Under the pieces are notes generated by a model. It did no database searches and was not told the origin of the DNA. It worked only from the letters and a program-made list of their open reading frames with translations. Position numbers and translations under genes: made by a program. From an uncultured Oscillospiraceae bacterium (GTDB taxonomy: Bacteria > Bacillota > Clostridia > Oscillospirales > Oscillospiraceae): DNA of 64,000 bases. The stretch is from positions 42,350 through 106,349 of the forward strand of contig CALWXL010000002.1 in the NCBI GenBank assembly GCA_944385485.1, given 5' to 3'. Position 1 is the first letter of the stretch, and the number at the start of each line of letters is the position of its first letter. Positions 1 to 64,000 of the stretch are shown here, one piece after another.

Positions 1-168
1 CTTATGCCGCTCTCCGGCCAAAACGCCCAGGGCCACACCGCGCCCGGCAGAGGTGTCCCGGGGGGCCACAGTGACGCCGTCTAAGTACAGGGAGGATTGG
101 GCTGCCGTGTAAGCGTACAGCTTCTTTTGCAGCTCATCCAATTGTTTGAGTGCCTGTTGAATCTCCAT
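1..168 (-). CDS. M32 (Taq-type) carboxypeptidase, N-terminal fragment
   Basis: Partial gene: the first 56 codons are present and the rest lies beyond the left edge. The protein begins MEIQQALKQLDELQKKLYAY and continues with YLDGVTVAPRDT and GRGVALGVL, which matches the conserved start of M32 thermostable metallocarboxypeptidases (helical N-terminus, then a D-G-x-T-x-A-P-x-x-T/G segment). The HEXXH zinc site is outside the window, so activity cannot be judged. I chose ATG at 168 because AGGAAG sits six bases upstream; ATG at 171 is an alternative. It is the last gene seen of a long minus-strand run. The family removes C-terminal residues from peptides in the cytoplasm. Confidence 0.72.
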   Translation of the reverse strand, partial: MEIQQALKQLDELQKKLYAYTAAQSSLYLDGVTVAPRDTSAGRGVALGVLAGERHK

Positions 169-186
169 CATAATCTTCCTTTCATG

Positions 187-215
187 ATGCCCCCCAGAAA
201 TCTTCTGGGGGGCAT
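187..215. other. perfect 13-bp hairpin between two minus-strand genes
   Basis: ATGCCCCCCAGAA (187-199) pairs perfectly with TTCTGGGGGGCAT (203-215) around a 3-base loop. It lies between the stop of the upstream membrane-protein gene and the ribosome site of the M32 carboxypeptidase. There is no T-run on the minus strand, so it is a poor intrinsic terminator. An RNA processing or stabilising hairpin is possible. Confidence 0.6.
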
Positions 216-219
216 GATT

Positions 220-531
220 TCATATGTGCAATTGTGCGTGGCAATCCTCCACCAGCCGCCGGGCCACAGCCAGCCCCTGGGGAGACATGCCGCCATCCAG
301 GATGAGGATTTCTCCCCGCCACAGGCCGGTGCGGCGCAACCAATGCAGCGCCTTGACCCCCTGTTCCAGCCCCTCCCCATCTCCATATCCCGTCAGAGAC
401 ACGGTGAGGGCCAGAGGAATGGGCAAGAGCAGCCTGCCCAGCAGCAGCCAGCACAACCCCAACAGTCCCAGAGCCGCCAGCAGCCCCAAAACCAGATACG
501 CTCCCACAACCAACCACCACCTTTGGGTCAT
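220..531 (-). CDS. small membrane-anchored protein of unknown function
   Basis: I do not recognise the family. The 103-residue protein has one or two strongly hydrophobic N-terminal segments (WWLVVGAYLVLGLLAALGLL, then LLPIPLALTVSL), and a cytoplasmic or external part ending ILILDGGMSPQGLAVARRL. The ILILDGGMS segment looks like a beta strand followed by a loop of an alpha/beta fold. ATG at 531 is taken as the start; an in-frame GTG at 549 has no better ribosome site. It lies 38 bp after the small export protein gene in the same direction, so co-transcription is likely. No function can be assigned. Confidence 0.6.
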   Translation of the reverse strand: MTQRWWLVVGAYLVLGLLAALGLLGLCWLLLGRLLLPIPLALTVSLTGYGDGEGLEQGVKALHWLRRTGLWRGEILILDGGMSPQGLAVARRLVEDCHAQLHI

Positions 532-569
532 TCTATGTCCCAAAGGCACGGGTGGTCACAGGATGGCCA

Positions 570-1055
570 TTAAAACAGGCTCTTCACTCCGTAAGAGAGA
601 ATGCTGATGATCAGGCCTGCGGACAAAACGCCGCCCACAATGGAGGGCATAGCCTTCTTCAGGCGCATATCCAGAAAGGCAGCCACCAGGGCTCCGGTCC
701 AGGCCCCGGTACCGGGCAGCGGGATGGCCACGAAAATGGCCAGGCCCAGATACTGATACTTGAGCACCGAAGCGCTTTTCAGGTGGGCCTTCTGCTCCAT
801 CCGATCCACCACGCTGTTGAGCCGGGGCATATGCTGGCGCATAAACATGAAAATACGCCGGATATACACCACGATAAAGGGCACCGGAAGCAAGTTTCCG
901 ATCACCGCTGCCAGATATGCCGCCCAAACCGGCAACCCCGCAGCCACGCCAAAGGGGATACCACCGCGCAGCTCCACCACCGGCACCATAGATACCAACA
1001 GGGTGAGCAAAAACTCACCGTTCAGGTCGGTGGTCAGCCATTGCATCAAATCCAT
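570..1055 (-). CDS. small multidrug export family membrane protein (COG2426)
   Basis: A 161-residue integral membrane protein of the Sm_multidrug_ex family. Diagnostic features are the N-terminal VPVVELRGGIPFGVAAGLP motif and the later AIFVAIPLPGTGAWTGALVA motif, each next to a hydrophobic helix, with a basic segment (YIRRIFMFMRQ) between them. The transported substrate is unknown; the family name is historical and based on weak evidence. It starts four bases after the uvrA stop codon, so it is almost certainly translated from the same message as uvrA. Confidence 0.8.
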   Translation of the reverse strand: MDLMQWLTTDLNGEFLLTLLVSMVPVVELRGGIPFGVAAGLPVWAAYLAAVIGNLLPVPFIVVYIRRIFMFMRQHMPRLNSVVDRMEQKAHLKSASVLKYQYLGLAIFVAIPLPGTGAWTGALVAAFLDMRLKKAMPSIVGGVLSAGLIISILSYGVKSLF

Positions 1056-1059
1056 TCTG

Positions 1060-3900
1060 TTATTCTCCTTTGTCTTTCTCCAAAATCGGTTTCAGGTAGC
1101 GGCCCGTATAGCTCTCCGGGCACTGGGCCACCTGTTCGGGGGTTCCGCAGCACACCACAGTGCCGCCCCCAGCGCCCCCCTCGGGGCCCAGGTCAATGAG
1201 GTAGTCGGCGGTCTTGATCACATCCAGGTTGTGCTCAATGACCACCACGGTGTTCCCCGCCTCCACCAGACGCTGGAGCACATCCACCAGCTGGTGGACA
1301 TCGGCGGTGTGCAATCCGGTGGTGGGCTCGTCCAGAATATAGATGGTGGACCCGGTGGAACGCTTGGCCAGCTCGGTGGCCAGCTTCACCCGCTGGGCCT
1401 CGCCACCGGACAGGGTGGTGGATGGTTGGCCCAGCTTCACATAGCCCAGTCCCACATCCATAAGGGTCTGGAGCTTGGTTTTCAGCCGGGGAAGGTTCTC
1501 AAAGAAGCCCAGGGCCTCCTCCACCGTCATCTCCAGCACCTCGTGGATGTTTTTGCCCTTGTAGCGCACTTCCAGGGTCTCCCGGTTGTACCGCTTGCCC
1601 TTACACACTTCGCAGGGCACATAGATGTCGGGCAAGAAGTGCATTTCGATTTTCAGAAGGCCGTCACCGGCGCAGGCCTCGCACCGGCCACCCCGGACGT
1701 TGAAGGAGAAGCGGCCCGGCCCATACCCCCGGCTCTTGGCGTCGGGGGTGGAGGCGAACAGGTCCCGGATGTCCCCAAACAGCCCTGTATAGGTGGCAGG
1801 GTTGGAGCGAGGGGTGCGGCCAATGGGAGACTGGTCAATGGCGATGACCTTGTCCAAGTGCTGGATGCCCTCCATGCCATCGTGCTTGCCCGGCCGGGCC
1901 TTGGTGCGGTTGAGCTCTGCCCCCAGCCGCTTGTACAAAATCTCATTGACCAGGGAGGATTTGCCGGAACCGGACACGCCGGTCACGGCGATAAACGTCC
2001 CCAAGGGGAAATCCACATCAATGTGGCGCAGGTTGTGCTCGCTGGCTCCCAGCACCCGCAGCACCTTGCCGTTGCCCTCCCGACGGTGTTCGGGGACAGG
2101 CACCTTTTTTCGCCCGGACAGATAGTCGCCGGTGATGGAGCCGGGGGTGTTCATCACATCTTCAGCGGTGCCGCAGGCCACCACCTGGCCGCCGTGGACA
2201 CCAGCCCCGGGGCCGATGTCAATGATATAGTCGGCTGCCCGCATGGTGTCCTCGTCGTGCTCCACCACCACCAGGGTGTTGCCCAGATCCCGCAGATGCT
2301 TCAAGGTGCCCAGCAGCAGGTCATTGTCCCGCTGGTGCAGGCCGATGGAGGGCTCGTCCAGGATATACAGCACGCCCATCAGGGAGGAGCCAATCTGGGT
2401 GGCCAGACGGATGCGCTGGCTCTCGCCGCCGGACAGGGTGCCCGCCTGACGGCTCAAGGTCAGGTATTGCAGACCCACGCTCTTCAAAAAGCCCAACCGC
2501 TCCCGGATTTCCCGCAAAATGCGGTCGGCAATCATCATCTGGGTCTCGGTGAGGGTGATGGTGTCCAGGAAAGCCAAAGCCTCGTCCACCGGCATCTCAC
2601 AGAACTGGTGGATGGAGATGCCCCCCACCGTCACCGCCAGGGACTCCGGGCGCAGCCGCTGCCCGTGGCAGTCGGGACAGGGGGACTCGCTCATGCATTC
2701 CTCAATTTCCCGCTTCATGGCGTCCGACTGGGTCTCCTTATAGCGGCGCTCCAGGTTGTTAATGACACCCTCAAAGGGCTGGTACAACACACCCTTGCCC
2801 CGGGGCTGGTCGTAGTGGATGGTGAGCTTCTCCCCCTTGGTGCCATACAGGATGATGTCCAACACTTCGGGGGTAAGCTTTTCAATGGGGTCGGTGAGTT
2901 TGAAGTGGTATTTGGCCGCCAGGGCATCGAAGTACATGCGGGAAATGCCGTCAGACTTGATGTTGTTCCACCCGGAGGCGGTGATGGCCCCCTCCAGAAT
3001 GGACAGGCTGCGGTTGGGGATGATGAGGTCCGGGTCCACCTTCAGCTGGGCCCCCAGGCCAGTACAGGTGGGGCAGGCACCAAAGGGGTTGTTGAAGGAG
3101 AACATACGAGGGGTGAGCTCCTCGATGGAGATGCCGCAGTCCTCACAGGCGTAGTTCTGGGAGAAGAGCAAGTCCTCATCGTTCTCCACCAGGTTGACGA
3201 TGACCACGCCGCCGGACAGGGCGGTGGCGGTCTCCACCGAGTCGGTGAGGCGGCGGGTGATGTCCTCCCGGATGACCAGGCGGTCCACCACAATTTCAAT
3301 GTTGTGCTTTTTGTTCTTCTCCAGCTTGATCTCCTCGGACAGATCGTAAAGGGCCCCGTCAATGCGCACCCGGACGTAGCCGGAGCGGCGGGCATCCTCC
3401 AGCACCTTGGCATGTTCGCCCTTCTTTCCTCGGATCACGGGGGCCAGCACCTGAATGCGGGTGGCCTGGGGCAGGGCCAGCACCTGGTCAATGATCTGGT
3501 CAATGGTCTGTTGGTGAATCTCCTTTCCGCACTTGGGGCAGTGGGGAGTGCCCACACGGGCCCACAGCAGACGCAGGTAGTCATAAATCTCCGTCACCGT
3601 ACCCACGGTGGAACGGGGGTTTTTGGAGGTGGTCTTTTGGTCAATGGAGATGGCCGGGGACAGACCCTCGATGTAGTCCACATCCGGCTTTTCCATCTGC
3701 CCCAGGAACATACGGGCATAGGAGGACAGGGACTCCACATAGCGGCGCTGGCCCTCTGCATACAAGGTCTCAAAGGCCAGGGAGGATTTTCCCGACCCGG
3801 ACAGGCCCGTGAGCACCACCAGCTTGTCCCGGGGAATCTCCACGTCAATGTTTTTTAAGTTGTTCTCGCGGGCACCCTTGATCAAAATATGGTCTAGCAT
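1060..3900 (-). CDS. uvrA: excinuclease ABC subunit A
   Basis: UvrA, the damage-recognition ATPase of nucleotide excision repair, which loads UvrB at bulky DNA lesions. The 946-residue length is typical. Two ABC ATPase cores are visible: Walker [11 protein letters not shown] near residue 31 and [10 protein letters not shown] in the C-terminal half, with signature motifs LSGGESQR and LSGGEAQR. Zinc-module cysteine pairs are present ([32 protein letters not shown]). The reading frame is open further upstream to a TTG, but GGAG lies nine bases before ATG 3900, making that the start. The gene lies between an aldo/keto reductase and a small export protein gene. uvrB is nearby on the same strand, so the UvrA/UvrB pair is clustered here. 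Confidence 0.97.
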
Positions 3901-3932
3901 GGGTTGGGTCTCCTTCAAATTTCAGGCTACCA

Positions 3933-4943
3933 TTAGTAGCCAAATTCCTTTGCCACGTCACGAAGCATCTCCCGGATGGGAAGCTCGTAGGGGCAGCGGG
4001 TCTCGCAGGCTCCACACTCCACACATTCGCTGGCGTGGTGGGCCAGAGACTGATAGCGGCTCACCGCCCAGTCGGCCAGGCCGTAGCGGCGGGCATAGTT
4101 GGCCATGAGGAATTGGGAGGGAATGTCGATGCCCACCGTGCAGGGGGCACAGTAGCCGCAACGGCGGCAGAAGTGGGTGCCCAGCTCGGACCGGATGCGC
4201 CGGCACTCCTCCAGCTCAGCCTGGGTCAAGGGTGTGGTCAAATCCACCTGGGCATTGCGCTGCACTTCCTCCACGCTGCCCATACCGGGGATGGACACAT
4301 CCATCACCCCAGAGGCGGCAATGAAGCGCAGGGCCAGATTCCAGTCCTCCAGGTTTCCGCCCGCCATGGGCTTCATGGCGATTGTGCCGATGCCCTTCTC
4401 CCGGGCCAACGCCAGCACCTCGTGGCCCTGCATCTCCACAATGTTGTAGGGGAACATCACCGTTTCGATCTGGTGGGCATGCTCCTCCACCAACAGCCGC
4501 AGCGCGTCCAGAGAGTGAGCAGTGGCTCCAATGTGGCGGATTTTCCCCGCCTCCTTGGCCTCTGCCAGAGCCTCATAGGCCCCATCGGGGCCAAAGACCT
4601 GGTCAAAGTCCTTCAAAGGCAGGTTGTGAATCTGGTACAGATCGATGTAGTCGGTTTGCAGGTTGCCCAGGCTGATGTCAATGTCTCGGGCCATGGCCTC
4701 CCGGCTACGGGACATGGACTTGGTGGCCAGGATGAACTTCTCTCGGCGGCCCTTCAGGGCTTTGCCCAGATACTCCTCGGAGACGGTATAGCCCCGGGCA
4801 GTATCGATGAAATTGATGCCGAACTTCTCCAGCTCGTCCACCACCGCCATGGTGTTGGCGGAATCCGAGCGTTGGATGGGGATGCCGCCAAAGGAAATGG
4901 CAGACACCTGCAATCCAGTATTCCCCAATGTTACCATGTTCAT
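3933..4943 (-). CDS. aldo/keto reductase with C-terminal 4Fe-4S domain
   Basis: The 336-residue protein has an N-terminal aldo/keto reductase TIM barrel: FGGIPIQRS, then [19 protein letters not shown] with the catalytic Asp and Tyr, and [10 protein letters not shown]. The C-terminal third carries ferredoxin-type clusters ([17 protein letters not shown] and [17 protein letters not shown]). This fusion is common in anaerobes and probably couples a redox reaction to ferredoxin-like electron flow; the substrate is unknown. GGAG lies seven bases upstream of ATG 4943. It sits 12 bp after ybaK and 32 bp before uvrA. Confidence 0.9.
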
Positions 4944-4955
4944 GTTTTCTCTCCT

Positions 4956-5450
4956 CTATTCATCCACAATTACATCGGCAGCTGTGGCTCGCACCAGGTC
5001 CATGAGAGCCTGAGGTGCCACTTCCACCTGAAATCCAATCTTTCCGGCGGACACATAGATGGTGTCCTGATCCAGGCAGCTTTCATGAAATACGGTGGGG
5101 AACTGCTTTTTCATCCCCACCGGAGAACAGCCGCCGTGGACATAGCCTGTGAGAGGCAGCAGCTCACGGCTGGGCAGCATAGCCACCGACTTCTCCCCCA
5201 CCGCCTTGGCCGCTTTCTTCAAATCCAACGTGGCGGCCACCGGAATGTCAAACACATAATATCCCCCGGATGCCCCTCGGGTCACCAGGGTTTTAAACAC
5301 GCAGGCAGGATCCTGGCCCATACTCTGGGCTACGCTCACCCCATCCGGGGCAACGTCCCCATCGTGGGGATAGGTGTGCCCCTGATAGGGCACCTTTTTC
5401 TGCTCCAGAACCCGCATGACGTTGGTTTTTTCCTCTTTTTTCTTTGCCAT
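4956..5450 (-). CDS. ybaK: Cys-tRNA(Pro)/Cys-tRNA(Cys) deacylase YbaK
   Basis: A 164-residue YbaK/EbsC-family editing enzyme that hydrolyses Cys mischarged on tRNA-Pro. Family marks are N-V-M-R-V-L near the start, FKTLVTRG, VAMLPSREL, TGYVHGGCSPVGMKKQFPT (conserved G-C-S-P-x-G-x-K-K) and AGKIGFQVEV. I take ATG 5450 (MAKKKEEK) as the start; the open frame runs upstream through the repeat-rich spacer, where it does not look coding. An AAGGA lies about 12 bases upstream, slightly far. It follows uvrB on the same strand, separated by the hairpin cluster at 5463-5675. Confidence 0.92.
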   Translation of the reverse strand: MAKKKEEKTNVMRVLEQKKVPYQGHTYPHDGDVAPDGVSVAQSMGQDPACVFKTLVTRGASGGYYVFDIPVAATLDLKKAAKAVGEKSVAMLPSRELLPLTGYVHGGCSPVGMKKQFPTVFHESCLDQDTIYVSAGKIGFQVEVAPQALMDLVRATAADVIVDE

Positions 5451-5462
5451 GGTCTGTGTCAG

Positions 5463-5675
5463 TCCTTTTCTTTGAGCCGAATGATCTGATCTATCCCCAG
5501 ACGGCCAGCCGTCTGGGGACCCCATTTATTTTTCCATGCGCAGGCGGAGTGAATCCGCCTTTGCGCCAAGGTTTTGCGCGGCAAAACGCTTGTACGCGCC
5601 ACCCGGCGCGGCCCGCTTTGCGGGCTGGAAAGAGGCGGCTTACTTTTCCTTTCCTTTGAGCTGGATGATCTGATC
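5463..5675. repeat. multi-hairpin repeat cluster bounded by a duplicated uvrB 3' end
   Basis: Five short perfect inverted repeats lie within about 130 bp: CCCCAGACGG/CCGTCTGGGG (5495-5518), AGGCGGA/TCCGCCT (5542-5560), GTTTTGC/GCAAAAC (5571-5587), CGCGCC/GGCGCG (5595-5610) and GCCCGC/GCGGGC (5611-5625). The cluster is bracketed by two near-identical 29-base direct copies (5463-5491 and 5647-5675, 26 of 29 matching). The second is the coding end of uvrB. A minus-strand reading through the outer copy gives DQIIRLKEKD, close to the real UvrB end [11 protein letters not shown]. This looks like an inserted palindromic repeat with target duplication. Confidence 0.7.
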
Positions 5676-7604
5676 ACGCAACTGGGCGGCCAGTTCGAAC
5701 TCCAGCATCTTGGCCGCCTCTTTCATTTCCTTCTCCAGGCGGGCGATGGTGGCCTTGCGCTCAGCATCCGTCATCTTCTTGGCCCGTTTGGTGGTCTCCT
5801 CCGCCTCCTGGGCCACGCTCACCAGCTCACGCACCGACTTCTGCACCGTCTTAGGCACAATGCCGTGCTCCTGGTTGAAGGCGTCCTGGATGGAGCGGCG
5901 GCGCTCGGTCTCCGCCATGGCACGGGCCATGGACGGGGTGATGGTATCGGCGTACAAAATGACCCGGCCCTGAGCGTTTCGGGCCGCACGGCCGATGGTC
6001 TGGATGAGGGCGGTCTCGGAGCGCAGGAAGCCCTCCTTGTCCGCATCCAAAATGGCCACCAGAGACACCTCGGGCAGGTCTAAGCCCTCACGCAGCAGGT
6101 TGATGCCCACCAGCACGTCGAACTCGCCCAGGCGCAGGTCCCGCACGATTTCCATACGTTCCATGGTGTCGATGTCGTGGTGCATATACCGCACCCGAAT
6201 GCCGGCATTTTTCAGATAGTCCGTCAACGTCTCCGCCATTTTCTTGGTCAGGGTGGTCACCAGCACCCGCTCGTTCTTCTGACTGCGCTGGTTGATCTCC
6301 CCGATGAGGTCGTCCATCTGTCCCTCGATGGGCCGCACCTCCACCAGGGGGTCCAGTAGGCCCGTGGGACGGATGACCTGCTCCACCACCTGGCCCGATC
6401 GGCTGCGCTCATACTCGCCTGGGGTGGCGGAGACGTACACCACCTGGTTGAGCCGTTTTTCAAATTCATCAAATTTTAAGGGACGGTTGTCGTAGGCACA
6501 GGGCAGCCGGAAGCCGTAGTCCACCAGAGAGGTCTTTCTGGCCCGGTCGCCGTTGTACATGGCCCGCACCTGAGGCAGGGTCACGTGGCTCTCATCAATG
6601 AAGAGCACAAAATCCTTTGGGAAGTAGTCCAGCAAGGTGTGAGGTGGGGACCCTACGGGCCGCCCCTCAATCACTCTGGAATAGTTCTCGATACCGGAGC
6701 AGTAGCCAATCTCCTGCATCATCTCGATGTCGTACATGGTGCGCTGCTTGATGCGCTGGGCCTCAATGAGCTTGCCCTCCGCCTCAAACTGAGCCACCCG
6801 CTCCTCCAGCTCCCGGTAAATCTCCTGGATGGCGGCATCCATCTTCTCCTTGGGGGTGACGTAGTGGGTGGCAGGCCACACGGGAATGTTGTTCAGCCGC
6901 CGGATGATGGAGCCCGTCAGGGCGTTGACCTCACTGATGCGGTCAATCTCGTCCCCGAAAAACTCCACCCGCAGGGCAGTGTCCTTCCAGTAGGCGGGCC
7001 AGATCTCCACTGTGTCCCCCCGCACCCGAAACATGTTGCGCTCAAAGGCAATGTCGTTGCGCTCGTAGCGGATGGATACCAGCCGCTTGAGCAGCTCAGG
7101 AATAGGAATCTCCATGCCCACCCGCAGAGAGACCATCATTTTGGCAAAGTCCTCCGGCTCACCCAAGCCGTAGATGCAGGACACGGAGGACACCACGATC
7201 ACGTCCCGCCGCTCCAACAGAGAGGCGGTGGCAGACAGACGCAGGCGGTCAATTTCCTCGTTGATGGCCGAGTCCTTCTCGATGAAGGTATCCGTGTGAG
7301 GGATGTAGGCCTCGGGCTGGTAATAGTCGTAGTAGGAGACGAAGTATTCCACGGCATTGTTGGGGAAAAACTCCTTGAACTCGGCGCACAGCTGGGCGGC
7401 CAGAATCTTATTGTGGGCCAGCACCAGGGTGGGCCGCTGCACCGCCTCGATGACCTTGGCCATGGTAAAGGTTTTGCCTGAACCGGTGACGCCCAATAGG
7501 GTCTGCTCGTCCAGGCCGTTTTCAATCCCCTGGGCCAGAGCTTCAATGGCCTGGGGCTGGTCCCCGCTGGGGGTGTAGTCGGACACCACTTGGAACCGCT
7601 GCAT
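5640..7604 (-). CDS. uvrB: excinuclease ABC subunit B
   Basis: UvrB, the helicase-like central subunit of nucleotide excision repair. The 654-residue length is normal. Visible are Walker [11 protein letters not shown], the damage-probing beta hairpin [16 protein letters not shown] motif II, the SATPGEYE segment, helicase motif VI region QTIGRAARN, and a C-terminal UVR domain ([20 protein letters not shown]) that contacts UvrC/UvrA. ATG 7604 has GGGAGG five bases upstream; a TTG at 7622 would place this ribosome site inside the gene. Its last codons are duplicated downstream in the repeat cluster. Neighbour genes are radC upstream and ybaK downstream. Confidence 0.97.
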
Positions 7605-7627
7605 GGAATACCTCCCTTCCAATACAC

Positions 7628-8335
7628 TTAAACGCTGAGATAACCGGAGTCCCGCATGGACACCATCTCATCCTCAGCAATGACAAAATGATCCACCAGG
7701 CACACGCCCACCTGATTGAGAAGCTGGGCCAGATACCGGGTGGTTTGTACGTCCTGGGCCGAGCACAGGGCGATGCCCGAGACGTGATTATGGGCCAGGG
7801 CCACACGGGTAGCCCCGCAGGACAGCGCCGCCTCCACCACCTGACGTCCGGTGACGTCCACCCGGTCGGGGACCCCCTCTCCCAGCTTGCGGCAGGAGAT
7901 GAGCCTCTGCTTGCTGTCCATGCACACCACATACACCATCTCGTTGCGGGCCCCGAAAAACAGCGGGCTAAGCAGTTCTTTGAAGTGCCAGCTGTCGGTG
8001 AGCTGCCCTTCAAAGCTGGAGCGCTCCTCCAGGTACCGCCCCGCCAGAGCGGGCATGAGGTGGATGAGGGTGGCGGTGTTCTCCCCCACCCCCTTCACCG
8101 CCAGCAGCTGCTCCCGGGTGGCGTTGAACACCCCCGCCAGAGAGCCGAACTGTTCCACCAGCTCATGGGCCAACGGATTCACATCCCCCTGGGGTATGGC
8201 ATAGAAGAGCAACAGCTCCAAGGCCCGATGGTCTGGCATCCCTGCCAGACCACGGGCCATGAATTCCGCTTTGACCCGCTGCCGGTGCCCTTGATGCACC
8301 CCACCGGGTTTCTTTTTGGGACTGCTGTCCGTCAC
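7628..8335 (-). CDS. radC: RadC/MPN+ (JAB) domain protein
   Basis: A 235-residue RadC-family protein: an N-terminal helix-hairpin-helix region ([21 protein letters not shown]), then a JAB/MPN metalloprotease-like domain with [14 protein letters not shown] (metal-binding His-x-His and Asp; the usual HNHPSG Pro is Val here) and LVDHFVI. Despite the name, a role in repair is doubtful for the family and the biochemical function is unknown. The start is GTG 8335, five bases after the pyrE stop, so translation is probably coupled. uvrB follows 23 bp downstream. Confidence 0.88.
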
Positions 8336-8340
8336 CGTGC

Positions 8341-9015
8341 TTAGCCCTTGGCGCCGTAAGTGGCCAGGTACTCCTCCATACGGGCCAGCATGGCATCGTC
8401 AATGTACACCTTGCCGTCCACGGGCTTGTTGTGCAGGCACTCCATCACCTCACGGATGGTGACAATGGGATAGACCTGAATGCCGTAGTCCTCCCGCAGC
8501 TCATCCAGGGTGGTGCAATCCCGGGTGCCCCGCTCCATACGGTCCACAGAGACGAACAGGGCGTCGATGTGCACGTCAGCCACATGCTTGAACAGCTCGA
8601 TGGACTCGCGCACGGCGGTACCAGCGGTGACCACGTCCTCGATGATGGCGATATGATCCCCGTCCTGAGGCTTGTAGCCCACCATGGAGCCGCCCTCGCC
8701 GTGGTCCTTGGCCTCCTTGCGGTTGAAGCAGTAGGGAATGTCCCGCTCATAGTTGCGGTACAGAGAGGCGGCAGCGGTGACAGCCAGAGGAATGCCCTTG
8801 TAGGCAGGGCCAAAGAGGGCGGTGATGCCCTCGGGCATATTCTCCTGGATGCAGGCGGCGTAGTAGTCGCCCAGACGGGCGGCCTGAGCTCCGGTCTTGT
8901 AGTTGCCGGTGTTGACGAAATAGGGGGTCTTACGGCCGGACTTGGTGACAAAATCGCCGAATGTCAGCACGCCGGAGCGCACCATAAAGTGAATGAATTC
9001 CTCACGATAGTTCAT
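8341..9015 (-). CDS. pyrE: orotate phosphoribosyltransferase
   Basis: PyrE (224 residues) joins orotate to PRPP to form OMP in pyrimidine synthesis. The PRPP-binding motif IAIIEDVVTAGTA is intact, and the TPYFVNTGNYKTG and FGPAYKGIPLA segments are typical of the clostridial type with the C-terminal extension. ATG 9015 has AAAGGA ten bases upstream. It is the first gene after the promoter at 9057-9085, and radC starts almost at its stop. Presence in front of DNA-repair genes is a genomic cluster, not a pathway. Confidence 0.95.
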   Translation of the reverse strand: MNYREEFIHFMVRSGVLTFGDFVTKSGRKTPYFVNTGNYKTGAQAARLGDYYAACIQENMPEGITALFGPAYKGIPLAVTAAASLYRNYERDIPYCFNRKEAKDHGEGGSMVGYKPQDGDHIAIIEDVVTAGTAVRESIELFKHVADVHIDALFVSVDRMERGTRDCTTLDELREDYGIQVYPIVTIREVMECLHNKPVDGKVYIDDAMLARMEEYLATYGAKG

Positions 9016-9056
9016 GTTTCATACATCCTTTCTCTGCTTCAATCTTGAATCGATGT

Positions 9057-9085
9057 ATTATATCATTTTTCCTATCTTTCCACAA
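9057..9085 (-). promoter_or_regulatory. sigma-A promoter for pyrE-radC-uvrB run
   Basis: On the minus strand TTGTGG (9085-9080) and a perfect TATAAT (9062-9057) are separated by 17 bases. The start of transcription would fall near 9050, giving a leader of about 35 bases before pyrE. No PyrR binding loop or attenuator fits in that leader. Confidence 0.75.
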
Positions 9086-9134
9086 GGGATTCCCCTATTT
9101 TTTCCCTGTTGGGAAAACCAAATTTTGCTCCCCC

Positions 9135-10130
9135 TCAAGGGGTGTTTTGGGTGCTTTCATAGACCGCCGCCACCTGGTCCAGCCGCTGCTGAAATTCCTC
9201 CACTGCCCAGGCGGGAGAGAGCACCTCCACCTGCTGCCCCAGCCCGAACAGCCACCCCCAGAAGGGCGGGCTCACCACTAAGTCCAACGTCACCGTGAAA
9301 TGTGCCTCATCCTGGGGTACCAACATGATATCCTGCCCAAATCGGTCCAGAAACACCCCGGCCAGCGAGGCAGCGCAGCGCAGCCGCAGCTGGCAGGGCC
9401 GCCCGGCGTACATGCCAAAATGGCGGCGGGTGTATCCCTCCAGGTCCCAAGTCCCCCGGTCCCTGCCCCGCTCCTGGGTGATCTGGATGTCCTCCATCTT
9501 GTCCACCCGGTAGTGGCGCACCTCTTCCTGGGTGTGATCCCATCCGGCCAGATAATAGTTCTCATTGTCCCAGATCAGGCCGTAGGGCGTAACCGGATAC
9601 CGCTCCCCATTTCGACGATAAACCCTCTGTTTATACATATTCACTTCAAAATAGCGGAAAGTAATCACCCGATGGTCGGCAATGGCTCCGTGGAGGCGGT
9701 CCACGTTATAGAAAATGCTCTCGTTCATGGTCTTGATGCGCCGATCCACATACACCTGACGCTGCAGCTGCCGGGCCTGATGCACCGAGGCCAGGGACTC
9801 CAACTTCCCAATGAGGGCGCTGCTCTTTTTTTCGGTGAGAAAGCGGCTGGACTGCACCGCATCCACCAGCAGCTTCAGCTCTGCCAGCTCAAACTCCCGC
9901 TGGCCGATGAACCAGCCGCCTCCCACGCCCCGCCGGGTCTGCACGTCAAATCCCAGCTGCCGCAGCTGATCCATGTCGTCATAGATGCTCTTTCGCTCCG
10001 CTGGAGCATTCCACCGCTCCAATTCCTCCTGGAGCTGCCCCAAGGTGAGGGGGTGCTCCTCGTCACTGTGCCTGAGGAGATACCGGGCCAGCACCAGCAG
10101 CTTCCTCTTGTGATTGGCTCTCTTGGGCAT
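9135..10130 (-). CDS. HTH-WYL domain transcriptional regulator
   Basis: A 331-residue regulator with an N-terminal winged helix (LTLGQLQEELERWNAPAERKSIYDDMDQLRQLGFDV) and a WYL ligand-sensing domain (VITFRYFEVN, then YPVTPYGLIWDNENYYLAGW, with HYRVDKMEDI). WYL regulators sense nucleic acids or nucleotide ligands in several systems; the ligand here is unknown. ATG 10130 has GGAGGG eight bases upstream; an upstream ATG at 10169 lacks a ribosome site. No defence genes are adjacent, so there is no reason to link it to phage defence. The gene reads toward pyrE but is followed by pyrE's own promoter. Confidence 0.85.
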   Translation of the reverse strand: MPKRANHKRKLLVLARYLLRHSDEEHPLTLGQLQEELERWNAPAERKSIYDDMDQLRQLGFDVQTRRGVGGGWFIGQREFELAELKLLVDAVQSSRFLTEKKSSALIGKLESLASVHQARQLQRQVYVDRRIKTMNESIFYNVDRLHGAIADHRVITFRYFEVNMYKQRVYRRNGERYPVTPYGLIWDNENYYLAGWDHTQEEVRHYRVDKMEDIQITQERGRDRGTWDLEGYTRRHFGMYAGRPCQLRLRCAASLAGVFLDRFGQDIMLVPQDEAHFTVTLDLVVSPPFWGWLFGLGQQVEVLSPAWAVEEFQQRLDQVAAVYESTQNTP

Positions 10131-10186
10131 AGTCTTCCCTCCTTGTCCTCCCCAGTATACCACAGTCAAAGTCCCATTTATAGGAC

Positions 10187-10220
10187 TAAAAAAGCGGAGC
10201 CGACGACTCGGCTCCGCTTT
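10187..10220 (-). terminator. intrinsic terminator of the metY-nucleotidyltransferase operon
   Basis: A 13-bp GC-rich stem (AAAGCGGAGCCGA paired with TCGGCTCCGCTTT, loop CGAC) is followed on the minus strand by a T-run. It lies 34 bp after the nucleotidyltransferase stop codon. Confidence 0.85.
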
Positions 10221-10253
10221 GGGACTTCTTTGATTGCCCGGGAAATATCCGTT

Positions 10254-11006
10254 TTAACCCTGGCGCAGCACGTCCTCCACCTGCTGCAACTGCTCCACGG
10301 TGTTGACCCCCAACATCTCCATGGGGGAACAGGTGTCACACAGGGCCACCTTGCCCCCTGCCTTGGCGATGAGGGCAGGCACGTCGGTGAGATAGTACTC
10401 TCCCTGAGCGTTGTCGGTGGTCAGCTTATCCAGACAGGCCAGCAGATCCCCCACCCGGAAGACATAAGTGGCCACATTCACCTCGGTGATGGCAGCCTGC
10501 TCGGGGGTGCAGTCCTTGGCCTCTACAATGGCAGCAAAGTGGCCGTCCTCATCCCGGATGATGCGGCCATAGTTGCCGCCCTCCTCCAGATGAGCGGAGA
10601 GCATGGTGCAGGCGCAGCCGCTTTCCAGGTGAGTGCGGATGAGGCTCTGGAAGGTCTCTTTTCGCATCAGGGGCGTGTCCCCGCAGCAGATGAGCACATG
10701 GCTGTCGGGGTCGGTGAGCAGAGGAGCGGCATAGCGCACAGCCCCGCCGGTGCCGTTGAGCACCTCCTGCTCCACGCTGGGATACTCGGGGAACCGGGCA
10801 CGTACCTTGTCCCCCATCCAGCCCACCACCAAAATGGTGTCCTCCTTGGGGAGGAAGTCCAGGGATTTCAACACATAGTGCAGCAGAGGTTTTCCATCCG
10901 CCTGCCGCAGCACCTTGGGCAGATCAATGCCCTCGGTTTGCAGCCGGGTGCCCTTACCCGCTGCCAGAACCACAGCTTGAATCTTGTGATCCATAACTCC
11001 TACCAT
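10254..11006 (-). CDS. GlmU-N-like sugar-phosphate nucleotidyltransferase
   Basis: A 250-residue single-domain nucleotidyltransferase. The signature VVLAAGKGTRL, the LPKVLRQADGKPLLHYVL segment, the GTGGAVRYA motif and ICCGDTPLM (metal-binding Asp) match the pyrophosphorylase half of GlmU (UDP-GlcNAc formation). There is no left-handed beta-helix acetyltransferase half, so it is not a full GlmU. It might make UDP-GlcNAc or another NDP-sugar. ATG 11006 or ATG 10994 could start it; GGAG is only two bases before the latter. It is 11 bp downstream of metY, an unusual partner. Confidence 0.8.
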   Translation of the reverse strand: MVGVMDHKIQAVVLAAGKGTRLQTEGIDLPKVLRQADGKPLLHYVLKSLDFLPKEDTILVVGWMGDKVRARFPEYPSVEQEVLNGTGGAVRYAAPLLTDPDSHVLICCGDTPLMRKETFQSLIRTHLESGCACTMLSAHLEEGGNYGRIIRDEDGHFAAIVEAKDCTPEQAAITEVNVATYVFRVGDLLACLDKLTTDNAQGEYYLTDVPALIAKAGGKVALCDTCSPMEMLGVNTVEQLQQVEDVLRQG

Positions 11007-11017
11007 CCTTTCTCTTG

Positions 11018-12292
11018 TTACACCTCAGCCAGAGCCTGCTCCACGTCGGCAATGAGGTCCTCCAGATCTTCGATGCCCACGGACAGACGCACCAGGTCGG
11101 GGGATACGCCGGCAGCCACCAGCTCCTCGTCGTTCATCTGCCGATGGGTGGAGGAGGCGGGGTGGAGCACGCAGGTCTTGGCATCCGCCACATGGGTGGC
11201 GATGGAGCACAGCTTCAGCCCGGCCATAAACTTCTCGGCGGCGGCCCGTCCGCCCTTGACGCCAAAGGAGACTACGCCACAGCTGCCATGGGGCAGGTAC
11301 TTCTGGCCCAGCTCATAATAGGGATCGCCGGGCAGGCCCACATAACGCACCCAAGCCACCTTCTCATGGTTGGACAGGTACTCCGCCATGCCCTGGGCGT
11401 TGGCGCAGTGCTTGGCCATGCGCAGGGGCAGGGTCTCCATGCCCACACCCAACAGATAGGAGTTCATGGGGGCGGGGGTGGCGCCCAGGTCCCGCATCAG
11501 CTGCACCACGCACTTGGTGATGTAGGCTCCACCTTGGCCAAAGGCCTGGGTGTACACCAGTCCGTGGTAGCTCTCATCGGGAGTGGTCAGGCCGGGGAAC
11601 TTATCGGCGTGAGCCTCCCAGTTGAAGTTACCGGAATCCACAATGGCGCCGCCCACGGCGTTGGCGTGGCCATCCAGGTACTTGGTGGTGGAGTGGGTGA
11701 CGATGTCAGCGCCGAACTCAAAGGGGTGGCAGTTGGCAGGGGTGGCGAAGGTGTTGTCCACAATCAGGGGCACCCCATTTTTATGGGCCACTCGGGCAAA
11801 CTTCTCAATGTCCAGCACCACCAGAGAGGGGTTGGCGATGGTCTCGCCAAACACCGCCTTGGTGTTGGGCCGGAAGGCAGCCTGAAGCTCCTCCTCGGAG
11901 CAGTCGGGATCTACAAAGGTAAAGTCAATGCCCATGCGCTTCATGGTCACGGCAAACAGGTTATAGGTGCCGCCGTAGATGGTGGCAGAGGCCACCACAT
12001 GGTCCCCGGCAGAAGCGATGTTGAACACCGCAAAGAAATTGGCGGCCTGCCCCGAAGCGAGCAGCATCGCGGCAGAGCCTCCCTCCAGCTCACACAGCCG
12101 GGCGGCTACAGCGTCGCTGGTGGGGTTTTGCAGTCGGGTATAGAAGTACCCGGAGGCCTGCAGGTCAAACAGCTTTCCCATGTCCTCGCTGGTCTCGTAA
12201 CGGAACGTGGTGGACTGGATGATGGGAATGTTGCGGGGTTCTCCGTTGCCGGGCCGATACCCTGCGTGGAGACAGCTGGTGTCAAATTTCAT
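11018..12292 (-). CDS. metY: O-acetylhomoserine aminocarboxypropyltransferase (sulfhydrylase)
   Basis: A 424-residue PLP enzyme of the Cys/Met metabolism family. The PLP lysine lies in HSTTKYLDGH; GQAANFFAVF and YTRLQNPTSDAVAARLCELE are typical of MetY/O-acetylhomoserine sulfhydrylases, which build homocysteine from sulfide and O-acetylhomoserine. MGIDFTFVDP and the C-terminal SSTHRQMNDEEL also match this group. ATG 12292 has AAGGA nine bases upstream; the longer open frame is the antiparallel reading of the next gene. The promoter lies at 12333-12361. No T-box or SAM riboswitch is seen; the leader is too short. Confidence 0.93.
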   Translation of the reverse strand: MKFDTSCLHAGYRPGNGEPRNIPIIQSTTFRYETSEDMGKLFDLQASGYFYTRLQNPTSDAVAARLCELEGGSAAMLLASGQAANFFAVFNIASAGDHVVASATIYGGTYNLFAVTMKRMGIDFTFVDPDCSEEELQAAFRPNTKAVFGETIANPSLVVLDIEKFARVAHKNGVPLIVDNTFATPANCHPFEFGADIVTHSTTKYLDGHANAVGGAIVDSGNFNWEAHADKFPGLTTPDESYHGLVYTQAFGQGGAYITKCVVQLMRDLGATPAPMNSYLLGVGMETLPLRMAKHCANAQGMAEYLSNHEKVAWVRYVGLPGDPYYELGQKYLPHGSCGVVSFGVKGGRAAAEKFMAGLKLCSIATHVADAKTCVLHPASSTHRQMNDEELVAAGVSPDLVRLSVGIEDLEDLIADVEQALAEV

Positions 12293-12332
12293 GGGAACGC
12301 TTCCTTTCCGTCGAATTGGGGTAATCTTCGTT

Positions 12333-12361
12333 ATAGTAGCATAGTAAAGTACCTCTGTCAA
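12333..12361 (-). promoter_or_regulatory. sigma-A promoter for metY
   Basis: On the minus strand a consensus TTGACA (12361-12356) and TACTAT (12338-12333) are separated by exactly 17 bases. The -35 abuts the stop codon of the upstream lipoprotein gene, so metY has its own promoter. Confidence 0.75.
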
Positions 12362-12362
12362 C

Positions 12363-13274
12363 TCAGGTGGGAGAGGGGGATGGGGCCTGAGATTGGGTGG
12401 GCTGGCTGACCAGCACATCCCCGTACCACTCCAGAGGCTGGCCCTCCACCAGAAGCTGCACTTGCTCCACATTTTCCAGGCTGCACAGGGTGTTGACCAG
12501 GGAGTCGATGACCATCTGCTGCTCCCACTCCTGCTGGGGAATCTGCTGCAAAAAGACCCCGGACAGGTCCACATAGCACACCTTTCCCTCCTGGCGGGCG
12601 GAAAGCACCTTCAAGTCAGCCGGCAAAATCCGCTCCAAGCCCTCATCCTGGGGCCCGGCGATCAGTGCCTCCAGCACCACCTGGGCCACCGAGTCACTTT
12701 CCGTAAGGCGGAACACCCGGAACTCAAACCCCAGTTCCTGGCTGTCCTTGCGGCGGAAGTGAAGGGCAGCTGTCACCTCCACCGGCTCCTCCTCCGCCCC
12801 GGTAAACATCACATCCTGGGCGGTGAAGACCTGGCGGTCCCGGTATGGAAGCTGGTTTCCGTTGACGGTGATGCACACCTCCTCCACTCCCTCCAGCTGG
12901 GTGAGGGTGAGGGTGATGCAGTAGTCGGCCAAGGTCAGCTCAATGCCCACCAGGTCACCGTAGGGCCAGGAGAGATCCACGGTGACCCGCTTCCCCTCCT
13001 GTTTCCACTGCTGCAAATGAGTTCCCTCCGGGAAGGGCGAGATGAGGCCGCTCTTTTCCGAAGGGCCGGAGAGCAGGGCCTCCATCAGCTCGGGCACCCC
13101 CATCTCTCCGGTATATGGTGTGGACTCCAGCGCTGTGGTAGCGTTGTCCCACTCCTCCAGATTGGCGGTGTACCACAAACTTGCACCATCCTGGTGCGAA
13201 CGGGAGGCGCAGCCTGTCAGAGAAATCAGCAGGACCAGAGCCAGCAGCCCAGCCCACCCATTATTTCTTCTCAC
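12363..13274 (-). CDS. GerMN-domain lipoprotein
   Basis: A 303-residue lipoprotein. The signal peptide ends in the lipobox LTGC (LLALVLLISLTGCAS). Two GerMN-like units follow, each containing a hydrophobic strand with V-D-L-S (KRVTVDLSW and KVCYVDLSGVFLQQIP), with VVLEALIAGPQDEGLERILP as the classic GerMN helix. GerMN domains are found in spore germination protein GerM and in the LpqB lipoprotein next to the MtrAB two-component system. Here it also follows a sensor kinase: the GTG start at 13274 overlaps the kinase stop by 14 bases. It may help signal through that kinase (inference). Confidence 0.82.
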   Translation of the reverse strand: MRRNNGWAGLLALVLLISLTGCASRSHQDGASLWYTANLEEWDNATTALESTPYTGEMGVPELMEALLSGPSEKSGLISPFPEGTHLQQWKQEGKRVTVDLSWPYGDLVGIELTLADYCITLTLTQLEGVEEVCITVNGNQLPYRDRQVFTAQDVMFTGAEEEPVEVTAALHFRRKDSQELGFEFRVFRLTESDSVAQVVLEALIAGPQDEGLERILPADLKVLSARQEGKVCYVDLSGVFLQQIPQQEWEQQMVIDSLVNTLCSLENVEQVQLLVEGQPLEWYGDVLVSQPTQSQAPSPSPT

Positions 13275-14757
13275 TGTCGGTCCCTCCTTGATCCAGCCGT
13301 GGCAGCGTGACGGTAAATTGGGCCCCCACGCCGTCCGGGCCCCGCTGGGCGGTGATGTCTCCGCCGTGGAGACGGGCGGTGTCCCGGGCAATGGAGAGGC
13401 CCAAACCCGTACCGCCCGCCTCCCGGGAGCGAGCCTTGTCCACCCGGTAGAAACGGTCAAAGATCCGGGGCAGGTCCTCCTCGGGGATGCCCACACCGGT
13501 GTCCCGCACCGTCAGGGTCACCCACGCACCCGCTTGCTCCACCGTCACTTCCACCCTGCCCCCGGGCAAGTTGTATTTCACGGCATTTTCCATCAGGTTG
13601 AAGGCCACTTGGTACAGATCATCCTGCGTTGCCAGAACCCGACAGTCGGGCTGGAGGTGATAGACCAGCTCTACCTCCACCGACCGGGCCAGCGGCAGCA
13701 GCATATGGCCCACCTTTTCCACCAGTTGTCCCACATCCACTGGTCCCCGTTCCCGCTGAGGATGGGAGTCCAGCTTGGACAGGGTGAGCAAATGCTGGCT
13801 GATGCGGGTCAGGCGGTCTGCCTCTTCTCCAATGTCCGAGACAAATTCCCGCACCGTGACCATATCTACCGAGTCGTTTTGCAAAATGGAGTCGGCCAGC
13901 AGCCGGATGGAGGCCAGAGGCGTTTTCAGCTCATGGGAGGCATCGGAGACAAAACGCCGTCGCACCTCCTCAATGGTCTGCAAGCGGTCGGTGAGCTGGT
14001 TGAATTCCATGGCCAGCTGGGCCATCTCGTCTTTGCCCTGCACCGCCACCCGGTGGCTGTACTCACCCTCTCGCACCGAGCGGATACCGCCCAGCAGCCG
14101 GGAGGTGTTCCGGGTCAGTGCTTTGGACAAAATCAGAGACGCCACCAGAGCCACCACACAGATGACCACCGAGATATAGCGCAAGTTGGACTGGATGGAG
14201 AGAAGCACTTCCGCCTGTTCGGTGTCGTATTCATAGAGGTACACCGCCCCCAGGGTCACACCACGATACACCGCAGGAACTGCCACACGGGTGCGGAACG
14301 CCCCCTGACGGTATTCCGAGCGGCACACATCCTCCCCTCGCAGGGCCGCCACCACCTCCGCGATGATGGCATAGTCCCCGGTGCGTCGGTCCAGGGTTGA
14401 GCTATCATAGAGGATGAGGCCGGACTCATCCGTGACCAGTACCCGGGTCCCCTGCATATCGTCCAGCAGCTCCATGGCCTGAGTGACGCCTTCCTCTGTG
14501 AGGGTCTCGGACACCGCCAGGGCGCTGCCAATGGCCAGGGCCTGACGCTTCAAAGAGGTCTCTTTGGCGGAAAACACCACATTCTGTGCCATGAGCAACG
14601 GATAGGTGTTGAGTACCAGCACAATGGCCACCACCAGCAGCAGATAGGTGAGCACATACTTGACCTGAATGCTGTAGAAAAAGGGTACCTCTCCTGCCTT
14701 GCGCACCAGGCTCTCATGGCGGGCTCGCTGCCGCCACCGTTTCCACAGTTTCTTCAT
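13261..14757 (-). CDS. membrane sensor histidine kinase (PhoR/WalK type)
   Basis: A 498-residue kinase. A first membrane helix (YVLTYLLLVVAIVLVLNTYPLL) and a second (ISVVICVVALVASLILS) flank an extracytoplasmic sensor. HAMP follows (ALTRNTSRLLGGIRSVREGEYSH), then HisKA with SHELKTPLASIR carrying the phospho-accepting His. The ATPase core shows N-box NLMENAVKYN, G1 DTGVGIP and G2 GGTGLGLSI. It autophosphorylates and passes phosphate to the upstream-encoded response regulator, whose TGA overlaps this ATG (ATGA). The signal is unknown. Confidence 0.93.
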   Translation of the reverse strand: MKKLWKRWRQRARHESLVRKAGEVPFFYSIQVKYVLTYLLLVVAIVLVLNTYPLLMAQNVVFSAKETSLKRQALAIGSALAVSETLTEEGVTQAMELLDDMQGTRVLVTDESGLILYDSSTLDRRTGDYAIIAEVVAALRGEDVCRSEYRQGAFRTRVAVPAVYRGVTLGAVYLYEYDTEQAEVLLSIQSNLRYISVVICVVALVASLILSKALTRNTSRLLGGIRSVREGEYSHRVAVQGKDEMAQLAMEFNQLTDRLQTIEEVRRRFVSDASHELKTPLASIRLLADSILQNDSVDMVTVREFVSDIGEEADRLTRISQHLLTLSKLDSHPQRERGPVDVGQLVEKVGHMLLPLARSVEVELVYHLQPDCRVLATQDDLYQVAFNLMENAVKYNLPGGRVEVTVEQAGAWVTLTVRDTGVGIPEEDLPRIFDRFYRVDKARSREAGGTGLGLSIARDTARLHGGDITAQRGPDGVGAQFTVTLPRLDQGGTDSEKK

Positions 14758-15449
14758 GGGGTCTCACTGCTCAGATAGTAGCCCACCCCCCACTTGGTGA
14801 GGATGTGGGTGGGGTTGGCGGGGTCCGGCTCCAATTTCTCCCGCAGGCGGCGGATGTGCACGTCCACGGTGCGAAATTCCCCCACATATTCGTAGCCCCA
14901 CACCAGGTTGAGCAGATTTTCCCGGCTGTACACCCGGCCCGGGTTGCGCATAAGCAGCTCCATGAGGTCAAACTCTTTGGCGGTGAGCTCCACCACCTGT
15001 CCTTGGCGTCGCGCCACCCGCTGAGCCAAATCCAGAGTAATGCCCCCGTGTTCCAGGCAGTTTTCCGCCTTTTTCTGCTGGGTAGAGGTCCCGGCCCGGC
15101 GCAGCAGGGCCCGAATGCGGGCCTTTACCTCCAGAATGTTGAACGGTTTGGTGATGTAGTCGTCAGCGCCACACTCAAAGCCGATGATCTTGTCCGCATC
15201 TTCGCCCTTGGCGGTGAGCATGATGATGGGGACGTTGGAGAACTCCCGGATCTTCATGCACGCCTGCAACCCGTCAATTTTGGGCATCATCAAATCCAGA
15301 ATGATGAGATCAAAACGGCCGCTTCTGGCCAGCTCCACCGCTTCCTCTCCGTCACTTCCCGTCTCCACATGATATCCTTCATTTTCCAAATTAAACTTGA
15401 TTCCTTTGACCAGCAGACGCTCGTCGTCCACCACAAGTATGTTGGGCAT
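14754..15449 (-). CDS. OmpR/PhoB-family response regulator
   Basis: A 231-residue regulator. The receiver domain has acidic pair DDE at residues 8-10, the phosphorylation Asp in LIILDLMMPK and the Lys in the KPF motif (YITKPFNIL). The C-terminal winged helix is of the OmpR type (VELTAKEFDLMELLMRNPGR and VDVHIRRLREKLE). It is the partner of the overlapping sensor kinase gene. GGGAGG lies eight bases before ATG 15449. It resembles the PhoP/WalR group, but the regulon cannot be told from the sequence. Confidence 0.93.
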   Translation of the reverse strand: MPNILVVDDERLLVKGIKFNLENEGYHVETGSDGEEAVELARSGRFDLIILDLMMPKIDGLQACMKIREFSNVPIIMLTAKGEDADKIIGFECGADDYITKPFNILEVKARIRALLRRAGTSTQQKKAENCLEHGGITLDLAQRVARRQGQVVELTAKEFDLMELLMRNPGRVYSRENLLNLVWGYEYVGEFRTVDVHIRRLREKLEPDPANPTHILTKWGVGYYLSSETP

Positions 15450-15467
15450 GTGTCTTTCCCTCCCCCA

Positions 15468-15809
15468 TTACACACAAATCTGATCCAGCAGCGATTCCAC
15501 CATCGTTTCGCTGATTCCCGGCACTTCTATGAGATGCTCGGGATATTCAAACGGGCCATGCTCCTGTCTGTATTCCACAATGGCCTGTGCCAACGTCGGG
15601 CCAATCCCAGGCAGCTGATCCAGCTGCTCCTCGGTGGCCAAATTGATGTTGAGTTTGCCTCGATCCAGAACGGAAAATTCCACGCCAGACTGAGGTCCGG
15701 GCCGCAGTTCCAGCTGGTCTATCTGCCCTTGGCGGACCAACCATATGGTCAGGGTGGCCAGGAGCATTCCGCACAGTACCGCCCCGATGGCCCGGCCTCC
15801 CATTCGCAT
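15468..15809 (-). CDS. comEA: ComEA-like helix-hairpin-helix protein
   Basis: A 113-residue protein with one N-terminal membrane helix (AIGAVLCGMLLATLTIWLV) and a C-terminal tandem helix-hairpin-helix DNA-binding domain (KLNINLATEEQLDQLPGIGP, then IEVPGISETMVESLLD). This is the layout of ComEA, the membrane DNA receptor for transformation, but without the SLBB domain seen in longer ComEAs. No other competence genes are next to it. ATG 15809 follows a G-rich ribosome site; a GTG at 15833 would include that site. It is 18 bp upstream of the response regulator and probably in the same operon. Confidence 0.75.
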   Translation of the reverse strand: MRMGGRAIGAVLCGMLLATLTIWLVRQGQIDQLELRPGPQSGVEFSVLDRGKLNINLATEEQLDQLPGIGPTLAQAIVEYRQEHGPFEYPEHLIEVPGISETMVESLLDQICV

Positions 15810-15842
15810 CCTGTCCCCCCCTTTATTTTCCACGCTGCTGAG

Positions 15843-15871
15843 TTGCGTTTTTCTGTGAATTCTGATATAGT
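15843..15871 (+). promoter_or_regulatory. promoter of dacF
   Basis: TTGCGT (15843-15848) and TATAGT (15866-15871) are spaced by 17 bases, with a TG-type extension (TGATATAGT). Transcription would start near 15878, just before the palindrome at 15885. Confidence 0.6.
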
Positions 15872-15884
15872 AATAGCTGTCGCA

Positions 15885-15902
15885 GCAGAGAACGTTCTCT
15901 GC
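15885..15902. promoter_or_regulatory. perfect 18-bp palindrome, probable operator upstream of dacF
   Basis: GCAGAGAACGTTCTCTGC is perfectly self-complementary with no spacer. It lies 7-24 bases after the predicted dacF transcription start, in the divergent region between comEA and dacF. That is a typical place for a dimeric repressor. The inner GAACGTTC resembles a LexA half-site pair but lacks the 4-base spacer of the Gram-positive LexA box, so the regulator is unknown. Confidence 0.55.
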
Positions 15903-15952
15903 ATGCCCGCTTTCACATTATAACACTATAACATAGTTTACGGGAGAATCAT

Positions 15953-17326
15953 ATGAAAAAATATCTGCGCTGTGCTGCGGCTCTGGCCACAGCCCTTGTG
16001 ATGGCCGTGTCCCTCTGTGTCCCCGCTTTTGCGCTGGACGATCCAAAGCCCCACTGTACTTCCGCCATCGTGGTGGACGGGGACAACAACGAAGTACTCT
16101 ACGACTACAACGCTTACGAAAAGCGGTATCCCGCTTCGGTGACCAAGATCATGACCACCCTGGTGGTCCTCCGGGCCATTGATGCCGGAGAGCTCACTCT
16201 GGACACCCAGGTCACCGCCTCCAAGGAGGCCGTCACCCTCCCAGAAGGCAGTTCCACCGCCGGCATAGTTGAGGGCGAGGTACTTACCATCGAACAGCTG
16301 CTGTACTGCGATCTCCTGCCCTCGGGCAATGAGGCGTGCAACATTCTGGCCGAGGCCCTGTGTGGCTCAGAAGAGGCCTTTGTGGAGCGGATGAACCAGA
16401 CCGCCGCCGATCTGGGCATGACCGGCACCCACTTTGCCAACCCCCACGGCCTCCACGACCCTGATCACTACACCACCGCCTATGACATCTACCTCATGGC
16501 CTCCGCTGCCATGAAGTACGACATCTTCCGCAAGATCGTCTCCACCCCCACCTACACCCTGGAGCCCACCAACAAGGTGTCCGAGCCCCGGGTGCTCCAC
16601 AGCACCAACGCCCTGATCAGCAACTGGTACGTGTCCGGCGTCACCTATTCCAAGGCCATCGGCATCAAGACCGGCTACACCGAGGAGGCGGGCCGCTGCC
16701 TGGCCTCCGCCGCCACGGATGAGCAGGGCCGCACCTTCTACTGTGTGGTGCTGGGCTCTGAGTACGCCCAGGACGCCGCCGGTAACTGGAAGTTCTACTC
16801 CTTCAGCGAGAGCTCCCGCCTGCTGGAGTGGGCCTTTAACAACTTCTCCCGCACCACCCTGCTCAGCGAGACCTCGGACAATGTGATCCGTGAGATTCCC
16901 GTGACCCTGGCCGGAGATGTGGGCCACGTTCTGGCCCAGCCTGTGGGCTCCATCGAGGCCACCGTGCCCGAGTACGACCCCGCCAAGGCAGAGCTGAAAA
17001 TGGACTTGCCCAAGAGTCTGGAGGCCCCCATCCAAAAGGGACAAGTGGTGGGCAGCGTCTCCCTGATCTACAACGGCATCAGCTACGGTTCCCTGGACAT
17101 GGTGGCCACCGACGATGTGGAGCGCTCCAACTTCCAGTACACCATGAAGGTCATTTCGGACACCTGGGCCCTTTGGTGGGTGAAGCTGCTGGTGATTGCC
17201 GTGGTGGTGCTCATCCTTCTGGCCGTCTTCTACCTGCTCTTCATCCGTCCCGCCCAGCGGGGCCGCCGCCGGAAGTACGCGTATTCCGGCTCCCGCCGCT
17301 CCAGCTACCGGGGCCGTCGTCGATAA
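15953..17326 (+). CDS. dacF: D-alanyl-D-alanine carboxypeptidase (DacF/PBP5 type)
   Basis: A 457-residue secreted serine peptidase S11 that trims D-Ala from peptidoglycan stems. It has a signal peptide (ALATALVMAVSLCVPAFA), the SxxK motif SVTK (Ser62, Lys65), the SGN motif PSGNEAC, and KTG in IKTGYTEEAG. A C-terminal transmembrane helix (LLVIAVVVLILLAVFYLLF) and a very basic tail of Arg, Ser and Tyr (RRRKYAYSGSRRSSYRGRRR) anchor it. In sporulating relatives DacF acts on the forespore cortex; a vegetative role is equally possible. GGGAG lies six bases before the ATG. Confidence 0.93.
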   Translation: MKKYLRCAAALATALVMAVSLCVPAFALDDPKPHCTSAIVVDGDNNEVLYDYNAYEKRYPASVTKIMTTLVVLRAIDAGELTLDTQVTASKEAVTLPEGSSTAGIVEGEVLTIEQLLYCDLLPSGNEACNILAEALCGSEEAFVERMNQTAADLGMTGTHFANPHGLHDPDHYTTAYDIYLMASAAMKYDIFRKIVSTPTYTLEPTNKVSEPRVLHSTNALISNWYVSGVTYSKAIGIKTGYTEEAGRCLASAATDEQGRTFYCVVLGSEYAQDAAGNWKFYSFSESSRLLEWAFNNFSRTTLLSETSDNVIREIPVTLAGDVGHVLAQPVGSIEATVPEYDPAKAELKMDLPKSLEAPIQKGQVVGSVSLIYNGISYGSLDMVATDDVERSNFQYTMKVISDTWALWWVKLLVIAVVVLILLAVFYLLFIRPAQRGRRRKYAYSGSRRSSYRGRRR

Positions 17327-17408
17327 GGACACATTCATTCACGATTTTTTCATAATTCATTCTCAATTTAGACAACACTTCCCACCCCCCGGATGCTATG
17401 ATGATGAT

Positions 17409-17510
17409 GTCAGGAAGAAAGATATCAAAACACATCAACATCCTCCCTCTCTCTTTTCTCTTTCAAACAAACGCAGAACCGCCGGGGTTTCTACCCCGGC
17501 GGTTTTGTCT
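17409..17510 (+). ncRNA. candidate small RNA 1 of a tandem pair, C/U-rich
   Basis: No coding frame here resembles a protein. An extended -10 (TGCTATGAT, hexamer 17397-17402) is followed by TCAGGAAGAA at 17410, a C/U tract with CCTCCC (17442-17447) inside TCAACATCCTCCCTCTCTCT, and an intrinsic terminator with a perfect 11-bp stem (17477-17504) and a T-rich tail. The RNA would be about 100 bases. The tract is complementary to Shine-Dalgarno sequences of the GGGAGG type, so base-pairing to mRNA starts is a reasonable guess. The -35 is weak. Confidence 0.55.
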
Positions 17511-17513
17511 TTT
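17477..17513 (+). terminator. intrinsic terminator of small RNA 1
   Basis: AACCGCCGGGG pairs perfectly with CCCCGGCGGTT around a 6-base loop, followed by TTGTCTTTT. It can also end read-through from dacF. Confidence 0.85.
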
Positions 17514-17608
17514 CACCTTCTTGGCCTGTCTCCACCGTTCACACTTTCTTCTCAAAAGCTTCGCATTTTATCCATCACTCTCCCCTCTGGCTTTGCTATT
17601 ATGTACTC

Positions 17609-17715
17609 GTCAGGAAGAAGCAAACACTCTTTCGTCAACTCCTCCCTTTCTCTTTTCTCTCTCTCAAAAACACGACTCCGCCCGGGCTGATGGCCCGGGC
17701 GGAGTCGTGTTTTCT
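17609..17715 (+). ncRNA. candidate small RNA 2 of a tandem pair, C/U-rich
   Basis: A second copy of the same layout, exactly 200 bases downstream of the first: extended -10 TGCTATTAT (hexamer 17597-17602), TCAGGAAGAA at 17610, and the C/U tract TCAACTCCTCCCTTTCTCTT starting at 17635, ending in an 18-bp perfect stem. The promoter element, the 5' box and the anti-Shine-Dalgarno-like tract are conserved between the copies, while the spacers and terminators differ. That pattern suggests duplicated regulatory RNAs rather than a simple repeat. Confidence 0.55.
17670..17713. terminator. strong bidirectional terminator, 18-bp perfect stem
   Basis: ACACGACTCCGCCCGGGC (17670-17687) pairs without mismatch with 17693-17710, loop TGATG. 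There are T-runs on both sides (TTTT on plus, TTTTT on minus). It would end small RNA 2 and also the minus-strand transporter gene that stops at 17723. Confidence 0.9.
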
Positions 17716-17722
17716 CACGTTA

Positions 17723-18295
17723 TTACAGGCTCTCTTCCATGTGGGCCAGACGCATGGCCCGCAGCACCGCCATGGACAGCAGTGGAGCCAGCACAATGGC
17801 CACCCCCCCGTTGAACAGGGCCGAGGGCACCTTGAGCACCACAGCGGTCCAAGCCGCAGGAACCCTCATTCCCTCCAGGAACATGGAGTTATAGAAGAAG
17901 GTCTTGGCCAGATAAATGATCATGTAGCTCACCGCCGCGCAGATGGTGGACACCGCCATGGCGGGATAAGTGGCCTTACGGCGGAACACGCCAACAAAAA
18001 CAGCTCCAGCAATGAGTCCATACAGGCCCTTGGTGACAAAGGTGATGGGCGCCTCGGTGATGTAGAGCACGTTGGTGCAGTCGTACAGGGCCGACCCTAG
18101 CCCCGCTGCCAGGCCGCCCCACCAGGGCCCCAACAGAATTCCGCTCAGGGCACACATGATATTGCCCAGGTGGAAGCGGGAATTCCCGCCCACACTCAGA
18201 GGCAGAATGATCTCCAGTTTGCTGCCGCAAAACACCAGAGCCACCAGCAGTGCAGTGAGCACCAGCCGCAGCAGTTTCTTATGTTGTTCACGCAT
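17723..18295 (-). CDS. ECF transporter substrate-binding (S) component, probably vitamin B6
   Basis: A 190-residue membrane protein with about six hydrophobic helices. It has the ECF S-component look: a short cytoplasmic N-terminus, LVLTALLVALVFCGSKLEIILP, then RFHLGNIMCALSGILLGPWWGGLAAGLGS with the small-residue helix that packs on EcfT. The substrate is not readable from the sequence alone. It is divergent from a PdxR-like regulator, and in Firmicutes that arrangement is known for pyridoxine transporters (PdxU type), so vitamin B6 is inferred. ATG 18295 has GGAG nine bases upstream. EcfA/EcfT energising subunits are not in the window. Confidence 0.75.
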   Translation of the reverse strand: MREQHKKLLRLVLTALLVALVFCGSKLEIILPLSVGGNSRFHLGNIMCALSGILLGPWWGGLAAGLGSALYDCTNVLYITEAPITFVTKGLYGLIAGAVFVGVFRRKATYPAMAVSTICAAVSYMIIYLAKTFFYNSMFLEGMRVPAAWTAVVLKVPSALFNGGVAIVLAPLLSMAVLRAMRLAHMEESL

Positions 18296-18418
18296 GGTCA
18301 TCCACTCCTTTTGCGCCGCTGCGTTGACGGCGCCGTTGTTGAGTGGTATTATACTCCCATCTGACACCATGAAAATGACCAGTTTTCATATTTTTTATAA
18401 GGTCAGTTGGAGGTCATC
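18296..18418. promoter_or_regulatory. divergent control region of the PdxR regulator and ECF transporter
   Basis: The 123-bp gap holds a minus-strand TATAAT (18348-18353) for the transporter with no good -35, as expected for an activated promoter. It also holds repeated blocks around ATGACCAG and GGTCAGTTGG near 18375-18410 that could be MocR-type direct-repeat operators. Exact operator limits cannot be set by eye. Confidence 0.45.
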
Positions 18419-19834
18419 ATGGAACATCCCATTCACATGCCAGTTTTCCAGGGTAAAGAGCCCCTGTATTTGCAGTTGTATCAACACCTGGCCCGGGAGA
18501 TCCAACAGGGTCGACCGGGAGCAGGGAAAAAGTTGCCCTCCAAGCGGCGGCTTTGCACCATGTTGGGGGTGAGCATGAGCACGGTGGAAGGGGCTTATTC
18601 CCTGCTGCTGGCGGAAGGGTATGTCCGCAGCCTGCCTCGCAGCGGCTATGTGGCCGCCCAGCTCCACGACGTGCAGGTTCAGCCTGTTCCCGATCTGCTC
18701 CCCGCCCCTGCTCCTGCCTCCCAGTGGAAATATGACTGTTCCACCTCAGCGGTGGACACCTCGGTGTTTCCCTTCTCCTCCTGGGCCCGCATCAACAAAG
18801 ATGCGGTGTACCAAAACCCTGGCCTGCTCCAGCCGGGCCATCCCCAGGGGGATGAGCCTTTGCGGGTGGCTCTGGCGGGTCTGCTGGCCCAGTACCGGGG
18901 GGTGCGCTGTTCCCCGGAACAGATTGTGGTAGGGGCCGGCGCCGACTACCTGCTCTCCCTCCTGCTCCAGCTTTTCCCCCAAGGCAGCACCGTAGCTCTG
19001 GAGGACCCGGGCTATCCCACCGCCTGGTCCGCGGTGGAGCGCCATGGACACCACCCGGTGTCCATCCCCGTGGATAGCCAGGGCATGGAACCCCAGGCCC
19101 TGGAGGCATCGGGAGCCACCCTGGCCTACGTCACCCCCTCCCATCAGTTCCCCCTGGGGGTGACCATGCCGGTGGAGCGGCGCAGCCGTCTGCTGCGCTG
19201 GGCCTCCCAGGCACATGGACGTTACCTGCTGGAAGACGACTATGACAGCGAATTCCGTTATGCCTCCCGGCCCATTCCGGCCTTGCAGGGGCTGGACCAT
19301 GGAGGCCGGGTCATCTACCTGGGCACCTTTTCCCGATCCATTGCCCCCGCCATCCGTGTGGCCTATCTCATTTTGCCGCCCCAGCTCTTGGCCCAATACC
19401 GCCGCATCTTCCCCAAAACTGCCTGCACGGTGTCCCGGTTTGAACAGGAAACCCTGCGTCAATTTCTCGTACAGGGGCTGTACAGCCGCCATCTCCGCCG
19501 CTCCGGCAACCTATATCGCCGGAAATGCTCCCTGCTCACCCAGGCCCTGGAAGGGTGCGGGTACCTGACCTTGTCAGGGCGGGGAGCAGGCCTGCACTTT
19601 CTCCTCACCGCCCCCCACCTCACCGAGGGGGAGATGGTCGCACGGGCAGCAGAAAGCGGCCTCCGGGTCTACCCCCTCAGCCGCTACTGCCATCAAATCG
19701 TTCCGCCCCCCTCCACCGTGGTGGTGGGGTATGCCGGACTGCCCGCCGATGAACTGGAGGCATGCGCCGCCCTGCTGGGACGCGCTTTGGCTCCCGTCAC
19801 TGCTCCTGGGAAGGACGCACCTCCAGGCGAATGA
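18419..19834 (+). CDS. pdxR: MocR/PdxR-type GntR regulator with aminotransferase-like domain
   Basis: A 471-residue protein: an N-terminal GntR winged helix (LYLQLYQHLAREIQQG, then KLPSKRRLCTMLGVSMSTVE) and a C-terminal fold-type I aminotransferase domain (EDPGYPTAW, YVTPSHQFPLG, LLEDDYDSEFRY). These regulators sense pyridoxal phosphate. At the place of the Schiff-base lysine the sequence reads GTFSRSIAPAIR, so the usual Lys appears to be Arg; that would change how PLP is bound. GGAGG lies five bases before ATG 18419. The last 38 bases overlap the 3' end of spoIIE on the other strand. Confidence 0.83.
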   Translation: MEHPIHMPVFQGKEPLYLQLYQHLAREIQQGRPGAGKKLPSKRRLCTMLGVSMSTVEGAYSLLLAEGYVRSLPRSGYVAAQLHDVQVQPVPDLLPAPAPASQWKYDCSTSAVDTSVFPFSSWARINKDAVYQNPGLLQPGHPQGDEPLRVALAGLLAQYRGVRCSPEQIVVGAGADYLLSLLLQLFPQGSTVALEDPGYPTAWSAVERHGHHPVSIPVDSQGMEPQALEASGATLAYVTPSHQFPLGVTMPVERRSRLLRWASQAHGRYLLEDDYDSEFRYASRPIPALQGLDHGGRVIYLGTFSRSIAPAIRVAYLILPPQLLAQYRRIFPKTACTVSRFEQETLRQFLVQGLYSRHLRRSGNLYRRKCSLLTQALEGCGYLTLSGRGAGLHFLLTAPHLTEGEMVARAAESGLRVYPLSRYCHQIVPPPSTVVVGYAGLPADELEACAALLGRALAPVTAPGKDAPPGE

Positions 19835-22118
19835 CCATCACCGTGCGGTCATCCTCCTCCCCCTCTCGCCGACCGCTCTCCGCCAAAACCATGGCCGCAA
19901 GCTCCTGGGGCGAGGTGCCCTGGTATTCTTCTAGCAGGTGGCGCAGCCAGCCATCCTCCCGTTGGCTCACCACCCCGTCACTGACCAGGACCACCCAATC
20001 TCCCGCCCCCAGCTGCTGAGGAAAGATGTCCGCCTTCATGCCGGGGATTACTCCCGCGGGCATGGAGCGGCCCACCACCCGCTCTACGCCCCCGGGCTTT
20101 TTGAAGTAGGTGGGTGCCGCCCCCAGTTTGTACACCGCGCTGCGGCCGGAAAAGAGGTCCACTTGGAACAGATCCACCGTGGTAAAGCCCCCCTGGGCCT
20201 CTCCCCGCAGGGCCAGAGCCTCCCCCACGGTGGCTAAAGCCGCCTCCACCTCCAGGCCAGCCCGGAGGAACTTCTCCAGCAGCCCCAGGGCACAGTTGCT
20301 GTCCTCCCGGGCCGCTGGGCCGCTGCCCATGCCATCGCAGAGCAGGAAATTGAGGCGCCCCCCGTCGTCTTTGAACCAGGCCCCGCTGTCCCCGCTCACC
20401 GACTGTCCCTTGCGGTCTGCCGCTGCCAGACCAGCCACCGCCACCAGGGGCTCCTGCTGCACCAGCACCACCTGGCCCTTTCGGCTTCCCTCCTGGCGCA
20501 GGGGACAGCCCAACAAGGTGGACAGGCGGCCCAGCTCACCCCCCTGCACCAATCGTTCCACATCCGGCCCCTCTGCCAGAACATGTACATGGCCCAACCG
20601 GTCCTGGGAAACGGTGCACCGCCCCTGGATGCCCAACGTCTTCATACGCTGGGTGACCAGACGCTGACGGCGAGGGTCCACATTGGGCTCCTCATCCAGC
20701 TGTCCCGCCGCCTTGTCCAGCACCTGGGCCAACTGTCCGTACTGGGCACACACCGCCGCCCGACTCTCCCGCACCCGGCTGTCATACCGACGCCGGGCCA
20801 GAAGGCTGCGCAATTCCCGGTTCGCCGCCGCCAAGAAGGCCTCAAACTGGGTGCATCGCCCGGAAAAGTGGAGGGGAAAGTCCTCCCGCACCCCCTCTCC
20901 TCGCTCCATCATGGGGATCATGGCATCGGACAGAGCGGTGCGGGTGGACTGGTATTCCTGCTGCCAGCACCGCTCCCGTTGGCGGCACCGGGCACACACC
21001 TCCTCGGCGGTGCGGTCAAAGATGCGACTGGTGTCCTCATCGTTGGGGGCGGCTGGCGTGAAGGCCTCCCGCAGGCCTCCGGTCACCGCCCGAAAGGCGG
21101 TGGCGGTGCGGCGCAGCTGCTGGGCGGCCAGCTCCCGGCCCAGCTTTCCCACGTCCTCCCCCTCCTCTCGGCGAAGCACCGCGCCCACCCGGCTGACCAG
21201 GGCCTCGGGCTGGAGCAAAAACAGCACCGCCCCCAGCACCATCTCCAGGCCCACCGCCTGCACGTCCTGGTCGGCGCCTGTCCACAGCACGGACACCCCG
21301 CCGGACACCACGTAAATCAGGGCGCACACCAGCCGTCCATGGCCGCCCCAGGCCCCGGCCAACAGCCCCGGCAAGGCATAGACCAACGTGCCGTAGGGCA
21401 AAGTACCTTGGGCGGCATCCATGGCCACCCCCGCCACCACGCCGGTGGCGGCCCCTATCCCCACGCCGCCTTTCCAGGCGGCAGTCATCACCACCAACAC
21501 GCACAGCACCCGGCCCAGGGAGATGACCCCGCCCAGCATGACCCGGGCTAAGGTCATCATCACCGTCCCCCCCAGCACCAACACCCCCACCAGCTGGGCG
21601 GTAGTCCAGGGGGCCGGGTGGCTCCGGGTGCGCAGCACCATGGCCTGGCGGTAACAGTACACTGCCCCGGCGGTAAGGGCTAGTTCCACCCCGAAGGCCG
21701 CCAGGTCATCCGTATGCCATCCCAGCGCGGATTGATAGACAAAGCCCACCGCACCGTTGAGCAGCGCTGCCATCAATGGCATAAACCACGGCTTGCGGTA
21801 GATGCGGAACTCCCCCACCGCCAACGCCACGGCGTACACCATCATGGAAGCGGCGATGTATCGCAATCCATCCACAAAGCCCCGAAAGGACAGGTAGCCC
21901 AGGGTGGCCCCCAACAGGGCGCACACCCCTTCCCAGCCGGGCCCCCATACTGCCACCAGGGCCAGGGCAAAAAAGGAGTGGCCCTGTAAAAATTCCGCTC
22001 CTGTGAGGACCGCGGTCAACAAAAATGCAATGGCGCACTCGCCCAGCCTTGCCCGCAGCGGCATCACCCGCCGCCCCTTCGACCAAACTCGGCCCAGTGC
22101 TCCTTCTTTCCCCGTCAT
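19797..22118 (-). CDS. spoIIE: stage II sporulation protein E, PP2C phosphatase
   Basis: A 773-residue SpoIIE. The N-terminal half has about ten membrane helices, then a regulatory region with a Cys pair (CARCRQRERCW), and a C-terminal PP2C serine phosphatase with LLCDGMGSGPAA, LFSGRSAVYKLGAAPTY and VLVSDGVV. In sporulation it sits at the polar septum and dephosphorylates SpoIIAA to free sigma-F in the forespore. GAGG lies upstream of ATG 22118, and TATAAT is seen on the minus strand (22156-22151) without a good -35, which fits a Spo0A-activated promoter. Convergent overlap with pdxR is 38 bp. Confidence 0.95.
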   Translation of the reverse strand: MTGKEGALGRVWSKGRRVMPLRARLGECAIAFLLTAVLTGAEFLQGHSFFALALVAVWGPGWEGVCALLGATLGYLSFRGFVDGLRYIAASMMVYAVALAVGEFRIYRKPWFMPLMAALLNGAVGFVYQSALGWHTDDLAAFGVELALTAGAVYCYRQAMVLRTRSHPAPWTTAQLVGVLVLGGTVMMTLARVMLGGVISLGRVLCVLVVMTAAWKGGVGIGAATGVVAGVAMDAAQGTLPYGTLVYALPGLLAGAWGGHGRLVCALIYVVSGGVSVLWTGADQDVQAVGLEMVLGAVLFLLQPEALVSRVGAVLRREEGEDVGKLGRELAAQQLRRTATAFRAVTGGLREAFTPAAPNDEDTSRIFDRTAEEVCARCRQRERCWQQEYQSTRTALSDAMIPMMERGEGVREDFPLHFSGRCTQFEAFLAAANRELRSLLARRRYDSRVRESRAAVCAQYGQLAQVLDKAAGQLDEEPNVDPRRQRLVTQRMKTLGIQGRCTVSQDRLGHVHVLAEGPDVERLVQGGELGRLSTLLGCPLRQEGSRKGQVVLVQQEPLVAVAGLAAADRKGQSVSGDSGAWFKDDGGRLNFLLCDGMGSGPAAREDSNCALGLLEKFLRAGLEVEAALATVGEALALRGEAQGGFTTVDLFQVDLFSGRSAVYKLGAAPTYFKKPGGVERVVGRSMPAGVIPGMKADIFPQQLGAGDWVVLVSDGVVSQREDGWLRHLLEEYQGTSPQELAAMVLAESGRREGEEDDRTVMVIRLEVRPSQEQ

Positions 22119-22191
22119 AGCAAATCCCTCGCATTCGTCCAGTTTTGGCCATTATAGCTTGTCCCCCTCAAGAAGGAGGTCGTAACCTGTC

Positions 22192-22220
22192 TTGCCCGGT
22201 GGTGGAATCTGTGGTATGAT
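22192..22220 (+). promoter_or_regulatory. sigma-A promoter of the dus gene
   Basis: TTGCCC (22192-22197), a 17-base spacer and TATGAT (22215-22220). The predicted start near 22227 gives a leader of about 25 bases with GGAG before the GTG start. Confidence 0.75.
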
Positions 22221-22252
22221 GGGTGGCATTGATGAGCAAAGGAGAACGCTTT

Positions 22253-23224
22253 GTGAAAATTGGTAACGTAGAACTCAACACACGTCTGGTGCTGGCCCCC
22301 ATGGCCGGAGTCACCGACGTGGCCTTCCGTACCGTGTGCCGGGAGCTGTCCGGCTGCTATACCGTCACCGAGATGGTCAGCGCCAAGGCCCTGTGCTACG
22401 GAGATAAAAAAACCGCCTCCCTCCTCACTCTGGGTGAGGGAGAGCACCCCTGTGCCGTTCAGATCTTTGGCAGCGAAGAGGCCGCCATGGAAAAGGGCGC
22501 CGCTCTGGCCCTGGAGCAGTCAGGGGCGGACATCATTGACATCAACATGGGCTGTCCCGTACCCAAGATTGCCGGGTCCGGAGACGGCTCTGCTCTGATG
22601 AAGGACCCGGACAAGGCCGCCCGGGTGGCCGCCGCCGTGGTGCGGGGCGCCGGAGGCAAGCCCGTCACCGTCAAGTTCCGTCTGGGCTGGGACAAGGGCT
22701 CCATCAACTGTGTGGAGTTTGCCCGGCGCATGGAGGATGTGGGTGTGGCCGCCGTGGCCGTCCATGGCCGCACCCGCACCCAGATGTATTCCGGCACCGC
22801 CAACTGGGACTACATCCGAGAGGTCAAACAGGACGTCTCCATCCCCGTCATGGTCAATGGCGATGTATTTTCCGCCAAAGACGCGCTGCGTGCCCTGTCC
22901 TACACCGGAGCGGATATGGTGATGGTGGGCCGGGGCACCTTCGGAAATCCCTGGCTCATGCAGCAGTGCGCCGCCGCCCTGGAGGGCCGTGAGGTACCGG
23001 AAACGCCTCCTCTGGCCCAGCGCTGTGACGTGGCGGAACGTCAGTTTGAACTTGCCAAAGCCCACAAGGGGGAGCGCATTGCCTGTCTGGAAATGCGCCG
23101 CCACTACGCCTGGTACCTGAAAGGGGTCCCTTACGCCGGGTATTGGAAGGAGCAGATCTGCTCCATTGAGACCGCTGAAGATTTTTACCGGGCCAGCGCC
23201 GGAATCCGCCGGGATCTGTGTTGA
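22253..23224 (+). CDS. dusB: tRNA-dihydrouridine synthase (DusB family)
   Basis: A 323-residue FMN enzyme reducing uridines in tRNA. Typical segments are LVLAPMAGVTDVAFR at the N-terminus, CAVQIFGSEEA, IDINMGCPVPKI with the catalytic Cys, VTVKFRLGWD, VHGRTRTQMYSG, VMVNGDVFS and MVGRGTFGNPWLM. GTG 22253 is chosen because GGAG lies eight bases upstream; the open frame upstream contains that site. A sigma factor gene follows after 33 bp in the same direction. Confidence 0.93.
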   Translation: MKIGNVELNTRLVLAPMAGVTDVAFRTVCRELSGCYTVTEMVSAKALCYGDKKTASLLTLGEGEHPCAVQIFGSEEAAMEKGAALALEQSGADIIDINMGCPVPKIAGSGDGSALMKDPDKAARVAAAVVRGAGGKPVTVKFRLGWDKGSINCVEFARRMEDVGVAAVAVHGRTRTQMYSGTANWDYIREVKQDVSIPVMVNGDVFSAKDALRALSYTGADMVMVGRGTFGNPWLMQQCAAALEGREVPETPPLAQRCDVAERQFELAKAHKGERIACLEMRRHYAWYLKGVPYAGYWKEQICSIETAEDFYRASAGIRRDLC

Positions 23225-23257
23225 TCGCACCGTATTCTCCCCAAGGAGGTGATGGAC

Positions 23258-23827
23258 GTGGAGGAACAGGTGTGGATTTCCCAATCTGCCGCCGGTGACG
23301 CCCACGCCTTCGCCCACCTGGTGGAGCGATACGAAAAAACCGTCTACCACCACGCCCTGCGCCTGGTGGGCAGCCGGGAGGATGCCGCCGACGTGACCCA
23401 AGAGGTCTTTTGGAAGGCATGGCGGGCTCTGCCCTCCTTTCGAAAGGAGAGCAGCTTCTCCACCTGGCTCTACCGCCTCACCGACAACGCCTGTCTGGAC
23501 CTGCTGCGCCGGGAGAAAAAGCGCCGGGGTGACACCTCCCTGGAAACCGACGAAGGCCTGTCCCTGGCCCAGCAGCTCCCCCATCCTGCCCCCTCGCCCC
23601 AGGACCATGTGGAGGCTCAGGAGCGGCAGGCAGCCCTGGAGCAGGGCCTGGCCCAGCTGTCTGAAGAACACCGCCGTATTCTAGTGCTGCGGGAAATCAG
23701 CGGCCTGTCCTACCAGGAGATCGGCTCCATCCTGGGTCTGGCCGACGGCACCGTGAAGTCCCGTCTGGCCCGAGCCCGCATGGCCTTGGCAAATTATTTG
23801 AGAAAAACCGGGAACTTTTTCCCCTGA
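23258..23827 (+). CDS. ECF-type RNA polymerase sigma factor
   Basis: A 189-residue ECF sigma factor. Region 2 spans about residues 20-90 (LVERYEKTVYHHALRLVGSREDAADVTQEVFWKAW) and region 4 is at the C-terminus (LSEEHRRILVLREISGLSYQEIGSILGLADGTVKSRLARAR). GTG 23258 has GGAGG eight bases upstream; ATG 23252 and GTG 23249 are too close to it. The next gene encodes its likely anti-sigma factor. The target promoter set is unknown. Confidence 0.9.
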   Translation: MEEQVWISQSAAGDAHAFAHLVERYEKTVYHHALRLVGSREDAADVTQEVFWKAWRALPSFRKESSFSTWLYRLTDNACLDLLRREKKRRGDTSLETDEGLSLAQQLPHPAPSPQDHVEAQERQAALEQGLAQLSEEHRRILVLREISGLSYQEIGSILGLADGTVKSRLARARMALANYLRKTGNFFP

Positions 23828-23880
23828 ACTGCGTCCAATCCAGTAAAGACACATCATCCCCGGAAAGGAGGGTCATCGGT

Positions 23881-24522
23881 ATGGAGCATGAAACATATTG
23901 GGAGTGGATCAGTGCAGACCTGGACGGTGAATTATCCCCCGCCCAGCACGCCCAGTTGGAGGAACATCTCCACACCTGCCCGTCCTGTGCCCAGCTGTAT
24001 CGGGACCTCTCCCTACAAAGCGAAGGGTTAAGGCAGCTGGACACCGCCCTTCCTTCAGACCTGCACCAGAACATTCTGGAGCACCTGCCTCCCCAGCTCA
24101 CCGTGCACTGCTCTCATCGAACATGGAAGGTATGGGGCTCTCTGGCCGCCTGCCTGGCCCTGGTGGTAGCTCTGGGCTATACCTCCCTGCAACATGGCCA
24201 GGAAAACACCGCCCCAGTGTCCGCCCGATCCAATCCCGGCATCGCCCCCGCTGTCTTCTCGGTCCAACCTCAGGATCTGGACGTTCCCGGCGGCGACACG
24301 GTACTCCTGCTCTCCGCTCCCCTGCCCCAGTCCGGCCTGGACCTGTTGCAGAACCTGCCCACCACCACGCTGGACGGGGGCTATGTATGCTGCGTGGCAG
24401 ACCCGGACACCACCCAGGCCTTGGTGGAGTTTTTGGACCAGACTGCTTTGGGTTACACCCAGTCTCCGGCCTCCCACCCCGACGGCAGCGGAGACACAGC
24501 CATTGTCTGGCCCGTGGCCTGA
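23881..24522 (+). CDS. zinc-finger anti-sigma factor
   Basis: A 213-residue membrane protein with an N-terminal anti-sigma zinc domain (HAQLEEHLHTCPSCAQLY: the His-x3-Cys-x2-Cys pattern), one membrane helix (VWGSLAACLALVVALGYT) and a small external domain. It should hold the ECF sigma factor encoded 53 bp upstream at the membrane until a signal arrives. The external part (residues about 110-213) matches no family I know. GGAGG lies upstream of ATG 23881. Confidence 0.85.
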   Translation: MEHETYWEWISADLDGELSPAQHAQLEEHLHTCPSCAQLYRDLSLQSEGLRQLDTALPSDLHQNILEHLPPQLTVHCSHRTWKVWGSLAACLALVVALGYTSLQHGQENTAPVSARSNPGIAPAVFSVQPQDLDVPGGDTVLLLSAPLPQSGLDLLQNLPTTTLDGGYVCCVADPDTTQALVEFLDQTALGYTQSPASHPDGSGDTAIVWPVA

Positions 24523-24588
24523 GCAGAGGTATTTTCGTCATTTCCCCCAAATCCGACCCATTGACAGCAAACTTTTTTCACCACTTCG

Positions 24589-24625
24589 ATACAGGTTTTG
24601 CCTTCCGGCAAAACCTGTATTTTTC
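24589..24625 (+). terminator. intrinsic terminator after the anti-sigma gene
   Basis: ATACAGGTTTTGCC pairs perfectly with GGCAAAACCTGTAT around TTCC, followed by TTTTC. It ends the dus-sigma-anti-sigma transcript. Confidence 0.9.
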
Positions 24626-24722
24626 TTTCTCCCACAACGTCCGTAAACCAAATTCACTTTACAGGCAATTTGTATTTTTTACGGTAGTGCAAAAAAGTTT
24701 TCGTCATTTTGTCAAATAACCG

Positions 24723-24751
24723 TTGCAAATCTTCTCGCACCATTGTATAAT
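24723..24751 (+). promoter_or_regulatory. sigma-A promoter of the EF-G-like gene
   Basis: TTGCAA (24723-24728), a 17-base spacer and consensus TATAAT (24746-24751). Transcription would begin near 24758, 54 bases before the start codon. Confidence 0.85.
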
Positions 24752-24811
24752 TCATTCAAGCCCCATCCCCAGGGATGGAGCAAATGGCAAAGATTAAGGA
24801 GTGGAAGAAAC

Positions 24812-26881
24812 ATGAGCTATTCTCCGCATGCAATTCGAAACATCTGTCTGTTGGGTCACGGTGGTAACGGAAAGACCACCCTGGTGGAGAGTTTCCTGCG
24901 TACGACCGGCGTCATCGACCGTCTGGGGAAGACCTCCGACGGCAACACCGTCAGCGACTACGATCCCGAGGAAATCAAGCGTCAGATCTCCATCTCCGCC
25001 TCTGTGATCCCTGTGGAATATAAGGGTTGTAAGATCAACGTGCTGGACACTCCCGGTAACTTCGACTTTACCGGTGAGGTGGCCGAGTGCCTGTCTGTGG
25101 CCGACGCCGGTATTCTGGTGTGCGCAGCCAAGGGCGGCCTGTCCGTCGGCACCGAGCGGGCCTGGAAGATGCTCAATGAGCGCAAGCTGCCCCGCCTGGT
25201 CTACATCTCCAAGATGGACGAAGACAATGTGGACTTTAACTCTGCCTTCGACACTCTGCGGGAACATTTCGGTAAGAACATCGCCCCCATGGTGGTCCCC
25301 ATCTGGGACGAGAACAAGAAAGTCACCGGCATCGCCGATGTGCTGCATAAGAGAGCCTTTGAGCTCCACGACGGCAAACGTGTGGAGATCGACGTTCCCG
25401 AGGACAAAATCCCCGTCATCGAGGAAATTTACGAAAAACTCATGGAGTCCGTGGCTGAGACCAGCGAGGAGTTCATGGACAAGTACTTCTCCGGCGAGCC
25501 CTTTACGTACGCCGAAGTGGTGCAAGGCCTGAAGGCCGGTGTCCGGGACGGCTCCATCATCCCCGTGCTGTGCGGCTCCGCCTACACCGGATTGGGCACC
25601 ATGATGCTGCTGGATCTGATCATCGACCTGCTGCCCACGCCTCTGGAAGGCATCCCCGCCATGGGTACCGACCGTGAGGGTGAGCCTGCGGAGTTTATCG
25701 TCTCCCAGGGTGCTGTGCCTGCCGCCTACGTCTTTAAGACTGTGGCTGACCAGTACGGCAAGTTCTCCTTCGTCAAGGTCCTCTCCGACCACCTCTCCCC
25801 CGACATGACTCTGGTGGACACCAACACCGGCAACAACGAAAAGCTGGGCCGCCTGTATGTGATGTGCGGCAAGAAGAGCACCGAGGTCAAGGAGCTTCTG
25901 TGCGGTGACATCGGCGCCATTGGTAAGATGGATAAGGTCAAGACCGGGGACACCCTCAGTGACGCCCGTAAGTTTATGAAGCTGGATCCCATCCCCTTCG
26001 CCGAGCCCAACTACTCCAAGGCCATCGCCCCCAAGACCCGTGGCCAGGAGGATAAGATCGCTGCCGGTCTGGCCCGCCTCAACGAGGAGGACCCCACCTT
26101 CCATGTGGTCAACAACGCCGAAACCCACCAGATGGTGGTGACCACCGCCGGCGACATTCAGATGGATGTGCTGGTGAGCAAGCTCAAGAGCCGCTTCGGC
26201 GTGGAAGTGGTGCTCAGCGAGCCCCGGGTGGCCTACCGTGAGAAGATCCGCAAGAGCGTGTCCAAGCAGGGCCGTCATAAGAAGCAGACCGGCGGTTCCG
26301 GCCAGTTCGGTGATGTGTGGATTCGCTTCGAGCCGGGCCAGAACGAGGAACTGGAGTTCTGTGAAGAGGTGTTCGGCGGCTCCGTGCCCAAGAACTTCTT
26401 CCCCGCCGTGGAAAAGGGCCTGCGGGAGGCTTGCCTGCACGGTGTGTTGGCCGGTTACCCCGTAGTGAACCTGAAGGCCACGCTGTACGATGGAAGCTAC
26501 CACCCCGTGGACTCCTCGGAAATCGCCTTTAAGACCGCCGCACAGCTGGCCTACAAGGCCGCTCTGCCCGAGGCCTCCCCCGTGCTCATGGAGCCGGTGG
26601 GCGAGCTGAAGGTGACTATCCCCGACAACTACATGGGCGATGTCATCGGCGATCTGAATAAGCGCCGTGGCCGTGTGATGGGTATGGACCCCACCGACGA
26701 CGGTTGCCAGATCATCACCGCCGAGGTCCCCATGGCCGAGATGATGACCTACGCCATCGATCTGCGGGCCATGACCCAGTCCCGTGGCTCCTTCGTGTTC
26801 CACTTCGTCCGCTACGAGGACTGCCCCCCTGCCGCCCAGGAGAAGGCCATTGCCGCCGCCAAGGCCATGGCAGAGGAATAA
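24812..26881 (+). CDS. EF-G-like translational GTPase (EF-G2 type)
   Basis: A 689-residue GTPase with all five EF-G domains. G1 is GHGGNGKTTL rather than the AHIDAGKTT of the main EF-G, G3 is DTPGNFDF and G4 is SKMD where canonical factors have NKMD. Those changes place it with EF-G-like paralogues, whose cellular role is unclear. The main fusA gene, normally beside rpsL/rpsG, is not here. ATG 24812 has AAGGAG about ten bases upstream. It is a single-gene transcript between a promoter and a terminator. Confidence 0.88.
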   Translation: MSYSPHAIRNICLLGHGGNGKTTLVESFLRTTGVIDRLGKTSDGNTVSDYDPEEIKRQISISASVIPVEYKGCKINVLDTPGNFDFTGEVAECLSVADAGILVCAAKGGLSVGTERAWKMLNERKLPRLVYISKMDEDNVDFNSAFDTLREHFGKNIAPMVVPIWDENKKVTGIADVLHKRAFELHDGKRVEIDVPEDKIPVIEEIYEKLMESVAETSEEFMDKYFSGEPFTYAEVVQGLKAGVRDGSIIPVLCGSAYTGLGTMMLLDLIIDLLPTPLEGIPAMGTDREGEPAEFIVSQGAVPAAYVFKTVADQYGKFSFVKVLSDHLSPDMTLVDTNTGNNEKLGRLYVMCGKKSTEVKELLCGDIGAIGKMDKVKTGDTLSDARKFMKLDPIPFAEPNYSKAIAPKTRGQEDKIAAGLARLNEEDPTFHVVNNAETHQMVVTTAGDIQMDVLVSKLKSRFGVEVVLSEPRVAYREKIRKSVSKQGRHKKQTGGSGQFGDVWIRFEPGQNEELEFCEEVFGGSVPKNFFPAVEKGLREACLHGVLAGYPVVNLKATLYDGSYHPVDSSEIAFKTAAQLAYKAALPEASPVLMEPVGELKVTIPDNYMGDVIGDLNKRRGRVMGMDPTDDGCQIITAEVPMAEMMTYAIDLRAMTQSRGSFVFHFVRYEDCPPAAQEKAIAAAKAMAEE

Positions 26882-26899
26882 ACCATTCCACAAACTCTT

Positions 26900-26935
26900 T
26901 GTGCCATGCCGCAGCCAGACCTGCGGCATGGCACA
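26900..26935 (+). terminator. intrinsic terminator of the EF-G-like gene
   Basis: A perfect 15-bp stem (26900-26914 with 26921-26935, loop CCAGAC) follows the stop codon by about 20 bases. The T-rich tail is weak (ATTGCTTT). Confidence 0.75.
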
Positions 26936-26956
26936 ATTGCTTTACACGACTTTTTC

Positions 26957-26985
26957 TTGCATATCTCCGGCAGGTGTGGTATATT
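26957..26985 (+). promoter_or_regulatory. promoter of the CNNM/CorC gene
   Basis: TTGCAT (26957-26962), 17-base spacer, TATATT (26980-26985). It is just downstream of the previous terminator. Confidence 0.7.
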
Positions 26986-27042
26986 TGGTGACAATACCCA
27001 AGCACATTGAAAAAGAGAAATGAATTGAGGAGTGATGATTCC

Positions 27043-28302
27043 GTGTTGGGTGATGACAGTATAGTTCTGCTGGTTGTCTTGTTGTGTATGGTGGTGATGA
27101 GTGCGTACTTCTCCGCCACCGAAACCGCGTTTACCTCCCTCAACCGCATTCGGCTGAAAAGTCGGGCGGACAACGGAGATGCCCGGGCCGCCCGTGTGCT
27201 GGCTCTGGCGGAACAATACGACCGACTCCTGTCCACCATCCTGATTGGCAATAACATTGTCAACAATGTGGCAACCACCCTATCCACCGTGTTGTTTATC
27301 GACTTTCTGGGCCCTGGCAAAGGTCCTGCTGTATCCACGGTGGTGCTTACCATTGTAATCCTGATTTTCGGCGAGGTCTCCCCCAAGAGCCTGGCCAAAG
27401 AGTCTCCCGAGAGTTTCGCCCTGTTCTCCGCTCCCTTTCTGCGGTTTTTTATGGTGATTCTCACCCCTGCCACCTTCTTCTTTACCCAGTGGAAGAAGCT
27501 GCTGTCCAAGGTGTTCCACACCAAGGAGGACGTGGGCATCACCAACGAGGAGCTGGTGACCATGGTCACCGAGGCCGAAGACCAGGGCGGTCTGGACGCC
27601 GAGGAGAGCCAGCTCATTTGCTCCGCCATCCGCTTTGACGATCTGGAGGCCTCGGACATTCTCACCCCCCGGGTAGACATCGTGGCCCTGGAGGACACCG
27701 CCACTATGGAGGAGGCCACCGCCCTGTTTGCCCAGGAGGGCTACTCCCGGATGCCGGTATATCATGAATCCCTAGACAACGTGGTGGGCGTCATCCACCA
27801 GAAGGATCTGTTTGCCGCCCGTTACCATGGGCGTACCCAGTTGGCCCCCCTCATCCATCCGGTGCTCCACATCACCACCAGTACCAAGATCGACGATCTG
27901 ATGCGCCAGTTCCAGCGCACCAAGACCCACATGGCCATTGTGGTGGACGAGTACGGCGGCACCGAGGGCCTGCTCACCATGGAAGACGTGGTGGAAGAAC
28001 TGGTGGGCGATATCTGGGATGAGCACGACGAGGTGGTGGAACAATTCCGCCCCCAACCGGACGGCAGCTATCTCATTGCCTGCTCCGCCAACCTGGACGA
28101 TCTGTACGACCTGTTTTCCGTCACCGGAACCTGCGACGCCGCCACCGTCTCCGGCTGGGTGCTGGAGCAGATGGGCCGCATCCCCGATGTGGGGGACCAC
28201 TTCGTGTGGCAGGACCTGGATGTCACCGTCACCAACGTGGAACACCACCGGGTGTTGGAGATTTCCGTGCGTAAGATTCCAAAAGAAACCGAAGAAGCAT
28301 AA
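27043..28302 (+). CDS. CNNM/CorC-HlyC family transporter (hemolysin C-like)
   Basis: A 419-residue membrane protein. The N-terminal DUF21/CNNM region has about three or four helices ([57 protein letters not shown]). Two CBS domains follow ([40 protein letters not shown]) and a CorC_HlyC domain ends it. The family is linked to Mg2+ or Co2+ transport; 'hemolysin' is a historical label. GTG 27043 has GGAG ten bases upstream; a TTG at 27007 would contain it. Confidence 0.88.
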
Positions 28303-28335
28303 AAAAGAACGGGCTTAGTCCGTTCTTTTTTATGC
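28297..28335. terminator. bidirectional terminator between the CNNM gene and spmB
   Basis: GCATAAAAAAGAACGG pairs with CCGTTCTTTTTTATGC. The stem includes the stop codons of both convergent genes (TAA of the plus gene, TAA of spmB). There are T-runs on both strands. Confidence 0.85.
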
Positions 28336-28845
28336 TCCGAATAGCCATTTTACCGCCCAACTGGCGGCCAGAAAACCCGCCGCGTCGGCGCATAACGCCG
28401 CTGGAATGGCGTAGCGGGTGCGGGTGATCTTAGCCGCGCCAAAATACACCGCTACCGTGTAAAACGTGGTTTCCGTGGATCCCAGCATCACCGCCGCCGT
28501 CCGCCCCACCAGAGAGTCGGGCCCGTAGGTCTGGATAAGCTCAGCCCCCAGCCCTAAGGCCGCCGAGCCGCTGATGGGGCGCACCACCAGCAGCCCCACC
28601 GTCTCCGGCGGAATGCCCAACCATGTCAGCACCGGAGCCACCGCCCCTTCCAGTAACTCCAAAGCCCCGGAGGCACGCAGCATATACACCCCGCACAGCA
28701 GCCCCACCAGGGTGGGTACCATGCACACCGCCGTCTGTAACCCCTCGCCGCCCCCCTCTACCAGCGTAGCCCACACATCCACCCCTCGGCTCATCCCCCA
28801 GGCCGCCACCACCAGCAGAATGCCTGGCACCACCATGGACATCAC
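28330..28845 (-). CDS. spmB: spore maturation protein B
   Basis: A 171-residue membrane protein of the nucleoside-recognition (Gate) family. Hallmarks are VPTLVGLLCGVYMLRASGAL and RPISGSAALGLGAELIQTYGPDSLVGRTAAVMLGSTETTFYTVAVYFGA. With SpmA it is needed for spore core dehydration and heat resistance in Bacillus and Clostridium. The start is GTG 28845 with GGAGG ten bases upstream; that ribosome site overlaps the spmA stop region, so the two are translationally linked. Confidence 0.93.
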   Translation of the reverse strand: MMSMVVPGILLVVAAWGMSRGVDVWATLVEGGGEGLQTAVCMVPTLVGLLCGVYMLRASGALELLEGAVAPVLTWLGIPPETVGLLVVRPISGSAALGLGAELIQTYGPDSLVGRTAAVMLGSTETTFYTVAVYFGAAKITRTRYAIPAALCADAAGFLAASWAVKWLFGA

Positions 28846-28852
28846 AGGCTCA

Positions 28853-29425
28853 TCACCTCCACACCCGTGCCAACACCTTGGCTGCCACGATTCCCACCGT
28901 CACCGACACGGCTGAGGCCACCCACACCGCTGGTAGGATGTCAAAGGCCGCTGTGCTCCCCGCCGCCTGGCGGATGCTGGCCACGGTGGCAGGAATGAGC
29001 TGGATGGAGGCGGTATTACACACCACCAGCATACATAGGCTGTCCGTGGCCACTCCTCCCCCACCTGCCATAAGCTGGGCCGCCCGGATGCCCAATGGCG
29101 TGGCGGCGTTGCCCAGGCCCAGCAGATTGGCCGCCACATTGGCGCTCACCGTTCCCATCACCTGCCCATCCCCTGCGTGCTGGGGATAGAGCCGGGATAG
29201 AATGGGATGGAGACACCGGGACAGACCATCTACCATCCCGCTTTTCTCCATCACCTTCATCACACCCATCCACAGGCACATCACCCCCACCATGGCCAGG
29301 CACAGCTCAACCCCGGCGTTGGCACCCTCCAGTGCCGCTCCAGCCACATCCTCCATCCGCCCCGTGGCGGCTCCACACAGTATGGATGCCCCCACCATCA
29401 CCAGCCAAATCCACGACATTGCCAC
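28853..29425 (-). CDS. spmA: spore maturation protein A
   Basis: A 190-residue membrane protein and partner of SpmB. Family marks are VELCLAMVGVMCLWMGVMKV, MGTVSANVAANLLGLGNAATPLGIRAAQLM and LCMLVVCNTASIQLIPATVASIR. The GTG start at 29425 has GGGAGGG eight bases upstream. Both spm genes are expected to be expressed during sporulation; I could not identify a sigma-E or sigma-G promoter with confidence upstream. Confidence 0.93.
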   Translation of the reverse strand: MAMSWIWLVMVGASILCGAATGRMEDVAGAALEGANAGVELCLAMVGVMCLWMGVMKVMEKSGMVDGLSRCLHPILSRLYPQHAGDGQVMGTVSANVAANLLGLGNAATPLGIRAAQLMAGGGGVATDSLCMLVVCNTASIQLIPATVASIRQAAGSTAAFDILPAVWVASAVSVTVGIVAAKVLARVWR

Positions 29426-29542
29426 CGTTTCATCCCTCCCACCTCATCCTTCCATCCCTATGAGGCCTCTTTTTCCCCCATGACACCTTCGACAATTTTC
29501 TTGGAAATTTATTATACTTCTTTTAATTTTATACTTTTTCGA

Positions 29543-29570
29543 TTGACAAGATTATACACTGTGTTATAAT
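29543..29570 (+). promoter_or_regulatory. consensus sigma-A promoter of the AbrB-like gene
   Basis: Perfect TTGACA (29543-29548) and TATAAT (29565-29570) with a 16-base spacer in AT-rich sequence. This is probably one of the strongest promoters in the window. Confidence 0.9.
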
Positions 29571-29616
29571 GAGGGAGGTTCGTGAAAGTGTACATTTTTT
29601 AAGGAGGACTTCACAT

Positions 29617-29859
29617 ATGAAATCTACTGGAATTGTCCGCAAGGTGGACGAATTGGGCCGAATTGTTCTTCCCATCGAGCTGCGCCGCACTCTGGACATT
29701 GCGGAACGTGATGCCCTGGAAATCTACGTGGATGGCGGCTCTATTGTGCTAAAGAAGTACGAGCCCGCCTGCATTTTCTGCGGGGAATCTTCTGATGTCA
29801 CCACCTTCAAGGGCAAAAACATCTGCGCTTCCTGCCTGCGTGAATTAGAAGGAAAGTAA
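29617..29859 (+). CDS. AbrB-family transition regulator with zinc-ribbon tail
   Basis: An 80-residue protein. Residues 1-47 form a swapped-hairpin AbrB DNA-binding domain (MKSTGIVRKVDELGRIVLPIELRRTLDI, DALEIYVDGGSIVLKKY). The tail has two Cys-x2-Cys pairs (CIFCGE and CASC) that should bind zinc. Related small AbrB proteins are common in Clostridia and act as global transition-state regulators; the target genes are unknown. ATG 29617 has GGAGG nine bases upstream. The gene has its own strong promoter and terminator. Confidence 0.9.
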   Translation: MKSTGIVRKVDELGRIVLPIELRRTLDIAERDALEIYVDGGSIVLKKYEPACIFCGESSDVTTFKGKNICASCLRELEGK

Positions 29860-29870
29860 ATATTTTTTTA

Positions 29871-29909
29871 AAAAAATCCCGGTAGAAACTGTTTCCACCG
29901 GGATTTTTT
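29871..29909 (+). terminator. intrinsic terminator of the AbrB-like gene
   Basis: AAAAAATCCCGGT pairs with ACCGGGATTTTTT, with an inner GAAAC/GTTTC pairing. It is also A/T-rich on both sides and could act for rsmI on the other strand. Confidence 0.88.
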
Positions 29910-29966
29910 GTCATTTTTTGTCTAAATTAGCCGGAAAATAAAGCCATGATTTTATACCATTTGTAA

Positions 29967-30797
29967 TCACTTTCCCAGGCTCATATCATACAGCTGACGT
30001 TTCTTGATTCCAAATTCTTCCCCCGCTTTGGCGCAGGCCTCCTTCAGAGACAGCCCCTCTTCCCGCAACTGCTCCACCCGTTTCAGGGCCTGCTGCGGGT
30101 CAGCCTGCTGCACAGGGGCTTCGGGAGCCCCGTCCAACACCAATGCATATTCCCCTCGGGGTGGGCGATTGGTACAGTCGGCCAGGGCCTGGCCCAAAGT
30201 TGTCCGTACCACCTCTTCGTGGAGCTTGGTCAGCTCCCGGCACAGGGCAATGCGCCGGTCTGCGCCAAACACCGCCACAAAATCCTCCAAGGTGTCCTCC
30301 AGTTTGTGGGGAGCCTCGTAAAAGATCATGGTGCGCTGCTCCCCCTTCAAGCTGTCCAGGTGGGCACGGCGGTTTTTCTTGTTCTGGGGAAGAAATCCCT
30401 CAAAGGTAAACCGGGCGGTGGGCAGTCCCGAGGCGGACAGGGCGCAGATGAGGGCACATGGGCCGGGAATGGCCTCCACCGCGATGTCATGCTGGGCGCA
30501 CAGGGCCACCAGGTCCTCTCCGGGGTCGGAGATGGCAGGGGTGCCCGCGTCGGTGACCAGGGCGCAGCTCTCCCCAGCCAGCAAACGCTCCACAATAGCG
30601 GGCCCCGCTGTGGAGAAGTTGTGGCGGTGGTAGCTGACCATGGGCTTTTTCAGCCCCAGGTGATTGAGCAGCTTCACCGTCACCCGGGTGTCCTCGGCGG
30701 CCAAAAAGTCCGCCTCTGCCATGGTATCCGCCATACGCCGGGAGATATCCCCCAGGTTGCCGATGGGGGTGGGTACCAGATACAATTTACCACTCAT
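29967..30797 (-). CDS. rsmI: 16S rRNA (cytidine1402-2'-O)-methyltransferase
   Basis: A 276-residue RsmI. The start is diagnostic (LYLVPTPIGNLGDISRRM), followed by AEDTRVTVKLLNHLGL, LVTDAGTPAISDPGEDLV and the AdoMet/tetrapyrrole-methylase segment AIPGPCALICALSASGLP, then REITK-like LCRELTKLHEE. It methylates the ribose of C1402 in 16S rRNA at the decoding site. GAGGAG lies upstream of ATG 30797. It is 13 bp behind tex and likely co-transcribed with it. Confidence 0.95.
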   Translation of the reverse strand: MSGKLYLVPTPIGNLGDISRRMADTMAEADFLAAEDTRVTVKLLNHLGLKKPMVSYHRHNFSTAGPAIVERLLAGESCALVTDAGTPAISDPGEDLVALCAQHDIAVEAIPGPCALICALSASGLPTARFTFEGFLPQNKKNRRAHLDSLKGEQRTMIFYEAPHKLEDTLEDFVAVFGADRRIALCRELTKLHEEVVRTTLGQALADCTNRPPRGEYALVLDGAPEAPVQQADPQQALKRVEQLREEGLSLKEACAKAGEEFGIKKRQLYDMSLGK

Positions 30798-30810
30798 GGT
30801 CGCTCTCTCC

Positions 30811-32988
30811 TCACTTTCCCGGCGTGGCCGCTGCCGCTCCCCTCATGGTCAGGGAGATTCTCTTTTTCTTCTCGTCCACCTCTTTGACCCACACCGTCAC
30901 CACATCACCCACGGACAGAACCTGAGAGGGGTGCTTGATAAAGCGGTCACAGATCTGGCTGATGTGTACCAGCCCGTCCTGGTGGACACCAATGTCCACA
31001 AAGGCTCCAAAATCGATGACGTTGCGCACGGTGCCTTTCAGCTCCATGCCCGGCTTCAGGTCCTTGATCTCCAGCACGTCGGTGCGCAATACCGGGGCAG
31101 GCAGCTCGTCCCGGGGGTCACGGCCCGGCTTCATCAGCTCTCCGGCCACGTCCAGCAAGGTGGGTACCCCCACCCCACAGGCCTGGGCAGCCTGCTCCAC
31201 ACCGTAGGCCTTCACCTTGTCCATCAGGTTCTTCAATTCACCCGCCTTCACCTGCGCCAGGGTATACCCACACAGCTCCAGCAGCTTCTGGGCGGCCTCA
31301 TAGCTCTCCGGGTGGACAGCGGTGTTGTCCAGGGGAGATTTGCTCTCGGGCACTCGCAAAAATCCCGCGCACTGTTCAAAGGCCTTGGGGCCCAACTTGG
31401 GCACCTTCAAAATCTGCTTGCGGGTGGTAAAGGGGCCGTTCTCCTCCCGGTACTTCACAATATTCTTGGCGGTAGTCTGGGTCAGGCCCGCCACTCGGGC
31501 CAGCAAGGGCGCCGAGGCGGTGTTCACATCCACACCCACACCGTTGACGCAGTCCTCCACCACGCCGTCCAGAGCTTCACCCAGACGGGCCTGGGGCATA
31601 TCGTGCTGGTACTGGCCCACACCAATGCTCTTGGGGTCAATTTTCACCAGCTCGGCCAGAGGGTCCTGGAGCCGGCGGGCGATGGACACCGCCGAGCGCA
31701 GGTTCACGTCGTAGTCGGGGAACTCCTCGGCAGCCAGCTTGGAGGCGGAGTATACCGAGGCCCCCGCCTCGTTGACCATCATATAGGTAACCCCGCAGTT
31801 GAGCTTTCCGATCATCTCCACCGCCATCTGCTCGGTCTCCCGGCTGGCGGTACCGTTTCCAATGGCAATGTGCTGCACATGGTGCTTTTTCACCAGGGCG
31901 GAAAGCTTGGCAATGGCCTCCTGCTTTCCCCGCTCCCCATGGGTGGGATAGACCACGGTGGTGTCCAGCACTTTGCCCGTGGGGTCGATGACCGCAACCT
32001 TGCACCCCATACGATAGCCGGGGTCCAGGCCCATGGTCACATGGCCCTTCACGGGAGGCTGCATGAGCAAGGGCTTGAGGTTGAGGGTGAACTGGCCGAT
32101 GGCCCCTTCCGAGGCCTTTTCGGTGAGGTCGCTGCGCACCTCCCGCTCCAGCGAGGGGGCAATGAGGCGGCGGTAGGCATCCTCGGCAGCAGCCTTCACA
32201 AACGCCATGGCAGGGGTGCCGGGGCGCACCACCTGGCGGCGCACCGCCACCAGTGCCTCCTCCTCGTCCATGTCCACGGACACCTTCAAAATGTCCTCCC
32301 GCTCCCCACGATTGATGGCCAGCACCTGGTGTCCCATGACCTTGCTTACCGGGGCGGAGAACTCATAGTACAGCCGATAGACGGTGTCCTCCGGCTCCTT
32401 GGCCGCCGCTTTGGACACCAGCACGGCCTTTTTGGCGTAGAGTGCCCGCAGCACCTTGCGGATATCCGCGTCGTCGGAAATCCACTCCGCCACGATGTCG
32501 GACGCCCCCTGCAAGGCGGCTTCCACATTCTCCACCCCCAAGTCCAGGTTGATAAAGTCCTGGGCCAACACCTCGGGGGCAGGATCGTCCCGCTTCTGGT
32601 CAAAGAGGGTCTGGGCCAGGGGCTCCAGGCCCTTCTCTTTGGCCATGGTGGCGCGGGTGCGCCGCTTCTGCTGATACGGACGATACAAGTCTTCCACTTC
32701 GGCCAGGGTCTGGGCCTGGTCGATGGCCTGGGCCAGCTCGTCGGTGAGCTTGCCCTGGTTTTCAATGGCGGTCTTTACCTCCTGACGCCGCTTATCCAGA
32801 CCCCGCAGGTATTGCAGGCGGTCGGATAGCTGACGGATGAGCTGGTCATCCATGCCGCCGTGGAGCTCCTTGCGGTAACGGGCAATAAAGGGCACCGTAT
32901 TGCCCTCGTCCAACAGGTTGATGACGTTTTCCACATGCTTGGCGGAGACAGAAAGCTCCTGGGCCAAGCGCTTAATCAGTTCTTCCAT
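30811..32988 (-). CDS. tex: Tex-like RNA-binding transcription accessory protein
   Basis: A 725-residue Tex: N-terminal helical part (VPFIARYRKELHGGMDD), YqgF-like RNase H fold (LGLDPGYRMGCKVAVIDPTG), helix-hairpin-helix repeats (VNTASAPLLARVAGLTQTTAKNIVKYREENGPF) and a C-terminal S1 domain (GMELKGTVRNVIDFGAFVDIGVHQDGLVHISQI). The family binds RNA and affects transcription and toxin expression in some pathogens; the exact role is open. AAGGAG lies before ATG 32988. Confidence 0.95.
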   Translation of the reverse strand: MEELIKRLAQELSVSAKHVENVINLLDEGNTVPFIARYRKELHGGMDDQLIRQLSDRLQYLRGLDKRRQEVKTAIENQGKLTDELAQAIDQAQTLAEVEDLYRPYQQKRRTRATMAKEKGLEPLAQTLFDQKRDDPAPEVLAQDFINLDLGVENVEAALQGASDIVAEWISDDADIRKVLRALYAKKAVLVSKAAAKEPEDTVYRLYYEFSAPVSKVMGHQVLAINRGEREDILKVSVDMDEEEALVAVRRQVVRPGTPAMAFVKAAAEDAYRRLIAPSLEREVRSDLTEKASEGAIGQFTLNLKPLLMQPPVKGHVTMGLDPGYRMGCKVAVIDPTGKVLDTTVVYPTHGERGKQEAIAKLSALVKKHHVQHIAIGNGTASRETEQMAVEMIGKLNCGVTYMMVNEAGASVYSASKLAAEEFPDYDVNLRSAVSIARRLQDPLAELVKIDPKSIGVGQYQHDMPQARLGEALDGVVEDCVNGVGVDVNTASAPLLARVAGLTQTTAKNIVKYREENGPFTTRKQILKVPKLGPKAFEQCAGFLRVPESKSPLDNTAVHPESYEAAQKLLELCGYTLAQVKAGELKNLMDKVKAYGVEQAAQACGVGVPTLLDVAGELMKPGRDPRDELPAPVLRTDVLEIKDLKPGMELKGTVRNVIDFGAFVDIGVHQDGLVHISQICDRFIKHPSQVLSVGDVVTVWVKEVDEKKKRISLTMRGAAAATPGK

Positions 32989-33000
32989 GGGTATTCTCCT

Positions 33001-33387
33001 TTACTCCAGGCCGCTTTCCCGGCTGACCCAGTCCATGCACCACTCCACCATCCGGTCACAGTGGCACTTGCGCTCCTCGCCCCGCTCCGCTGCCGCTTTG
33101 AGCAGTTGGGCACAGTGAACGTCCCCGTGGGCCGCCCGGAACTCCCGCAGCAGCTGCGTGCGCTTCTCCTGGGGCATGCCCAGCCCTCCCATGGCCACAA
33201 AGGCCCCGGTGATGGCGCCGCACACCGAGCCGCAGCCCATACCAGCCCCGAAATTCAGGGTCAGGGCATTGGCCTGCTCATGGTTCAATCCCATATCCTG
33301 GGCAAAGGGGATGAGCACCGACTGGGCGCAGTTGTAATGCACCTGAGTATCCGCCCGCAGGGCCTTGCCGTGTTCTTTTCTTGTCAT
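33001..33387 (-). CDS. C_GCAxxG_C_C family redox protein
   Basis: A 128-residue cysteine-rich protein. It shows YNCAQSVL near the start, FGAGMGCGSVCGAITGAF in the middle and CAQL plus KCHC later. This pattern defines a family common in anaerobes and thought to be redox-active or metal-binding; its function is not known. GGAG lies nine bases before the ATG. It is 12 bp upstream of tex on the same strand. Confidence 0.85.
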   Translation of the reverse strand: MTRKEHGKALRADTQVHYNCAQSVLIPFAQDMGLNHEQANALTLNFGAGMGCGSVCGAITGAFVAMGGLGMPQEKRTQLLREFRAAHGDVHCAQLLKAAAERGEERKCHCDRMVEWCMDWVSRESGLE

Positions 33388-33413
33388 GGTTGTTCGCTCC
33401 GTTTCCGCTAGAA

Positions 33414-35504
33414 TTAGTGAAAGATATCCGGGTTATCCCGGAACATAAGTTCAACACGCCGCCGCAGGGGACGGTGTTCCGTCCGCATCAGGTCCGGGTC
33501 CCCTTCCACCAGCTCCTGGGCCACCTGGCGGGCCTGGTGTAATAGCTCCAAATCCGAGGCAAAGTCCGCCACTTTCAGCTGGGGCAGGCCGTGCTGCCGC
33601 TGGCCGAAGAAGTCACCGGGGCCACGCAGGCGCAAATCCTCCTGGGCAATTTGGAACCCGTCGGTGGTCTGGGTGAGCACCCGCAGACGCTGGCGGGCAG
33701 TTTCGCTGCGGCTGGAAGAGACCAGCACACAGTAGCTCTCGTATTTTCCCCGGCCCACCCGGCCTCGCAGCTGGTGTAGCTGGGAGAGGCCGAAGCGGTC
33801 GGCGTTTTCAATGATCATCAAGGTTGCATTGGGCACATCCACCCCCACCTCAATGACGGTGGTGGACACCAAAATCTGTACCTCTCCCGAGGCAAAGGCG
33901 GACATGATGGCCTCCTTGTCCTTGCTCTTCATCTTACCGTGGACAAAGCCCACCTTCAAATCCGGGAACACCTGCTCTTGCAGCTGTCTGGCGTAGGTGG
34001 TCACCGCTTTCAGGTCCATGGCGGGAAAGAGAGAGGTCTGCCCCTCTTCCTCTCCCCCGTTCTCCTCCACGGCGGGACACACCAGATAGACCTGCCTGCC
34101 CTGCCCCACCTGGGTTCGGACGAAGCCGTACATCCGCTGCCGCTTGTCCTCTCCCACCACATAGGTGGACACCGGGGTGCGCCCAGGGGGCAGCTGGTCG
34201 ATGATGGACACCTCCATATCTCCGTAGATCATCAGAGCCAGGGTGCGGGGGATAGGCGTGGCGGACATGACCAGCACATGGGGCGGGATCTCCCCGCCCT
34301 TGGCCGCCAAAGCCCCTCGTTGGGCCACACCGAACCGGTGCTGCTCGTCGGCAATGACCAGCCCCAACTTGTGGTAGATCACCCCCTGAGAGAAGAGGGC
34401 GTGGGTACCCACCAGCACCTGGATCTCACCACGGGCCAGGTCCTGGAGCAGCTTCTTTCGCCCCGCCCCCTTCACCGACCCGGTGAGCAGTTCCACCCGA
34501 ATGCCACAGGGCCCCAACAAGGTGGACAGGGTACGGTGGTGCTGTTCGGCCAGCAGCTCCGTGGGGGCCATGAACGCGCACTGCACCCCGCTGAGGGCCG
34601 CCGCCCACGCTCCGTAGGCAGCCACCGCCGTCTTGCCCGAGCCCACGTCTCCCTGCACCAGGCGGTTCATGCTCTGGCCCGAGGTGACATCGCGGAAGAT
34701 GTCCTCCATGGCCCGGCTCTGGGCATCTGTGGGGGTGAAGGGGAGCAGGGACCGAAATTCTTCCGGGGAATGGGAGACAAATGTCAGCCCGTCAAAGTGC
34801 TGCCTGCGCCCCTTCAGCATGGCAAGGCCACAAGTGAGGGTCATGAGCTCCTCAAAAATCAGCCGTTTTCGGGCGCTGGCCAGCCCCTCAAAATTCTGGG
34901 GAAAGTGGATGTTGGCCAGAGCAAACTCCTGCTGGCACAGCCCGTACCGCTGGCGCACCCACAGGGGCAGTACCTCTTCCACCGTGGGGGCCACCTGGTC
35001 CACCGCCATCCGGGCCAGATTCATCATCAAGGCATTGTGAATGCCCGCCGTCAACGGGTACACAGGCACAATGCGCCCCGTGTACTTTTCCTCTCCCTCC
35101 TTTTCAAAGAGAGGGTTGACCATGGAGATACCCCGCCCCTGCCGCTCTGCCTTGCCGTAAAAGACGTATTGGTCGCCGGGTGAGAAGGTGTGGCGGAGGT
35201 AACTCTGGTGAAAGAAGGTCAGGTTCAGCGTCCCTGTCTCATCCACGCATTTCACCTTCACCAGCTCCACCCCGCTTCTCGCCCGGGACAGCTGGGGAGA
35301 TTGGGCAATCATAGCCTTCACGCAGCACATCTCACCTTCCGGGGCCTCCCGCACGGTGTAGACCTTCCGCCGGTCCTCGTACCGGAGGGGAAAATGCCAC
35401 AAGACATCTCCCAGCCGCTCCAGACCCAGCTTGGCCAGCTTGCCGCTGCGCACCGGGCCCACGCCTGAGAGCGAGGCCAACGCCACATTCCTCCCCTGCT
35501 CCAT
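33414..35504 (-). CDS. recG: ATP-dependent DNA helicase RecG
   Basis: A 696-residue RecG that remodels stalled forks and branched DNA. An N-terminal wedge/OB domain (VYTVREAPEGEMCCVKAMI) precedes helicase motifs: Walker A GDVGSGKTAVAA, FMAPTELLAEQH, motif II DEQHRFGVAQR, motif III SATPIPRTLAL, VSTTVIEVGVDVPNAT and QLRGRVGRG. The tail EEDLRLRGPGDFFGQRQHGLP is typical. The start MEQGRN at 35504 has GGAGG eight bases upstream; ATG 35519 and ATG 35537 are less likely. Confidence 0.96.
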   Translation of the reverse strand: MEQGRNVALASLSGVGPVRSGKLAKLGLERLGDVLWHFPLRYEDRRKVYTVREAPEGEMCCVKAMIAQSPQLSRARSGVELVKVKCVDETGTLNLTFFHQSYLRHTFSPGDQYVFYGKAERQGRGISMVNPLFEKEGEEKYTGRIVPVYPLTAGIHNALMMNLARMAVDQVAPTVEEVLPLWVRQRYGLCQQEFALANIHFPQNFEGLASARKRLIFEELMTLTCGLAMLKGRRQHFDGLTFVSHSPEEFRSLLPFTPTDAQSRAMEDIFRDVTSGQSMNRLVQGDVGSGKTAVAAYGAWAAALSGVQCAFMAPTELLAEQHHRTLSTLLGPCGIRVELLTGSVKGAGRKKLLQDLARGEIQVLVGTHALFSQGVIYHKLGLVIADEQHRFGVAQRGALAAKGGEIPPHVLVMSATPIPRTLALMIYGDMEVSIIDQLPPGRTPVSTYVVGEDKRQRMYGFVRTQVGQGRQVYLVCPAVEENGGEEEGQTSLFPAMDLKAVTTYARQLQEQVFPDLKVGFVHGKMKSKDKEAIMSAFASGEVQILVSTTVIEVGVDVPNATLMIIENADRFGLSQLHQLRGRVGRGKYESYCVLVSSSRSETARQRLRVLTQTTDGFQIAQEDLRLRGPGDFFGQRQHGLPQLKVADFASDLELLHQARQVAQELVEGDPDLMRTEHRPLRRRVELMFRDNPDIFH

Positions 35505-35700
35505 CCTTCTCACCTCCATGTTCTGGAATTTCCACATTCAGAGGCTCTATTGTACCACAATCCCGCCCCCCTGACCACCCCCATCCCTCACACATCTGTC
35601 TCTGTACCGTGGACTTTTATCTGTTTGTCACAACTTCTTGGGGCTGAGTTCCGTTTTCATGTCAGAATTACTAAGTTTCTTTTTTCACAAGTGTTCTCCG

Positions 35701-35729
35701 TTGCAAAAGAGAAAAAGTAGCTCTATAAT
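35701..35729 (+). promoter_or_regulatory. sigma-A promoter of pyruvate carboxylase
   Basis: TTGCAA (35701-35706), 17-base spacer and perfect TATAAT (35724-35729). The leader is about 38 bases. The rest of the recG-pyc gap (35505-35700) shows nothing I recognise. Confidence 0.85.
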
Positions 35730-35773
35730 GTACATTATCAACCAATCCCACTGACGAAAAAGGAGGAATGATT

Positions 35774-38700
35774 GTGGTACAGCAATTTTCCAAGGTCCTC
35801 GCCGCCAACCGGGGCGAGATCGCCATTCGCATCTTCCGTGCCTGTCATGATTTAGGGCTTCACACGGTGGCCATGTACTCCAACGAGGACACCAATTCCA
35901 TGTTCCGCATCAAGGCCGACGAGGCATACCTCATCGGAGAGAACCAGTCGCCTCTGGGCGCCTATCTGGATATACCCGCCATCATCGACCTGGCCAAGCG
36001 CCGGGGCGTCACTGCCATTCATCCCGGCTACGGCTTCTTGTCGGAAAACGCCGACTTTGCCCGGGCCTGTGAGGCAAATGGCATCAAGTTCATCGGCCCA
36101 CCCTCCCAGGTACTGGCCCAGATGGGCGACAAGCTGGCGGCAAAGGCCACTGCCATCGCCTGCAACGTGCCCATCATTCCCGGCTCCACCCAGCCGTTGA
36201 AGGACGCTGACGAGGCGGTGGAGAAGGCTCTGAGCTACGGCTTCCCCATCATCCTCAAGGCCGCCGCCGGAGGCGGTGGACGTGGCATGCGCCGCTGTGA
36301 CAGCGTGGAGGATGTGCGCCGGGAATTTGAACTGGTGAAAAACGAGGCCCGCAAGGCCTTTGGCAACGAGGATATTTTCATCGAGAAGTTCCTGGTGGAA
36401 CCCAAGCACATTGAGGTGCAGATTCTGGCCGACGAGCACGGAAATGTGGTCCATCTGGGCGAGCGGGACTGCTCTCTCCAGCGCCGATACCAGAAGGTGG
36501 TGGAGTACGCTCCCGCCTGGTCGGTGCCCAAGAACACCGTGGAGGCCCTGCGGGCGGACGCCGTAAAGATCGCCAAGCACGTGGGCTATGTCAACGCCGG
36601 AACCGTGGAGTTCTTGGTGGACGGCAAGACGGGTCAGCACTACTTCATTGAGATGAACCCCCGGATTCAGGTGGAGCACACCGTCACCGAGATGGTCACC
36701 GGGGTGGATCTGGTTCGGGCCCAGATTCTCATTGCTGAGGGGCACCCCCTCTCCCACCCCGCCATTGGTCTCGGGCGCCAGGAGGACCTGCGCATCTACG
36801 GCTACTCCATCCAGTGCCGTGTCACCACTGAGGACCCCTCCAACAACTTCGCCCCCGACACGGGTAAAATCTCCGCCTACCGCTCCAGCGGCGGTTTTGG
36901 CGTGCGTCTGGACGGCGGCAACGCCGCTGCCGGAGCCGTGATCTCCCCCTATTACGACTCCCTGCTGGTGAAGGTCACCACCTGGGATAACACCTTTGAG
37001 GGCGCCTGCCGCCGGGCCACCCGGGCAGTGAACGAGGAACATGTGCGCGGTGTCAAGACCAACATTCCCTTTGTCACCAACATTCTCAATCACCCCGCCT
37101 TCCTGGCCGGAGCATGTCATACCAAGTTCATTGACGACACCCCTGAGCTCTTCGACATTGAGAGCAGTCGGGACCGCGCCACCAAGGTGCTCAAATACAT
37201 CGCCCAGATCCAGGTAGACAACCCGGACACCGAGCGCAAGCAGTACCACAAGCCCCGTTTCCCCACCCCCACCGGGAAGCCGCTCCACGGCCTCAAGCAG
37301 CTGCTGGATGAAAAGGGTCCCGAGGCGGTGAAGGAGTGGGTGCTGAACCAGAAGAAGCTGCTCATCACCGACACCACCATGCGGGACGCTCACCAGTCTC
37401 TCCTGTCCACCCGGATGCGTACCCGTGACATGCTCCACGGGGCGGATGGCACGGCGGAAATCCTCCAGGACTGCTTCTCTCTGGAGATGTGGGGCGGGGC
37501 CACCTTCGACACCGCCTACCGCTTCCTCCACGAGTCCCCCTGGGACCGCCTGGAGCAGCTGCGGGAGAAGATTCCCAACATTCCCTTCCAGATGCTGCTG
37601 CGGGGCTCCAATATGGTGGGCTACGCCAACTTCCCCGACAACCTGGTACGGGAGTTTGTGCGGGAGGCCGCCCGGCAGGGCATCGACATCTTCCGGGTCT
37701 TTGACTCTCTGAACTGGATCCCCGGCATGGAAGTGGCCATGGAGGAAGTTCTGCGCCAGAACAAGGTGCTGGAAGCCACCATGTGCTACACCGGAGACAT
37801 CCTGGACCCCAAGCGGGACAAGTATACCTTAAAATATTATGTGGATATGGCCAAAGAGCTGGAGCGCCGAGGGGCCCACACCCTGTGCATCAAGGATATG
37901 TCCGGCCTGCTCAAGCCCTACGCCGCCAAGAAGCTGATCTCCACCTTGAAGCAGGAGGTGGGCCTGCCCATCCACCTGCACACCCACGACACCACCGGAA
38001 ACCAGGTGGCCACCTATCTCATGGCCGCCGAAGCTGGAGTGGATATTGTGGACTGCGCCACCGCCTCCCTGTCCAGCCTCACCAGCCAGCCCTCCCTCTC
38101 CGCCGTGGTGGCGGCTCTGGAGGGCCAGGAGCGGGACACCGGACTGGACCTGCGGGAGATTCAGCGTCTGGACAACTACTGGGCGGACGTGCGTCTGCGC
38201 TACGCCAACTTTGATGAGGGCCTGAAGAGCCCCACCACCGACATCTACCGCTACGAGATCCCCGGCGGACAGTACACCAACCTGTATCCTCAGGTGGTGT
38301 CCTTGGGTCTGGGCTCCCGCTTCGACGAAGTCAAGGAGATGTACAAGACCGTCAACGACATGCTGGGTGACCTGGTGAAGGTGACTCCCTCCTCCAAGAT
38401 GGTGGGAGATCTGGCCATCTTCATGGTGCAAAATGACCTGACCCCGGACAACATCATCGAGCGGGGCAAGAGCCTGGCCTTCCCCGACTCGGTGGTCAGC
38501 TACTTCAATGGCATGATGGGTCAACCCGCCTGGGGCTTCCAGCCCGAGGGCCTGCAAGAGGTGGTGCTCAAGGGCGAAAAGCCCATCACCTGCCGTCCTG
38601 GCAAGCTGCTGCCCCCCGTGGACTTCGATGCTGTCAGGCAGGAGATGACCCGGTTTATGGAGCCTGAGCACATCACCACCCGTGGAATCCTCTCCTACTG

Positions 38701-39211
38701 TCTCTTCCCCAAGGTATACGAGGACTACCGCCGTCACCGTCAGGAGTACGGCTACATCACCCGCATGAGCAGCCATGTGTTCTTCAACGGCATGGCCATC
38801 GGCGAGACCAACAAGATCAACATCGAGGACGGCAAGACCCTGGTCATCAAGTACCTGGGGTTGGGGGACCAGAACGACGATGGCACCCGTACCGTCAACT
38901 TCGAGCTCAACGGCACCCGCCGAGAGGTGGCTGTGCCCGACAAGCGAGCGGAGGTCAAAGGCAAAGTGGTGGTCATGGCCGATCCCGAGGACAAGAGCCA
39001 AGTGGGCTCCTCCATCCCCGGTATGGTGTCCAAAGTGGCCGTACGCCCCGGCGATACTGTGGAGGAAAACCAGGTGCTGGCAGTCATCGAGGCCATGAAG
39101 ATGGAGACCTCTGTGGTAGCCCGTATGGCCGGTGTGGTGGACCAGGTGTATATCACCGACGGTTCCAACGTCAAGGCCGGCGAGCTGCTGATGACCATCA
39201 AAGTCAAATAA
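35774..39211 (+). CDS. pyc: pyruvate carboxylase
   Basis: A 1145-residue, single-chain pyruvate carboxylase making oxaloacetate from pyruvate, bicarbonate and ATP. The order is biotin carboxylase (LAANRGEIAIRIFRA, the ATP-grasp loop AAAGGGGRGMR, the MNPRIQVEHTVTE active site), carboxyltransferase TIM barrel (TDTTMRDAHQSLLSTRMRT, FRVFDSLNW, HLHTHDTTGN), tetramerisation region, and biotinyl domain with EAMKMET (biotinylated Lys about residue 1110). GTG 35774 is preferred since GGAGG is seven bases upstream; ATG 35768 is only one base from it. It is a single-gene transcript with terminator at 39228. Confidence 0.97.
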   Translation: MVQQFSKVLAANRGEIAIRIFRACHDLGLHTVAMYSNEDTNSMFRIKADEAYLIGENQSPLGAYLDIPAIIDLAKRRGVTAIHPGYGFLSENADFARACEANGIKFIGPPSQVLAQMGDKLAAKATAIACNVPIIPGSTQPLKDADEAVEKALSYGFPIILKAAAGGGGRGMRRCDSVEDVRREFELVKNEARKAFGNEDIFIEKFLVEPKHIEVQILADEHGNVVHLGERDCSLQRRYQKVVEYAPAWSVPKNTVEALRADAVKIAKHVGYVNAGTVEFLVDGKTGQHYFIEMNPRIQVEHTVTEMVTGVDLVRAQILIAEGHPLSHPAIGLGRQEDLRIYGYSIQCRVTTEDPSNNFAPDTGKISAYRSSGGFGVRLDGGNAAAGAVISPYYDSLLVKVTTWDNTFEGACRRATRAVNEEHVRGVKTNIPFVTNILNHPAFLAGACHTKFIDDTPELFDIESSRDRATKVLKYIAQIQVDNPDTERKQYHKPRFPTPTGKPLHGLKQLLDEKGPEAVKEWVLNQKKLLITDTTMRDAHQSLLSTRMRTRDMLHGADGTAEILQDCFSLEMWGGATFDTAYRFLHESPWDRLEQLREKIPNIPFQMLLRGSNMVGYANFPDNLVREFVREAARQGIDIFRVFDSLNWIPGMEVAMEEVLRQNKVLEATMCYTGDILDPKRDKYTLKYYVDMAKELERRGAHTLCIKDMSGLLKPYAAKKLISTLKQEVGLPIHLHTHDTTGNQVATYLMAAEAGVDIVDCATASLSSLTSQPSLSAVVAALEGQERDTGLDLREIQRLDNYWADVRLRYANFDEGLKSPTTDIYRYEIPGGQYTNLYPQVVSLGLGSRFDEVKEMYKTVNDMLGDLVKVTPSSKMVGDLAIFMVQNDLTPDNIIERGKSLAFPDSVVSYFNGMMGQPAWGFQPEGLQEVVLKGEKPITCRPGKLLPPVDFDAVRQEMTRFMEPEHITTRGILSYCLFPKVYEDYRRHRQEYGYITRMSSHVFFNGMAIGETNKINIEDGKTLVIKYLGLGDQNDDGTRTVNFELNGTRREVAVPDKRAEVKGKVVVMADPEDKSQVGSSIPGMVSKVAVRPGDTVEENQVLAVIEAMKMETSVVARMAGVVDQVYITDGSNVKAGELLMTIKVK

Positions 39212-39227
39212 CACACCATTCTCTCCT

Positions 39228-39266
39228 GGAGGAGATCCCTTTTGCGGGGATCTCCTCCATATTTTT
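39228..39266 (+). terminator. intrinsic terminator of pyc
   Basis: GGAGGAGATCCC pairs with GGGATCTCCTCC around a 7-base loop, followed by ATATTTTT. Confidence 0.9.
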
Positions 39267-39324
39267 CCCATGGTTCGGTATATCGTTCCCACCTCCTGTC
39301 CAAAATACCCGTGGAGGTGTTATT

Positions 39325-40026
39325 ATGAACCAGAAACCGAATATGTGGCAAAGAGTCGTGGAATTTGTCACGGGGAAGGGATTTTACCTTGCCGTGCTGG
39401 TATGTGTCATGGCCATTGGCCTGTCCGCCTACTTCCTCATCCAAGGCGTGCGCAGTAATCTGCCACAACTGGCCGACGAGCCCGCCTCGGGTACGGCATC
39501 CATCACCGTCACCCCCGCCCCCAAGCCCACCGCCACGCCTCGCCCCACACCCACGCCTGCTCCTACCCCCACGCCTGTGCCGCAGCCCACCCTTGCCCCC
39601 ACCCAGGCGCAGACCACTGCTGCATACAGCTGGCCGGTGAGCGGCACCGTAATCTCTTCTTTCTCCGTGGAGGCTCTGTCCTACAATGAGGCCATGGGAG
39701 ATTGGCGTACCCACGAAGGTATCGACATTGCCACGTCCCTGGGCACCCGGGTCCAGGCCACAGCCAAAGGCGTGGTGAGCCAGGTGTACGATGATGACGT
39801 GATGGGGGTCACCGTGGTGGTGGACCACGGCAACGAGCTGTACAGCGTCTACTCCAATCTGGCAGAAAATCCCCCGGTGGAAGTGGGCGACACCGTAGCC
39901 TCGGACACCGTGGTGGGCGAGGTAGGCGAGACCGCCGCAGCGGAGAGCGGAAAAGAACCCCACCTGCACTTTGCCATGTATGAAGGCGCCAACGCCGTCA
40001 ACCCCGAAACCTATCTGGGCCAGTAA
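39325..40026 (+). CDS. membrane-anchored M23 (LytM) endopeptidase, SpoIIQ-like
   Basis: A 233-residue protein with one N-terminal membrane helix (FYLAVLVCVMAIGLSAYFLI), a Pro/Thr-rich linker of T-P-x-P repeats (residues about 60-95) and a LytM domain. Zinc ligands look intact (HEGIDIA and HLHFAM). The layout matches clostridial SpoIIQ, the forespore partner of SpoIIIAH, and the gene ends 45 bp from the spoVT 3' part. GTATA and CAAAATA spaced 18 bases apart (39278-39307) weakly resemble a sigma-F/G promoter, but would place the start very near the ribosome site. A general cell-wall hydrolase is the alternative. Confidence 0.75.
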   Translation: MNQKPNMWQRVVEFVTGKGFYLAVLVCVMAIGLSAYFLIQGVRSNLPQLADEPASGTASITVTPAPKPTATPRPTPTPAPTPTPVPQPTLAPTQAQTTAAYSWPVSGTVISSFSVEALSYNEAMGDWRTHEGIDIATSLGTRVQATAKGVVSQVYDDDVMGVTVVVDHGNELYSVYSNLAENPPVEVGDTVASDTVVGEVGETAAAESGKEPHLHFAMYEGANAVNPETYLGQ

Positions 40027-40029
40027 CAA

Positions 40030-40066
40030 AGAGGGATGCACGAGGTAAACCACCGTGCATCCCTCT
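40030..40066. terminator. bidirectional terminator between the M23 gene and the spoVT 3' end
   Basis: AGAGGGATGCACG pairs perfectly with CGTGCATCCCTCT around an 11-base loop, followed by CTTTCTTAG on plus. It lies between two convergent stops. Confidence 0.8.
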
Positions 40067-40071
40067 CTTTC

Positions 40072-42216
40072 TTAGTTTTCCATGTGCCTACCCAAAAAAG
40101 ATGCTGCCATCTGGGCCATTTTTCCTTCCAGCTCCCCCACGGGGACATCTCCCTGCAGCAGCACCACGCTGCCCAGCACGTCCCCATGGCTGACGATGGG
40201 ATGGGCCACCTCCACCAGGTAGCGGCTATCTCCCTCCAGAACCGGGAGTTCTTCTGTCCCCCCAGCCATGCTTTTGCGCTGCTCCATGGCACCCCTCAGC
40301 TGACTGGACACCGTGCGCTCCAGCAGCTCCTTCCGGGGCGCGCCTCCCACCGCGATGCAGCAGTCCCGATCGGTCACCACCACCGGAACGCTGAGGGTCC
40401 GGTACATGGTCTCGCACAGATTTCCCGCCAGTTCCGTCATATCCTCCAGCTGGGAGTACTTGCGGAAAATCACGCCCCCTTCCCGATCGGTATAGATCTC
40501 CAGCGGGTCACCGTCACTGATAACATTGGCATGGAACACCTTGTTCAGATGCTTGTTAGACTCCTGAACGATGGTGACCGATGAGATATGCCCCATGCCC
40601 TCATTAAAATTTACGGCGCCCTCCAATGTCCCTGAGCGGAGTATGGCGTCCACATCCGATTGCAGCTGAATCTCAAGGTGGTCCTCGTAGACCTTGATCT
40701 GCCGGATGATCAGCTCCAGGTCGTTGCGATCCAAGGTATCCTTGCTCAGAACGTCGTGAAAGACCTCCATGGCAGTGCGGGCAGCCCGGTTGACCTGGAT
40801 GATGGTGTTGCGCTTATCGGATAGCATTTCAATTTGGTGGCTGATGCCCTCAATTCGCTTTTGCAGGTCCGCCTCCAGCTCGTCGTAGGTCTGCTCCAGC
40901 AGTTCTTCCTGTTCCGGGTGCTTCATCAAGTCCCGGATGCGCTGGCGTTTGGTGACCTTCAGCTCTTCCTGGAGATCCACCAGCACCTCGGCCAGGTGGT
41001 CGGCGCTCTGCTCCGTCTCCGCCACATCCTCCTGCTCCCGGGCCAAGTCCTCATTAAGCCGCTGGAGCATATCCGCTGAATGGTCCATCACCTGCCGGAC
41101 ATAGCTCTTCAGCAACTCGTCCAGCTTGTCCACTCGGATGTGGTGGGAGGTACATCCCGACCGCCCCCGCCGGTGGTAGGTGCCACAGGTGTAGGCGTTT
41201 TTCAAATCCTTCCGGCTCATGGCAAACATGGGGCTGCCGCAGTCTCCGCACACCAGGAACCCGGAGTACACATTGTCGTACTTTTTCACCCCCCGGTAGT
41301 TGGAGGTGGTACGCATTTCCCGCAAGGCTCGTGTGGTGGCGAAGGTGCGGTAGTCGATGATGGCCTGGTGGTGGTTCTCAATGACAATATGCTCGCCCTC
41401 GTCCTGGCGCATCTCCTTGCCGTTGATCTTCTTGCGGGTATACTTCCCCTGGCGCAGAGTGCCGATATAAAAGTCGTTATCCAGAATGCCCTGCACCGTC
41501 ACCAGGGACCAGCTCTGTTTCACTTCCCGGCGGTATTCCTTCCCTGCCGCTTCCTTTCGGGCGCGCTCATCCATACGGGCGGTGGGGATACCCTGGTCGG
41601 TGAGATAGTTGGCGATCTTTTTATACCCCCATCCTTCCTCATTATAGAGGCGGAAGATGGTGCGTACCACGTCCGCCTGGGTAGGGACAATCTCGAACTC
41701 CTGGCGGTCGTTGACAATGTACCCGTAGGGGGCGGCACAGATCCATTTGCCGTCTGCCTGCCGACGCTTGATGACGTTCTTCACCTTTTTGCTGGTGTCG
41801 GTGACGGGCATTTCGTTGATGAGAAATTGGAACTGGATTTTCAGCCAGTCATCGTCGTTGGGAAAGTCGATGCCATCCCCGATGGAGATGATTCGTGCCC
41901 CAGCATCCCGCAAGTCCTCCAGCTCCACCAGTCCCCGGCTGTTGCGGCGGGAGAAACGGGAGAAGTCCTTGACCACCAGGATGTCGTATTTGCGGCTCAC
42001 CAGTCCCTTGCGCATGGCCTGGTAGCCCTCCCGCTGCTCGAAGGTGTAGCCGGAGCGATCCCGGTCCTCGTAGAAGGTGAGGGTGCTGCCCGGAAATTTC
42101 TGCTTTACAAAGTCCTGGATGATGGCCTTCTGGTTTTCGATGGACACGTTGTCCCGGTCCAGCTCCTCATCCACCGAGATGCGGCAATAGCCGGCGATGT
42201 CATAGGTTTCGATCAC
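40072..42216 (-). CDS. large serine recombinase fused in frame to the SpoVT C-terminal GAF region
   Basis: 714 residues. Residues 1-150 are a resolvase-type catalytic domain (Ser14 in YCRISVD, VKDFSRFSRR); 165-300 a Recombinase domain (PYGYIVNDRQEFEIVPTQAD); then a zinc ribbon (CGDCGSPMF, TCGTYHRRGRSGC) and a long coiled coil (about 380-480). From GDP at 569-571 the protein becomes SpoVT (LEIYTDREGGVIFRKYSQLE, VVVTDRDCCIAVGGAPRKEL), ending with its GAF-like domain. The GTG start has GGAGG eight bases upstream. The recombinase should cut and join att sites. It is 18 bp downstream of an ankyrin-like gene and shares its promoter. The fusion arises from insertion into spoVT; the natural recombinase end lies at the far end of the element. 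Confidence 0.93.
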   Translation of the reverse strand: MIETYDIAGYCRISVDEELDRDNVSIENQKAIIQDFVKQKFPGSTLTFYEDRDRSGYTFEQREGYQAMRKGLVSRKYDILVVKDFSRFSRRNSRGLVELEDLRDAGARIISIGDGIDFPNDDDWLKIQFQFLINEMPVTDTSKKVKNVIKRRQADGKWICAAPYGYIVNDRQEFEIVPTQADVVRTIFRLYNEEGWGYKKIANYLTDQGIPTARMDERARKEAAGKEYRREVKQSWSLVTVQGILDNDFYIGTLRQGKYTRKKINGKEMRQDEGEHIVIENHHQAIIDYRTFATTRALREMRTTSNYRGVKKYDNVYSGFLVCGDCGSPMFAMSRKDLKNAYTCGTYHRRGRSGCTSHHIRVDKLDELLKSYVRQVMDHSADMLQRLNEDLAREQEDVAETEQSADHLAEVLVDLQEELKVTKRQRIRDLMKHPEQEELLEQTYDELEADLQKRIEGISHQIEMLSDKRNTIIQVNRAARTAMEVFHDVLSKDTLDRNDLELIIRQIKVYEDHLEIQLQSDVDAILRSGTLEGAVNFNEGMGHISSVTIVQESNKHLNKVFHANVISDGDPLEIYTDREGGVIFRKYSQLEDMTELAGNLCETMYRTLSVPVVVTDRDCCIAVGGAPRKELLERTVSSQLRGAMEQRKSMAGGTEELPVLEGDSRYLVEVAHPIVSHGDVLGSVVLLQGDVPVGELEGKMAQMAASFLGRHMEN
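40504..40526. other. left element junction (att half-site with 9-bp core)
   Basis: The core CGGGTCACC at 40504-40512 is identical to that at 57820-57828. Outside it (40503 downward) is SpoVT coding sequence; inside it the arm CGTCACTGATAACAT (40512-40526) is element DNA. The reverse complement of this arm matches the other element end at 13 of 15 positions. Confidence 0.85.
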
Positions 42217-42234
42217 ACCGCAATCCTCCTTTCG

Positions 42235-42939
42235 TTAGATAAACATGGTCCATACAGTATCTCCTGTTTTTTTATCCCGGATGTGTAATGGGGCATTGCG
42301 CAGACCGTGAGGGAGCCTGTCACAGGTAGATAAGTCAATCTCATAGACAAATCGGTTCCAGTCCCGAAAACTGGACAACCAAGACACATCGTTGCGTTCT
42401 ACCTCCACGCACTTTCTTATGTAGTCGCTGGCCTCCAATATGTGCGGATAAGACGCTACGAGCATCATCATCTTCATAGGATATCTCCATTCCTCCAACC
42501 ACGATTCATCATAGATTTCACACCCGACACATAGTCCCATGTCCAGGAAGATGTGGTTGAATAGAATTTCTGCAGAGACGACATCCAGTCCATGATCCAA
42601 CAGAAGTTTGAGCATCCGTATACCGCCCTCGTTGTTCATATGGGCCATCAACCATACCGGATTCAGATAGTCATCAATCTCCGGTGCTGTATTTGTGGTT
42701 GATACATCCATTCCATAGGCTAAGAACAGGCGCAGCAACTCTTGCCTTTTCTCATTGAGTTCTTCCTCCCATGCCACATCGATGAACATTTCATGCAGCA
42801 CAAAATTGTCATATTCTTTCTCGTCAAAAATACCCAGTGGGTCTGCCCCTTGTTGCAGCAGTACCTCTGCCCGTTCCACATCAGTTTCTTTTACCGCTTC
42901 CAATAGTGCTCGATTCAGTTCCAGCTGCTTGTATTCCAT
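42235..42939 (-). CDS. ankyrin-repeat-like protein, first gene of the recombinase operon
   Basis: A 234-residue protein with degenerate ankyrin-like helical pairs: LLEAVKETDVERAEVLLQQG followed by ADPLG, then LLRLFLAYGMDVST and RMLKLLLDHGLDVVSA. The C-terminal half (after residue 130) has no motif I recognise. Ankyrin repeats bind proteins; the partner could be the recombinase encoded 18 bp downstream, but this is only inferred from position. GGAGG lies five bases before the ATG. The promoter at 42994-43022 serves both genes. Confidence 0.72.
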   Translation of the reverse strand: MEYKQLELNRALLEAVKETDVERAEVLLQQGADPLGIFDEKEYDNFVLHEMFIDVAWEEELNEKRQELLRLFLAYGMDVSTTNTAPEIDDYLNPVWLMAHMNNEGGIRMLKLLLDHGLDVVSAEILFNHIFLDMGLCVGCEIYDESWLEEWRYPMKMMMLVASYPHILEASDYIRKCVEVERNDVSWLSSFRDWNRFVYEIDLSTCDRLPHGLRNAPLHIRDKKTGDTVWTMFI

Positions 42940-42993
42940 GGTATCCTCCTTTCAACAATATAGTTAGCCAAAACTTCTCTTGTTGTAGATAAC

Positions 42994-43022
42994 ATTGTAT
43001 ATCGGTTCTTGCGAAATTGCAA
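42994..43022 (-). promoter_or_regulatory. promoter of the ankyrin-recombinase operon
   Basis: On the minus strand TTGCAA (43022-43017), a 17-base spacer and TACAAT (42999-42994). The start would fall near 42987, about 48 bases before the ankyrin-like gene. It is a sigma-A type, so the recombinase is not obviously sporulation-controlled. Confidence 0.7.
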
Positions 43023-43041
43023 GGGGAAAATAACTGAAGCA

Positions 43042-43067
43042 GGGGAGGCAGTTTGCACTGCCTCCCC
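43042..43067 (-). terminator. hairpin terminator of the mobilization operon
   Basis: GGGGAGGCAGT pairs perfectly with ACTGCCTCCCC around a 4-base loop, seven bases after the stop of the 111-residue protein. The T-rich stretch that follows is weak. Confidence 0.65.
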
Positions 43068-43073
43068 CAAGTC

Positions 43074-43409
43074 TCACTGAGTCATCACCGGCTCCATTTG
43101 CATTTCCTTTTGTCTCTGCACCTCTTTCTCCGCTGATCGCCGACGGTTGTAGAGCAGGAGATCTCGGGTCTGCTCGTACAGGTTTTCCTCTCCCGACAGG
43201 AACACTGCTACCAGATACTTTTGCGCCTTGTACTGCTGGTAGATGGGTTTCAAGGATTCCCGGAACTCCGGGTCATTCTTTTCCTCTCGGGTCAGCCACA
43301 GCTCTACTACTTTACTTTTTTCACGTACGTTCATTTGCAATGGGCTATCATCTCCTATCCAATATTTTCCTCTATTTGCCTGAAAAATATTCACATGGAT
43401 GGTTCCCAT
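43074..43409 (-). CDS. small basic protein of the mobilization region, unknown function
   Basis: A 111-residue protein, or 86 residues if it starts at the internal ATG 43334 (MNVREKSKVVELWLTREEKN). The later start gives a more natural protein, but GAGG lies ten bases before ATG 43409 and nothing suitable lies before 43334. It is hydrophilic and mostly helical, with a charged tail (RRRSAEKEVQRQKEM). I do not recognise a domain. The first codons overlap the end of the relaxase frame by 19 bases. Its place behind the relaxase suggests an accessory role in mobilization. Confidence 0.65.
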   Translation of the reverse strand: MGTIHVNIFQANRGKYWIGDDSPLQMNVREKSKVVELWLTREEKNDPEFRESLKPIYQQYKAQKYLVAVFLSGEENLYEQTRDLLLYNRRRSAEKEVQRQKEMQMEPVMTQ

Positions 43410-44743
43410 GTGGGTTTATCCTCATGATCATCCGCTTTGTGTCCCAAGGCGATTTTCTTTTCCAGTTGTCTGCGCCGGGTTTTTCGGTCGGTGTGGGAAG
43501 GCGTGTTGGTGGCATCCCTTACGGGAGCAGCAGACTGAGTTTGCTCCAGCCTCCGCCCCAGGCCAACCAGAGCAACAGCAACTCCGCCAGAATCATCAAT
43601 AGTGTAGCCCAGGTCGGCCCATCCAGATGGGGCAGGTGTGGTCTGGGCAGGCGAATGGAGGGCAGAGAAAAACGCCGCTCTTTCTTTTTCCCAGCCTGTT
43701 GCAGCATCCTCTGTATTTGGGCCACATCCCCCGTCAGTGCCTCCATCTTCTCCTGGATGAGGTGCCATCCTCTCCGGCTGGAAATCTCCTTCAGAAGGGC
43801 TGTGTGAGCCGCTGTGCACCGCTCCAGGTCTTCCAGCACATTCCTCTGTTCTGTCTCCAGTCGATACAGGGCGCTGAGGATGTTCAGCAATTCCTCCCAC
43901 TCCTCCTGCGTCGGATGGGGCAGTTCTTTCGAGGGCGGTGGGGCATTGCGTTGTTTCAATTCCTCCAGCGACAAGCGCTGCTCGGATTGCGAATTCATGT
44001 TCCATAACCTCCTTGGTATACTTTTCTTCGTGGAGCCGGTCATCCCGGCACTTCAAACCCTGGGGAGTGGTGTAGGTAATGCTCTTCCGGCCATCCGTCC
44101 AACGCACCTGGTAGCCTTCGCTTTTCATCAGGGAGATGAACTCTTCCCGACTGGCAGCATACCGCATACATTGATCAATGGTGTTCACAAGGCGGAACTT
44201 CCAACTTTCCCCCTTTGCCGCCGAATGATATTCCCGGCTGCTCATGCCCTTGCTCTTGGACTTCTGCTGTTTGGGCAACACAGAAAGACCATGTTCCTCA
44301 CAGAGTGCATCGGACAATGTACGAAGACGTTTCAATGTGTTGGGCCCTTGGCGAAGCATCTTCCCCGACTGGTAACACACCGCATTGACGATAAAATGGG
44401 AATGGATGTGCTGGGCATCGGTGTGGGTAGCAATGAGTACCTCGCTGTCCGGCCAAGCCTGCCGAGCAAAATCCTGGGCCAACTGGTGCGCCTCTTTCCC
44501 AGTAACCGATTCCTGGGGATGGAAGGACTGGACGTAGTGGTAGAACCAGACTGGGCTATCCTTGTGGTGCATATGCCGGGTAGCTATGAATTCCTGCACC
44601 GCCAGTTGGGGCGTACAGTTTTGACCACTGACCAACCAGCCGTCCTCCTCTCTGGTTTTCTGCGCCTGAGACACATATCCCGCCACGCCATGCAGCGCCC
44701 CAGCGGACTGCTTTTGATACTTGATAAATGTGACCGTGGCCAT
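43391..44743 (-). CDS. MobP-type relaxase (nickase)
   Basis: A 450-residue reading frame. The first 250 residues are a relaxase: an N-terminal strand with catalytic Tyr candidates (FIKYQKQ, GYVSQ), HHKDSPVWFYHYVQSF and the metal-binding three-His motif HTDAQHIHSHFIVNAV. It should nick oriT and lead the strand to a conjugation pore. ATG 44743 has GGAG eight bases upstream and overlaps the mobC stop (TGATG). After about residue 250 the sequence becomes Gly/Pro/Ser-rich and loses protein-like character. This region is also read in another frame by the 43519-43998 gene, so the long tail may be an accident of a lost stop. Confidence 0.85.
   Translation of the reverse strand: MATVTFIKYQKQSAGALHGVAGYVSQAQKTREEDGWLVSGQNCTPQLAVQEFIATRHMHHKDSPVWFYHYVQSFHPQESVTGKEAHQLAQDFARQAWPDSEVLIATHTDAQHIHSHFIVNAVCYQSGKMLRQGPNTLKRLRTLSDALCEEHGLSVLPKQQKSKSKGMSSREYHSAAKGESWKFRLVNTIDQCMRYAASREEFISLMKSEGYQVRWTDGRKSITYTTPQGLKCRDDRLHEEKYTKEVMEHEFAIRAALVAGGIETTQCPTALERTAPSDAGGVGGIAEHPQRPVSTGDRTEECAGRPGAVHSGSHSPSEGDFQPERMAPHPGEDGGTDGGCGPNTEDAATGWEKERAAFFSALHSPAQTTPAPSGWADLGYTIDDSGGVAVALVGLGRRLEQTQSAAPVRDATNTPSHTDRKTRRRQLEKKIALGHKADDHEDKPTWEPSM
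43519..43998 (-). CDS. coiled-coil membrane protein nested inside the relaxase gene
   Basis: A 159-residue protein in a different frame from the relaxase and wholly inside its 3' half. It has its own strong ribosome site (AAGGAGG, nine bases before ATG 43998). Residues 10-110 look like a coiled coil (EEWEELLNILSALYRLETEQ, HLIQEKMEALTGDVAQIQRM), then a basic stretch (KKKERRF) and a C-terminal membrane helix (ATLLMILAELLLLWLAW). Its amino-acid make-up is far more natural than the overlapping relaxase tail, so I treat it as a genuine gene. The function is unknown; membrane-anchored mobilization accessory proteins of this shape exist. Confidence 0.72.
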   Translation of the reverse strand: MNSQSEQRLSLEELKQRNAPPPSKELPHPTQEEWEELLNILSALYRLETEQRNVLEDLERCTAAHTALLKEISSRRGWHLIQEKMEALTGDVAQIQRMLQQAGKKKERRFSLPSIRLPRPHLPHLDGPTWATLLMILAELLLLWLAWGGGWSKLSLLLP

Positions 44744-45060
44744 CAGCGCTTCTCCTGTCCCGACAGCTCTTGCAGCTTCCAGTAGATTTGGCTGAGGGCC
44801 TCCCATGTGTCCACCAGATGTACTTCTTTGATGCGCCCCATGTTGGCCAGCACGGCCAGCTGGTTGATGCTGCGGCCAATGCCTTTGAGTTCATGGGTGA
44901 TCTCTTTCAGCCCATCCACAACCACAACCTTGTGTCGCAGGACAGCCCCACGCACATAGGCCCCCACAGGCATTTGAGCCAACTCCGCCTTTGCTGCAAT
45001 GCTGTCGTACTGTTCCTGTGTTAGTCTCAGGGTGATCCGTCGTTCTTTTTTCTCTCTCAT
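44743..45060 (-). CDS. mobC: MobC-like mobilization protein
   Basis: A 105-residue protein with an N-terminal ribbon-helix-helix-like start (MREKKERRITLRLTQEQYDS) and a MobC motif near the end of its helical domain (LKGIGRSINQLAVLANMG). MobC proteins help the relaxase open oriT. GGAGG precedes the ATG, and the stop overlaps the relaxase start by one base. It directly follows the RepA-like gene (TGAATG). Confidence 0.85.
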   Translation of the reverse strand: MREKKERRITLRLTQEQYDSIAAKAELAQMPVGAYVRGAVLRHKVVVVDGLKEITHELKGIGRSINQLAVLANMGRIKEVHLVDTWEALSQIYWKLQELSGQEKR

Positions 45061-46368
45061 TCAAACCTCCAGTTCTAAAGTGGGTCCGGGCTTCTGCCCG
45101 GAATGCGCCGGTTTTCCGGCGCTGCCAAGTCCGACAAAGTCGGACGAAGGCTCTGCTTGCCCTCTCGTCGGAAGCGACTGCGCATCCATCGCTTCCGACA
45201 GAGGTCGAAAGCTCCCTCGCTCCGTGCTTCCTCCTCTCCCCAGCAAAACCGCTGCGCTGGGTTTTGCCGGGGACCCCATTTTGCGGTCTGATTCCCCGTC
45301 TCCGGCCCCCGTCTCACCATTGTTAGCTGGCAGCGTAGCGGCGGCAGGGTCGATAGGGTCGATGTCCGGGACACCCTCTGCATCGGCACTTTCGGCACGG
45401 TGCAGCTCCACAATCCGTTTCCCGTTGCTGCGGCGAACCACCGCCGTAATTCCCCTTTCCCTTAGAGCGTCAAGGCTTTGCAGGGTCATCCGGGACACCT
45501 TTTTCGGTGTGATCCCTGCTGCCCCCTCAGGGTCAATCTGTTTGGAAAGCTCCGTGGGAGTGCCGATAAATGTTTTCTGTCTCCCCATCAGTTCAGAGAG
45601 AAGACACACGATCCGTCCCTCTCCCAGTGAGAGCTGTTCCCGGCTGTCCGAAACCAGTTCCCACACGTTTTCTCCATTCCGTTGCAGCTCAAGTTCCCGG
45701 TATTCAATGTCTCGCCCGATGCAGGTGAGCTTTGCTCTGGCAGTGCCCCGCCGCTCCTCCACCAGCGTGAAGCTGGAGTCCACGGCTCCGCTGATGGCTG
45801 TGGTGCCAGAGATTCGGCAGAACACATCCGCCGCCTTTTCTTTGCGCAGATGGTGAATCAGCAGAATGGCAATGCCGTGCCGATCTGCCATTCGTTTCAA
45901 TACCGACAGGTCCCGGTAGTCGTTGGCGTAGGTGGCATCGTGGACTGGGCGAATCATTTGCAAGGTGTCCACAATCACCAGCACCGTGTCGGGATACTGA
46001 GCCAAGAAGTGTTCCACTTGCTCCTCCAGCCCCTGCCCGATGGGGGCACAGTCCGTACAGAAGTGGACACTGTCTGGTGCGTCCTCGGTGATCTCAAAGA
46101 GACGATTCTGGATGCGGAGGACCGAGTCTTCCAGGCAGAGATACAGGGTCGTCCCCTGCCGCACAGGCATTCCCCAGATGGATTCTCCTTTGGCCACCGT
46201 CACCGCAAGCCACAGGGCCAACCAGGACTTGCCCACTTTAGGAGAGCCTGCCAGGATATGCAGCCCTTGGGACAGCAGCGTGTCCACCACAAAGTTGGGC
46301 GGACGCAGCGGCTGGCTCATCAGTGCAGCTCCGTCCACAGTGCGAAGTTTTGGGATTGGTTCATTCAT
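45061..46368 (-). CDS. RepA/RecA-fold ATPase (helicase-loader or replicative type)
   Basis: A 435-residue protein. The N-terminal 250 residues are a RecA-like hexameric ATPase of the plasmid RepA/DnaB-C type: Walker A AGSPKVGKSWLAL, LYLCLEDSVLRIQNRL, Walker B VLVIVDTLQMI and ILLIHHLRKEKAADVF. A winged-helix-like part follows (MTLQSLDALRERGITAVVRR). The last 70 residues are encoded by a cluster of palindromes (45085-45267) and look like translated repeat rather than a domain. GGAGG lies eight bases before ATG 46368. It may allow the excised circle to replicate. Confidence 0.82.
   Translation of the reverse strand: MNEPIPKLRTVDGAALMSQPLRPPNFVVDTLLSQGLHILAGSPKVGKSWLALWLAVTVAKGESIWGMPVRQGTTLYLCLEDSVLRIQNRLFEITEDAPDSVHFCTDCAPIGQGLEEQVEHFLAQYPDTVLVIVDTLQMIRPVHDATYANDYRDLSVLKRMADRHGIAILLIHHLRKEKAADVFCRISGTTAISGAVDSSFTLVEERRGTARAKLTCIGRDIEYRELELQRNGENVWELVSDSREQLSLGEGRIVCLLSELMGRQKTFIGTPTELSKQIDPEGAAGITPKKVSRMTLQSLDALRERGITAVVRRSNGKRIVELHRAESADAEGVPDIDPIDPAAATLPANNGETGAGDGESDRKMGSPAKPSAAVLLGRGGSTERGSFRPLSEAMDAQSLPTRGQAEPSSDFVGLGSAGKPAHSGQKPGPTLELEV
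45085..45281. repeat. cluster of five palindromes translated as the RepA tail
   Basis: Perfect inverted repeats: TCCGGGC/GCCCGGA (45085-45102), GCGCCGG/CCGGCGC (45105-45122), GTCCGAC/GTCGGAC (45129-45145), GTCGGAAGCGA/TCGCTTCCGAC (45167-45199) and GCAAAACC/GGTTTTGC (45243-45267), then GGGGACCCCATTT. The same GGGGACCCCATTT and a GTTTTGC/GCAAAAC hairpin occur in the cluster at 5463-5675, so both may belong to one repeat family. Confidence 0.7.
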
Positions 46369-46521
46369 AATCAACACCTCCGAATATAAAATAAGCGCCC
46401 ACTTGACGTGAGCGCTTTGAGGAAAGGGATTGTCCTTTCACTTGATTATTCTGGTTGTTTTGATAAAATGAGAGTATCGCAAGACACCACAAAAAAGGAT
46501 ATAGGACAGTGGGGTGAGACT
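46369..46521. promoter_or_regulatory. divergent control region of the element, with promoter and inverted repeat
   Basis: A plus-strand promoter is TTGATT (46442-46447), 16-base spacer, TAAAAT (46464-46469). An imperfect 21-bp inverted repeat sits at 46395-46415 (GCGCCCAC...GTGAGCGC) and a second AAAGG...CCTTT pair at about 46423-46438. These could be operator sites controlling both directions; an oriT could also lie here. The open frame from 46408 to 46521 covers the promoter and is not taken as coding. Confidence 0.5.
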
Positions 46522-47646
46522 ATGCCAATGGGAATCCAGCAGACCAACAATCTCTTACACCTGACCCTGGATATCTGGCAGGATCAAGTCTTTTTCAACG
46601 AGATCGCTTATCCAGCCGGACACTTTGCCGCCGACCTGTTAAACGTCAGCCCAGAGATGTTGCAGGAATTACTCACTCTGGGCGGCACCATCAGCCACCA
46701 GGTGGAAGCGCTGGCCTTTGCGGAGCCTTCTCGGTTTGTCCATCTGTTGCAGGAAACTCGTCCCACCCTGGAACCACTCCTGGACATCCTGTGGCGTTGT
46801 CCACCCTACTGCTTCCTGGACAAGGCGCAGGAGCTTCATGCCGTGGACGTGTTGTTTTCTCCAGCTTCTCACAACGATTTGCTGCACCCGGCCTCCCCCG
46901 TCCGAAAATTCTTCTTCCGCTACCTCACTGCCGCATTCAGCATCCCCCTGGGCATCTACCACTTTTCTGTGGCAGCTCTATACTTCGAGGTTGAGTATTT
47001 GCGCAGGCTCAAGAAACGCAACGAGACCTTCTTTGCCACCGCTGCCCACGACTGTTTCAACAGTGAGGACTTCTGGGCCACGATGCAAAAGCTCTCCTAT
47101 GCAGAGATTGAGCCCTTCACCATCTCCCCTACTATATCCTCCACTTATACCTTTGCCCGCAATCCCAAACACGAAACAGACATGGTGTTTGTCCAGCGGA
47201 TAGAATTCCCTACCCTCATTCACTTTTACATCTTCGATCTGTTGAACGGGTTACACCACGGCCATGCCCCCAGCCAGTGCCAGAACTGTGGGCATTATTT
47301 TCTCACCACCAACGCCCATGTTCCCAAGTACTGCGACGGCATGGCTCCCCAGGACAGTCGCATGACCTGCAGACAGTACGGAGCTATGATGCACCAGAAG
47401 GAGCAAAACAAACACCATCCCATCTACAGTCTGTTCAGCACCCGCACCGGTACCATCCGGAAGCATCACCAGCGTGGCAAAATTTCGGACGAGTTGCGGC
47501 AGGAGACACTCCATTTGGCGGCAGTCTATCGGGACAAGGCCCTCATGGACAACGACTACGCCGCCCACGGGTATGCACAAGACATGGAGCTAGAGGCACT
47601 CTATGCCCAGGCCCAACGCCGTTTGGAACGAGGAAAACAGCCATGA
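46522..47646 (+). CDS. element-encoded protein with C-terminal zinc-finger-like region, unknown function
   Basis: A 374-residue protein I cannot name with confidence; it resembles uncharacterised proteins of Firmicutes integrative elements. The N-terminal 260 residues are alpha/beta without a known motif. Near residue 255 there is CQNCGHYFLTTN, followed by KYCDG and MTCRQYG, a Cys4-type zinc-binding pattern. The tail is helical and charged. ATG 46522 (MPMGIQQTN) follows GGGGTGAG. Earlier in-frame ATGs lie within the promoter. Its stop overlaps the next start (ATGA), so it is co-translated with the sigma-like gene. Confidence 0.7.
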   Translation: MPMGIQQTNNLLHLTLDIWQDQVFFNEIAYPAGHFAADLLNVSPEMLQELLTLGGTISHQVEALAFAEPSRFVHLLQETRPTLEPLLDILWRCPPYCFLDKAQELHAVDVLFSPASHNDLLHPASPVRKFFFRYLTAAFSIPLGIYHFSVAALYFEVEYLRRLKKRNETFFATAAHDCFNSEDFWATMQKLSYAEIEPFTISPTISSTYTFARNPKHETDMVFVQRIEFPTLIHFYIFDLLNGLHHGHAPSQCQNCGHYFLTTNAHVPKYCDGMAPQDSRMTCRQYGAMMHQKEQNKHHPIYSLFSTRTGTIRKHHQRGKISDELRQETLHLAAVYRDKALMDNDYAAHGYAQDMELEALYAQAQRRLERGKQP

Positions 47647-48482
47647 AAATGTACGATTGTTCTTCTCCCTCTTGCAGCAATGAAGAGCTTGCTCGACAGA
47701 TTCAGGCGGGAGATCCTCAGGCAGCTTCTCTCTTACTCTCCCAGAACGAGGGCTACCTCACAAAACTGGCCGCCACATATACCAAACAGCTTTTCCAGCT
47801 CTCTTTGATGGAAGATTTGAAACAAGAGGGTGCGCTGGCTCTTCTGGAGGCGGCGCAGCGGTTTGACCCGTCCAAAGGAACCAAGCTCTTGACCTATGCT
47901 ACCTCTGCCATAGAGACCGCCATGCAGGACTTCGCTGCCCGAAGCTCCTGCCTCCTGTCTTTCCCGGCAGAGCGCTACCACCAACTGCGTCAGGTGGCTT
48001 TTCTCTGTGCTGCCTGTGAGCAGGAAACCGAAGACGAACTTCTCGCTGCAATCCAGAAAAAGCTATCGGTCTCTGCCCAGGTAGCCAAACGGCTGCTGGA
48101 GGAGTACCGCACCTTCTTTCATGCGGAATCTTTAGGAGACCGTGTCTTTGAAGTGAGTTATGGCGGTGATCCCGCCAAGGCCTATGACCGATTTATGCGT
48201 CGGGCACTCCTCTTTCAGCGTATGGAGGAGGTTCTGAACCCCCGGGAGCTGAATCTGGTGCGCAGCTATCTGGGCCTGGACCAGCCGGATGGACGGGGCA
48301 TGACCTTTCAGGAACTGGCCATTCGCTTAAACTACAACGGGCCCAGCGGTGCAGAGAAGGCCTATAAAAGTGCCATCCGAAAGCTAAAGCAACAACTCAA
48401 CGGCGGCCCATACGGACAGTGGATTGCTATGCAAAAGGCCATTCGGGAGGCAGTGCGGGAAGTTTGTGTAAACCCCAGATAG
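47643..48482 (+). CDS. sigma-70-like factor encoded by the mobile element
   Basis: A 279-residue protein. Residues about 20-90 resemble sigma region 2 (EDLKQEGALALLEAAQRFDP followed by GTKLLTYATSAIETAM), with the DLxQEG start typical of sporulation-type sigma factors. The C-terminal part resembles region 4 (LNPRELNLVRSYLG, TFQELAIRLNYNGPSGAEKA). The middle is not standard region 3. It could direct RNA polymerase to element promoters; a DNA-binding protein of similar origin without sigma activity is the alternative. It overlaps the gene before it by four bases. Confidence 0.7.
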   Translation: MKMYDCSSPSCSNEELARQIQAGDPQAASLLLSQNEGYLTKLAATYTKQLFQLSLMEDLKQEGALALLEAAQRFDPSKGTKLLTYATSAIETAMQDFAARSSCLLSFPAERYHQLRQVAFLCAACEQETEDELLAAIQKKLSVSAQVAKRLLEEYRTFFHAESLGDRVFEVSYGGDPAKAYDRFMRRALLFQRMEEVLNPRELNLVRSYLGLDQPDGRGMTFQELAIRLNYNGPSGAEKAYKSAIRKLKQQLNGGPYGQWIAMQKAIREAVREVCVNPR

Positions 48483-48501
48483 ACCGATAGGAGGCAATCA
48501 T

Positions 48502-48966
48502 ATGAGTATTTTATCCCTTGCCAGTGGGCAGTCTGCCTACCGTGGCTACGAATATTTCCAGAACAAAAAGGTCTTGCGTGTGGAGCCGTGCGGCGACACC
48601 TCCTACCACGGCACTGTGTCCGGCAGCAACGGCGCACAATATGACGTGACCATCGACTTGTCCCACCCTCGGAAAAGTCAATGCACCTGTCCCCACGCCG
48701 CCGGACGACGGATCATCTGCAAACACATGGTCGCCCTCTACCTCACCGTTTTTCCCGAAGAAGCTGCACAGTATATCGCAGAGGTGGAGGCATATTGGAA
48801 CGAACAAGAACAGGCACAGGAGCAACTGGAGGATCGTTTGCTCCACCGTGTGCATCGCATGAAGAAATCGGAACTCCAGACGGCACTGCTGGATCTTCTG
48901 TTCACAGGGCCGGAGTGGCAGGTTGAGCGTTTTCTGGATTCGTATGGTGATTTTTATGAGGAATGA
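48502..48966 (+). CDS. SWIM zinc-finger protein
   Basis: A 154-residue protein with a SWIM domain, Cys-x-Cys then Cys-x-His (CTCPHAAGRRIICKHMVALY), at residues about 60-82. The N-terminal part (ASGQSAYRGYEYFQNKKVL) is the usual lead-in of small bacterial SWIM proteins. The C-terminal part is acidic and helical (YWNEQEQAQEQLEDRLLHRV). SWIM domains bind DNA or proteins; the role here is unknown. It is 19 bp downstream of the sigma-like gene. Confidence 0.78.
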   Translation: MSILSLASGQSAYRGYEYFQNKKVLRVEPCGDTSYHGTVSGSNGAQYDVTIDLSHPRKSQCTCPHAAGRRIICKHMVALYLTVFPEEAAQYIAEVEAYWNEQEQAQEQLEDRLLHRVHRMKKSELQTALLDLLFTGPEWQVERFLDSYGDFYEE

Positions 48967-49156
48967 CCGAGCACACCCTATGCGATCCAAGGCCAGAACA
49001 AAAAGTGAAAGGAGTTTTTGCTGTTTTGATGCAAATACTGCAACGAGTTTATGTCCCCGCTTTGTATAAACATGAATGCCTTTCCTGTAAATACTTTCAA
49101 CTGCTTACAGTTTGTAATTACTTGCTCTGCTCCGCCCTCATGCATCCGCCGTTGTA

Positions 49157-49185
49157 TTGACAATGCACATAATAAGCACTATAAT
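49157..49185 (+). promoter_or_regulatory. consensus promoter of the relB-doc module
   Basis: Perfect TTGACA (49157-49162) and TATAAT (49180-49185), spacer 17 bases. Strong promoters are usual for antitoxin genes. The gap 48967-49156 holds nothing else that I recognise. Confidence 0.9.
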
Positions 49186-49208
49186 TGTAGCGCAAGGAGG
49201 GACTCTCT

Positions 49209-49457
49209 ATGGACACCAACATGACCTTTCGCATGGACAGCCAGACCAAGGCACAAATGACGGAAATCTGCGCCCAGTTAGGCATGACCCCATCCACTGC
49301 CTTCAATATCTTCGCCAACGCCTTTGTACGCTCCGGCGGTATGCCCTTTGCGGTGAAGTTGGCTCCCCCCGCTAAGGTCAGCCGTGCACAAATGCTGGAT
49401 GACGCCAGTGAACTGCTGGATGCTTTTTCCGCCGACTATAAGAGGATGGCAGAATGA
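49209..49457 (+). CDS. relB: RelB/DinJ-type antitoxin
   Basis: An 82-residue antitoxin with a ribbon-helix-helix N-terminus (MTFRMDSQTKAQMTEICAQL and GMTPSTAFNIFANAFVRSG), the classic RelB/DinJ start. The C-terminal part (MLDDASELLDAFSADYKRMA) would wrap the toxin. Its TGA overlaps the doc start codon (ATGA), so the pair is translated together. RelB antitoxins more often pair with RelE/YafQ, so a Doc partner is a mixed module. Confidence 0.85.
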   Translation: MDTNMTFRMDSQTKAQMTEICAQLGMTPSTAFNIFANAFVRSGGMPFAVKLAPPAKVSRAQMLDDASELLDAFSADYKRMAE

Positions 49458-49831
49458 TTTGGATTACCGCAGATGATGTGATCGCCCTTCATTCTTAAGT
49501 GATCAAAAAGATCGGCGGTATTGACGGCTTAAGGGATCGTTCCGTTTTGGAATCCGCCGTCTCCGCTCCCCTGCAATCCTTTGGCGGTACAGACCTATTC
49601 CCCGGTGACATCGATAAAATTGCCCGTATCGGCTTTGGACTAGCCTCCAACCACGCCTTTCTGGACGGAAACAAACGCATCGGGGCTATGGTGGTACAGC
49701 TGCTTCTCAAATGGAATGGATATGCCCTCCAACTACGAGAAGGAGAACTGGCGGATATGTTCATTTCCATTGCCAGCGGAGCCGCCAATGAAACCGATTT
49801 GAGCAAATGGATTCAACAGCATCTCCGATAA
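49454..49831 (+). pseudogene. doc: Doc-type (Fic fold) toxin interrupted by an in-frame stop
   Basis: ATG 49454 begins MIWITADDVIALHS, the typical Doc start, but codon 15 is TAA (49496-49498). In intact homologues a residue such as Arg or Lys stands there. After it the same frame continues for 110 residues with VIKKIGGIDGLRDRSVLESA and the Fic/Doc core HAFLDGNKRIGAM, which is intact. Loss of the toxin is the simplest reading. GTG 49499 directly after the stop could restart translation, giving a nearly full toxin lacking the first strand. Confidence 0.78.
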
Positions 49832-49833
49832 TC

Positions 49834-49884
49834 AAAAGCAGCAGAACATCATTCCATCTGCGGAATGTGGCTCTGCTGCTTTTT
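49834..49884 (+). terminator. terminator after doc
   Basis: AAAAGCAGCAGA pairs with TCTGCTGCTTTT, with an inner CATTCC/GGAATG pairing and a T-run after it. Confidence 0.85.
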
Positions 49885-49896
49885 CCATGAACACAG

Positions 49897-49942
49897 AACC
49901 CGCCGCAGAATTGAAACTTCTGCAGCGGGTTTCTCGTTTTTT
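49897..49942 (+). terminator. second hairpin terminator
   Basis: AACCCGCCGCAGAA pairs with TTCTGCAGCGGGTT (one mismatch), followed by TCTCGTTTTTTC. It reads out of the doc side toward the 3' end of the large surface protein gene and shields the two. Confidence 0.75.
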
Positions 49943-49983
49943 CTGTTATATTGCGAATCTTTTTAGATCAGCTGGATACCTAC

Positions 49984-52900
49984 TTATCGCCATACCCGCT
50001 TGCGCAGAGTCACCACGCCGCGCAGGGCTCCCATGGCCACAACCAGAACCACCACATAAGCCATCATCTGATTGGTGTCGCCGGTCTGGGGATTCTTGTC
50101 CCCATCGGGCTTAGCAGTGGTGTCTGTGGTGTTGCCGGTATTGTTTCCGGAATCATCGGTGCTCTGACCAGGCTTGTTGACATCGTCGTCCGGCTGGGTG
50201 GTGGTACCGTCACCGGGCTTGGTGGTGTCATCCTCTTCGGGCTGCTGATCATCCACCAGCTCCACCTCGGAGCGATCCCGGATGCGCAGGCAGGCCCCGT
50301 CGGGGTCATAGTACACCACACCCACAGCGGAGATGTCGGCCCCCACCTTCACAAAGGTTTCCAGGGGGGTACTGCCGTCTTGGGAGTAGCCAATGTAGTT
50401 GTTGAACAGCAGGCGGAACTGATGGGTACCATCAGTGAGTATCACCTCACTGACCTGCTCGCTGACCAGCTCCACCGAGGTCACAGTGCCGCTGACCTTG
50501 GCCAGCCAGCCGCCATAGCTGTCGTAGTCATTGGCCTGCTCCAGGGTCAGTTCTTTCGGCTCCACAGGCTGGATGGTGCTGTCCACCAACTCGATGTCAA
50601 TGACTCGTAGCTCCACATCGCCCTGGTACTGATCCCAGCTGCCGGTGACCCGGACAGTCTGGCCCACCAGGAAGGTGCCGTCGGCACTGGAGACAGGATA
50701 GAGGTCAATTCCTCCGGTTTCGTCCTGGATGTAGATGGTGTCAAAGAAGGCGTTGGGTTCCACATTGCCAGCGGTAACCACACCCTCCACGGTAAAGATG
50801 TCACCCACCTCACCCTGACGGGCCTCGGCAATGGTGCTGATCTCCCGCTCCTCCAGAATGGAGGAGACGATGTTCTGGACAATGACCTTGTTGGCATAGC
50901 TGGCATCGCCGTAGTCCACGCTGGAGCTGTCGGAGATTTCAAAGTTGGACAGGAACACTGTACCGGCCACATACACCCGGCCCAGGCCCACGGCCTCAGT
51001 GGCCAGAGTGACCACATCTCCCTTTTGCACGACAGCGGTGCTGGCATCGTAAGAGCCGCTGGTGGTGCTGCCCTTTTCCTTGCCGCTGTCCCACTGGCCT
51101 TCACTGCCCTCGGGGCGGACGTTGGAGTTGATGGAATAGCAATTGGAAGAACCCATCACCAGAGCCTGACCATTTTCGCCCAGATCCACAGAACAGCCGG
51201 AGTAGGCGCTGTACACCTGGCCCTCCTGCAGCCCAGCAAAGAGCTGAGGAAAATCCCGTGTGTTAAATTTATCCATATACACGCGGTAGGTCTGGGTGGC
51301 GCCTCCGTTGTAATTGGTGTCGTCGTCCAGCACCTCGTCGTCATTGAGGCGCAGAGTAGATCCCATGGCCTCCAAAATGGGGTTGACCTGCTCGGTGGAA
51401 CAGAAGGGAGCGCCGCTGAAGCTATCCTGATAGTCCGCCAAGCCGCAGAGAATGACGGTACCGCCATTCTTGGCATAGTCCGCCACCAGCTGGATGTATT
51501 CCTCCGAGAAGTTGGTCTCCTCTGTGGGTGTCACGCCATTTTGCTCTTTCTTCAGGGGGGCAGATACCACCAACAGAGAGACATTCTCCAAGTCCTCCGC
51601 GGTGATAGTCTCCCCGGGCTGTTTGATGGTCACCTGGGCGTTCATCTCGGCGGCCAGGGCGGTGAAGTTCCCCATGTTCCCGGAATAGTAGCCGGTGACA
51701 TAGTCGTTGTAGTGGGTGCCGTCCACCAGGATACGGGTGACCAGAGAGGGATCGGTGACGTTAAGTTGGAGCACCCCGGTAAAGGTGTACTCGGTTCCGC
51801 CGATGGTGGAGACCAGGGACACATCCACAGTGGTCTTACCTGCCATGTCAAAGGTGCAGGGGAAAGAAATCTGTGCCGTAGTTCCAGAGGTCAACACGCC
51901 ATTGCTTCCGATTTCCTGGACGTTCACGGTGTGAATCACCTCACCGTCCACGGAATAGGTCATGGACTGGACGGTCATATCGCTGCCGGCGTTGTTGTAG
52001 ATCTCGCTGGAGAGGTTGACCGCCTCGCCACGCACCACCAACTCCTGATCGCACACTGTGCTGGAGATACCGGCATTGACCCCCTCACCAGTCCACACGG
52101 GAGCGGTAACGGCGATGTTCTGGTCGGCCTGGGTGATGCGTAGATAGTAGTAGGAGTAGTCGTTGCTGTCAAAGGTAAAGGTCACGGTGCCGTTGCAGCC
52201 GGACAGGGTCTTGCTGGCTGCAACCAGACCACCGTTGACGATTACCTCCACCTTGGCATCGCCGGAGTCGGTGGGGTCGCTGATCTGGGCCTGTATAGTG
52301 ACCCCCTGCTCCTGCTTGGGCAGGATGGAGCCCATAGCGTTGCCGTTGAGAGAATACAGGATGGACAGATCGTTGTCCTCGGTGGCGTACACCCGGTAGT
52401 TGGCAATGGCATCGTAAATGCCCTGCTCAGTCAAGTCAGAGGCCAGCACCACACTGCGGGCGGTGTTGGAGTCGCCCCAGTTACCCTTGTGGTTGTCCTG
52501 GTTGTTTGTGGGGGCCACATGCCACCCCTTGTCCAAAGCACGGGTGTAGTACTCATAGCTGGGGAAGTAGCCGCTGGAGCCAATGGCTCCTTCGCCGTTG
52601 CCCACCTCAATGAGGGTGATGCGCTGATCCAGTGCGGCGGAGTAGAACGCAAAGTCCTGGAAATCACCAAAGGTGGTGCCGGGATGGTTGAACTGGGACA
52701 GAGAGGAACTGACCTGCACCAGCATATTATAGTAGTTCTGATAGCCTTCGGTGCTGCCGGACTTATTGCCGAACTCGCTGTTGCTACGGCTTTCAAAACC
52801 TGGGGTGTTGAAGGTGTTGATGTGACCGAACCCATCCGACCAAGTCATCTCAAAGCCATAGAGACCCACAAAGTTCTCAGTGGTGGCATTGGCAGCTGCC

Positions 52901-55200
52901 TCGTGGCCCTGGGCCCACTCGCTGCTGATGGTGGTGCAGTCATTTTCCAGGCCCACCCCGTCGGCACTCTCATTGTCGAAGGAGTTGGAGTGGTCAGTGA
53001 CCGCCAGGAAGTCCAGATTGTCCACCTGAGAGGCATGGTCAAAGGCCTCCTCCACGCTGCCCGCACCGTCGGAGATGTTGGTATGGGAGTGAAGCTGTCC
53101 AAAGTAGAGGTTGTAGTCATTCAGAGACACAGGAGCCTGATAAGTAAACTCCGCCACCGGGCTGATCTGAGCCTGGGTGCCAGCCTCTTCATCGGCGGGC
53201 AGATAGGCGATGGCCTTGAGGGTCAGAGGCTGATCCACAGTGGGCACCGCCACATCCTCCCCCACCTTGAGAGCCTTGGTGTAGGCTTCGCTGTTGGTGG
53301 TGGGCTGGGAGCCGTCGGTGGTGTAGTAGATGGTGGCACCCTCCACGCTCATCAGTTCAATGGTAGCACCCTCGGTCAGAGAGGCTCCGCTGGCCGGGGT
53401 AGCCCGCACCTCCAGCTGGGTGGGTTCCGGCTCAGGTTCGGGCACACCCTCCACCACCTGGAAGACCACACCGGTTTTGTCGTTTTTGCTGGTGGTCCAA
53501 TCGTCATACTTGTCATCCCAAAGCAGGTAGTTGCCCCGACCCTGGTTTTTCACATAGTATACTCCTGTGGTATCACTGGCTTCCAGCGTCCAGGTCTCGT
53601 TCTCCCCTGCACCGGGATACACGCTGGAATAGCTTCCCGCCATGCTCAGAGTCTTACCCCCATTGGTGAAGGTAAAGCCGGTTTCAGCATCTCCCCCCAC
53701 CGTCCACACCTCGGTGGCCTCATAGCCGGTGAGGGTTCCCTCTTCCAGCTTCACCGTCACACCCACTGGGTAGTAGGTGCTCTTCACGTTGGCGGACAGG
53801 GCCAGCATGGTATCCGGCGCGTAGATCACCACCTGGTCACCAGCGGAAATGGGAGTCTCTCCCTCCTGCCCGCCATCAGGCACCAGAGGCTCGTCGTTCA
53901 CATCAAAGCTGCCACTGCGGAAAAACTGAAACGTATAAATTTCAGGCTTACTGGTGTTCATGCCATAGCAGGTAAAGTAGCCACCATAGTATTCCAGATA
54001 CTGAGGCTTTCCGTAGGCTACGGCATTGGCTCCCTTGATATAGAATCCACCCCCTGCCTCTTCCAGATCAAACTGCGTATACTCTCCCAGCTCCTCCACC
54101 AGTCGGACGTTGGTACCGTCCAGATAGAGGAAGCCCTTGTCACTTTTGAGAACATAGTGGCCGTCCTGCTCATAGACCTTGAACTGGGCCGCACCCTCGG
54201 GAAGGGTCAGGGTATCATCGCTGACTTGGGCATCCACAGCCACCAGCTCGTCCTTGGTGCTGCCGGAACTACTGGTGTAGGTATAGCCCTGGCTGCTCAT
54301 GACTTTGTTGGCTTCAGGATAGTAGATGGTCACCACGTCGCCCTCTGCGATTGTCTCCACCCGCTGGGCAGTGGCCGGCGCCTGAATGGTGTAGCGGATG
54401 GTCTGGATGGCGCTCTGGGTGCCATCCAGCACGGCCACCGCCTTTAAGGTCACCTGAGCCCCTGCCTCACCGGTGATCACCGGCTTAGTCTCGTCGGTAT
54501 AAAGGGTGCTGATGTCGCTGGGGTTACTGCCGTCGGTGGTGTAGTAGATGGCAGCTTCTTGGGTGGCGCAGGTCAGAGTGATGGCGGTGCCGGAGGCCAC
54601 CTCTCCGCCCTGGGGCTGTGCCTGGGGTGCGGCCACTGTAATCCCTGTGTCTCCGCTGTCCACCTGGAACACCAGCAGATCAAACACATAGCCGCTGGAA
54701 TTGGTGGTGGAGTATGCACCAAAACGTGCCCCGGAGGTTTGCCATGCAATGGCCCGGGTGCTGCTTCCAGAGGCCACAAAACGGAAGGTGCCGTCCCCGT
54801 TATCGGTCACATTCCAGGTGTAGGCTTCCTGAGGCTTGGTAAAGTTGGTACCTGAGCTGCCATAGCCCAGATAGTTGGTGCCATTGGACAGACTGATTCC
54901 GGTTCCCGAAGCCGCTGCCGTCCACACCGGCACGTCGGTGCCGCTGAGGTTGGTCCCGTTCACCGTCACAGGTACCCCGTCAATTTTGCTGCCAATGGTG
55001 GTGTCCAGAGCTTGGGCGCCACGGTCGGTGTTGGCCACCAGCACGAAGCTGCCGCCTGCCTGGAGTTGTGCCGCCGATGTGACCTGGGTGTAGGTGTTCT
55101 CCTGGGCATAGGTCATGACAGGAAGCATGCCCAAGCACAGAACCAGTACCATCAGCAGAGCCAACCCACGCTTGCTCCAGCTTTTGAATCTGTGATACAT
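49984..55200 (-). CDS. giant sortase-anchored surface protein with PHP phosphoesterase domain (CehA/McbA type)
   Basis: A 1738-residue secreted protein. A signal peptide (LALLMVLVLCLGMLPVMTYA) is followed by repeated beta-rich modules, including two chitobiase-type units (IYYTTDGSNPS and IYYTTDGSQPT). The PHP domain begins near residue 700 with FGQLHSHTNISDG, then AVTDHSNSF, NHPGTTFGDF and NNQDNHKGNWG, so the metal ligands look complete. Ig-like modules and an OB-fold-like domain (TIYIQDETGGIDLYPV) follow, then an Asp/Thr-rich spacer and a sortase signal NPQTGD, membrane helix and KRVWR tail. It probably cleaves phosphoesters at the cell surface. ATG 55200 has AAAGGA ten bases upstream. Confidence 0.85.
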   Translation of the reverse strand: MYHRFKSWSKRGLALLMVLVLCLGMLPVMTYAQENTYTQVTSAAQLQAGGSFVLVANTDRGAQALDTTIGSKIDGVPVTVNGTNLSGTDVPVWTAAASGTGISLSNGTNYLGYGSSGTNFTKPQEAYTWNVTDNGDGTFRFVASGSSTRAIAWQTSGARFGAYSTTNSSGYVFDLLVFQVDSGDTGITVAAPQAQPQGGEVASGTAITLTCATQEAAIYYTTDGSNPSDISTLYTDETKPVITGEAGAQVTLKAVAVLDGTQSAIQTIRYTIQAPATAQRVETIAEGDVVTIYYPEANKVMSSQGYTYTSSSGSTKDELVAVDAQVSDDTLTLPEGAAQFKVYEQDGHYVLKSDKGFLYLDGTNVRLVEELGEYTQFDLEEAGGGFYIKGANAVAYGKPQYLEYYGGYFTCYGMNTSKPEIYTFQFFRSGSFDVNDEPLVPDGGQEGETPISAGDQVVIYAPDTMLALSANVKSTYYPVGVTVKLEEGTLTGYEATEVWTVGGDAETGFTFTNGGKTLSMAGSYSSVYPGAGENETWTLEASDTTGVYYVKNQGRGNYLLWDDKYDDWTTSKNDKTGVVFQVVEGVPEPEPEPTQLEVRATPASGASLTEGATIELMSVEGATIYYTTDGSQPTTNSEAYTKALKVGEDVAVPTVDQPLTLKAIAYLPADEEAGTQAQISPVAEFTYQAPVSLNDYNLYFGQLHSHTNISDGAGSVEEAFDHASQVDNLDFLAVTDHSNSFDNESADGVGLENDCTTISSEWAQGHEAAANATTENFVGLYGFEMTWSDGFGHINTFNTPGFESRSNSEFGNKSGSTEGYQNYYNMLVQVSSSLSQFNHPGTTFGDFQDFAFYSAALDQRITLIEVGNGEGAIGSSGYFPSYEYYTRALDKGWHVAPTNNQDNHKGNWGDSNTARSVVLASDLTEQGIYDAIANYRVYATEDNDLSILYSLNGNAMGSILPKQEQGVTIQAQISDPTDSGDAKVEVIVNGGLVAASKTLSGCNGTVTFTFDSNDYSYYYLRITQADQNIAVTAPVWTGEGVNAGISSTVCDQELVVRGEAVNLSSEIYNNAGSDMTVQSMTYSVDGEVIHTVNVQEIGSNGVLTSGTTAQISFPCTFDMAGKTTVDVSLVSTIGGTEYTFTGVLQLNVTDPSLVTRILVDGTHYNDYVTGYYSGNMGNFTALAAEMNAQVTIKQPGETITAEDLENVSLLVVSAPLKKEQNGVTPTEETNFSEEYIQLVADYAKNGGTVILCGLADYQDSFSGAPFCSTEQVNPILEAMGSTLRLNDDEVLDDDTNYNGGATQTYRVYMDKFNTRDFPQLFAGLQEGQVYSAYSGCSVDLGENGQALVMGSSNCYSINSNVRPEGSEGQWDSGKEKGSTTSGSYDASTAVVQKGDVVTLATEAVGLGRVYVAGTVFLSNFEISDSSSVDYGDASYANKVIVQNIVSSILEEREISTIAEARQGEVGDIFTVEGVVTAGNVEPNAFFDTIYIQDETGGIDLYPVSSADGTFLVGQTVRVTGSWDQYQGDVELRVIDIELVDSTIQPVEPKELTLEQANDYDSYGGWLAKVSGTVTSVELVSEQVSEVILTDGTHQFRLLFNNYIGYSQDGSTPLETFVKVGADISAVGVVYYDPDGACLRIRDRSEVELVDDQQPEEDDTTKPGDGTTTQPDDDVNKPGQSTDDSGNNTGNTTDTTAKPDGDKNPQTGDTNQMMAYVVVLVVAMGALRGVVTLRKRVWR

Positions 55201-55229
55201 AAGTATCCGTTCCTTTCTCTCAAATGGTT

Positions 55230-56450
55230 TCATCTATCAAGAACTCTGGAGGGGCGAGACATCAGATAGGCACTGATGCCTGCCACCAGAGGAACTGTCA
55301 ACAGGATACCCAGGGAGCCTGCCACACTCTGCAACACCTCAATACAGAGAAAATCCGTGTTCACCAGCTGGAGAAACGGGATGTCATAGACCTGGATGAG
55401 CAATAACATGTTGAAGGAGGAGCCAGCAAAGGCCAAAATCAGGGTGTTTGCCATGGTTCCCATGGCATCTCGTCCAATATTCATTCCGGAACGGAAAAGT
55501 GCATGAGCCGAAAGGGTGGGGTTTTGCTCCCTCAGCTCCCACACCGACGAGGCAATGGACATAGCCACATCCATCACAGCCCCCAGAGCCGCCACCAGCA
55601 CTCCGCATACCAGCAGCCCCTGGATGGTCAGTCCATACTCGCTGCCGTAGAGCATCAAGTTCTCGGCCTCAGTCATGTTAAACCCATTCAGCGGCGTGAT
55701 CATCCCCGCCACCCAAGCAAACAACCCCGCCACAGACACCCCGCACACACAGCCCAGACTGGCACACAGGCATTTCCGGGTCAGCCCATCCAACAACACC
55801 AGAGAGGCCACTGCAGTCACCGCCACGATGCCAATGGTGAGAGGTATGGCGGGTAGACCACGAACGAGACCGGGCAAAAGCAAACACCACAGACACAGCA
55901 GGGTAAATACCAGCCCCAGCAAGGCTCTCAGGCCCTTTTTGCCCCCCAGAAACACCAATACGGCGCAGAAAATCAACAGTGCGCCCCCCATCACAAAGCC
56001 TCGGTCATAGTTGAACATGGTGGCATAGTAGGAGCCGTCTTCCTGGGTGATGAGACGTACAATAACCCGATCCCCCTCCTGCACATCCACGTTGAACAGT
56101 GCACTGAGGTAGTTGGTCAATGGCAGCACTTCCCCCTTATGGCTCCCCGAGAGCAGCTGAATCTCCAGCTCCTGGGTACCCACACGGCGACCCTCACCCT
56201 GCTTCCAGTCGGGGGCAGCATCGTCCTCCAGCACCGCCGTCACCTTGGCCGGTACAAACACCAGCTGGCTGGACGCTGTGGGCTGGCCGCTCACCGGGCG
56301 GTTGAGCCACACCCCCGCTGCCACCAGCAGCGCCAGCACCATCACCCCTAAAAAAATACGAGGCAGCAGATGAGCCCGATTGTGTGCCTGCTCATCTCTG
56401 CCGCACTGTGGAGTTTCTCTGGCCTGTATGGTCTGTTGTTTCCCTGACAT
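55230..56450 (-). CDS. YibE/F-like membrane protein
   Basis: A 406-residue multi-pass membrane protein. After a first helix (IFLGVMVLALLVAAGVWL) comes an external beta domain (LEIQLLSGSHKGEVLPLTNY, VDVQEGDRVIVRL), then about seven helices with the family marks FLGGKKGLRALLGLVFTLL, YGSEYGLTIQGLLVCGVLV and ALGAVMDVAMSIASSVWEL. YibE/F proteins are unassigned transporters. The gene is 29 bp upstream of the PHP surface protein start, so both should be one operon and may work together at the membrane. Confidence 0.85.
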   Translation of the reverse strand: MSGKQQTIQARETPQCGRDEQAHNRAHLLPRIFLGVMVLALLVAAGVWLNRPVSGQPTASSQLVFVPAKVTAVLEDDAAPDWKQGEGRRVGTQELEIQLLSGSHKGEVLPLTNYLSALFNVDVQEGDRVIVRLITQEDGSYYATMFNYDRGFVMGGALLIFCAVLVFLGGKKGLRALLGLVFTLLCLWCLLLPGLVRGLPAIPLTIGIVAVTAVASLVLLDGLTRKCLCASLGCVCGVSVAGLFAWVAGMITPLNGFNMTEAENLMLYGSEYGLTIQGLLVCGVLVAALGAVMDVAMSIASSVWELREQNPTLSAHALFRSGMNIGRDAMGTMANTLILAFAGSSFNMLLLIQVYDIPFLQLVNTDFLCIEVLQSVAGSLGILLTVPLVAGISAYLMSRPSRVLDR

Positions 56451-56618
56451 ATTGATATATTCTCTCCTTGTTGACGTGTCCCGTCCGAATTCCGTCCATC
56501 AGTATATCATCTGATTTTCCCCACGTTCCACCACGGTTTCAGGTGTTTTCGGTAAAGCAAAGGTAAACACACCATTCTTCTCCCCGAATGCCATACTCCT
56601 GATTTTACACAAAATACA

Positions 56619-56651
56619 AGCAGCCCAGTTGCACAGGCAACCAGGCTGCTC
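56619..56651 (-). terminator. hairpin terminator after the BRO gene
   Basis: AGCAGCC...GTTGC pairs with GCAAC...GGCTGCT; on the minus strand it is followed by TGTATTTTG. It separates the BRO gene from the YibE/F operon. The rest of 56451-56728 shows nothing that I recognise. Confidence 0.7.
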
Positions 56652-56728
56652 CGATGTTCAAAGCGTGAAATATTGTCACAGTTTACTTTCTTTTGGCAGG
56701 GTATCCTTCCTTGTCACCTGCACTATTT

Positions 56729-57604
56729 TTATGTTTTTTCTTCTGTCCATTCTGCCGCATCCTCCACCACACCAGTGATCAAAGCCTGGAGGGTGTGGGC
56801 GTTCTCATGGGTCACTACTGGCCCGCCAGTCTCCTGCTCCAACTCTTTGCGGGCATTTCCGGCAATGCGGCCGCCCCGTTGGGCCACTTTGCGGTTTTCC
56901 TCCAGCCCCTGGGGTTGCTCTGCCCGGGAGATACTGGTGGTGGATGCCTCGGCCAACATATTGAGCACCAGCTCCAAATCACTCATGTTGTCCCGTAAGT
57001 TCTCTTTCTTCAGCCCCTTGAACTGCTTGTACTGTCTCGTAGTCATCCCAGACCAGGCACGGGAAATCTCGTTGGTGAGAATGGCATATTCCCGCCCCTT
57101 TTCCACGCCTCGCTTCTGCCACTCGTCGGTAAGCTCGTTGCGAATGCGGATGGACAACAGGCGCTGATGCACCCATTCCTCTGAGTACCCCTTTTTCAGG
57201 TAAGTCTCCAAAGCCCGGTCAATGGCCTGCTCCGGGTCGATGGTCTCCTCGATACGCTCCCGGCCCACCTGGGCCAGCCACACCTTGAACGGCTCTGCCT
57301 TGGGGGACGGGATGGACTGGATGATGCGCAGGAGCTGCTCGGTGTTGGCCACATCGGTCATTCGTTTTTTTCCGTCCGCTGCGGTCATCTTCAAACCGTG
57401 ACAATTTGTCACGGTTTGATTTCCTTCCTCTTTCAGTCGTTGCTTCAGCTTGCGCCAATAAGCCGTAGGGTCCTTACTGTCTGTGAGCACCCCCACCACG
57501 TCCACCACAGAGAAGTACCACTCCTCCTGCTGGGCATCCCAAGCGGTGCGAATGCGCTGATCCTCAAAAAGTTGGATTTGATCGTTCTGCATCTTCTCGT
57601 CCAT
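56729..57604 (-). CDS. BRO-N / DinD-like protein
   Basis: A 291-residue protein with an N-terminal BRO domain (IRTAWDAQQEEWYFSVVDVVGVLTDS, AYWRKLKQRLKEEG). The middle matches DinD-like damage-inducible proteins (TEQLLRIIQSIPSPKAEPFKVWLAQVGRERIEE, then LTDEWQKRGVEKGREYAILT). Such genes are usual in phages and integrative elements; DinD opposes RecA in E. coli, but the function here is not known. GGAGG lies nine bases before the ATG. It is the element gene nearest the right junction. Confidence 0.85.
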   Translation of the reverse strand: MDEKMQNDQIQLFEDQRIRTAWDAQQEEWYFSVVDVVGVLTDSKDPTAYWRKLKQRLKEEGNQTVTNCHGLKMTAADGKKRMTDVANTEQLLRIIQSIPSPKAEPFKVWLAQVGRERIEETIDPEQAIDRALETYLKKGYSEEWVHQRLLSIRIRNELTDEWQKRGVEKGREYAILTNEISRAWSGMTTRQYKQFKGLKKENLRDNMSDLELVLNMLAEASTTSISRAEQPQGLEENRKVAQRGGRIAGNARKELEQETGGPVVTHENAHTLQALITGVVEDAAEWTEEKT

Positions 57605-57732
57605 GCGTATGTACCTCCACGGTTGTGTTTTTCATTTTATCATAACGTCTGTGGCAAATCCAGGGTGTTTCCCTGGTATATATACCCTCTAGACCCCCTC
57701 CCGGATTCCCACGGTAGCGCCCACAGGTTTCG

Positions 57733-57918
57733 TCATAATGTACCATCGATGCCGGTCCGTTTTGCCAGATCCAGCATTCCGAAGCAGAACATTTCCCACC
57801 GTGTCCATGTTGTCTGTGACGGGTCACCCTCCCGAATACGCATGGTTCTCCGGATTTCCTTTGGTATGACTACACGACCTAAGTCGTCAATTCTTCGCAC
57901 AATGCCGGTTGCTTTCAT
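57733..57918 (-). pseudogene. spoVT: SpoVT N-terminal part (codons 1-33) fused to element sequence
   Basis: ATG 57918 (GGAG eight bases upstream) starts MKATGIVRRIDDLGRVVIPK and runs to REGDP, the AbrB-type DNA-binding half of SpoVT. At residue 34 the frame enters the element and adds 28 foreign residues (SQTTWTRWEMFCFGM...) before TGA. The missing remainder is at 40503-40072. As it stands the product lacks the last strands of the AbrB fold and the whole GAF domain, so it should be inactive. If the element excises, the gene becomes a normal 176-codon spoVT. In Bacillus SpoVT tunes sigma-G genes in the forespore. Confidence 0.92.
57807..57828. other. right element junction (att half-site with 9-bp core)
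   Basis: The element arm ATGTTGTCTGTGACG (57807-57821) leads into core CGGGTCACC (57820-57828), then spoVT codons. Joined to the left arm it would make a 36-bp near-palindrome with central GA/TC dinucleotide, the usual shape of a large serine recombinase attP. Confidence 0.85.
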
Positions 57919-57980
57919 CCTTGCCACTCCTCTATCTTGGAAAAGTTACAGGTCTTACGTGAAATACCTGTTTTCTCCAT

Positions 57981-58009
57981 TATTATGAGCAGTTCCCAAC
58001 GGCTTATGC
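57981..58009 (-). promoter_or_regulatory. sigma-G-like promoter of spoVT
   Basis: On the minus strand GCATA (58009-58005), 17 bases, then CATAATA (57987-57981). This fits the forespore sigma-G consensus (GNATR, 17-18 bases, CATNNTA) and no sigma-A pair fits as well. The start would lie near 57974, about 56 bases before the ATG. Confidence 0.6.
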
Positions 58010-58055
58010 AGCCAGATATCCATGGTTGTCCTTCTCATAGTTTTCCATAAGCCCG

Positions 58056-58083
58056 TTGACATTTCTTCTCCCTGTGTTATGCT
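58056..58083 (+). promoter_or_regulatory. promoter of the SGNH hydrolase gene
   Basis: Perfect TTGACA (58056-58061), 16-base spacer, TATGCT (58078-58083). It gives a leader of about 120 bases in which I see no clear riboswitch. Confidence 0.7.
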
Positions 58084-58210
58084 GTGCAGACAGGTGAGTT
58101 GTTCAGAAAAAACTTTTTTGTTGCGACAACTTTTTCCCTCCCTCCAGCGTCTATGATCCAGAATCCCATGTTTCAACGTTTTATGTTCATTTCACCCTGG
58201 AGGTACCCCT

Positions 58211-59062
58211 ATGTCTGAACAGCCCCGCACCCGCCGTAGAAGACGGCGCAGCCATTTCCCCACCCAACTGGTCCTATTGTGTCTGGTGGCCGGCGTGGCC
58301 ATGATTCTCATTCTCATGTACGCCATGCGATCGCTCTCCCCATCGGCCGACGCCCAGCCCCAAGCCACCCCCACGGCCACTGTAGCACCCTCGACTCCCA
58401 CACCAGAAACACCTACTCCTTCACCGGAGGCCACCCAATCCACCGTCTACGATTTTTCCAGCCCTGTGCCCCAGTCCGATCCGGTGGATGAGAGTTATTT
58501 TGACGACGCCGTATTCATTGGCGACTCCCGCACCGAGGGCCTGATTTTATACACAGGTCTGACCAACGCCACCAATCTGACCCACAAGGGACTCATGGTG
58601 GACACCGTTTTTACCAAACAGGTCATCAACCAGAACGGCCAAATGGTCACGGTAATGGATGCCTTGAAAAACACCCAGTTTTCCAAGGTATATATCATGC
58701 TGGGCATCAACGAGATGGGCTGGCCCTATCCTGAGACTTTTATCGAAAAATACGCCGCCATTCTGGACGCCATCCGGGAGATCAACCCCGAAGCTATCAT
58801 CTATGTGCAGGAGATCATGCCTGTGTCCCAGACCGTGTCTGACACCCACAGCTATATCAGCAACGATAAAATCAACCAGTTTAACCAGCTGATTCAGGAA
58901 ATGGCTCAGGAAAAGAAGGCATACTATCTTCAGGTCTCCCAGGCCGTAGCGGACAGCACAGGTTGTCTGCCCCAGGAGGCCGGCTCTGACGGCATCCACC
59001 TGACCCCCACCTACTGTCAGAAGTGGTTGGATTACCTGCTCTGTCACACCGTGACCCCCTGA
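58211..59062 (+). CDS. membrane-anchored SGNH/GDSL hydrolase
   Basis: A 283-residue protein: a basic N-terminus (RTRRRRRRS), one membrane helix (LVLLCLVAGVAMILILMYAM), a Thr/Pro linker and an SGNH hydrolase domain. Block I is FIGDSRTEG with the catalytic Ser, block III is GINEM and block V is DGIHLT with the Asp and His. Such enzymes often remove acetyl groups from cell-wall polymers; the substrate is unknown. GGAGG lies seven bases before the ATG. Confidence 0.87.
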   Translation: MSEQPRTRRRRRRSHFPTQLVLLCLVAGVAMILILMYAMRSLSPSADAQPQATPTATVAPSTPTPETPTPSPEATQSTVYDFSSPVPQSDPVDESYFDDAVFIGDSRTEGLILYTGLTNATNLTHKGLMVDTVFTKQVINQNGQMVTVMDALKNTQFSKVYIMLGINEMGWPYPETFIEKYAAILDAIREINPEAIIYVQEIMPVSQTVSDTHSYISNDKINQFNQLIQEMAQEKKAYYLQVSQAVADSTGCLPQEAGSDGIHLTPTYCQKWLDYLLCHTVTP

Positions 59063-59096
59063 CTTGCCATCTGTCCCTTGGAAAGGAGTCCTGCCC

Positions 59097-59612
59097 ATGG
59101 ACCATAAGCCAGATTCTCCCCTGATTGCTTTCATTCAGGAAAACCAAGAAAAATTCTATCGCATCGCCTATGCCCACGTGAAGAACCGGGACGACGCTTT
59201 GGACCTGGTGCACACCTCCATTGTCAAGGCCCTGCAAAAGCAGCACACCCTGCGCAACCAGGATGGAATGCGCACCTGGTTTTACCGCATTCTCATCAAT
59301 GAGTGCATGACTTACTTTCGCAAACGATCCCGGCTGATCTACCTGGCGGACTTGGGTGAGGACCTTCCCGCCCGCTCCGGCCAGCCCCAAAGCCAGGACA
59401 CCTATCTGGACTTGTACTCCGCCATTGACCATCTTCCGTCCCATTTGAAGACGGTGGTCATCCTGCGCTATTTCGAAGATCTCAAACTGGCCACCATTGC
59501 AGAGGTCACCGGAACCAATCTCAACACCACAAAATCACGCCTGTACAAAGCTTTGGAGCTTTTGAAACTGGACTTGGGAGGTATGGAAGATGATCGATCA
59601 TTCTCAGTATGA
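59097..59612 (+). CDS. ECF sigma factor (SigV-like)
   Basis: A 171-residue ECF sigma factor. Region 2 is FYRIAYAHVKNRDDALDLVHTSIVKALQ and region 4 is LPSHLKTVVILRYFEDLKLATIAEVTGTNLNTTKSRLYKALE. ATG 59097 has GGAG eight bases upstream. The next gene overlaps by 23 bases and encodes an RsiV-like anti-sigma factor, so the pair resembles SigV/RsiV of Bacillus, which responds to lysozyme. Confidence 0.88.
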   Translation: MDHKPDSPLIAFIQENQEKFYRIAYAHVKNRDDALDLVHTSIVKALQKQHTLRNQDGMRTWFYRILINECMTYFRKRSRLIYLADLGEDLPARSGQPQSQDTYLDLYSAIDHLPSHLKTVVILRYFEDLKLATIAEVTGTNLNTTKSRLYKALELLKLDLGGMEDDRSFSV

Positions 59613-60426
59613 CAATATCGAGATTCCACAGGAGTTGTCCAGTGTGGTGGAGGATGCCATCACCTGTGGCCTGGGCACCCAGCCTCGGCGTCGGCACCCG
59701 TGGCGGTCGCTGGCCTGCATTCCCGCCGCCATGGCCGCCTGTCTGGTTCTGCTTCTCAACCTCTCCCCCACCTTTGCCGACGGAGCATGCAGCCTTCCCG
59801 TGGTAGGGGACGTGTGCCGCATCTTTGTCTTCCGGGAATACCACTCCCAGGACGAGATCAAATACATTGATGCCGTCATCCCTCAGATTGAGAACACGGG
59901 AAAAAGCGAATTGGAACAGCGGGTAAACCTCTACATCCAGCAGCTCATTCAAAACTGTCTGGACGAGAGTGAGGCCCGGGCCAAGGAATACTATGATGCC
60001 TTTGTGGCCACAGGGGGTGACCCTGCCGACTTCCACCCCATCGGCATTACCGTAGACTACGAGGTGAAGTACCTCACCGCACAGTATGTCTCCCTCCACA
60101 TCTGCCACTATGAGACCGCAATTGCCGCCTACCAAACCGACTACTATTACACGTTGGATCTGGAGAGCGAAAAAATGCTCACCCTCAAAGACTGGTTTGG
60201 CAACGACTACAAGCAAATTGTGGCCGACAGCATTCGCCGCACCATAGCGACCTGGAGCCCCGAGGAGCAACGGGAGCTGTGGACGGACATCAACCTGGAA
60301 GACCTGATCACCGAACAGCGCAGCTTCTACCTCAATGAGGACGGGCAGGCAGTGGTGGTCTTTGACAAATACGAACTGGCCTGCGGCGCAGCCGGACGGC
60401 CAGAATTCGTCATCACCCAAGAATGA
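59590..60426 (+). CDS. RsiV-like anti-sigma factor (DUF3298)
   Basis: A 278-residue membrane protein: a cytoplasmic N-terminus of about 45 residues, one membrane helix (LACIPAAMAACLVLLLNLSP) and an external DUF3298-type domain (YYYTLDLESEKMLTLKDWFG and FYLNEDGQAVVVFDKYELACGAAG). In Bacillus this domain binds lysozyme and leads to release of the sigma factor. Lysozyme sensing here is an inference from homology. GGGAGG lies eight bases before the ATG, inside the sigma gene. Confidence 0.85.
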   Translation: MIDHSQYDNIEIPQELSSVVEDAITCGLGTQPRRRHPWRSLACIPAAMAACLVLLLNLSPTFADGACSLPVVGDVCRIFVFREYHSQDEIKYIDAVIPQIENTGKSELEQRVNLYIQQLIQNCLDESEARAKEYYDAFVATGGDPADFHPIGITVDYEVKYLTAQYVSLHICHYETAIAAYQTDYYYTLDLESEKMLTLKDWFGNDYKQIVADSIRRTIATWSPEEQRELWTDINLEDLITEQRSFYLNEDGQAVVVFDKYELACGAAGRPEFVITQE

Positions 60427-60429
60427 AGA

Positions 60430-60457
60430 AAGGCCCTCCGGTTTCCCGGAGGGCCTT
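60430..60457. terminator. hairpin between convergent rsiV-like gene and nfnB
   Basis: AAGGCCCTCCGG pairs perfectly with CCGGAGGGCCTT, loop TTTC. T-runs are weak on both sides. Confidence 0.7.
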
Positions 60458-60468
60458 GGTGATTTGTC

Positions 60469-61869
60469 TTACTTGTTCTGGATGTACTGGTGGATGGCGG
60501 CAGCGGCCTGCTTGCCGGCCCCCATGGCCAGAATGACGGTGGCTGCGCCGGTGACCGCGTCACCGCCAGCGTACACGCCCTCTCGGCTGGTGAGGCCGTC
60601 GTCCCCATTGGTGACGATACAGCCGTGGCGGTTGGTCTCCAGGCCGGGGGTGGTGGAACGGATCAGGGGGTTGGGGCTGGTGCCGATGGACATGATCATG
60701 GTGTCCACCTCCAGCTGGAACTCGCTGCCCTCCTTGACCACCGGACGGCGGCGGCCGGAAGCGTCAGGCTCGCCCAGCTCCATCTCCACACAGGTCATGG
60801 CGCACACACGGCCATCCTCGTCGCCCAGCACCTCCACGGGGTTGGTGAGGGTCTTGAAGATGATGCCTTCCTCTTCGGCGTGCTCCACCTCTTCCTTACG
60901 GGCGGGCAGCTCCTCCATGCCACGGCGGTAGACAATGTACACCTCTTCGGCGCCCATACGCTTGGCGCAGCGGGCGGCATCCATGGCCACGTTGCCGCCG
61001 CCCACCACGGCCACCTTGTGGCTGTGCATGAGGGGGGTCTTGCTGCCGGGCTGGTAGGCCTTCATCAGATTGATTCGGGTCAAATACTCGTTGGCGGAAT
61101 ACACGCCCTTGAGGCTCTCGCCGGGAATGCCCATGAACCGGGGCAGACCGGCGCCGCTGGCGATGTACACCGCCTCAAAGCCGTACTCGCCCATCAGCTC
61201 ATCAATGGTCAGCACCTTGCCGATGACCATGTTGGTCTCAATGGTGACGCCCAGGGCCTTCAGGCCGTCAATCTCCTGCTGGACAATGGCCTTGGGCAGA
61301 CGGAACTCGGGAATGCCGTACACCAGCACGCCGCCAGCCAGGTGGAGGGCCTCGTAGATGGTCACCTCATAGCCCAGCTTGGCCAGATCGCCAGCTGCGG
61401 TGAGGCCGGAGGGGCCAGCACCGATGATGGCCACCTTGTGGCCGTTGGGCTGGGGTTTCACCGGAGCCTCTTTCACGTGCTCCCGGTGCCAGTCGGCCAC
61501 AAACCGCTCCAAGCGGCCAATGCCCACGCTCTCCCCCTTGATGCCGCGGACGCACTTGCCCTCACACTGGTTCTCCTGGGGGCAGACACGGCCGCACACG
61601 GCGGGCAGGGCGCTGGAGGCGGAAAGCACCTGATAGGCTCCCTCAAAGTCCTCCTCAGCCACCTTGCCAATGAAGGCGGGGATGTCGATGCCCACGGGGC
61701 AGCCGGTCTGGCAGGGCTTATTCTTACAGTTCAGGCAGCGCTTGGCCTCGTTCACCGCCATCTCCGCGGTGTAACCCAGAGCTACCTCCTCAAAGTTATG
61801 ATTTCTCACCTGGGGCTCCTGGCTGGGCATAGGGCACTTGCAGGGGTCCATATTGATCTGGTGTGCCAT
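60469..61869 (-). CDS. nfnB: NADH-dependent ferredoxin:NADP oxidoreductase, large subunit (NfnB / GltD-like)
   Basis: A 466-residue flavoprotein. The N-terminal domain carries 4Fe-4S ligands (CLNCKNKPCQTGCPVGIDIP and CGRVCPQENQCEGKCVRG). The FAD site is GAGPSGLTAAGDLAKLG and the NADPH site VVGGGNVAMDAARCAKRMG. The end GGDAVTGAATVILAMGAGK closes the FAD fold. Alone it could be called a glutamate synthase small-subunit-like protein, but pairing with the NfnA-like gene, whose stop is one base away, argues for the electron-bifurcating Nfn complex. GGAGG lies nine bases before ATG 61869. Confidence 0.9.
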   Translation of the reverse strand: MAHQINMDPCKCPMPSQEPQVRNHNFEEVALGYTAEMAVNEAKRCLNCKNKPCQTGCPVGIDIPAFIGKVAEEDFEGAYQVLSASSALPAVCGRVCPQENQCEGKCVRGIKGESVGIGRLERFVADWHREHVKEAPVKPQPNGHKVAIIGAGPSGLTAAGDLAKLGYEVTIYEALHLAGGVLVYGIPEFRLPKAIVQQEIDGLKALGVTIETNMVIGKVLTIDELMGEYGFEAVYIASGAGLPRFMGIPGESLKGVYSANEYLTRINLMKAYQPGSKTPLMHSHKVAVVGGGNVAMDAARCAKRMGAEEVYIVYRRGMEELPARKEEVEHAEEEGIIFKTLTNPVEVLGDEDGRVCAMTCVEMELGEPDASGRRRPVVKEGSEFQLEVDTMIMSIGTSPNPLIRSTTPGLETNRHGCIVTNGDDGLTSREGVYAGGDAVTGAATVILAMGAGKQAAAAIHQYIQNK

Positions 61870-61870
61870 C

Positions 61871-62713
61871 TCACTGCACCTCCTTGTTGAGCAGATTGCA
61901 AGAGGCTTCACGGGCGTGAGCCTCAAAGTCCTTGTAGGTGGTGCCACGGTGCATGGCCTCGTCAAAGTCCACCAGGTGGCCGTCAAAGTCAGGGCCGTCC
62001 ACACAGGCAAACTTGGTCTCACCGCCCACGGTGAGGCGGCAACCGCCGCACATGCCAGTGCCATCGATCATGATGGGGTTCATAGACACGGTGGTCTTGA
62101 TGCCATACTTCTCGGTGAGCTTGCACACAAACTTCATCATGATGAGGGGACCAATGGCGATGACCTCGTCGTACTGATTGCCCGCCTGAATGAGGGCCTC
62201 CAGGGCGTTGGTCACCAGGCCCTTCTCCCCCCAGGTGCCGTCATCGCTCATCTTGGCCATGTGATCGGACACGGCCTCAAACTCCTGCTCCAAAATCGCC
62301 AGGTCCTTGGAGCGGAAACCCACGATGGAGTGCACCTCAGCCCCCAGCTCGTGGAGGCGCTTGGCGGTGGGATAGGCAATGGCGCAGCCCACACCGCCGC
62401 CCACTACGGCCACTTTCTTCAGGCCCTCCAGCTGGCTGGGCCGACCCAGGGGTCCTACAAAGTCGTGGACAGACTGGCCAGCCTCCAGGGTATTGAGCTC
62501 CATGGTGGTACCGCCTACAATCTGGAAAATAATAGTGATGGTACCAGCCTCCCGATCATAGTCGGCAATGGTCAGAGGAATCCGCTCGGAGTCCTCAAAG
62601 GGACGTACAATGATAAACTGACCCGGCTGTGCCTTCTTGGCCACCAGGGGTGCCTCAATGACCAGCTTGGTGACAGTGGGATTCAGCGGGGTTTTTTCCG
62701 CAATTCGAAACAT
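61871..62713 (-). CDS. nfnA: NADH-dependent ferredoxin:NADP oxidoreductase, small subunit (NfnA)
   Basis: A 280-residue ferredoxin reductase-type protein: FAD-binding barrel (QPGQFIIVRPFEDSERIPLT), NAD-binding half (KKVAVVGGGVGCAIAYPTAK) and a C-terminal 2Fe-2S site (DGTGMCGGCRLTVGG, FACVDGPDFDGH). With NfnB it exchanges electrons among NADH, NADPH and ferredoxin in the cytoplasm, which suits a fermenting anaerobe. AAGGAG lies six bases before the ATG. Confidence 0.9.
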   Translation of the reverse strand: MFRIAEKTPLNPTVTKLVIEAPLVAKKAQPGQFIIVRPFEDSERIPLTIADYDREAGTITIIFQIVGGTTMELNTLEAGQSVHDFVGPLGRPSQLEGLKKVAVVGGGVGCAIAYPTAKRLHELGAEVHSIVGFRSKDLAILEQEFEAVSDHMAKMSDDGTWGEKGLVTNALEALIQAGNQYDEVIAIGPLIMMKFVCKLTEKYGIKTTVSMNPIMIDGTGMCGGCRLTVGGETKFACVDGPDFDGHLVDFDEAMHRGTTYKDFEAHAREASCNLLNKEVQ

Positions 62714-62741
62714 AACAATCTCCTTCCCAGGGATTTACCGA

Positions 62742-62777
62742 AAAATAAGGGGAGGGACTTTCCCCTCCCCTTATTTT
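62742..62777 (-). terminator. intrinsic terminator of the alcohol dehydrogenase gene
   Basis: A 14-bp stem (AAATAAGGGGAGGG with CCCTCCCCTTATTT) with a T-run on the minus strand, 14 bp after the stop codon at 62791. Confidence 0.9.
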
Positions 62778-62790
62778 ACACGCTAAAGAA

Positions 62791-63999
62791 TTAAAAGTCA
62801 ACGTCCAGGTCGTAATAGCAGGCGCGCAGCAGCTTCTCCATCTCCTCCTGATTGGGCTGGCGGGGGTTGGAGCCGGTGCAAGCGTCACCCAGGGCGTTCT
62901 TGGCCACCTCAGGCAGCTTGGCCAGGAACTCCTCCTCACTTACAAAGCCTACCTCAGCAATCACGCCGCCCTCGCCGTAGTGCTGAATGCACTGGGGAAT
63001 GTTCAGCACATCGTTCATGTGGCGCAGCTCGGCCACCAGAGCCTTCACCAGGGACTGGGTATCGCTGCCCTCCAGGCCCATGAAGCGGGCGATGTCAGCA
63101 TAACGCTGGGCTGCCTCCTCGTTCTTGGCGTTGTACTGGATGACCTTGGGCAGGTACATGGCGTTGGCCGCGCCGTGGATGATGTGGCCGCCCTCATACA
63201 CTGCTCCGGTCTTGTGGGCCATGGAGTGGACGATACCCAGCAGAGCGTTGGAGAAGGCCATGCCAGCCAGGCACTGGGCGTTGTGCATCCGGTCACGGGC
63301 ATCCATGTCGCCCTCATAGGACTTCTTCAGATCGTTGTGAATCATCTTAATGGCGTGGAGTGCCAGGGGATCGGTGTAGTCACAGTGGACGGTAGACACA
63401 TAGGCCTCAATGGCGTGGGTCATGGCGTCCATACCGGTGTGAGCGGTGAGCTTGGGAGGCATCTTCTCCGCCAGGTCGGGGTCCACAATGGCCACATCAG
63501 GGGTGATGTTAAAGTCGGCCAGGGGGTACTTGATACCCTTGTCATAGTCGGTGATGACGGAGAAGGCGGTGACCTCGGTGGCGGTGCCGGAGGTGGAGGG
63601 GATGGCGCAGAAGTGAGCCTTCTGACGCAGCGTGGGGAAGTTGAAGGGGACGATGAGGTCCTCAAAGGTGACATCAGGATACTCGTAGAACGCCCACATG
63701 GCCTTGGCTGCATCGATGGGGCTGCCGCCGCCGATGGCCACGATCCAGTCGGGCTGGAACTGGCGCATCTCCTCGGCACCGCGCATCACGGTGGTGACGC
63801 TGGGATCGGGCTCCACGCCCTCAAAGATATGTACTTCCATGCCCGCTTCCTTTAGGGTATTCTCCACCCGAGCCAGGAAGCCAAACCGCTTCATGCTGCC
63901 GCCGCCGGTGACCACAAAAGCCTTGGTGCCCTTCAGATTCTTCAGCTCTTCCAGAGAGCCTTTGCCGTGATACAGGTCACGAGGAAGTGTAAAACGCAT
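62791..63999 (-). CDS. iron-containing alcohol dehydrogenase
   Basis: A 402-residue group III alcohol dehydrogenase. The NAD(P) loop is VAIGGGSPIDAAKAM; PSTSGTATEVTAFSVIT follows; the iron ligands lie in HTGMDAMTHAIEAYVS and MAHKTGAVYEGGHIIHGAANA. It reduces an aldehyde to an alcohol (or the reverse); the closest group is NADH-dependent butanol dehydrogenase, but the substrate is not certain. The ATG falls at the last codon of the window, so an earlier start cannot be excluded. Confidence 0.9.
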   Translation of the reverse strand: MRFTLPRDLYHGKGSLEELKNLKGTKAFVVTGGGSMKRFGFLARVENTLKEAGMEVHIFEGVEPDPSVTTVMRGAEEMRQFQPDWIVAIGGGSPIDAAKAMWAFYEYPDVTFEDLIVPFNFPTLRQKAHFCAIPSTSGTATEVTAFSVITDYDKGIKYPLADFNITPDVAIVDPDLAEKMPPKLTAHTGMDAMTHAIEAYVSTVHCDYTDPLALHAIKMIHNDLKKSYEGDMDARDRMHNAQCLAGMAFSNALLGIVHSMAHKTGAVYEGGHIIHGAANAMYLPKVIQYNAKNEEAAQRYADIARFMGLEGSDTQSLVKALVAELRHMNDVLNIPQCIQHYGEGGVIAEVGFVSEEEFLAKLPEVAKNALGDACTGSNPRQPNQEEMEKLLRACYYDLDVDF

Positions 64000-64000
64000 A

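Follow-up and report, generated by a model that had tools for sequence, protein, structure and literature searches.

We have found that the sporulation gene spoVT is interrupted at codon 33 by a mobilizable element of 17,316 bp, bounded at each end by an identical 9-bp core, in a 64,000-nt stretch of DNA (the whole of which is called the window here) from an uncultured Oscillospiraceae bacterium. Our preferred reading, to which we give a probability of about 0.64, is that the element is of the integrative mobilizable kind, that its large serine recombinase recognizes a site within spoVT as its attB, and that excision timed to the forespore rebuilds the gene.

Structure of the split locus

The core, GGTGACCCG, lies on the minus strand at 57820-57828 (attR, the N-half/element junction), where it closes SpoVT codons 1-33, and again at 40504-40512 (attL, the element/C-half junction), where it precedes codon 34; the core-to-core distance in the window is 17,316 bp. 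The 5' half (57820-57918, minus strand; MKATG...REGDP) matches TIGR02851 over positions 1-33 (E 4.8e-17), and the 3' half, codons 34-176 plus stop (40072-40503, minus strand), matches SpoVT_C (PF15714, E 3.8e-33). When the halves were joined computationally at the core, they gave 176 uninterrupted codons and a stop, so that the exact restoration proposed by a sequence-only reading of this DNA was confirmed. That reading was also correct about an extent of some 17.3 kb, but it placed the start at 40072, which is the end of spoVT and not of the element; the boundaries are 40513-57828 or, equivalently, 40504-57819. An intact second spoVT, which it had named as a ground for refutation, was not found in our search of the source genome (an assembly 86% complete, in 119 contigs), and the third spoVT match there, at window positions 29620-29769, is an N-terminal-only paralogue of AbrB type. 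In a family search, 14 of 15 N-halves from the genus had the identical 33 residues; comparison of the genus N-halves showed that one of them, from G007, is changed in the core codon.

The mobilization genes are on the minus strand and include a MobA/VirD2-like relaxase (43391-44806; PF03432, E 3.2e-34) and a NikA/MobC protein (44743-45060; PF21983, E 1.4e-17; PF05713, E 5.8e-07), which together with the recombinase domains described below bear out the description of a mobilizable element with a serine recombinase. Next to them on the same strand is an AAA_25 ATPase (45061-46377; PF13481, E 4.2e-26) that we take to be RepA-like. The plus strand carries a DUF6076 protein (46408-47646; PF19553, E 2.4e-62), a sigma-factor-like ORF whose true start is probably further in (47277-48482; phrog_351, E 5.6e-26, residues 134-377), a SWIM zinc finger protein (48502-48966; PF04434, E 2e-08) and a Doc-type protein of a toxin-antitoxin pair (49499-49831; TIGR01550, E 1.6e-11). 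Back on the minus strand are a 1749-aa protein with a CehA/McbA metallohydrolase domain (49984-55233; NF038032, E 4.8e-33), whose end weakly matches sortase-anchored proteins, a 406-aa ORF with no NCBIfam family (55230-56450), and a Bro-N protein that adjoins the N-half junction (56729-57604; PF02498, E 9.6e-12). Relaxase, integrase and a bounded, site-specific insertion identify the whole as an integrative mobilizable element; among the subset of its ORFs that was scanned there were no phage structural genes, such as a prophage origin would call for.

Exchange of tails between recombinase and SpoVT

The recombinase gene adjoins one end of the element and reads across the attachment site into SpoVT, a feature absent from the earlier reading. 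Recombinase and SpoVT C-half thus form one open frame of 714 aa (40072-42216, minus strand) with Resolvase, Recombinase and Zn_ribbon_recom domains. These domains, and the dyad of the inferred attP (symmetric at 18 of 25 positions about a centre in the core), are those of a large serine recombinase. At the opposite end, the N-half continues in frame into an element-borne tail, SQTTWTRWEMFCFGMLDLAKRTGIDGTL, followed by a stop (57733-57819, minus strand). A similar peptide is present in 43 of 45 distinct tails, with a dN/dS of ~0.34 (204 pairs), and in a circular form of the element this tail would form the native C-terminus of the recombinase. As judged from the reading frames, integration swaps C-terminal tails in frame between recombinase and SpoVT. 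Possibly, the exchange itself sets the direction of recombination.

Recurrence, movement and selection

The sequence-only reading had recommended a search of related genomes for uninterrupted spoVT and for the same insertion, and both were found. Among 42 genomes of the genus, spoVT was split at the same codon in 16 and intact in 22. The recombinase was present in 13 of the 42, in every case fused to the SpoVT C-half; the only genome with intact spoVT that also had it, G034, has 7% contamination and a split spoVT as well. The fusion was in frame in 40 of 45 carriers in a family sample of 300 genomes, two of them single-contig, and was seen in 77 of 80 loci from named genomes (80 kept out of 379). 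Carriers include cultured isolates, among them Agathobaculum butyriciproducens DSM 100391, Butyricicoccus pullicaecorum DSM 23266 and Flintibacter muris DSM 110149. By these comparisons, spoVT appears to be a near-constant site of these elements.

A natural empty site was provided by G010 (intact) and G011 (split), which are 93-96% identical on both flanks and whose alignment shows an 11-bp overlap at the core with ~21.9 kb in between. The elements of G000 and G005 are 95.8% identical over 15 kb, and their host C-halves are 74% identical; on this sequence evidence, elements have recently been transferred between species. Vertical inheritance as a general rule was rejected for the clade of the window, where recombinase dS was 0.20-0.39 versus 0.72-1.65 for the host; of the 26 pairs compared, 11 could plausibly reflect it. 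Element movement is frequent, and many of the insertions may be young.

Median dN/dS of the C-half was 0.11 between split copies and 0.22 between intact copies, values that could in part reflect selection on the fusion protein; the zero non-synonymous differences among N-halves arise by construction, one exact protein having been picked. Judged by the C-half ratios, split copies are under strong purifying selection, no weaker than that on intact copies. Full-length sigG was retained in 14 of the 16 split genomes and spoIVA in 15; across all 42 genomes, sigG was full-length in 37 and split in 2.

Forespore-type promoters of spoVT and of a small element gene

An exact sigma-G-type promoter, GCATA-N17-CATAATA, precedes spoVT (57981-58009, minus strand), and of 105 stretches, split copies among them, 77 had it with at most one mismatch. 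SpoVT is described as acting in the forespore, and a Clostridium difficile spoVT mutant gave no heat-resistant spores, according to the portion of the report available (PMC3789822).

The element itself carries a small gene of 86 aa (43074-43334, minus strand; MNVREKSK..., in a listed ORF that reaches 43409), separated from the recombinase by a 234-aa ORF for which no family was found (42235-42939, minus strand). Of 64 distinct recombinases, 54 have a member of the small-gene family no more than 1.5 kb upstream; none was found within that distance for the other 10. An exact forespore-type promoter, GAATA-N18-GAAAATA, stands before the gene in the window (43363-43392, minus strand), and of 53 loci, 36 had it exactly and 43 with at most one mismatch, the motif having been sharpened on the same loci on which it was scored. 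Dinucleotide shuffles of these upstreams gave 0.000 for exact matches and 0.023 for at most one mismatch, and exact matches elsewhere numbered 2 of 358 before other ORFs and 6 of 29 before host gpr, which is named as a member of the sigma-F regulon of C. difficile in the available part of PMC3789822. At 19 loci from other families the promoter was exact in 1 and within one mismatch in 4. Sigma-E and sigma-K motifs before spoVT and the small gene were at shuffle level or lower.

On the basis of its linkage and its promoter, the small protein is a candidate excision or directionality factor. It had no significant relative in Pfam, NCBIfam, PHROGs or PDB, and a fold assignment was dropped, since the predicted structure (pLDDT 88.6, pTM 0.50) had no PDB match below E 0.25. 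Two other arrangements were considered and rejected. A sporulation promoter directly before the recombinase found no support, motifs for sigma-F, E, G and K being near shuffle level there and the forespore-type motif occurring in 0 of 69 upstreams. The idea that the spoVT promoter drives a directionality gene just inside the N-half junction was discarded because the cargo there is not conserved; Bro-N-like cargo was seen by eye in that position in G000, G005, G251 and G235 only.

Proposed mechanism and alternatives

We propose that the small protein would be made early in the forespore, under sigma-F and before sigma-G, and would act as a directionality factor that turns the recombinase to excision, so that spoVT would be rebuilt in time for its transcription by sigma-G. 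With the forespore as the germ line, the circle would have to be kept and to re-integrate after germination. The recombinase gene would be complete in both states, with the SpoVT tail when integrated and its own tail in the circle, as fits the need for re-integration. The promoter on the linked small gene and the purifying selection on split copies make developmental timing likely. The earlier suggestion of "the same kind of developmental rearrangement" as in known cases is only partly right: the published cases, so far as the sources available describe them, are of the mother cell, whereas spoVT is a forespore gene and its excision would be heritable. We are more tentative, at slightly less than even confidence, in extending the proposal to an element class widespread in gut Oscillospirales, whose hosts would depend for spore formation on forespore excision, re-integration after germination and a site-spanning recombinase.

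Excision of the element from spoVT is what we infer from the sequences. Our reading is also favoured by a clustering of contig starts at the junction (7 of 28). A strict attP pattern had 0 matches in IMG/VR, and among the 300 genomes of the family sample and the 42 of the genus, no recombinase match continued into the native tail; candidates for an extrachromosomal circle from PLSDB, phage records and IMG/VR were set aside, being distant recombinases or contigs that were integrated or ended near the core. The lack of the excised junction in these searches, the altered core of the G007 N-half, the clear movement between species and the very conserved nature of spoVT as a target would all suit an ordinary mobilizable element whose attB happens to lie in spoVT, with excision rare and unregulated, carriers that sporulate poorly, and insertions lost by selection or chance excision. 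We nevertheless regard this as unlikely, because the split is so prevalent (16 of 42) in genomes that mostly retain sigG and spoIVA, selection on split C-halves is not weaker than on intact ones, and the linked small gene bears a forespore-type promoter.

Rejoining might instead be unnecessary if the function came from the fusion of recombinase and SpoVT, or from the N-half together with its tail; in favour of this, the C-half is conserved, and 40 of the 45 carriers in the family sample have the fusion as an open frame. However, the cut lies, we presume, inside the AbrB-type DNA-binding fold and so separates its halves, and in G189 the same spoVT site is occupied by a more distant recombinase that is not fused to SpoVT, which makes this explanation very improbable. 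Developmental excision confined to the mother cell, with the element staying in the spore chromosome as in skin and SP-beta, has the precedent of the published intervening elements, which either act in the mother cell or interrupt genes of the mother cell or of sigma-K, as far as the available text of PMC4191935, PMC10747680 and PMC5595907 goes; it is made very improbable by the forespore site of SpoVT function (PMC3789822, in part) and by promoters of forespore type before both spoVT and the small gene, where sigma-E and sigma-K motifs do not exceed the shuffles. Finally, an assembly artefact or population mixture could be suspected in a source assembly of 119 contigs, and an error at a junction was among the earlier reading's own reservations. 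Such an origin is refuted by recurrence and has a negligible probability: identical junctions occur in isolates, and within the genus they were seen in 13 C-halves and 14 N-halves; G118 and G168, each a single-contig genome, have them too. Chance is likewise excluded by the recurrence at one codon and the natural empty site.

Relation to known intervening elements

Literature searches gave, among the matches listed, no description of spoVT as the target of an intervening element, in keeping with the sequence-only reading. As with skin-like elements, a sporulation gene is split at a short direct repeat and its frame is restored by joining, but the gene has a sigma-G-type promoter and is not a mother-cell target. 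The skin elements of sigK in C. difficile and Bacillus subtilis are likewise serine recombinase elements that split a sporulation regulator, and excision of C. difficile skin is timed by a mother-cell-specific directionality factor (PMC5025042, available part). They differ in being prophage-like and in a mother-cell gene of a terminal cell, whereas here the gene is a forespore gene, the element mobilizable and the tails exchanged in frame. SP-beta in spsM (SprA/SprB) offers a growth-expressed recombinase and a timing factor with its own sporulation promoter, but is an active phage excised only in the mother-cell genome (PMC4191935, available part). The gin element in gerE of Bacillus cereus is a non-prophage element with a 9-nt core whose target is rebuilt in sporulation; it sits, however, in a mother-cell gene, and the available part of PMC5595907 does not mention a target-gene fusion for it. 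The elements yin (yabG, Clostridium botulinum), vfbin (spoVFB) and vrin (spoVR) also interrupt sporulation genes, but are described, in the partial accounts available, as prophage-like and in sigma-K-regulated or mother-cell-expressed genes. Other integrative mobilizable elements with a serine recombinase share the relaxase, mobilization protein, recombinase and variable cargo; what sets the present ones apart is the forespore-type promoter on a gene linked to the recombinase, together with the near-constant choice of a sporulation gene as the site.

In the published sporulation excisions, as partially available to us, the mother cell in which they occur dies, so that the spore keeps the element unharmed. 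If our reading is correct, insertion into a forespore gene departs from this mother-cell rule, and every spore would start life with the element excised. Common gut bacteria would then have, in their germ line, a DNA rearrangement that is both heritable and reversible, and their spore transmission would be tied to a mobile element. It would also explain the broken-looking spoVT of many gut genomes, for which predictions of sporulation from gene content could be wrong.

Split spoVT in the window and in related genomes

In the window (G000:C2:42350-106349, from a genome of 1.77 Mb in 119 contigs that is 86% complete), SpoVT codons 1-33 are encoded on the minus strand and end in the core GGTGACCCG at 57820-57828; codons 34-176, also on the minus strand, are preceded by an identical core GGTGACCCG at 40504-40512. 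The cores are spaced 17,316 bp apart, and joining the 2 halves at the core gives the spoVT frame of 176 codons that the sequence-only reading had described. A TIGR02851 search of this 86%-complete genome for an intact second spoVT found none, returning the 2 halves and an N-terminal-only paralogue. The latter, an AbrB-type gene at window positions 29620-29769, matches SpoVT residues 1-51, with comparable matches in most genomes of the genus.

Comparison with related genomes, which the same reading had proposed, showed uninterrupted spoVT in 22 of the 42 genus genomes; the intact loci of G003, G016 and G019 align with both window halves and with adjoining sequence. The same insertion site recurs: the C-half (codons 34-176) lies in a long frame in 13 of 42 genomes, the N-half (codons 1-33) ends at the same GDP codon in 14, and spoVT is split in 16 in total, one of which (G034, with 7% contamination) has an intact copy as well; 5 genomes (G007, G008, G024, G026 and G031) are ambiguous. 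The large serine recombinase of the element is present in 13 of 42 genomes and fused to the C-half in all 13. In G007 (L042, L043), the N-half is altered to REVDPSQ, and a second N-half start lies 23.6 kb on, cut by the contig end.

Among 300 family genomes, 45 carry the recombinase at E 1e-120 or better, and in 40 of these recombinase and SpoVT C-half form one frame of 716-818 aa. The other 5 are a fragment (G055), an insertion at another site (G070), an inverted junction (G254) and 2 unfused recombinases (G183, loci L236 and L239; G189, locus L248; 47-48% identity) at the same spoVT codon. In G254 (L235, L237) the N-half meets the recombinase end head-on, as if the element were inverted or 2 elements were present. 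The best 80 of 379 relatives from named genomes comprised 74 closed fusions (including L190, with a diverged junction), 3 fusions cut by a contig end, L194, whose sequence ends short of the core, as well as L143 and L197 (= L281, G070), whose recombinases end at non-spoVT sequence, one beside lepA-like sequence (by eye), and which are probably secondary sites. Closed fusions occur in the isolates Pseudoflavonifractor sp. An85, P. capillosus An386a, Butyricicoccus pullicaecorum DSM 23266, Agathobaculum butyriciproducens DSM 100391 and Flintibacter muris DSM 110149, and the single-contig genomes G118 and G168 are also split at spoVT. A human-gut contig filed as phage, MT836658.1 (L131), holds a recombinase-SpoVT C-half fusion at 441-2588 (52.6% identity) near recN- and argR-looking genes (by eye), so this arrangement may not be confined to the family. 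Searches of an open-access library turned up no description of spoVT as a target, in agreement with the earlier impression that it is not known as one.

Element structure and exchange of C-termini

The element measures ~12.2-40.1 kb in 10 closed cases. Its recombinase carries Resolvase, Recombinase and zinc-ribbon domains, in a frame that crosses the core into the SpoVT C-half without a stop. The N-half, in turn, continues into ~27 element-encoded residues. Of 45 distinct tails of this kind, 43 resemble one another (the 2 dissimilar ones being those of the unfused G183 and G189); dN/dS is ~0.34 (204 pairs), and in the circle the tail would form the recombinase end. Integration thus swaps C-termini between the 2 genes. 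Centred in the core, the inferred attP is a dyad in 18 of 25 positions, as against only 8 of 25 there for attB. The last core base is often unequal between halves (eg, G009), which places the exchange within GGYGACC; the C-half junction of G032 reads ADP, and the exchange region is therefore narrower still. The cargo includes a gene at window positions 49984-55233 whose 1749-aa product has a CehA/McbA metallohydrolase domain.

Mobility and possible traces of excision

Between G000 and G005, the elements share 95.8% identity over 15 kb, and the host C-halves 74%; G010 and G011 present an empty and a filled site, respectively. No excised form was observed: a strict attP pattern had no match in IMG/VR, and no recombinase match in the 300 family and 42 genus genomes continues into the native tail. 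Indirectly, we observed in 7 of 28 plus-strand C-half rows that the contig begins no more than 200 bp away on the element side (at 200-2000 bp in 1). One of the 7, G290, is a joined gene interrupted at that point. No contig began that close on the host side in the 19 minus-strand rows. Joined-gene contigs break behind the core, at 12 bp in G308 and ~18 bp in G290. Such breaks would be expected if joined and split DNA were mixed, within or between strains.

Selection on the split gene

Median C-half dN/dS was 0.11 for split-split genus pairs (37 pairs) and 0.22 for intact-intact pairs (103 pairs); as the pairs are non-independent and the 2 groups unlike in make-up, these values suggest only that selection on split C-halves is no weaker than on intact ones. 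Of 15 genus N-halves from the family search, 14 encode the same 33 residues from 13 different DNA sequences, which differ by 1097 synonymous codon changes summed over 91 pairs; the zero count of non-synonymous differences follows by construction, the set having been chosen by one exact protein. The fifteenth, from G007, has a changed core codon. In 11 of 26 family pairs, recombinase dS was at least 0.8 of C-half dS, as expected under joint inheritance, and C-half dN/dS in these was 0.01-0.43 (0.20 or less in 8 of 11). If the elements of those 11 pairs came down with the host, spoVT would have been constrained while split, and recombinase fusion could account for part of the C-half constraint.

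Promoters and proposed timing of excision

Of 105 distinct stretches upstream of spoVT, from split and intact genes alike, 77 contain a sigma-G-type promoter with at most 1 mismatch (shuffles, 2%). In a scan of recombinase upstreams for sporulation promoters, none stood out. A small gene (86 aa in the window), the candidate directionality factor, is located no more than 1.5 kb upstream of the recombinase in 73 of 85 loci, which include repeats of one element, or 54 of 64 by distinct recombinases, and also adjoins the unfused recombinase of G189. Its putative forespore-type promoter, GHATA-N16-18-GAAAMTA, matched exactly in 36 and with at most 1 mismatch in 43 of 53 non-redundant upstreams, the motif having been refined on these very loci following a scan of 5 motif types; dinucleotide shuffles gave 0.000 and 0.023, respectively. 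The window has an exact match at 43363-43392. The motif was found in none of 69 recombinase upstreams, and before other ORFs of the same loci in 2 (exact) and 5 (at most 1 mismatch) of 358. Among 19 loci from other families scanned later, some of which are misplaced owing to contig ends, the motif matched exactly in 1 and with at most 1 mismatch in 4 (shuffles, 2.4%).

The same motif, in the form GCATA-N17-GAAAATA, precedes the host gene gpr in several members of the genus (exact in 6 of 29, with at most 1 mismatch in 12 of 29), and spoIIR upstreams differ (GTATA-N15-GTCCATACTG). In C. difficile, gpr belongs to the sigma-F regulon, according to an excerpt of PMC3789822. The small protein is present in 32 of 394 genomes of the order and has no known relatives; at E 0.01 there were no matches to it in PLSDB and, apart from a single fragment belonging to this element family, none in a phage collection.

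These features fit a model in which excision would be timed by the forespore, such that spoVT would be rebuilt before sigma-G uses it. An excerpt of PMC3789822 describes phase-dark spores, none heat-resistant, for a C. difficile spoVT mutant. The published intervening elements compared here follow a rule of excision in the mother cell, whereas spoVT, a forespore gene, breaks it; with a forespore target, the element would have to re-integrate.

Full-length sigG was found in 37 of 42 genus genomes, split sigG in 2, and none in G026, G028 and G039 (69-76% complete), with no sigG match attaining the family cut-off; spoIVA is present in 41 of 42. The 16 split-spoVT genomes include 14 with full-length sigG and 15 with spoIVA. 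The split sigG genes (G037 and G033; L062 4941-6925, L063 6299-6580, L064 5730-7717, L065 884-1168) are interrupted at ...YGVPM/IVGEIRR; in each, an unfused frame for a serine recombinase (488 and 491 codons) immediately precedes the C-half. In G037, sigG and spoVT are both split.
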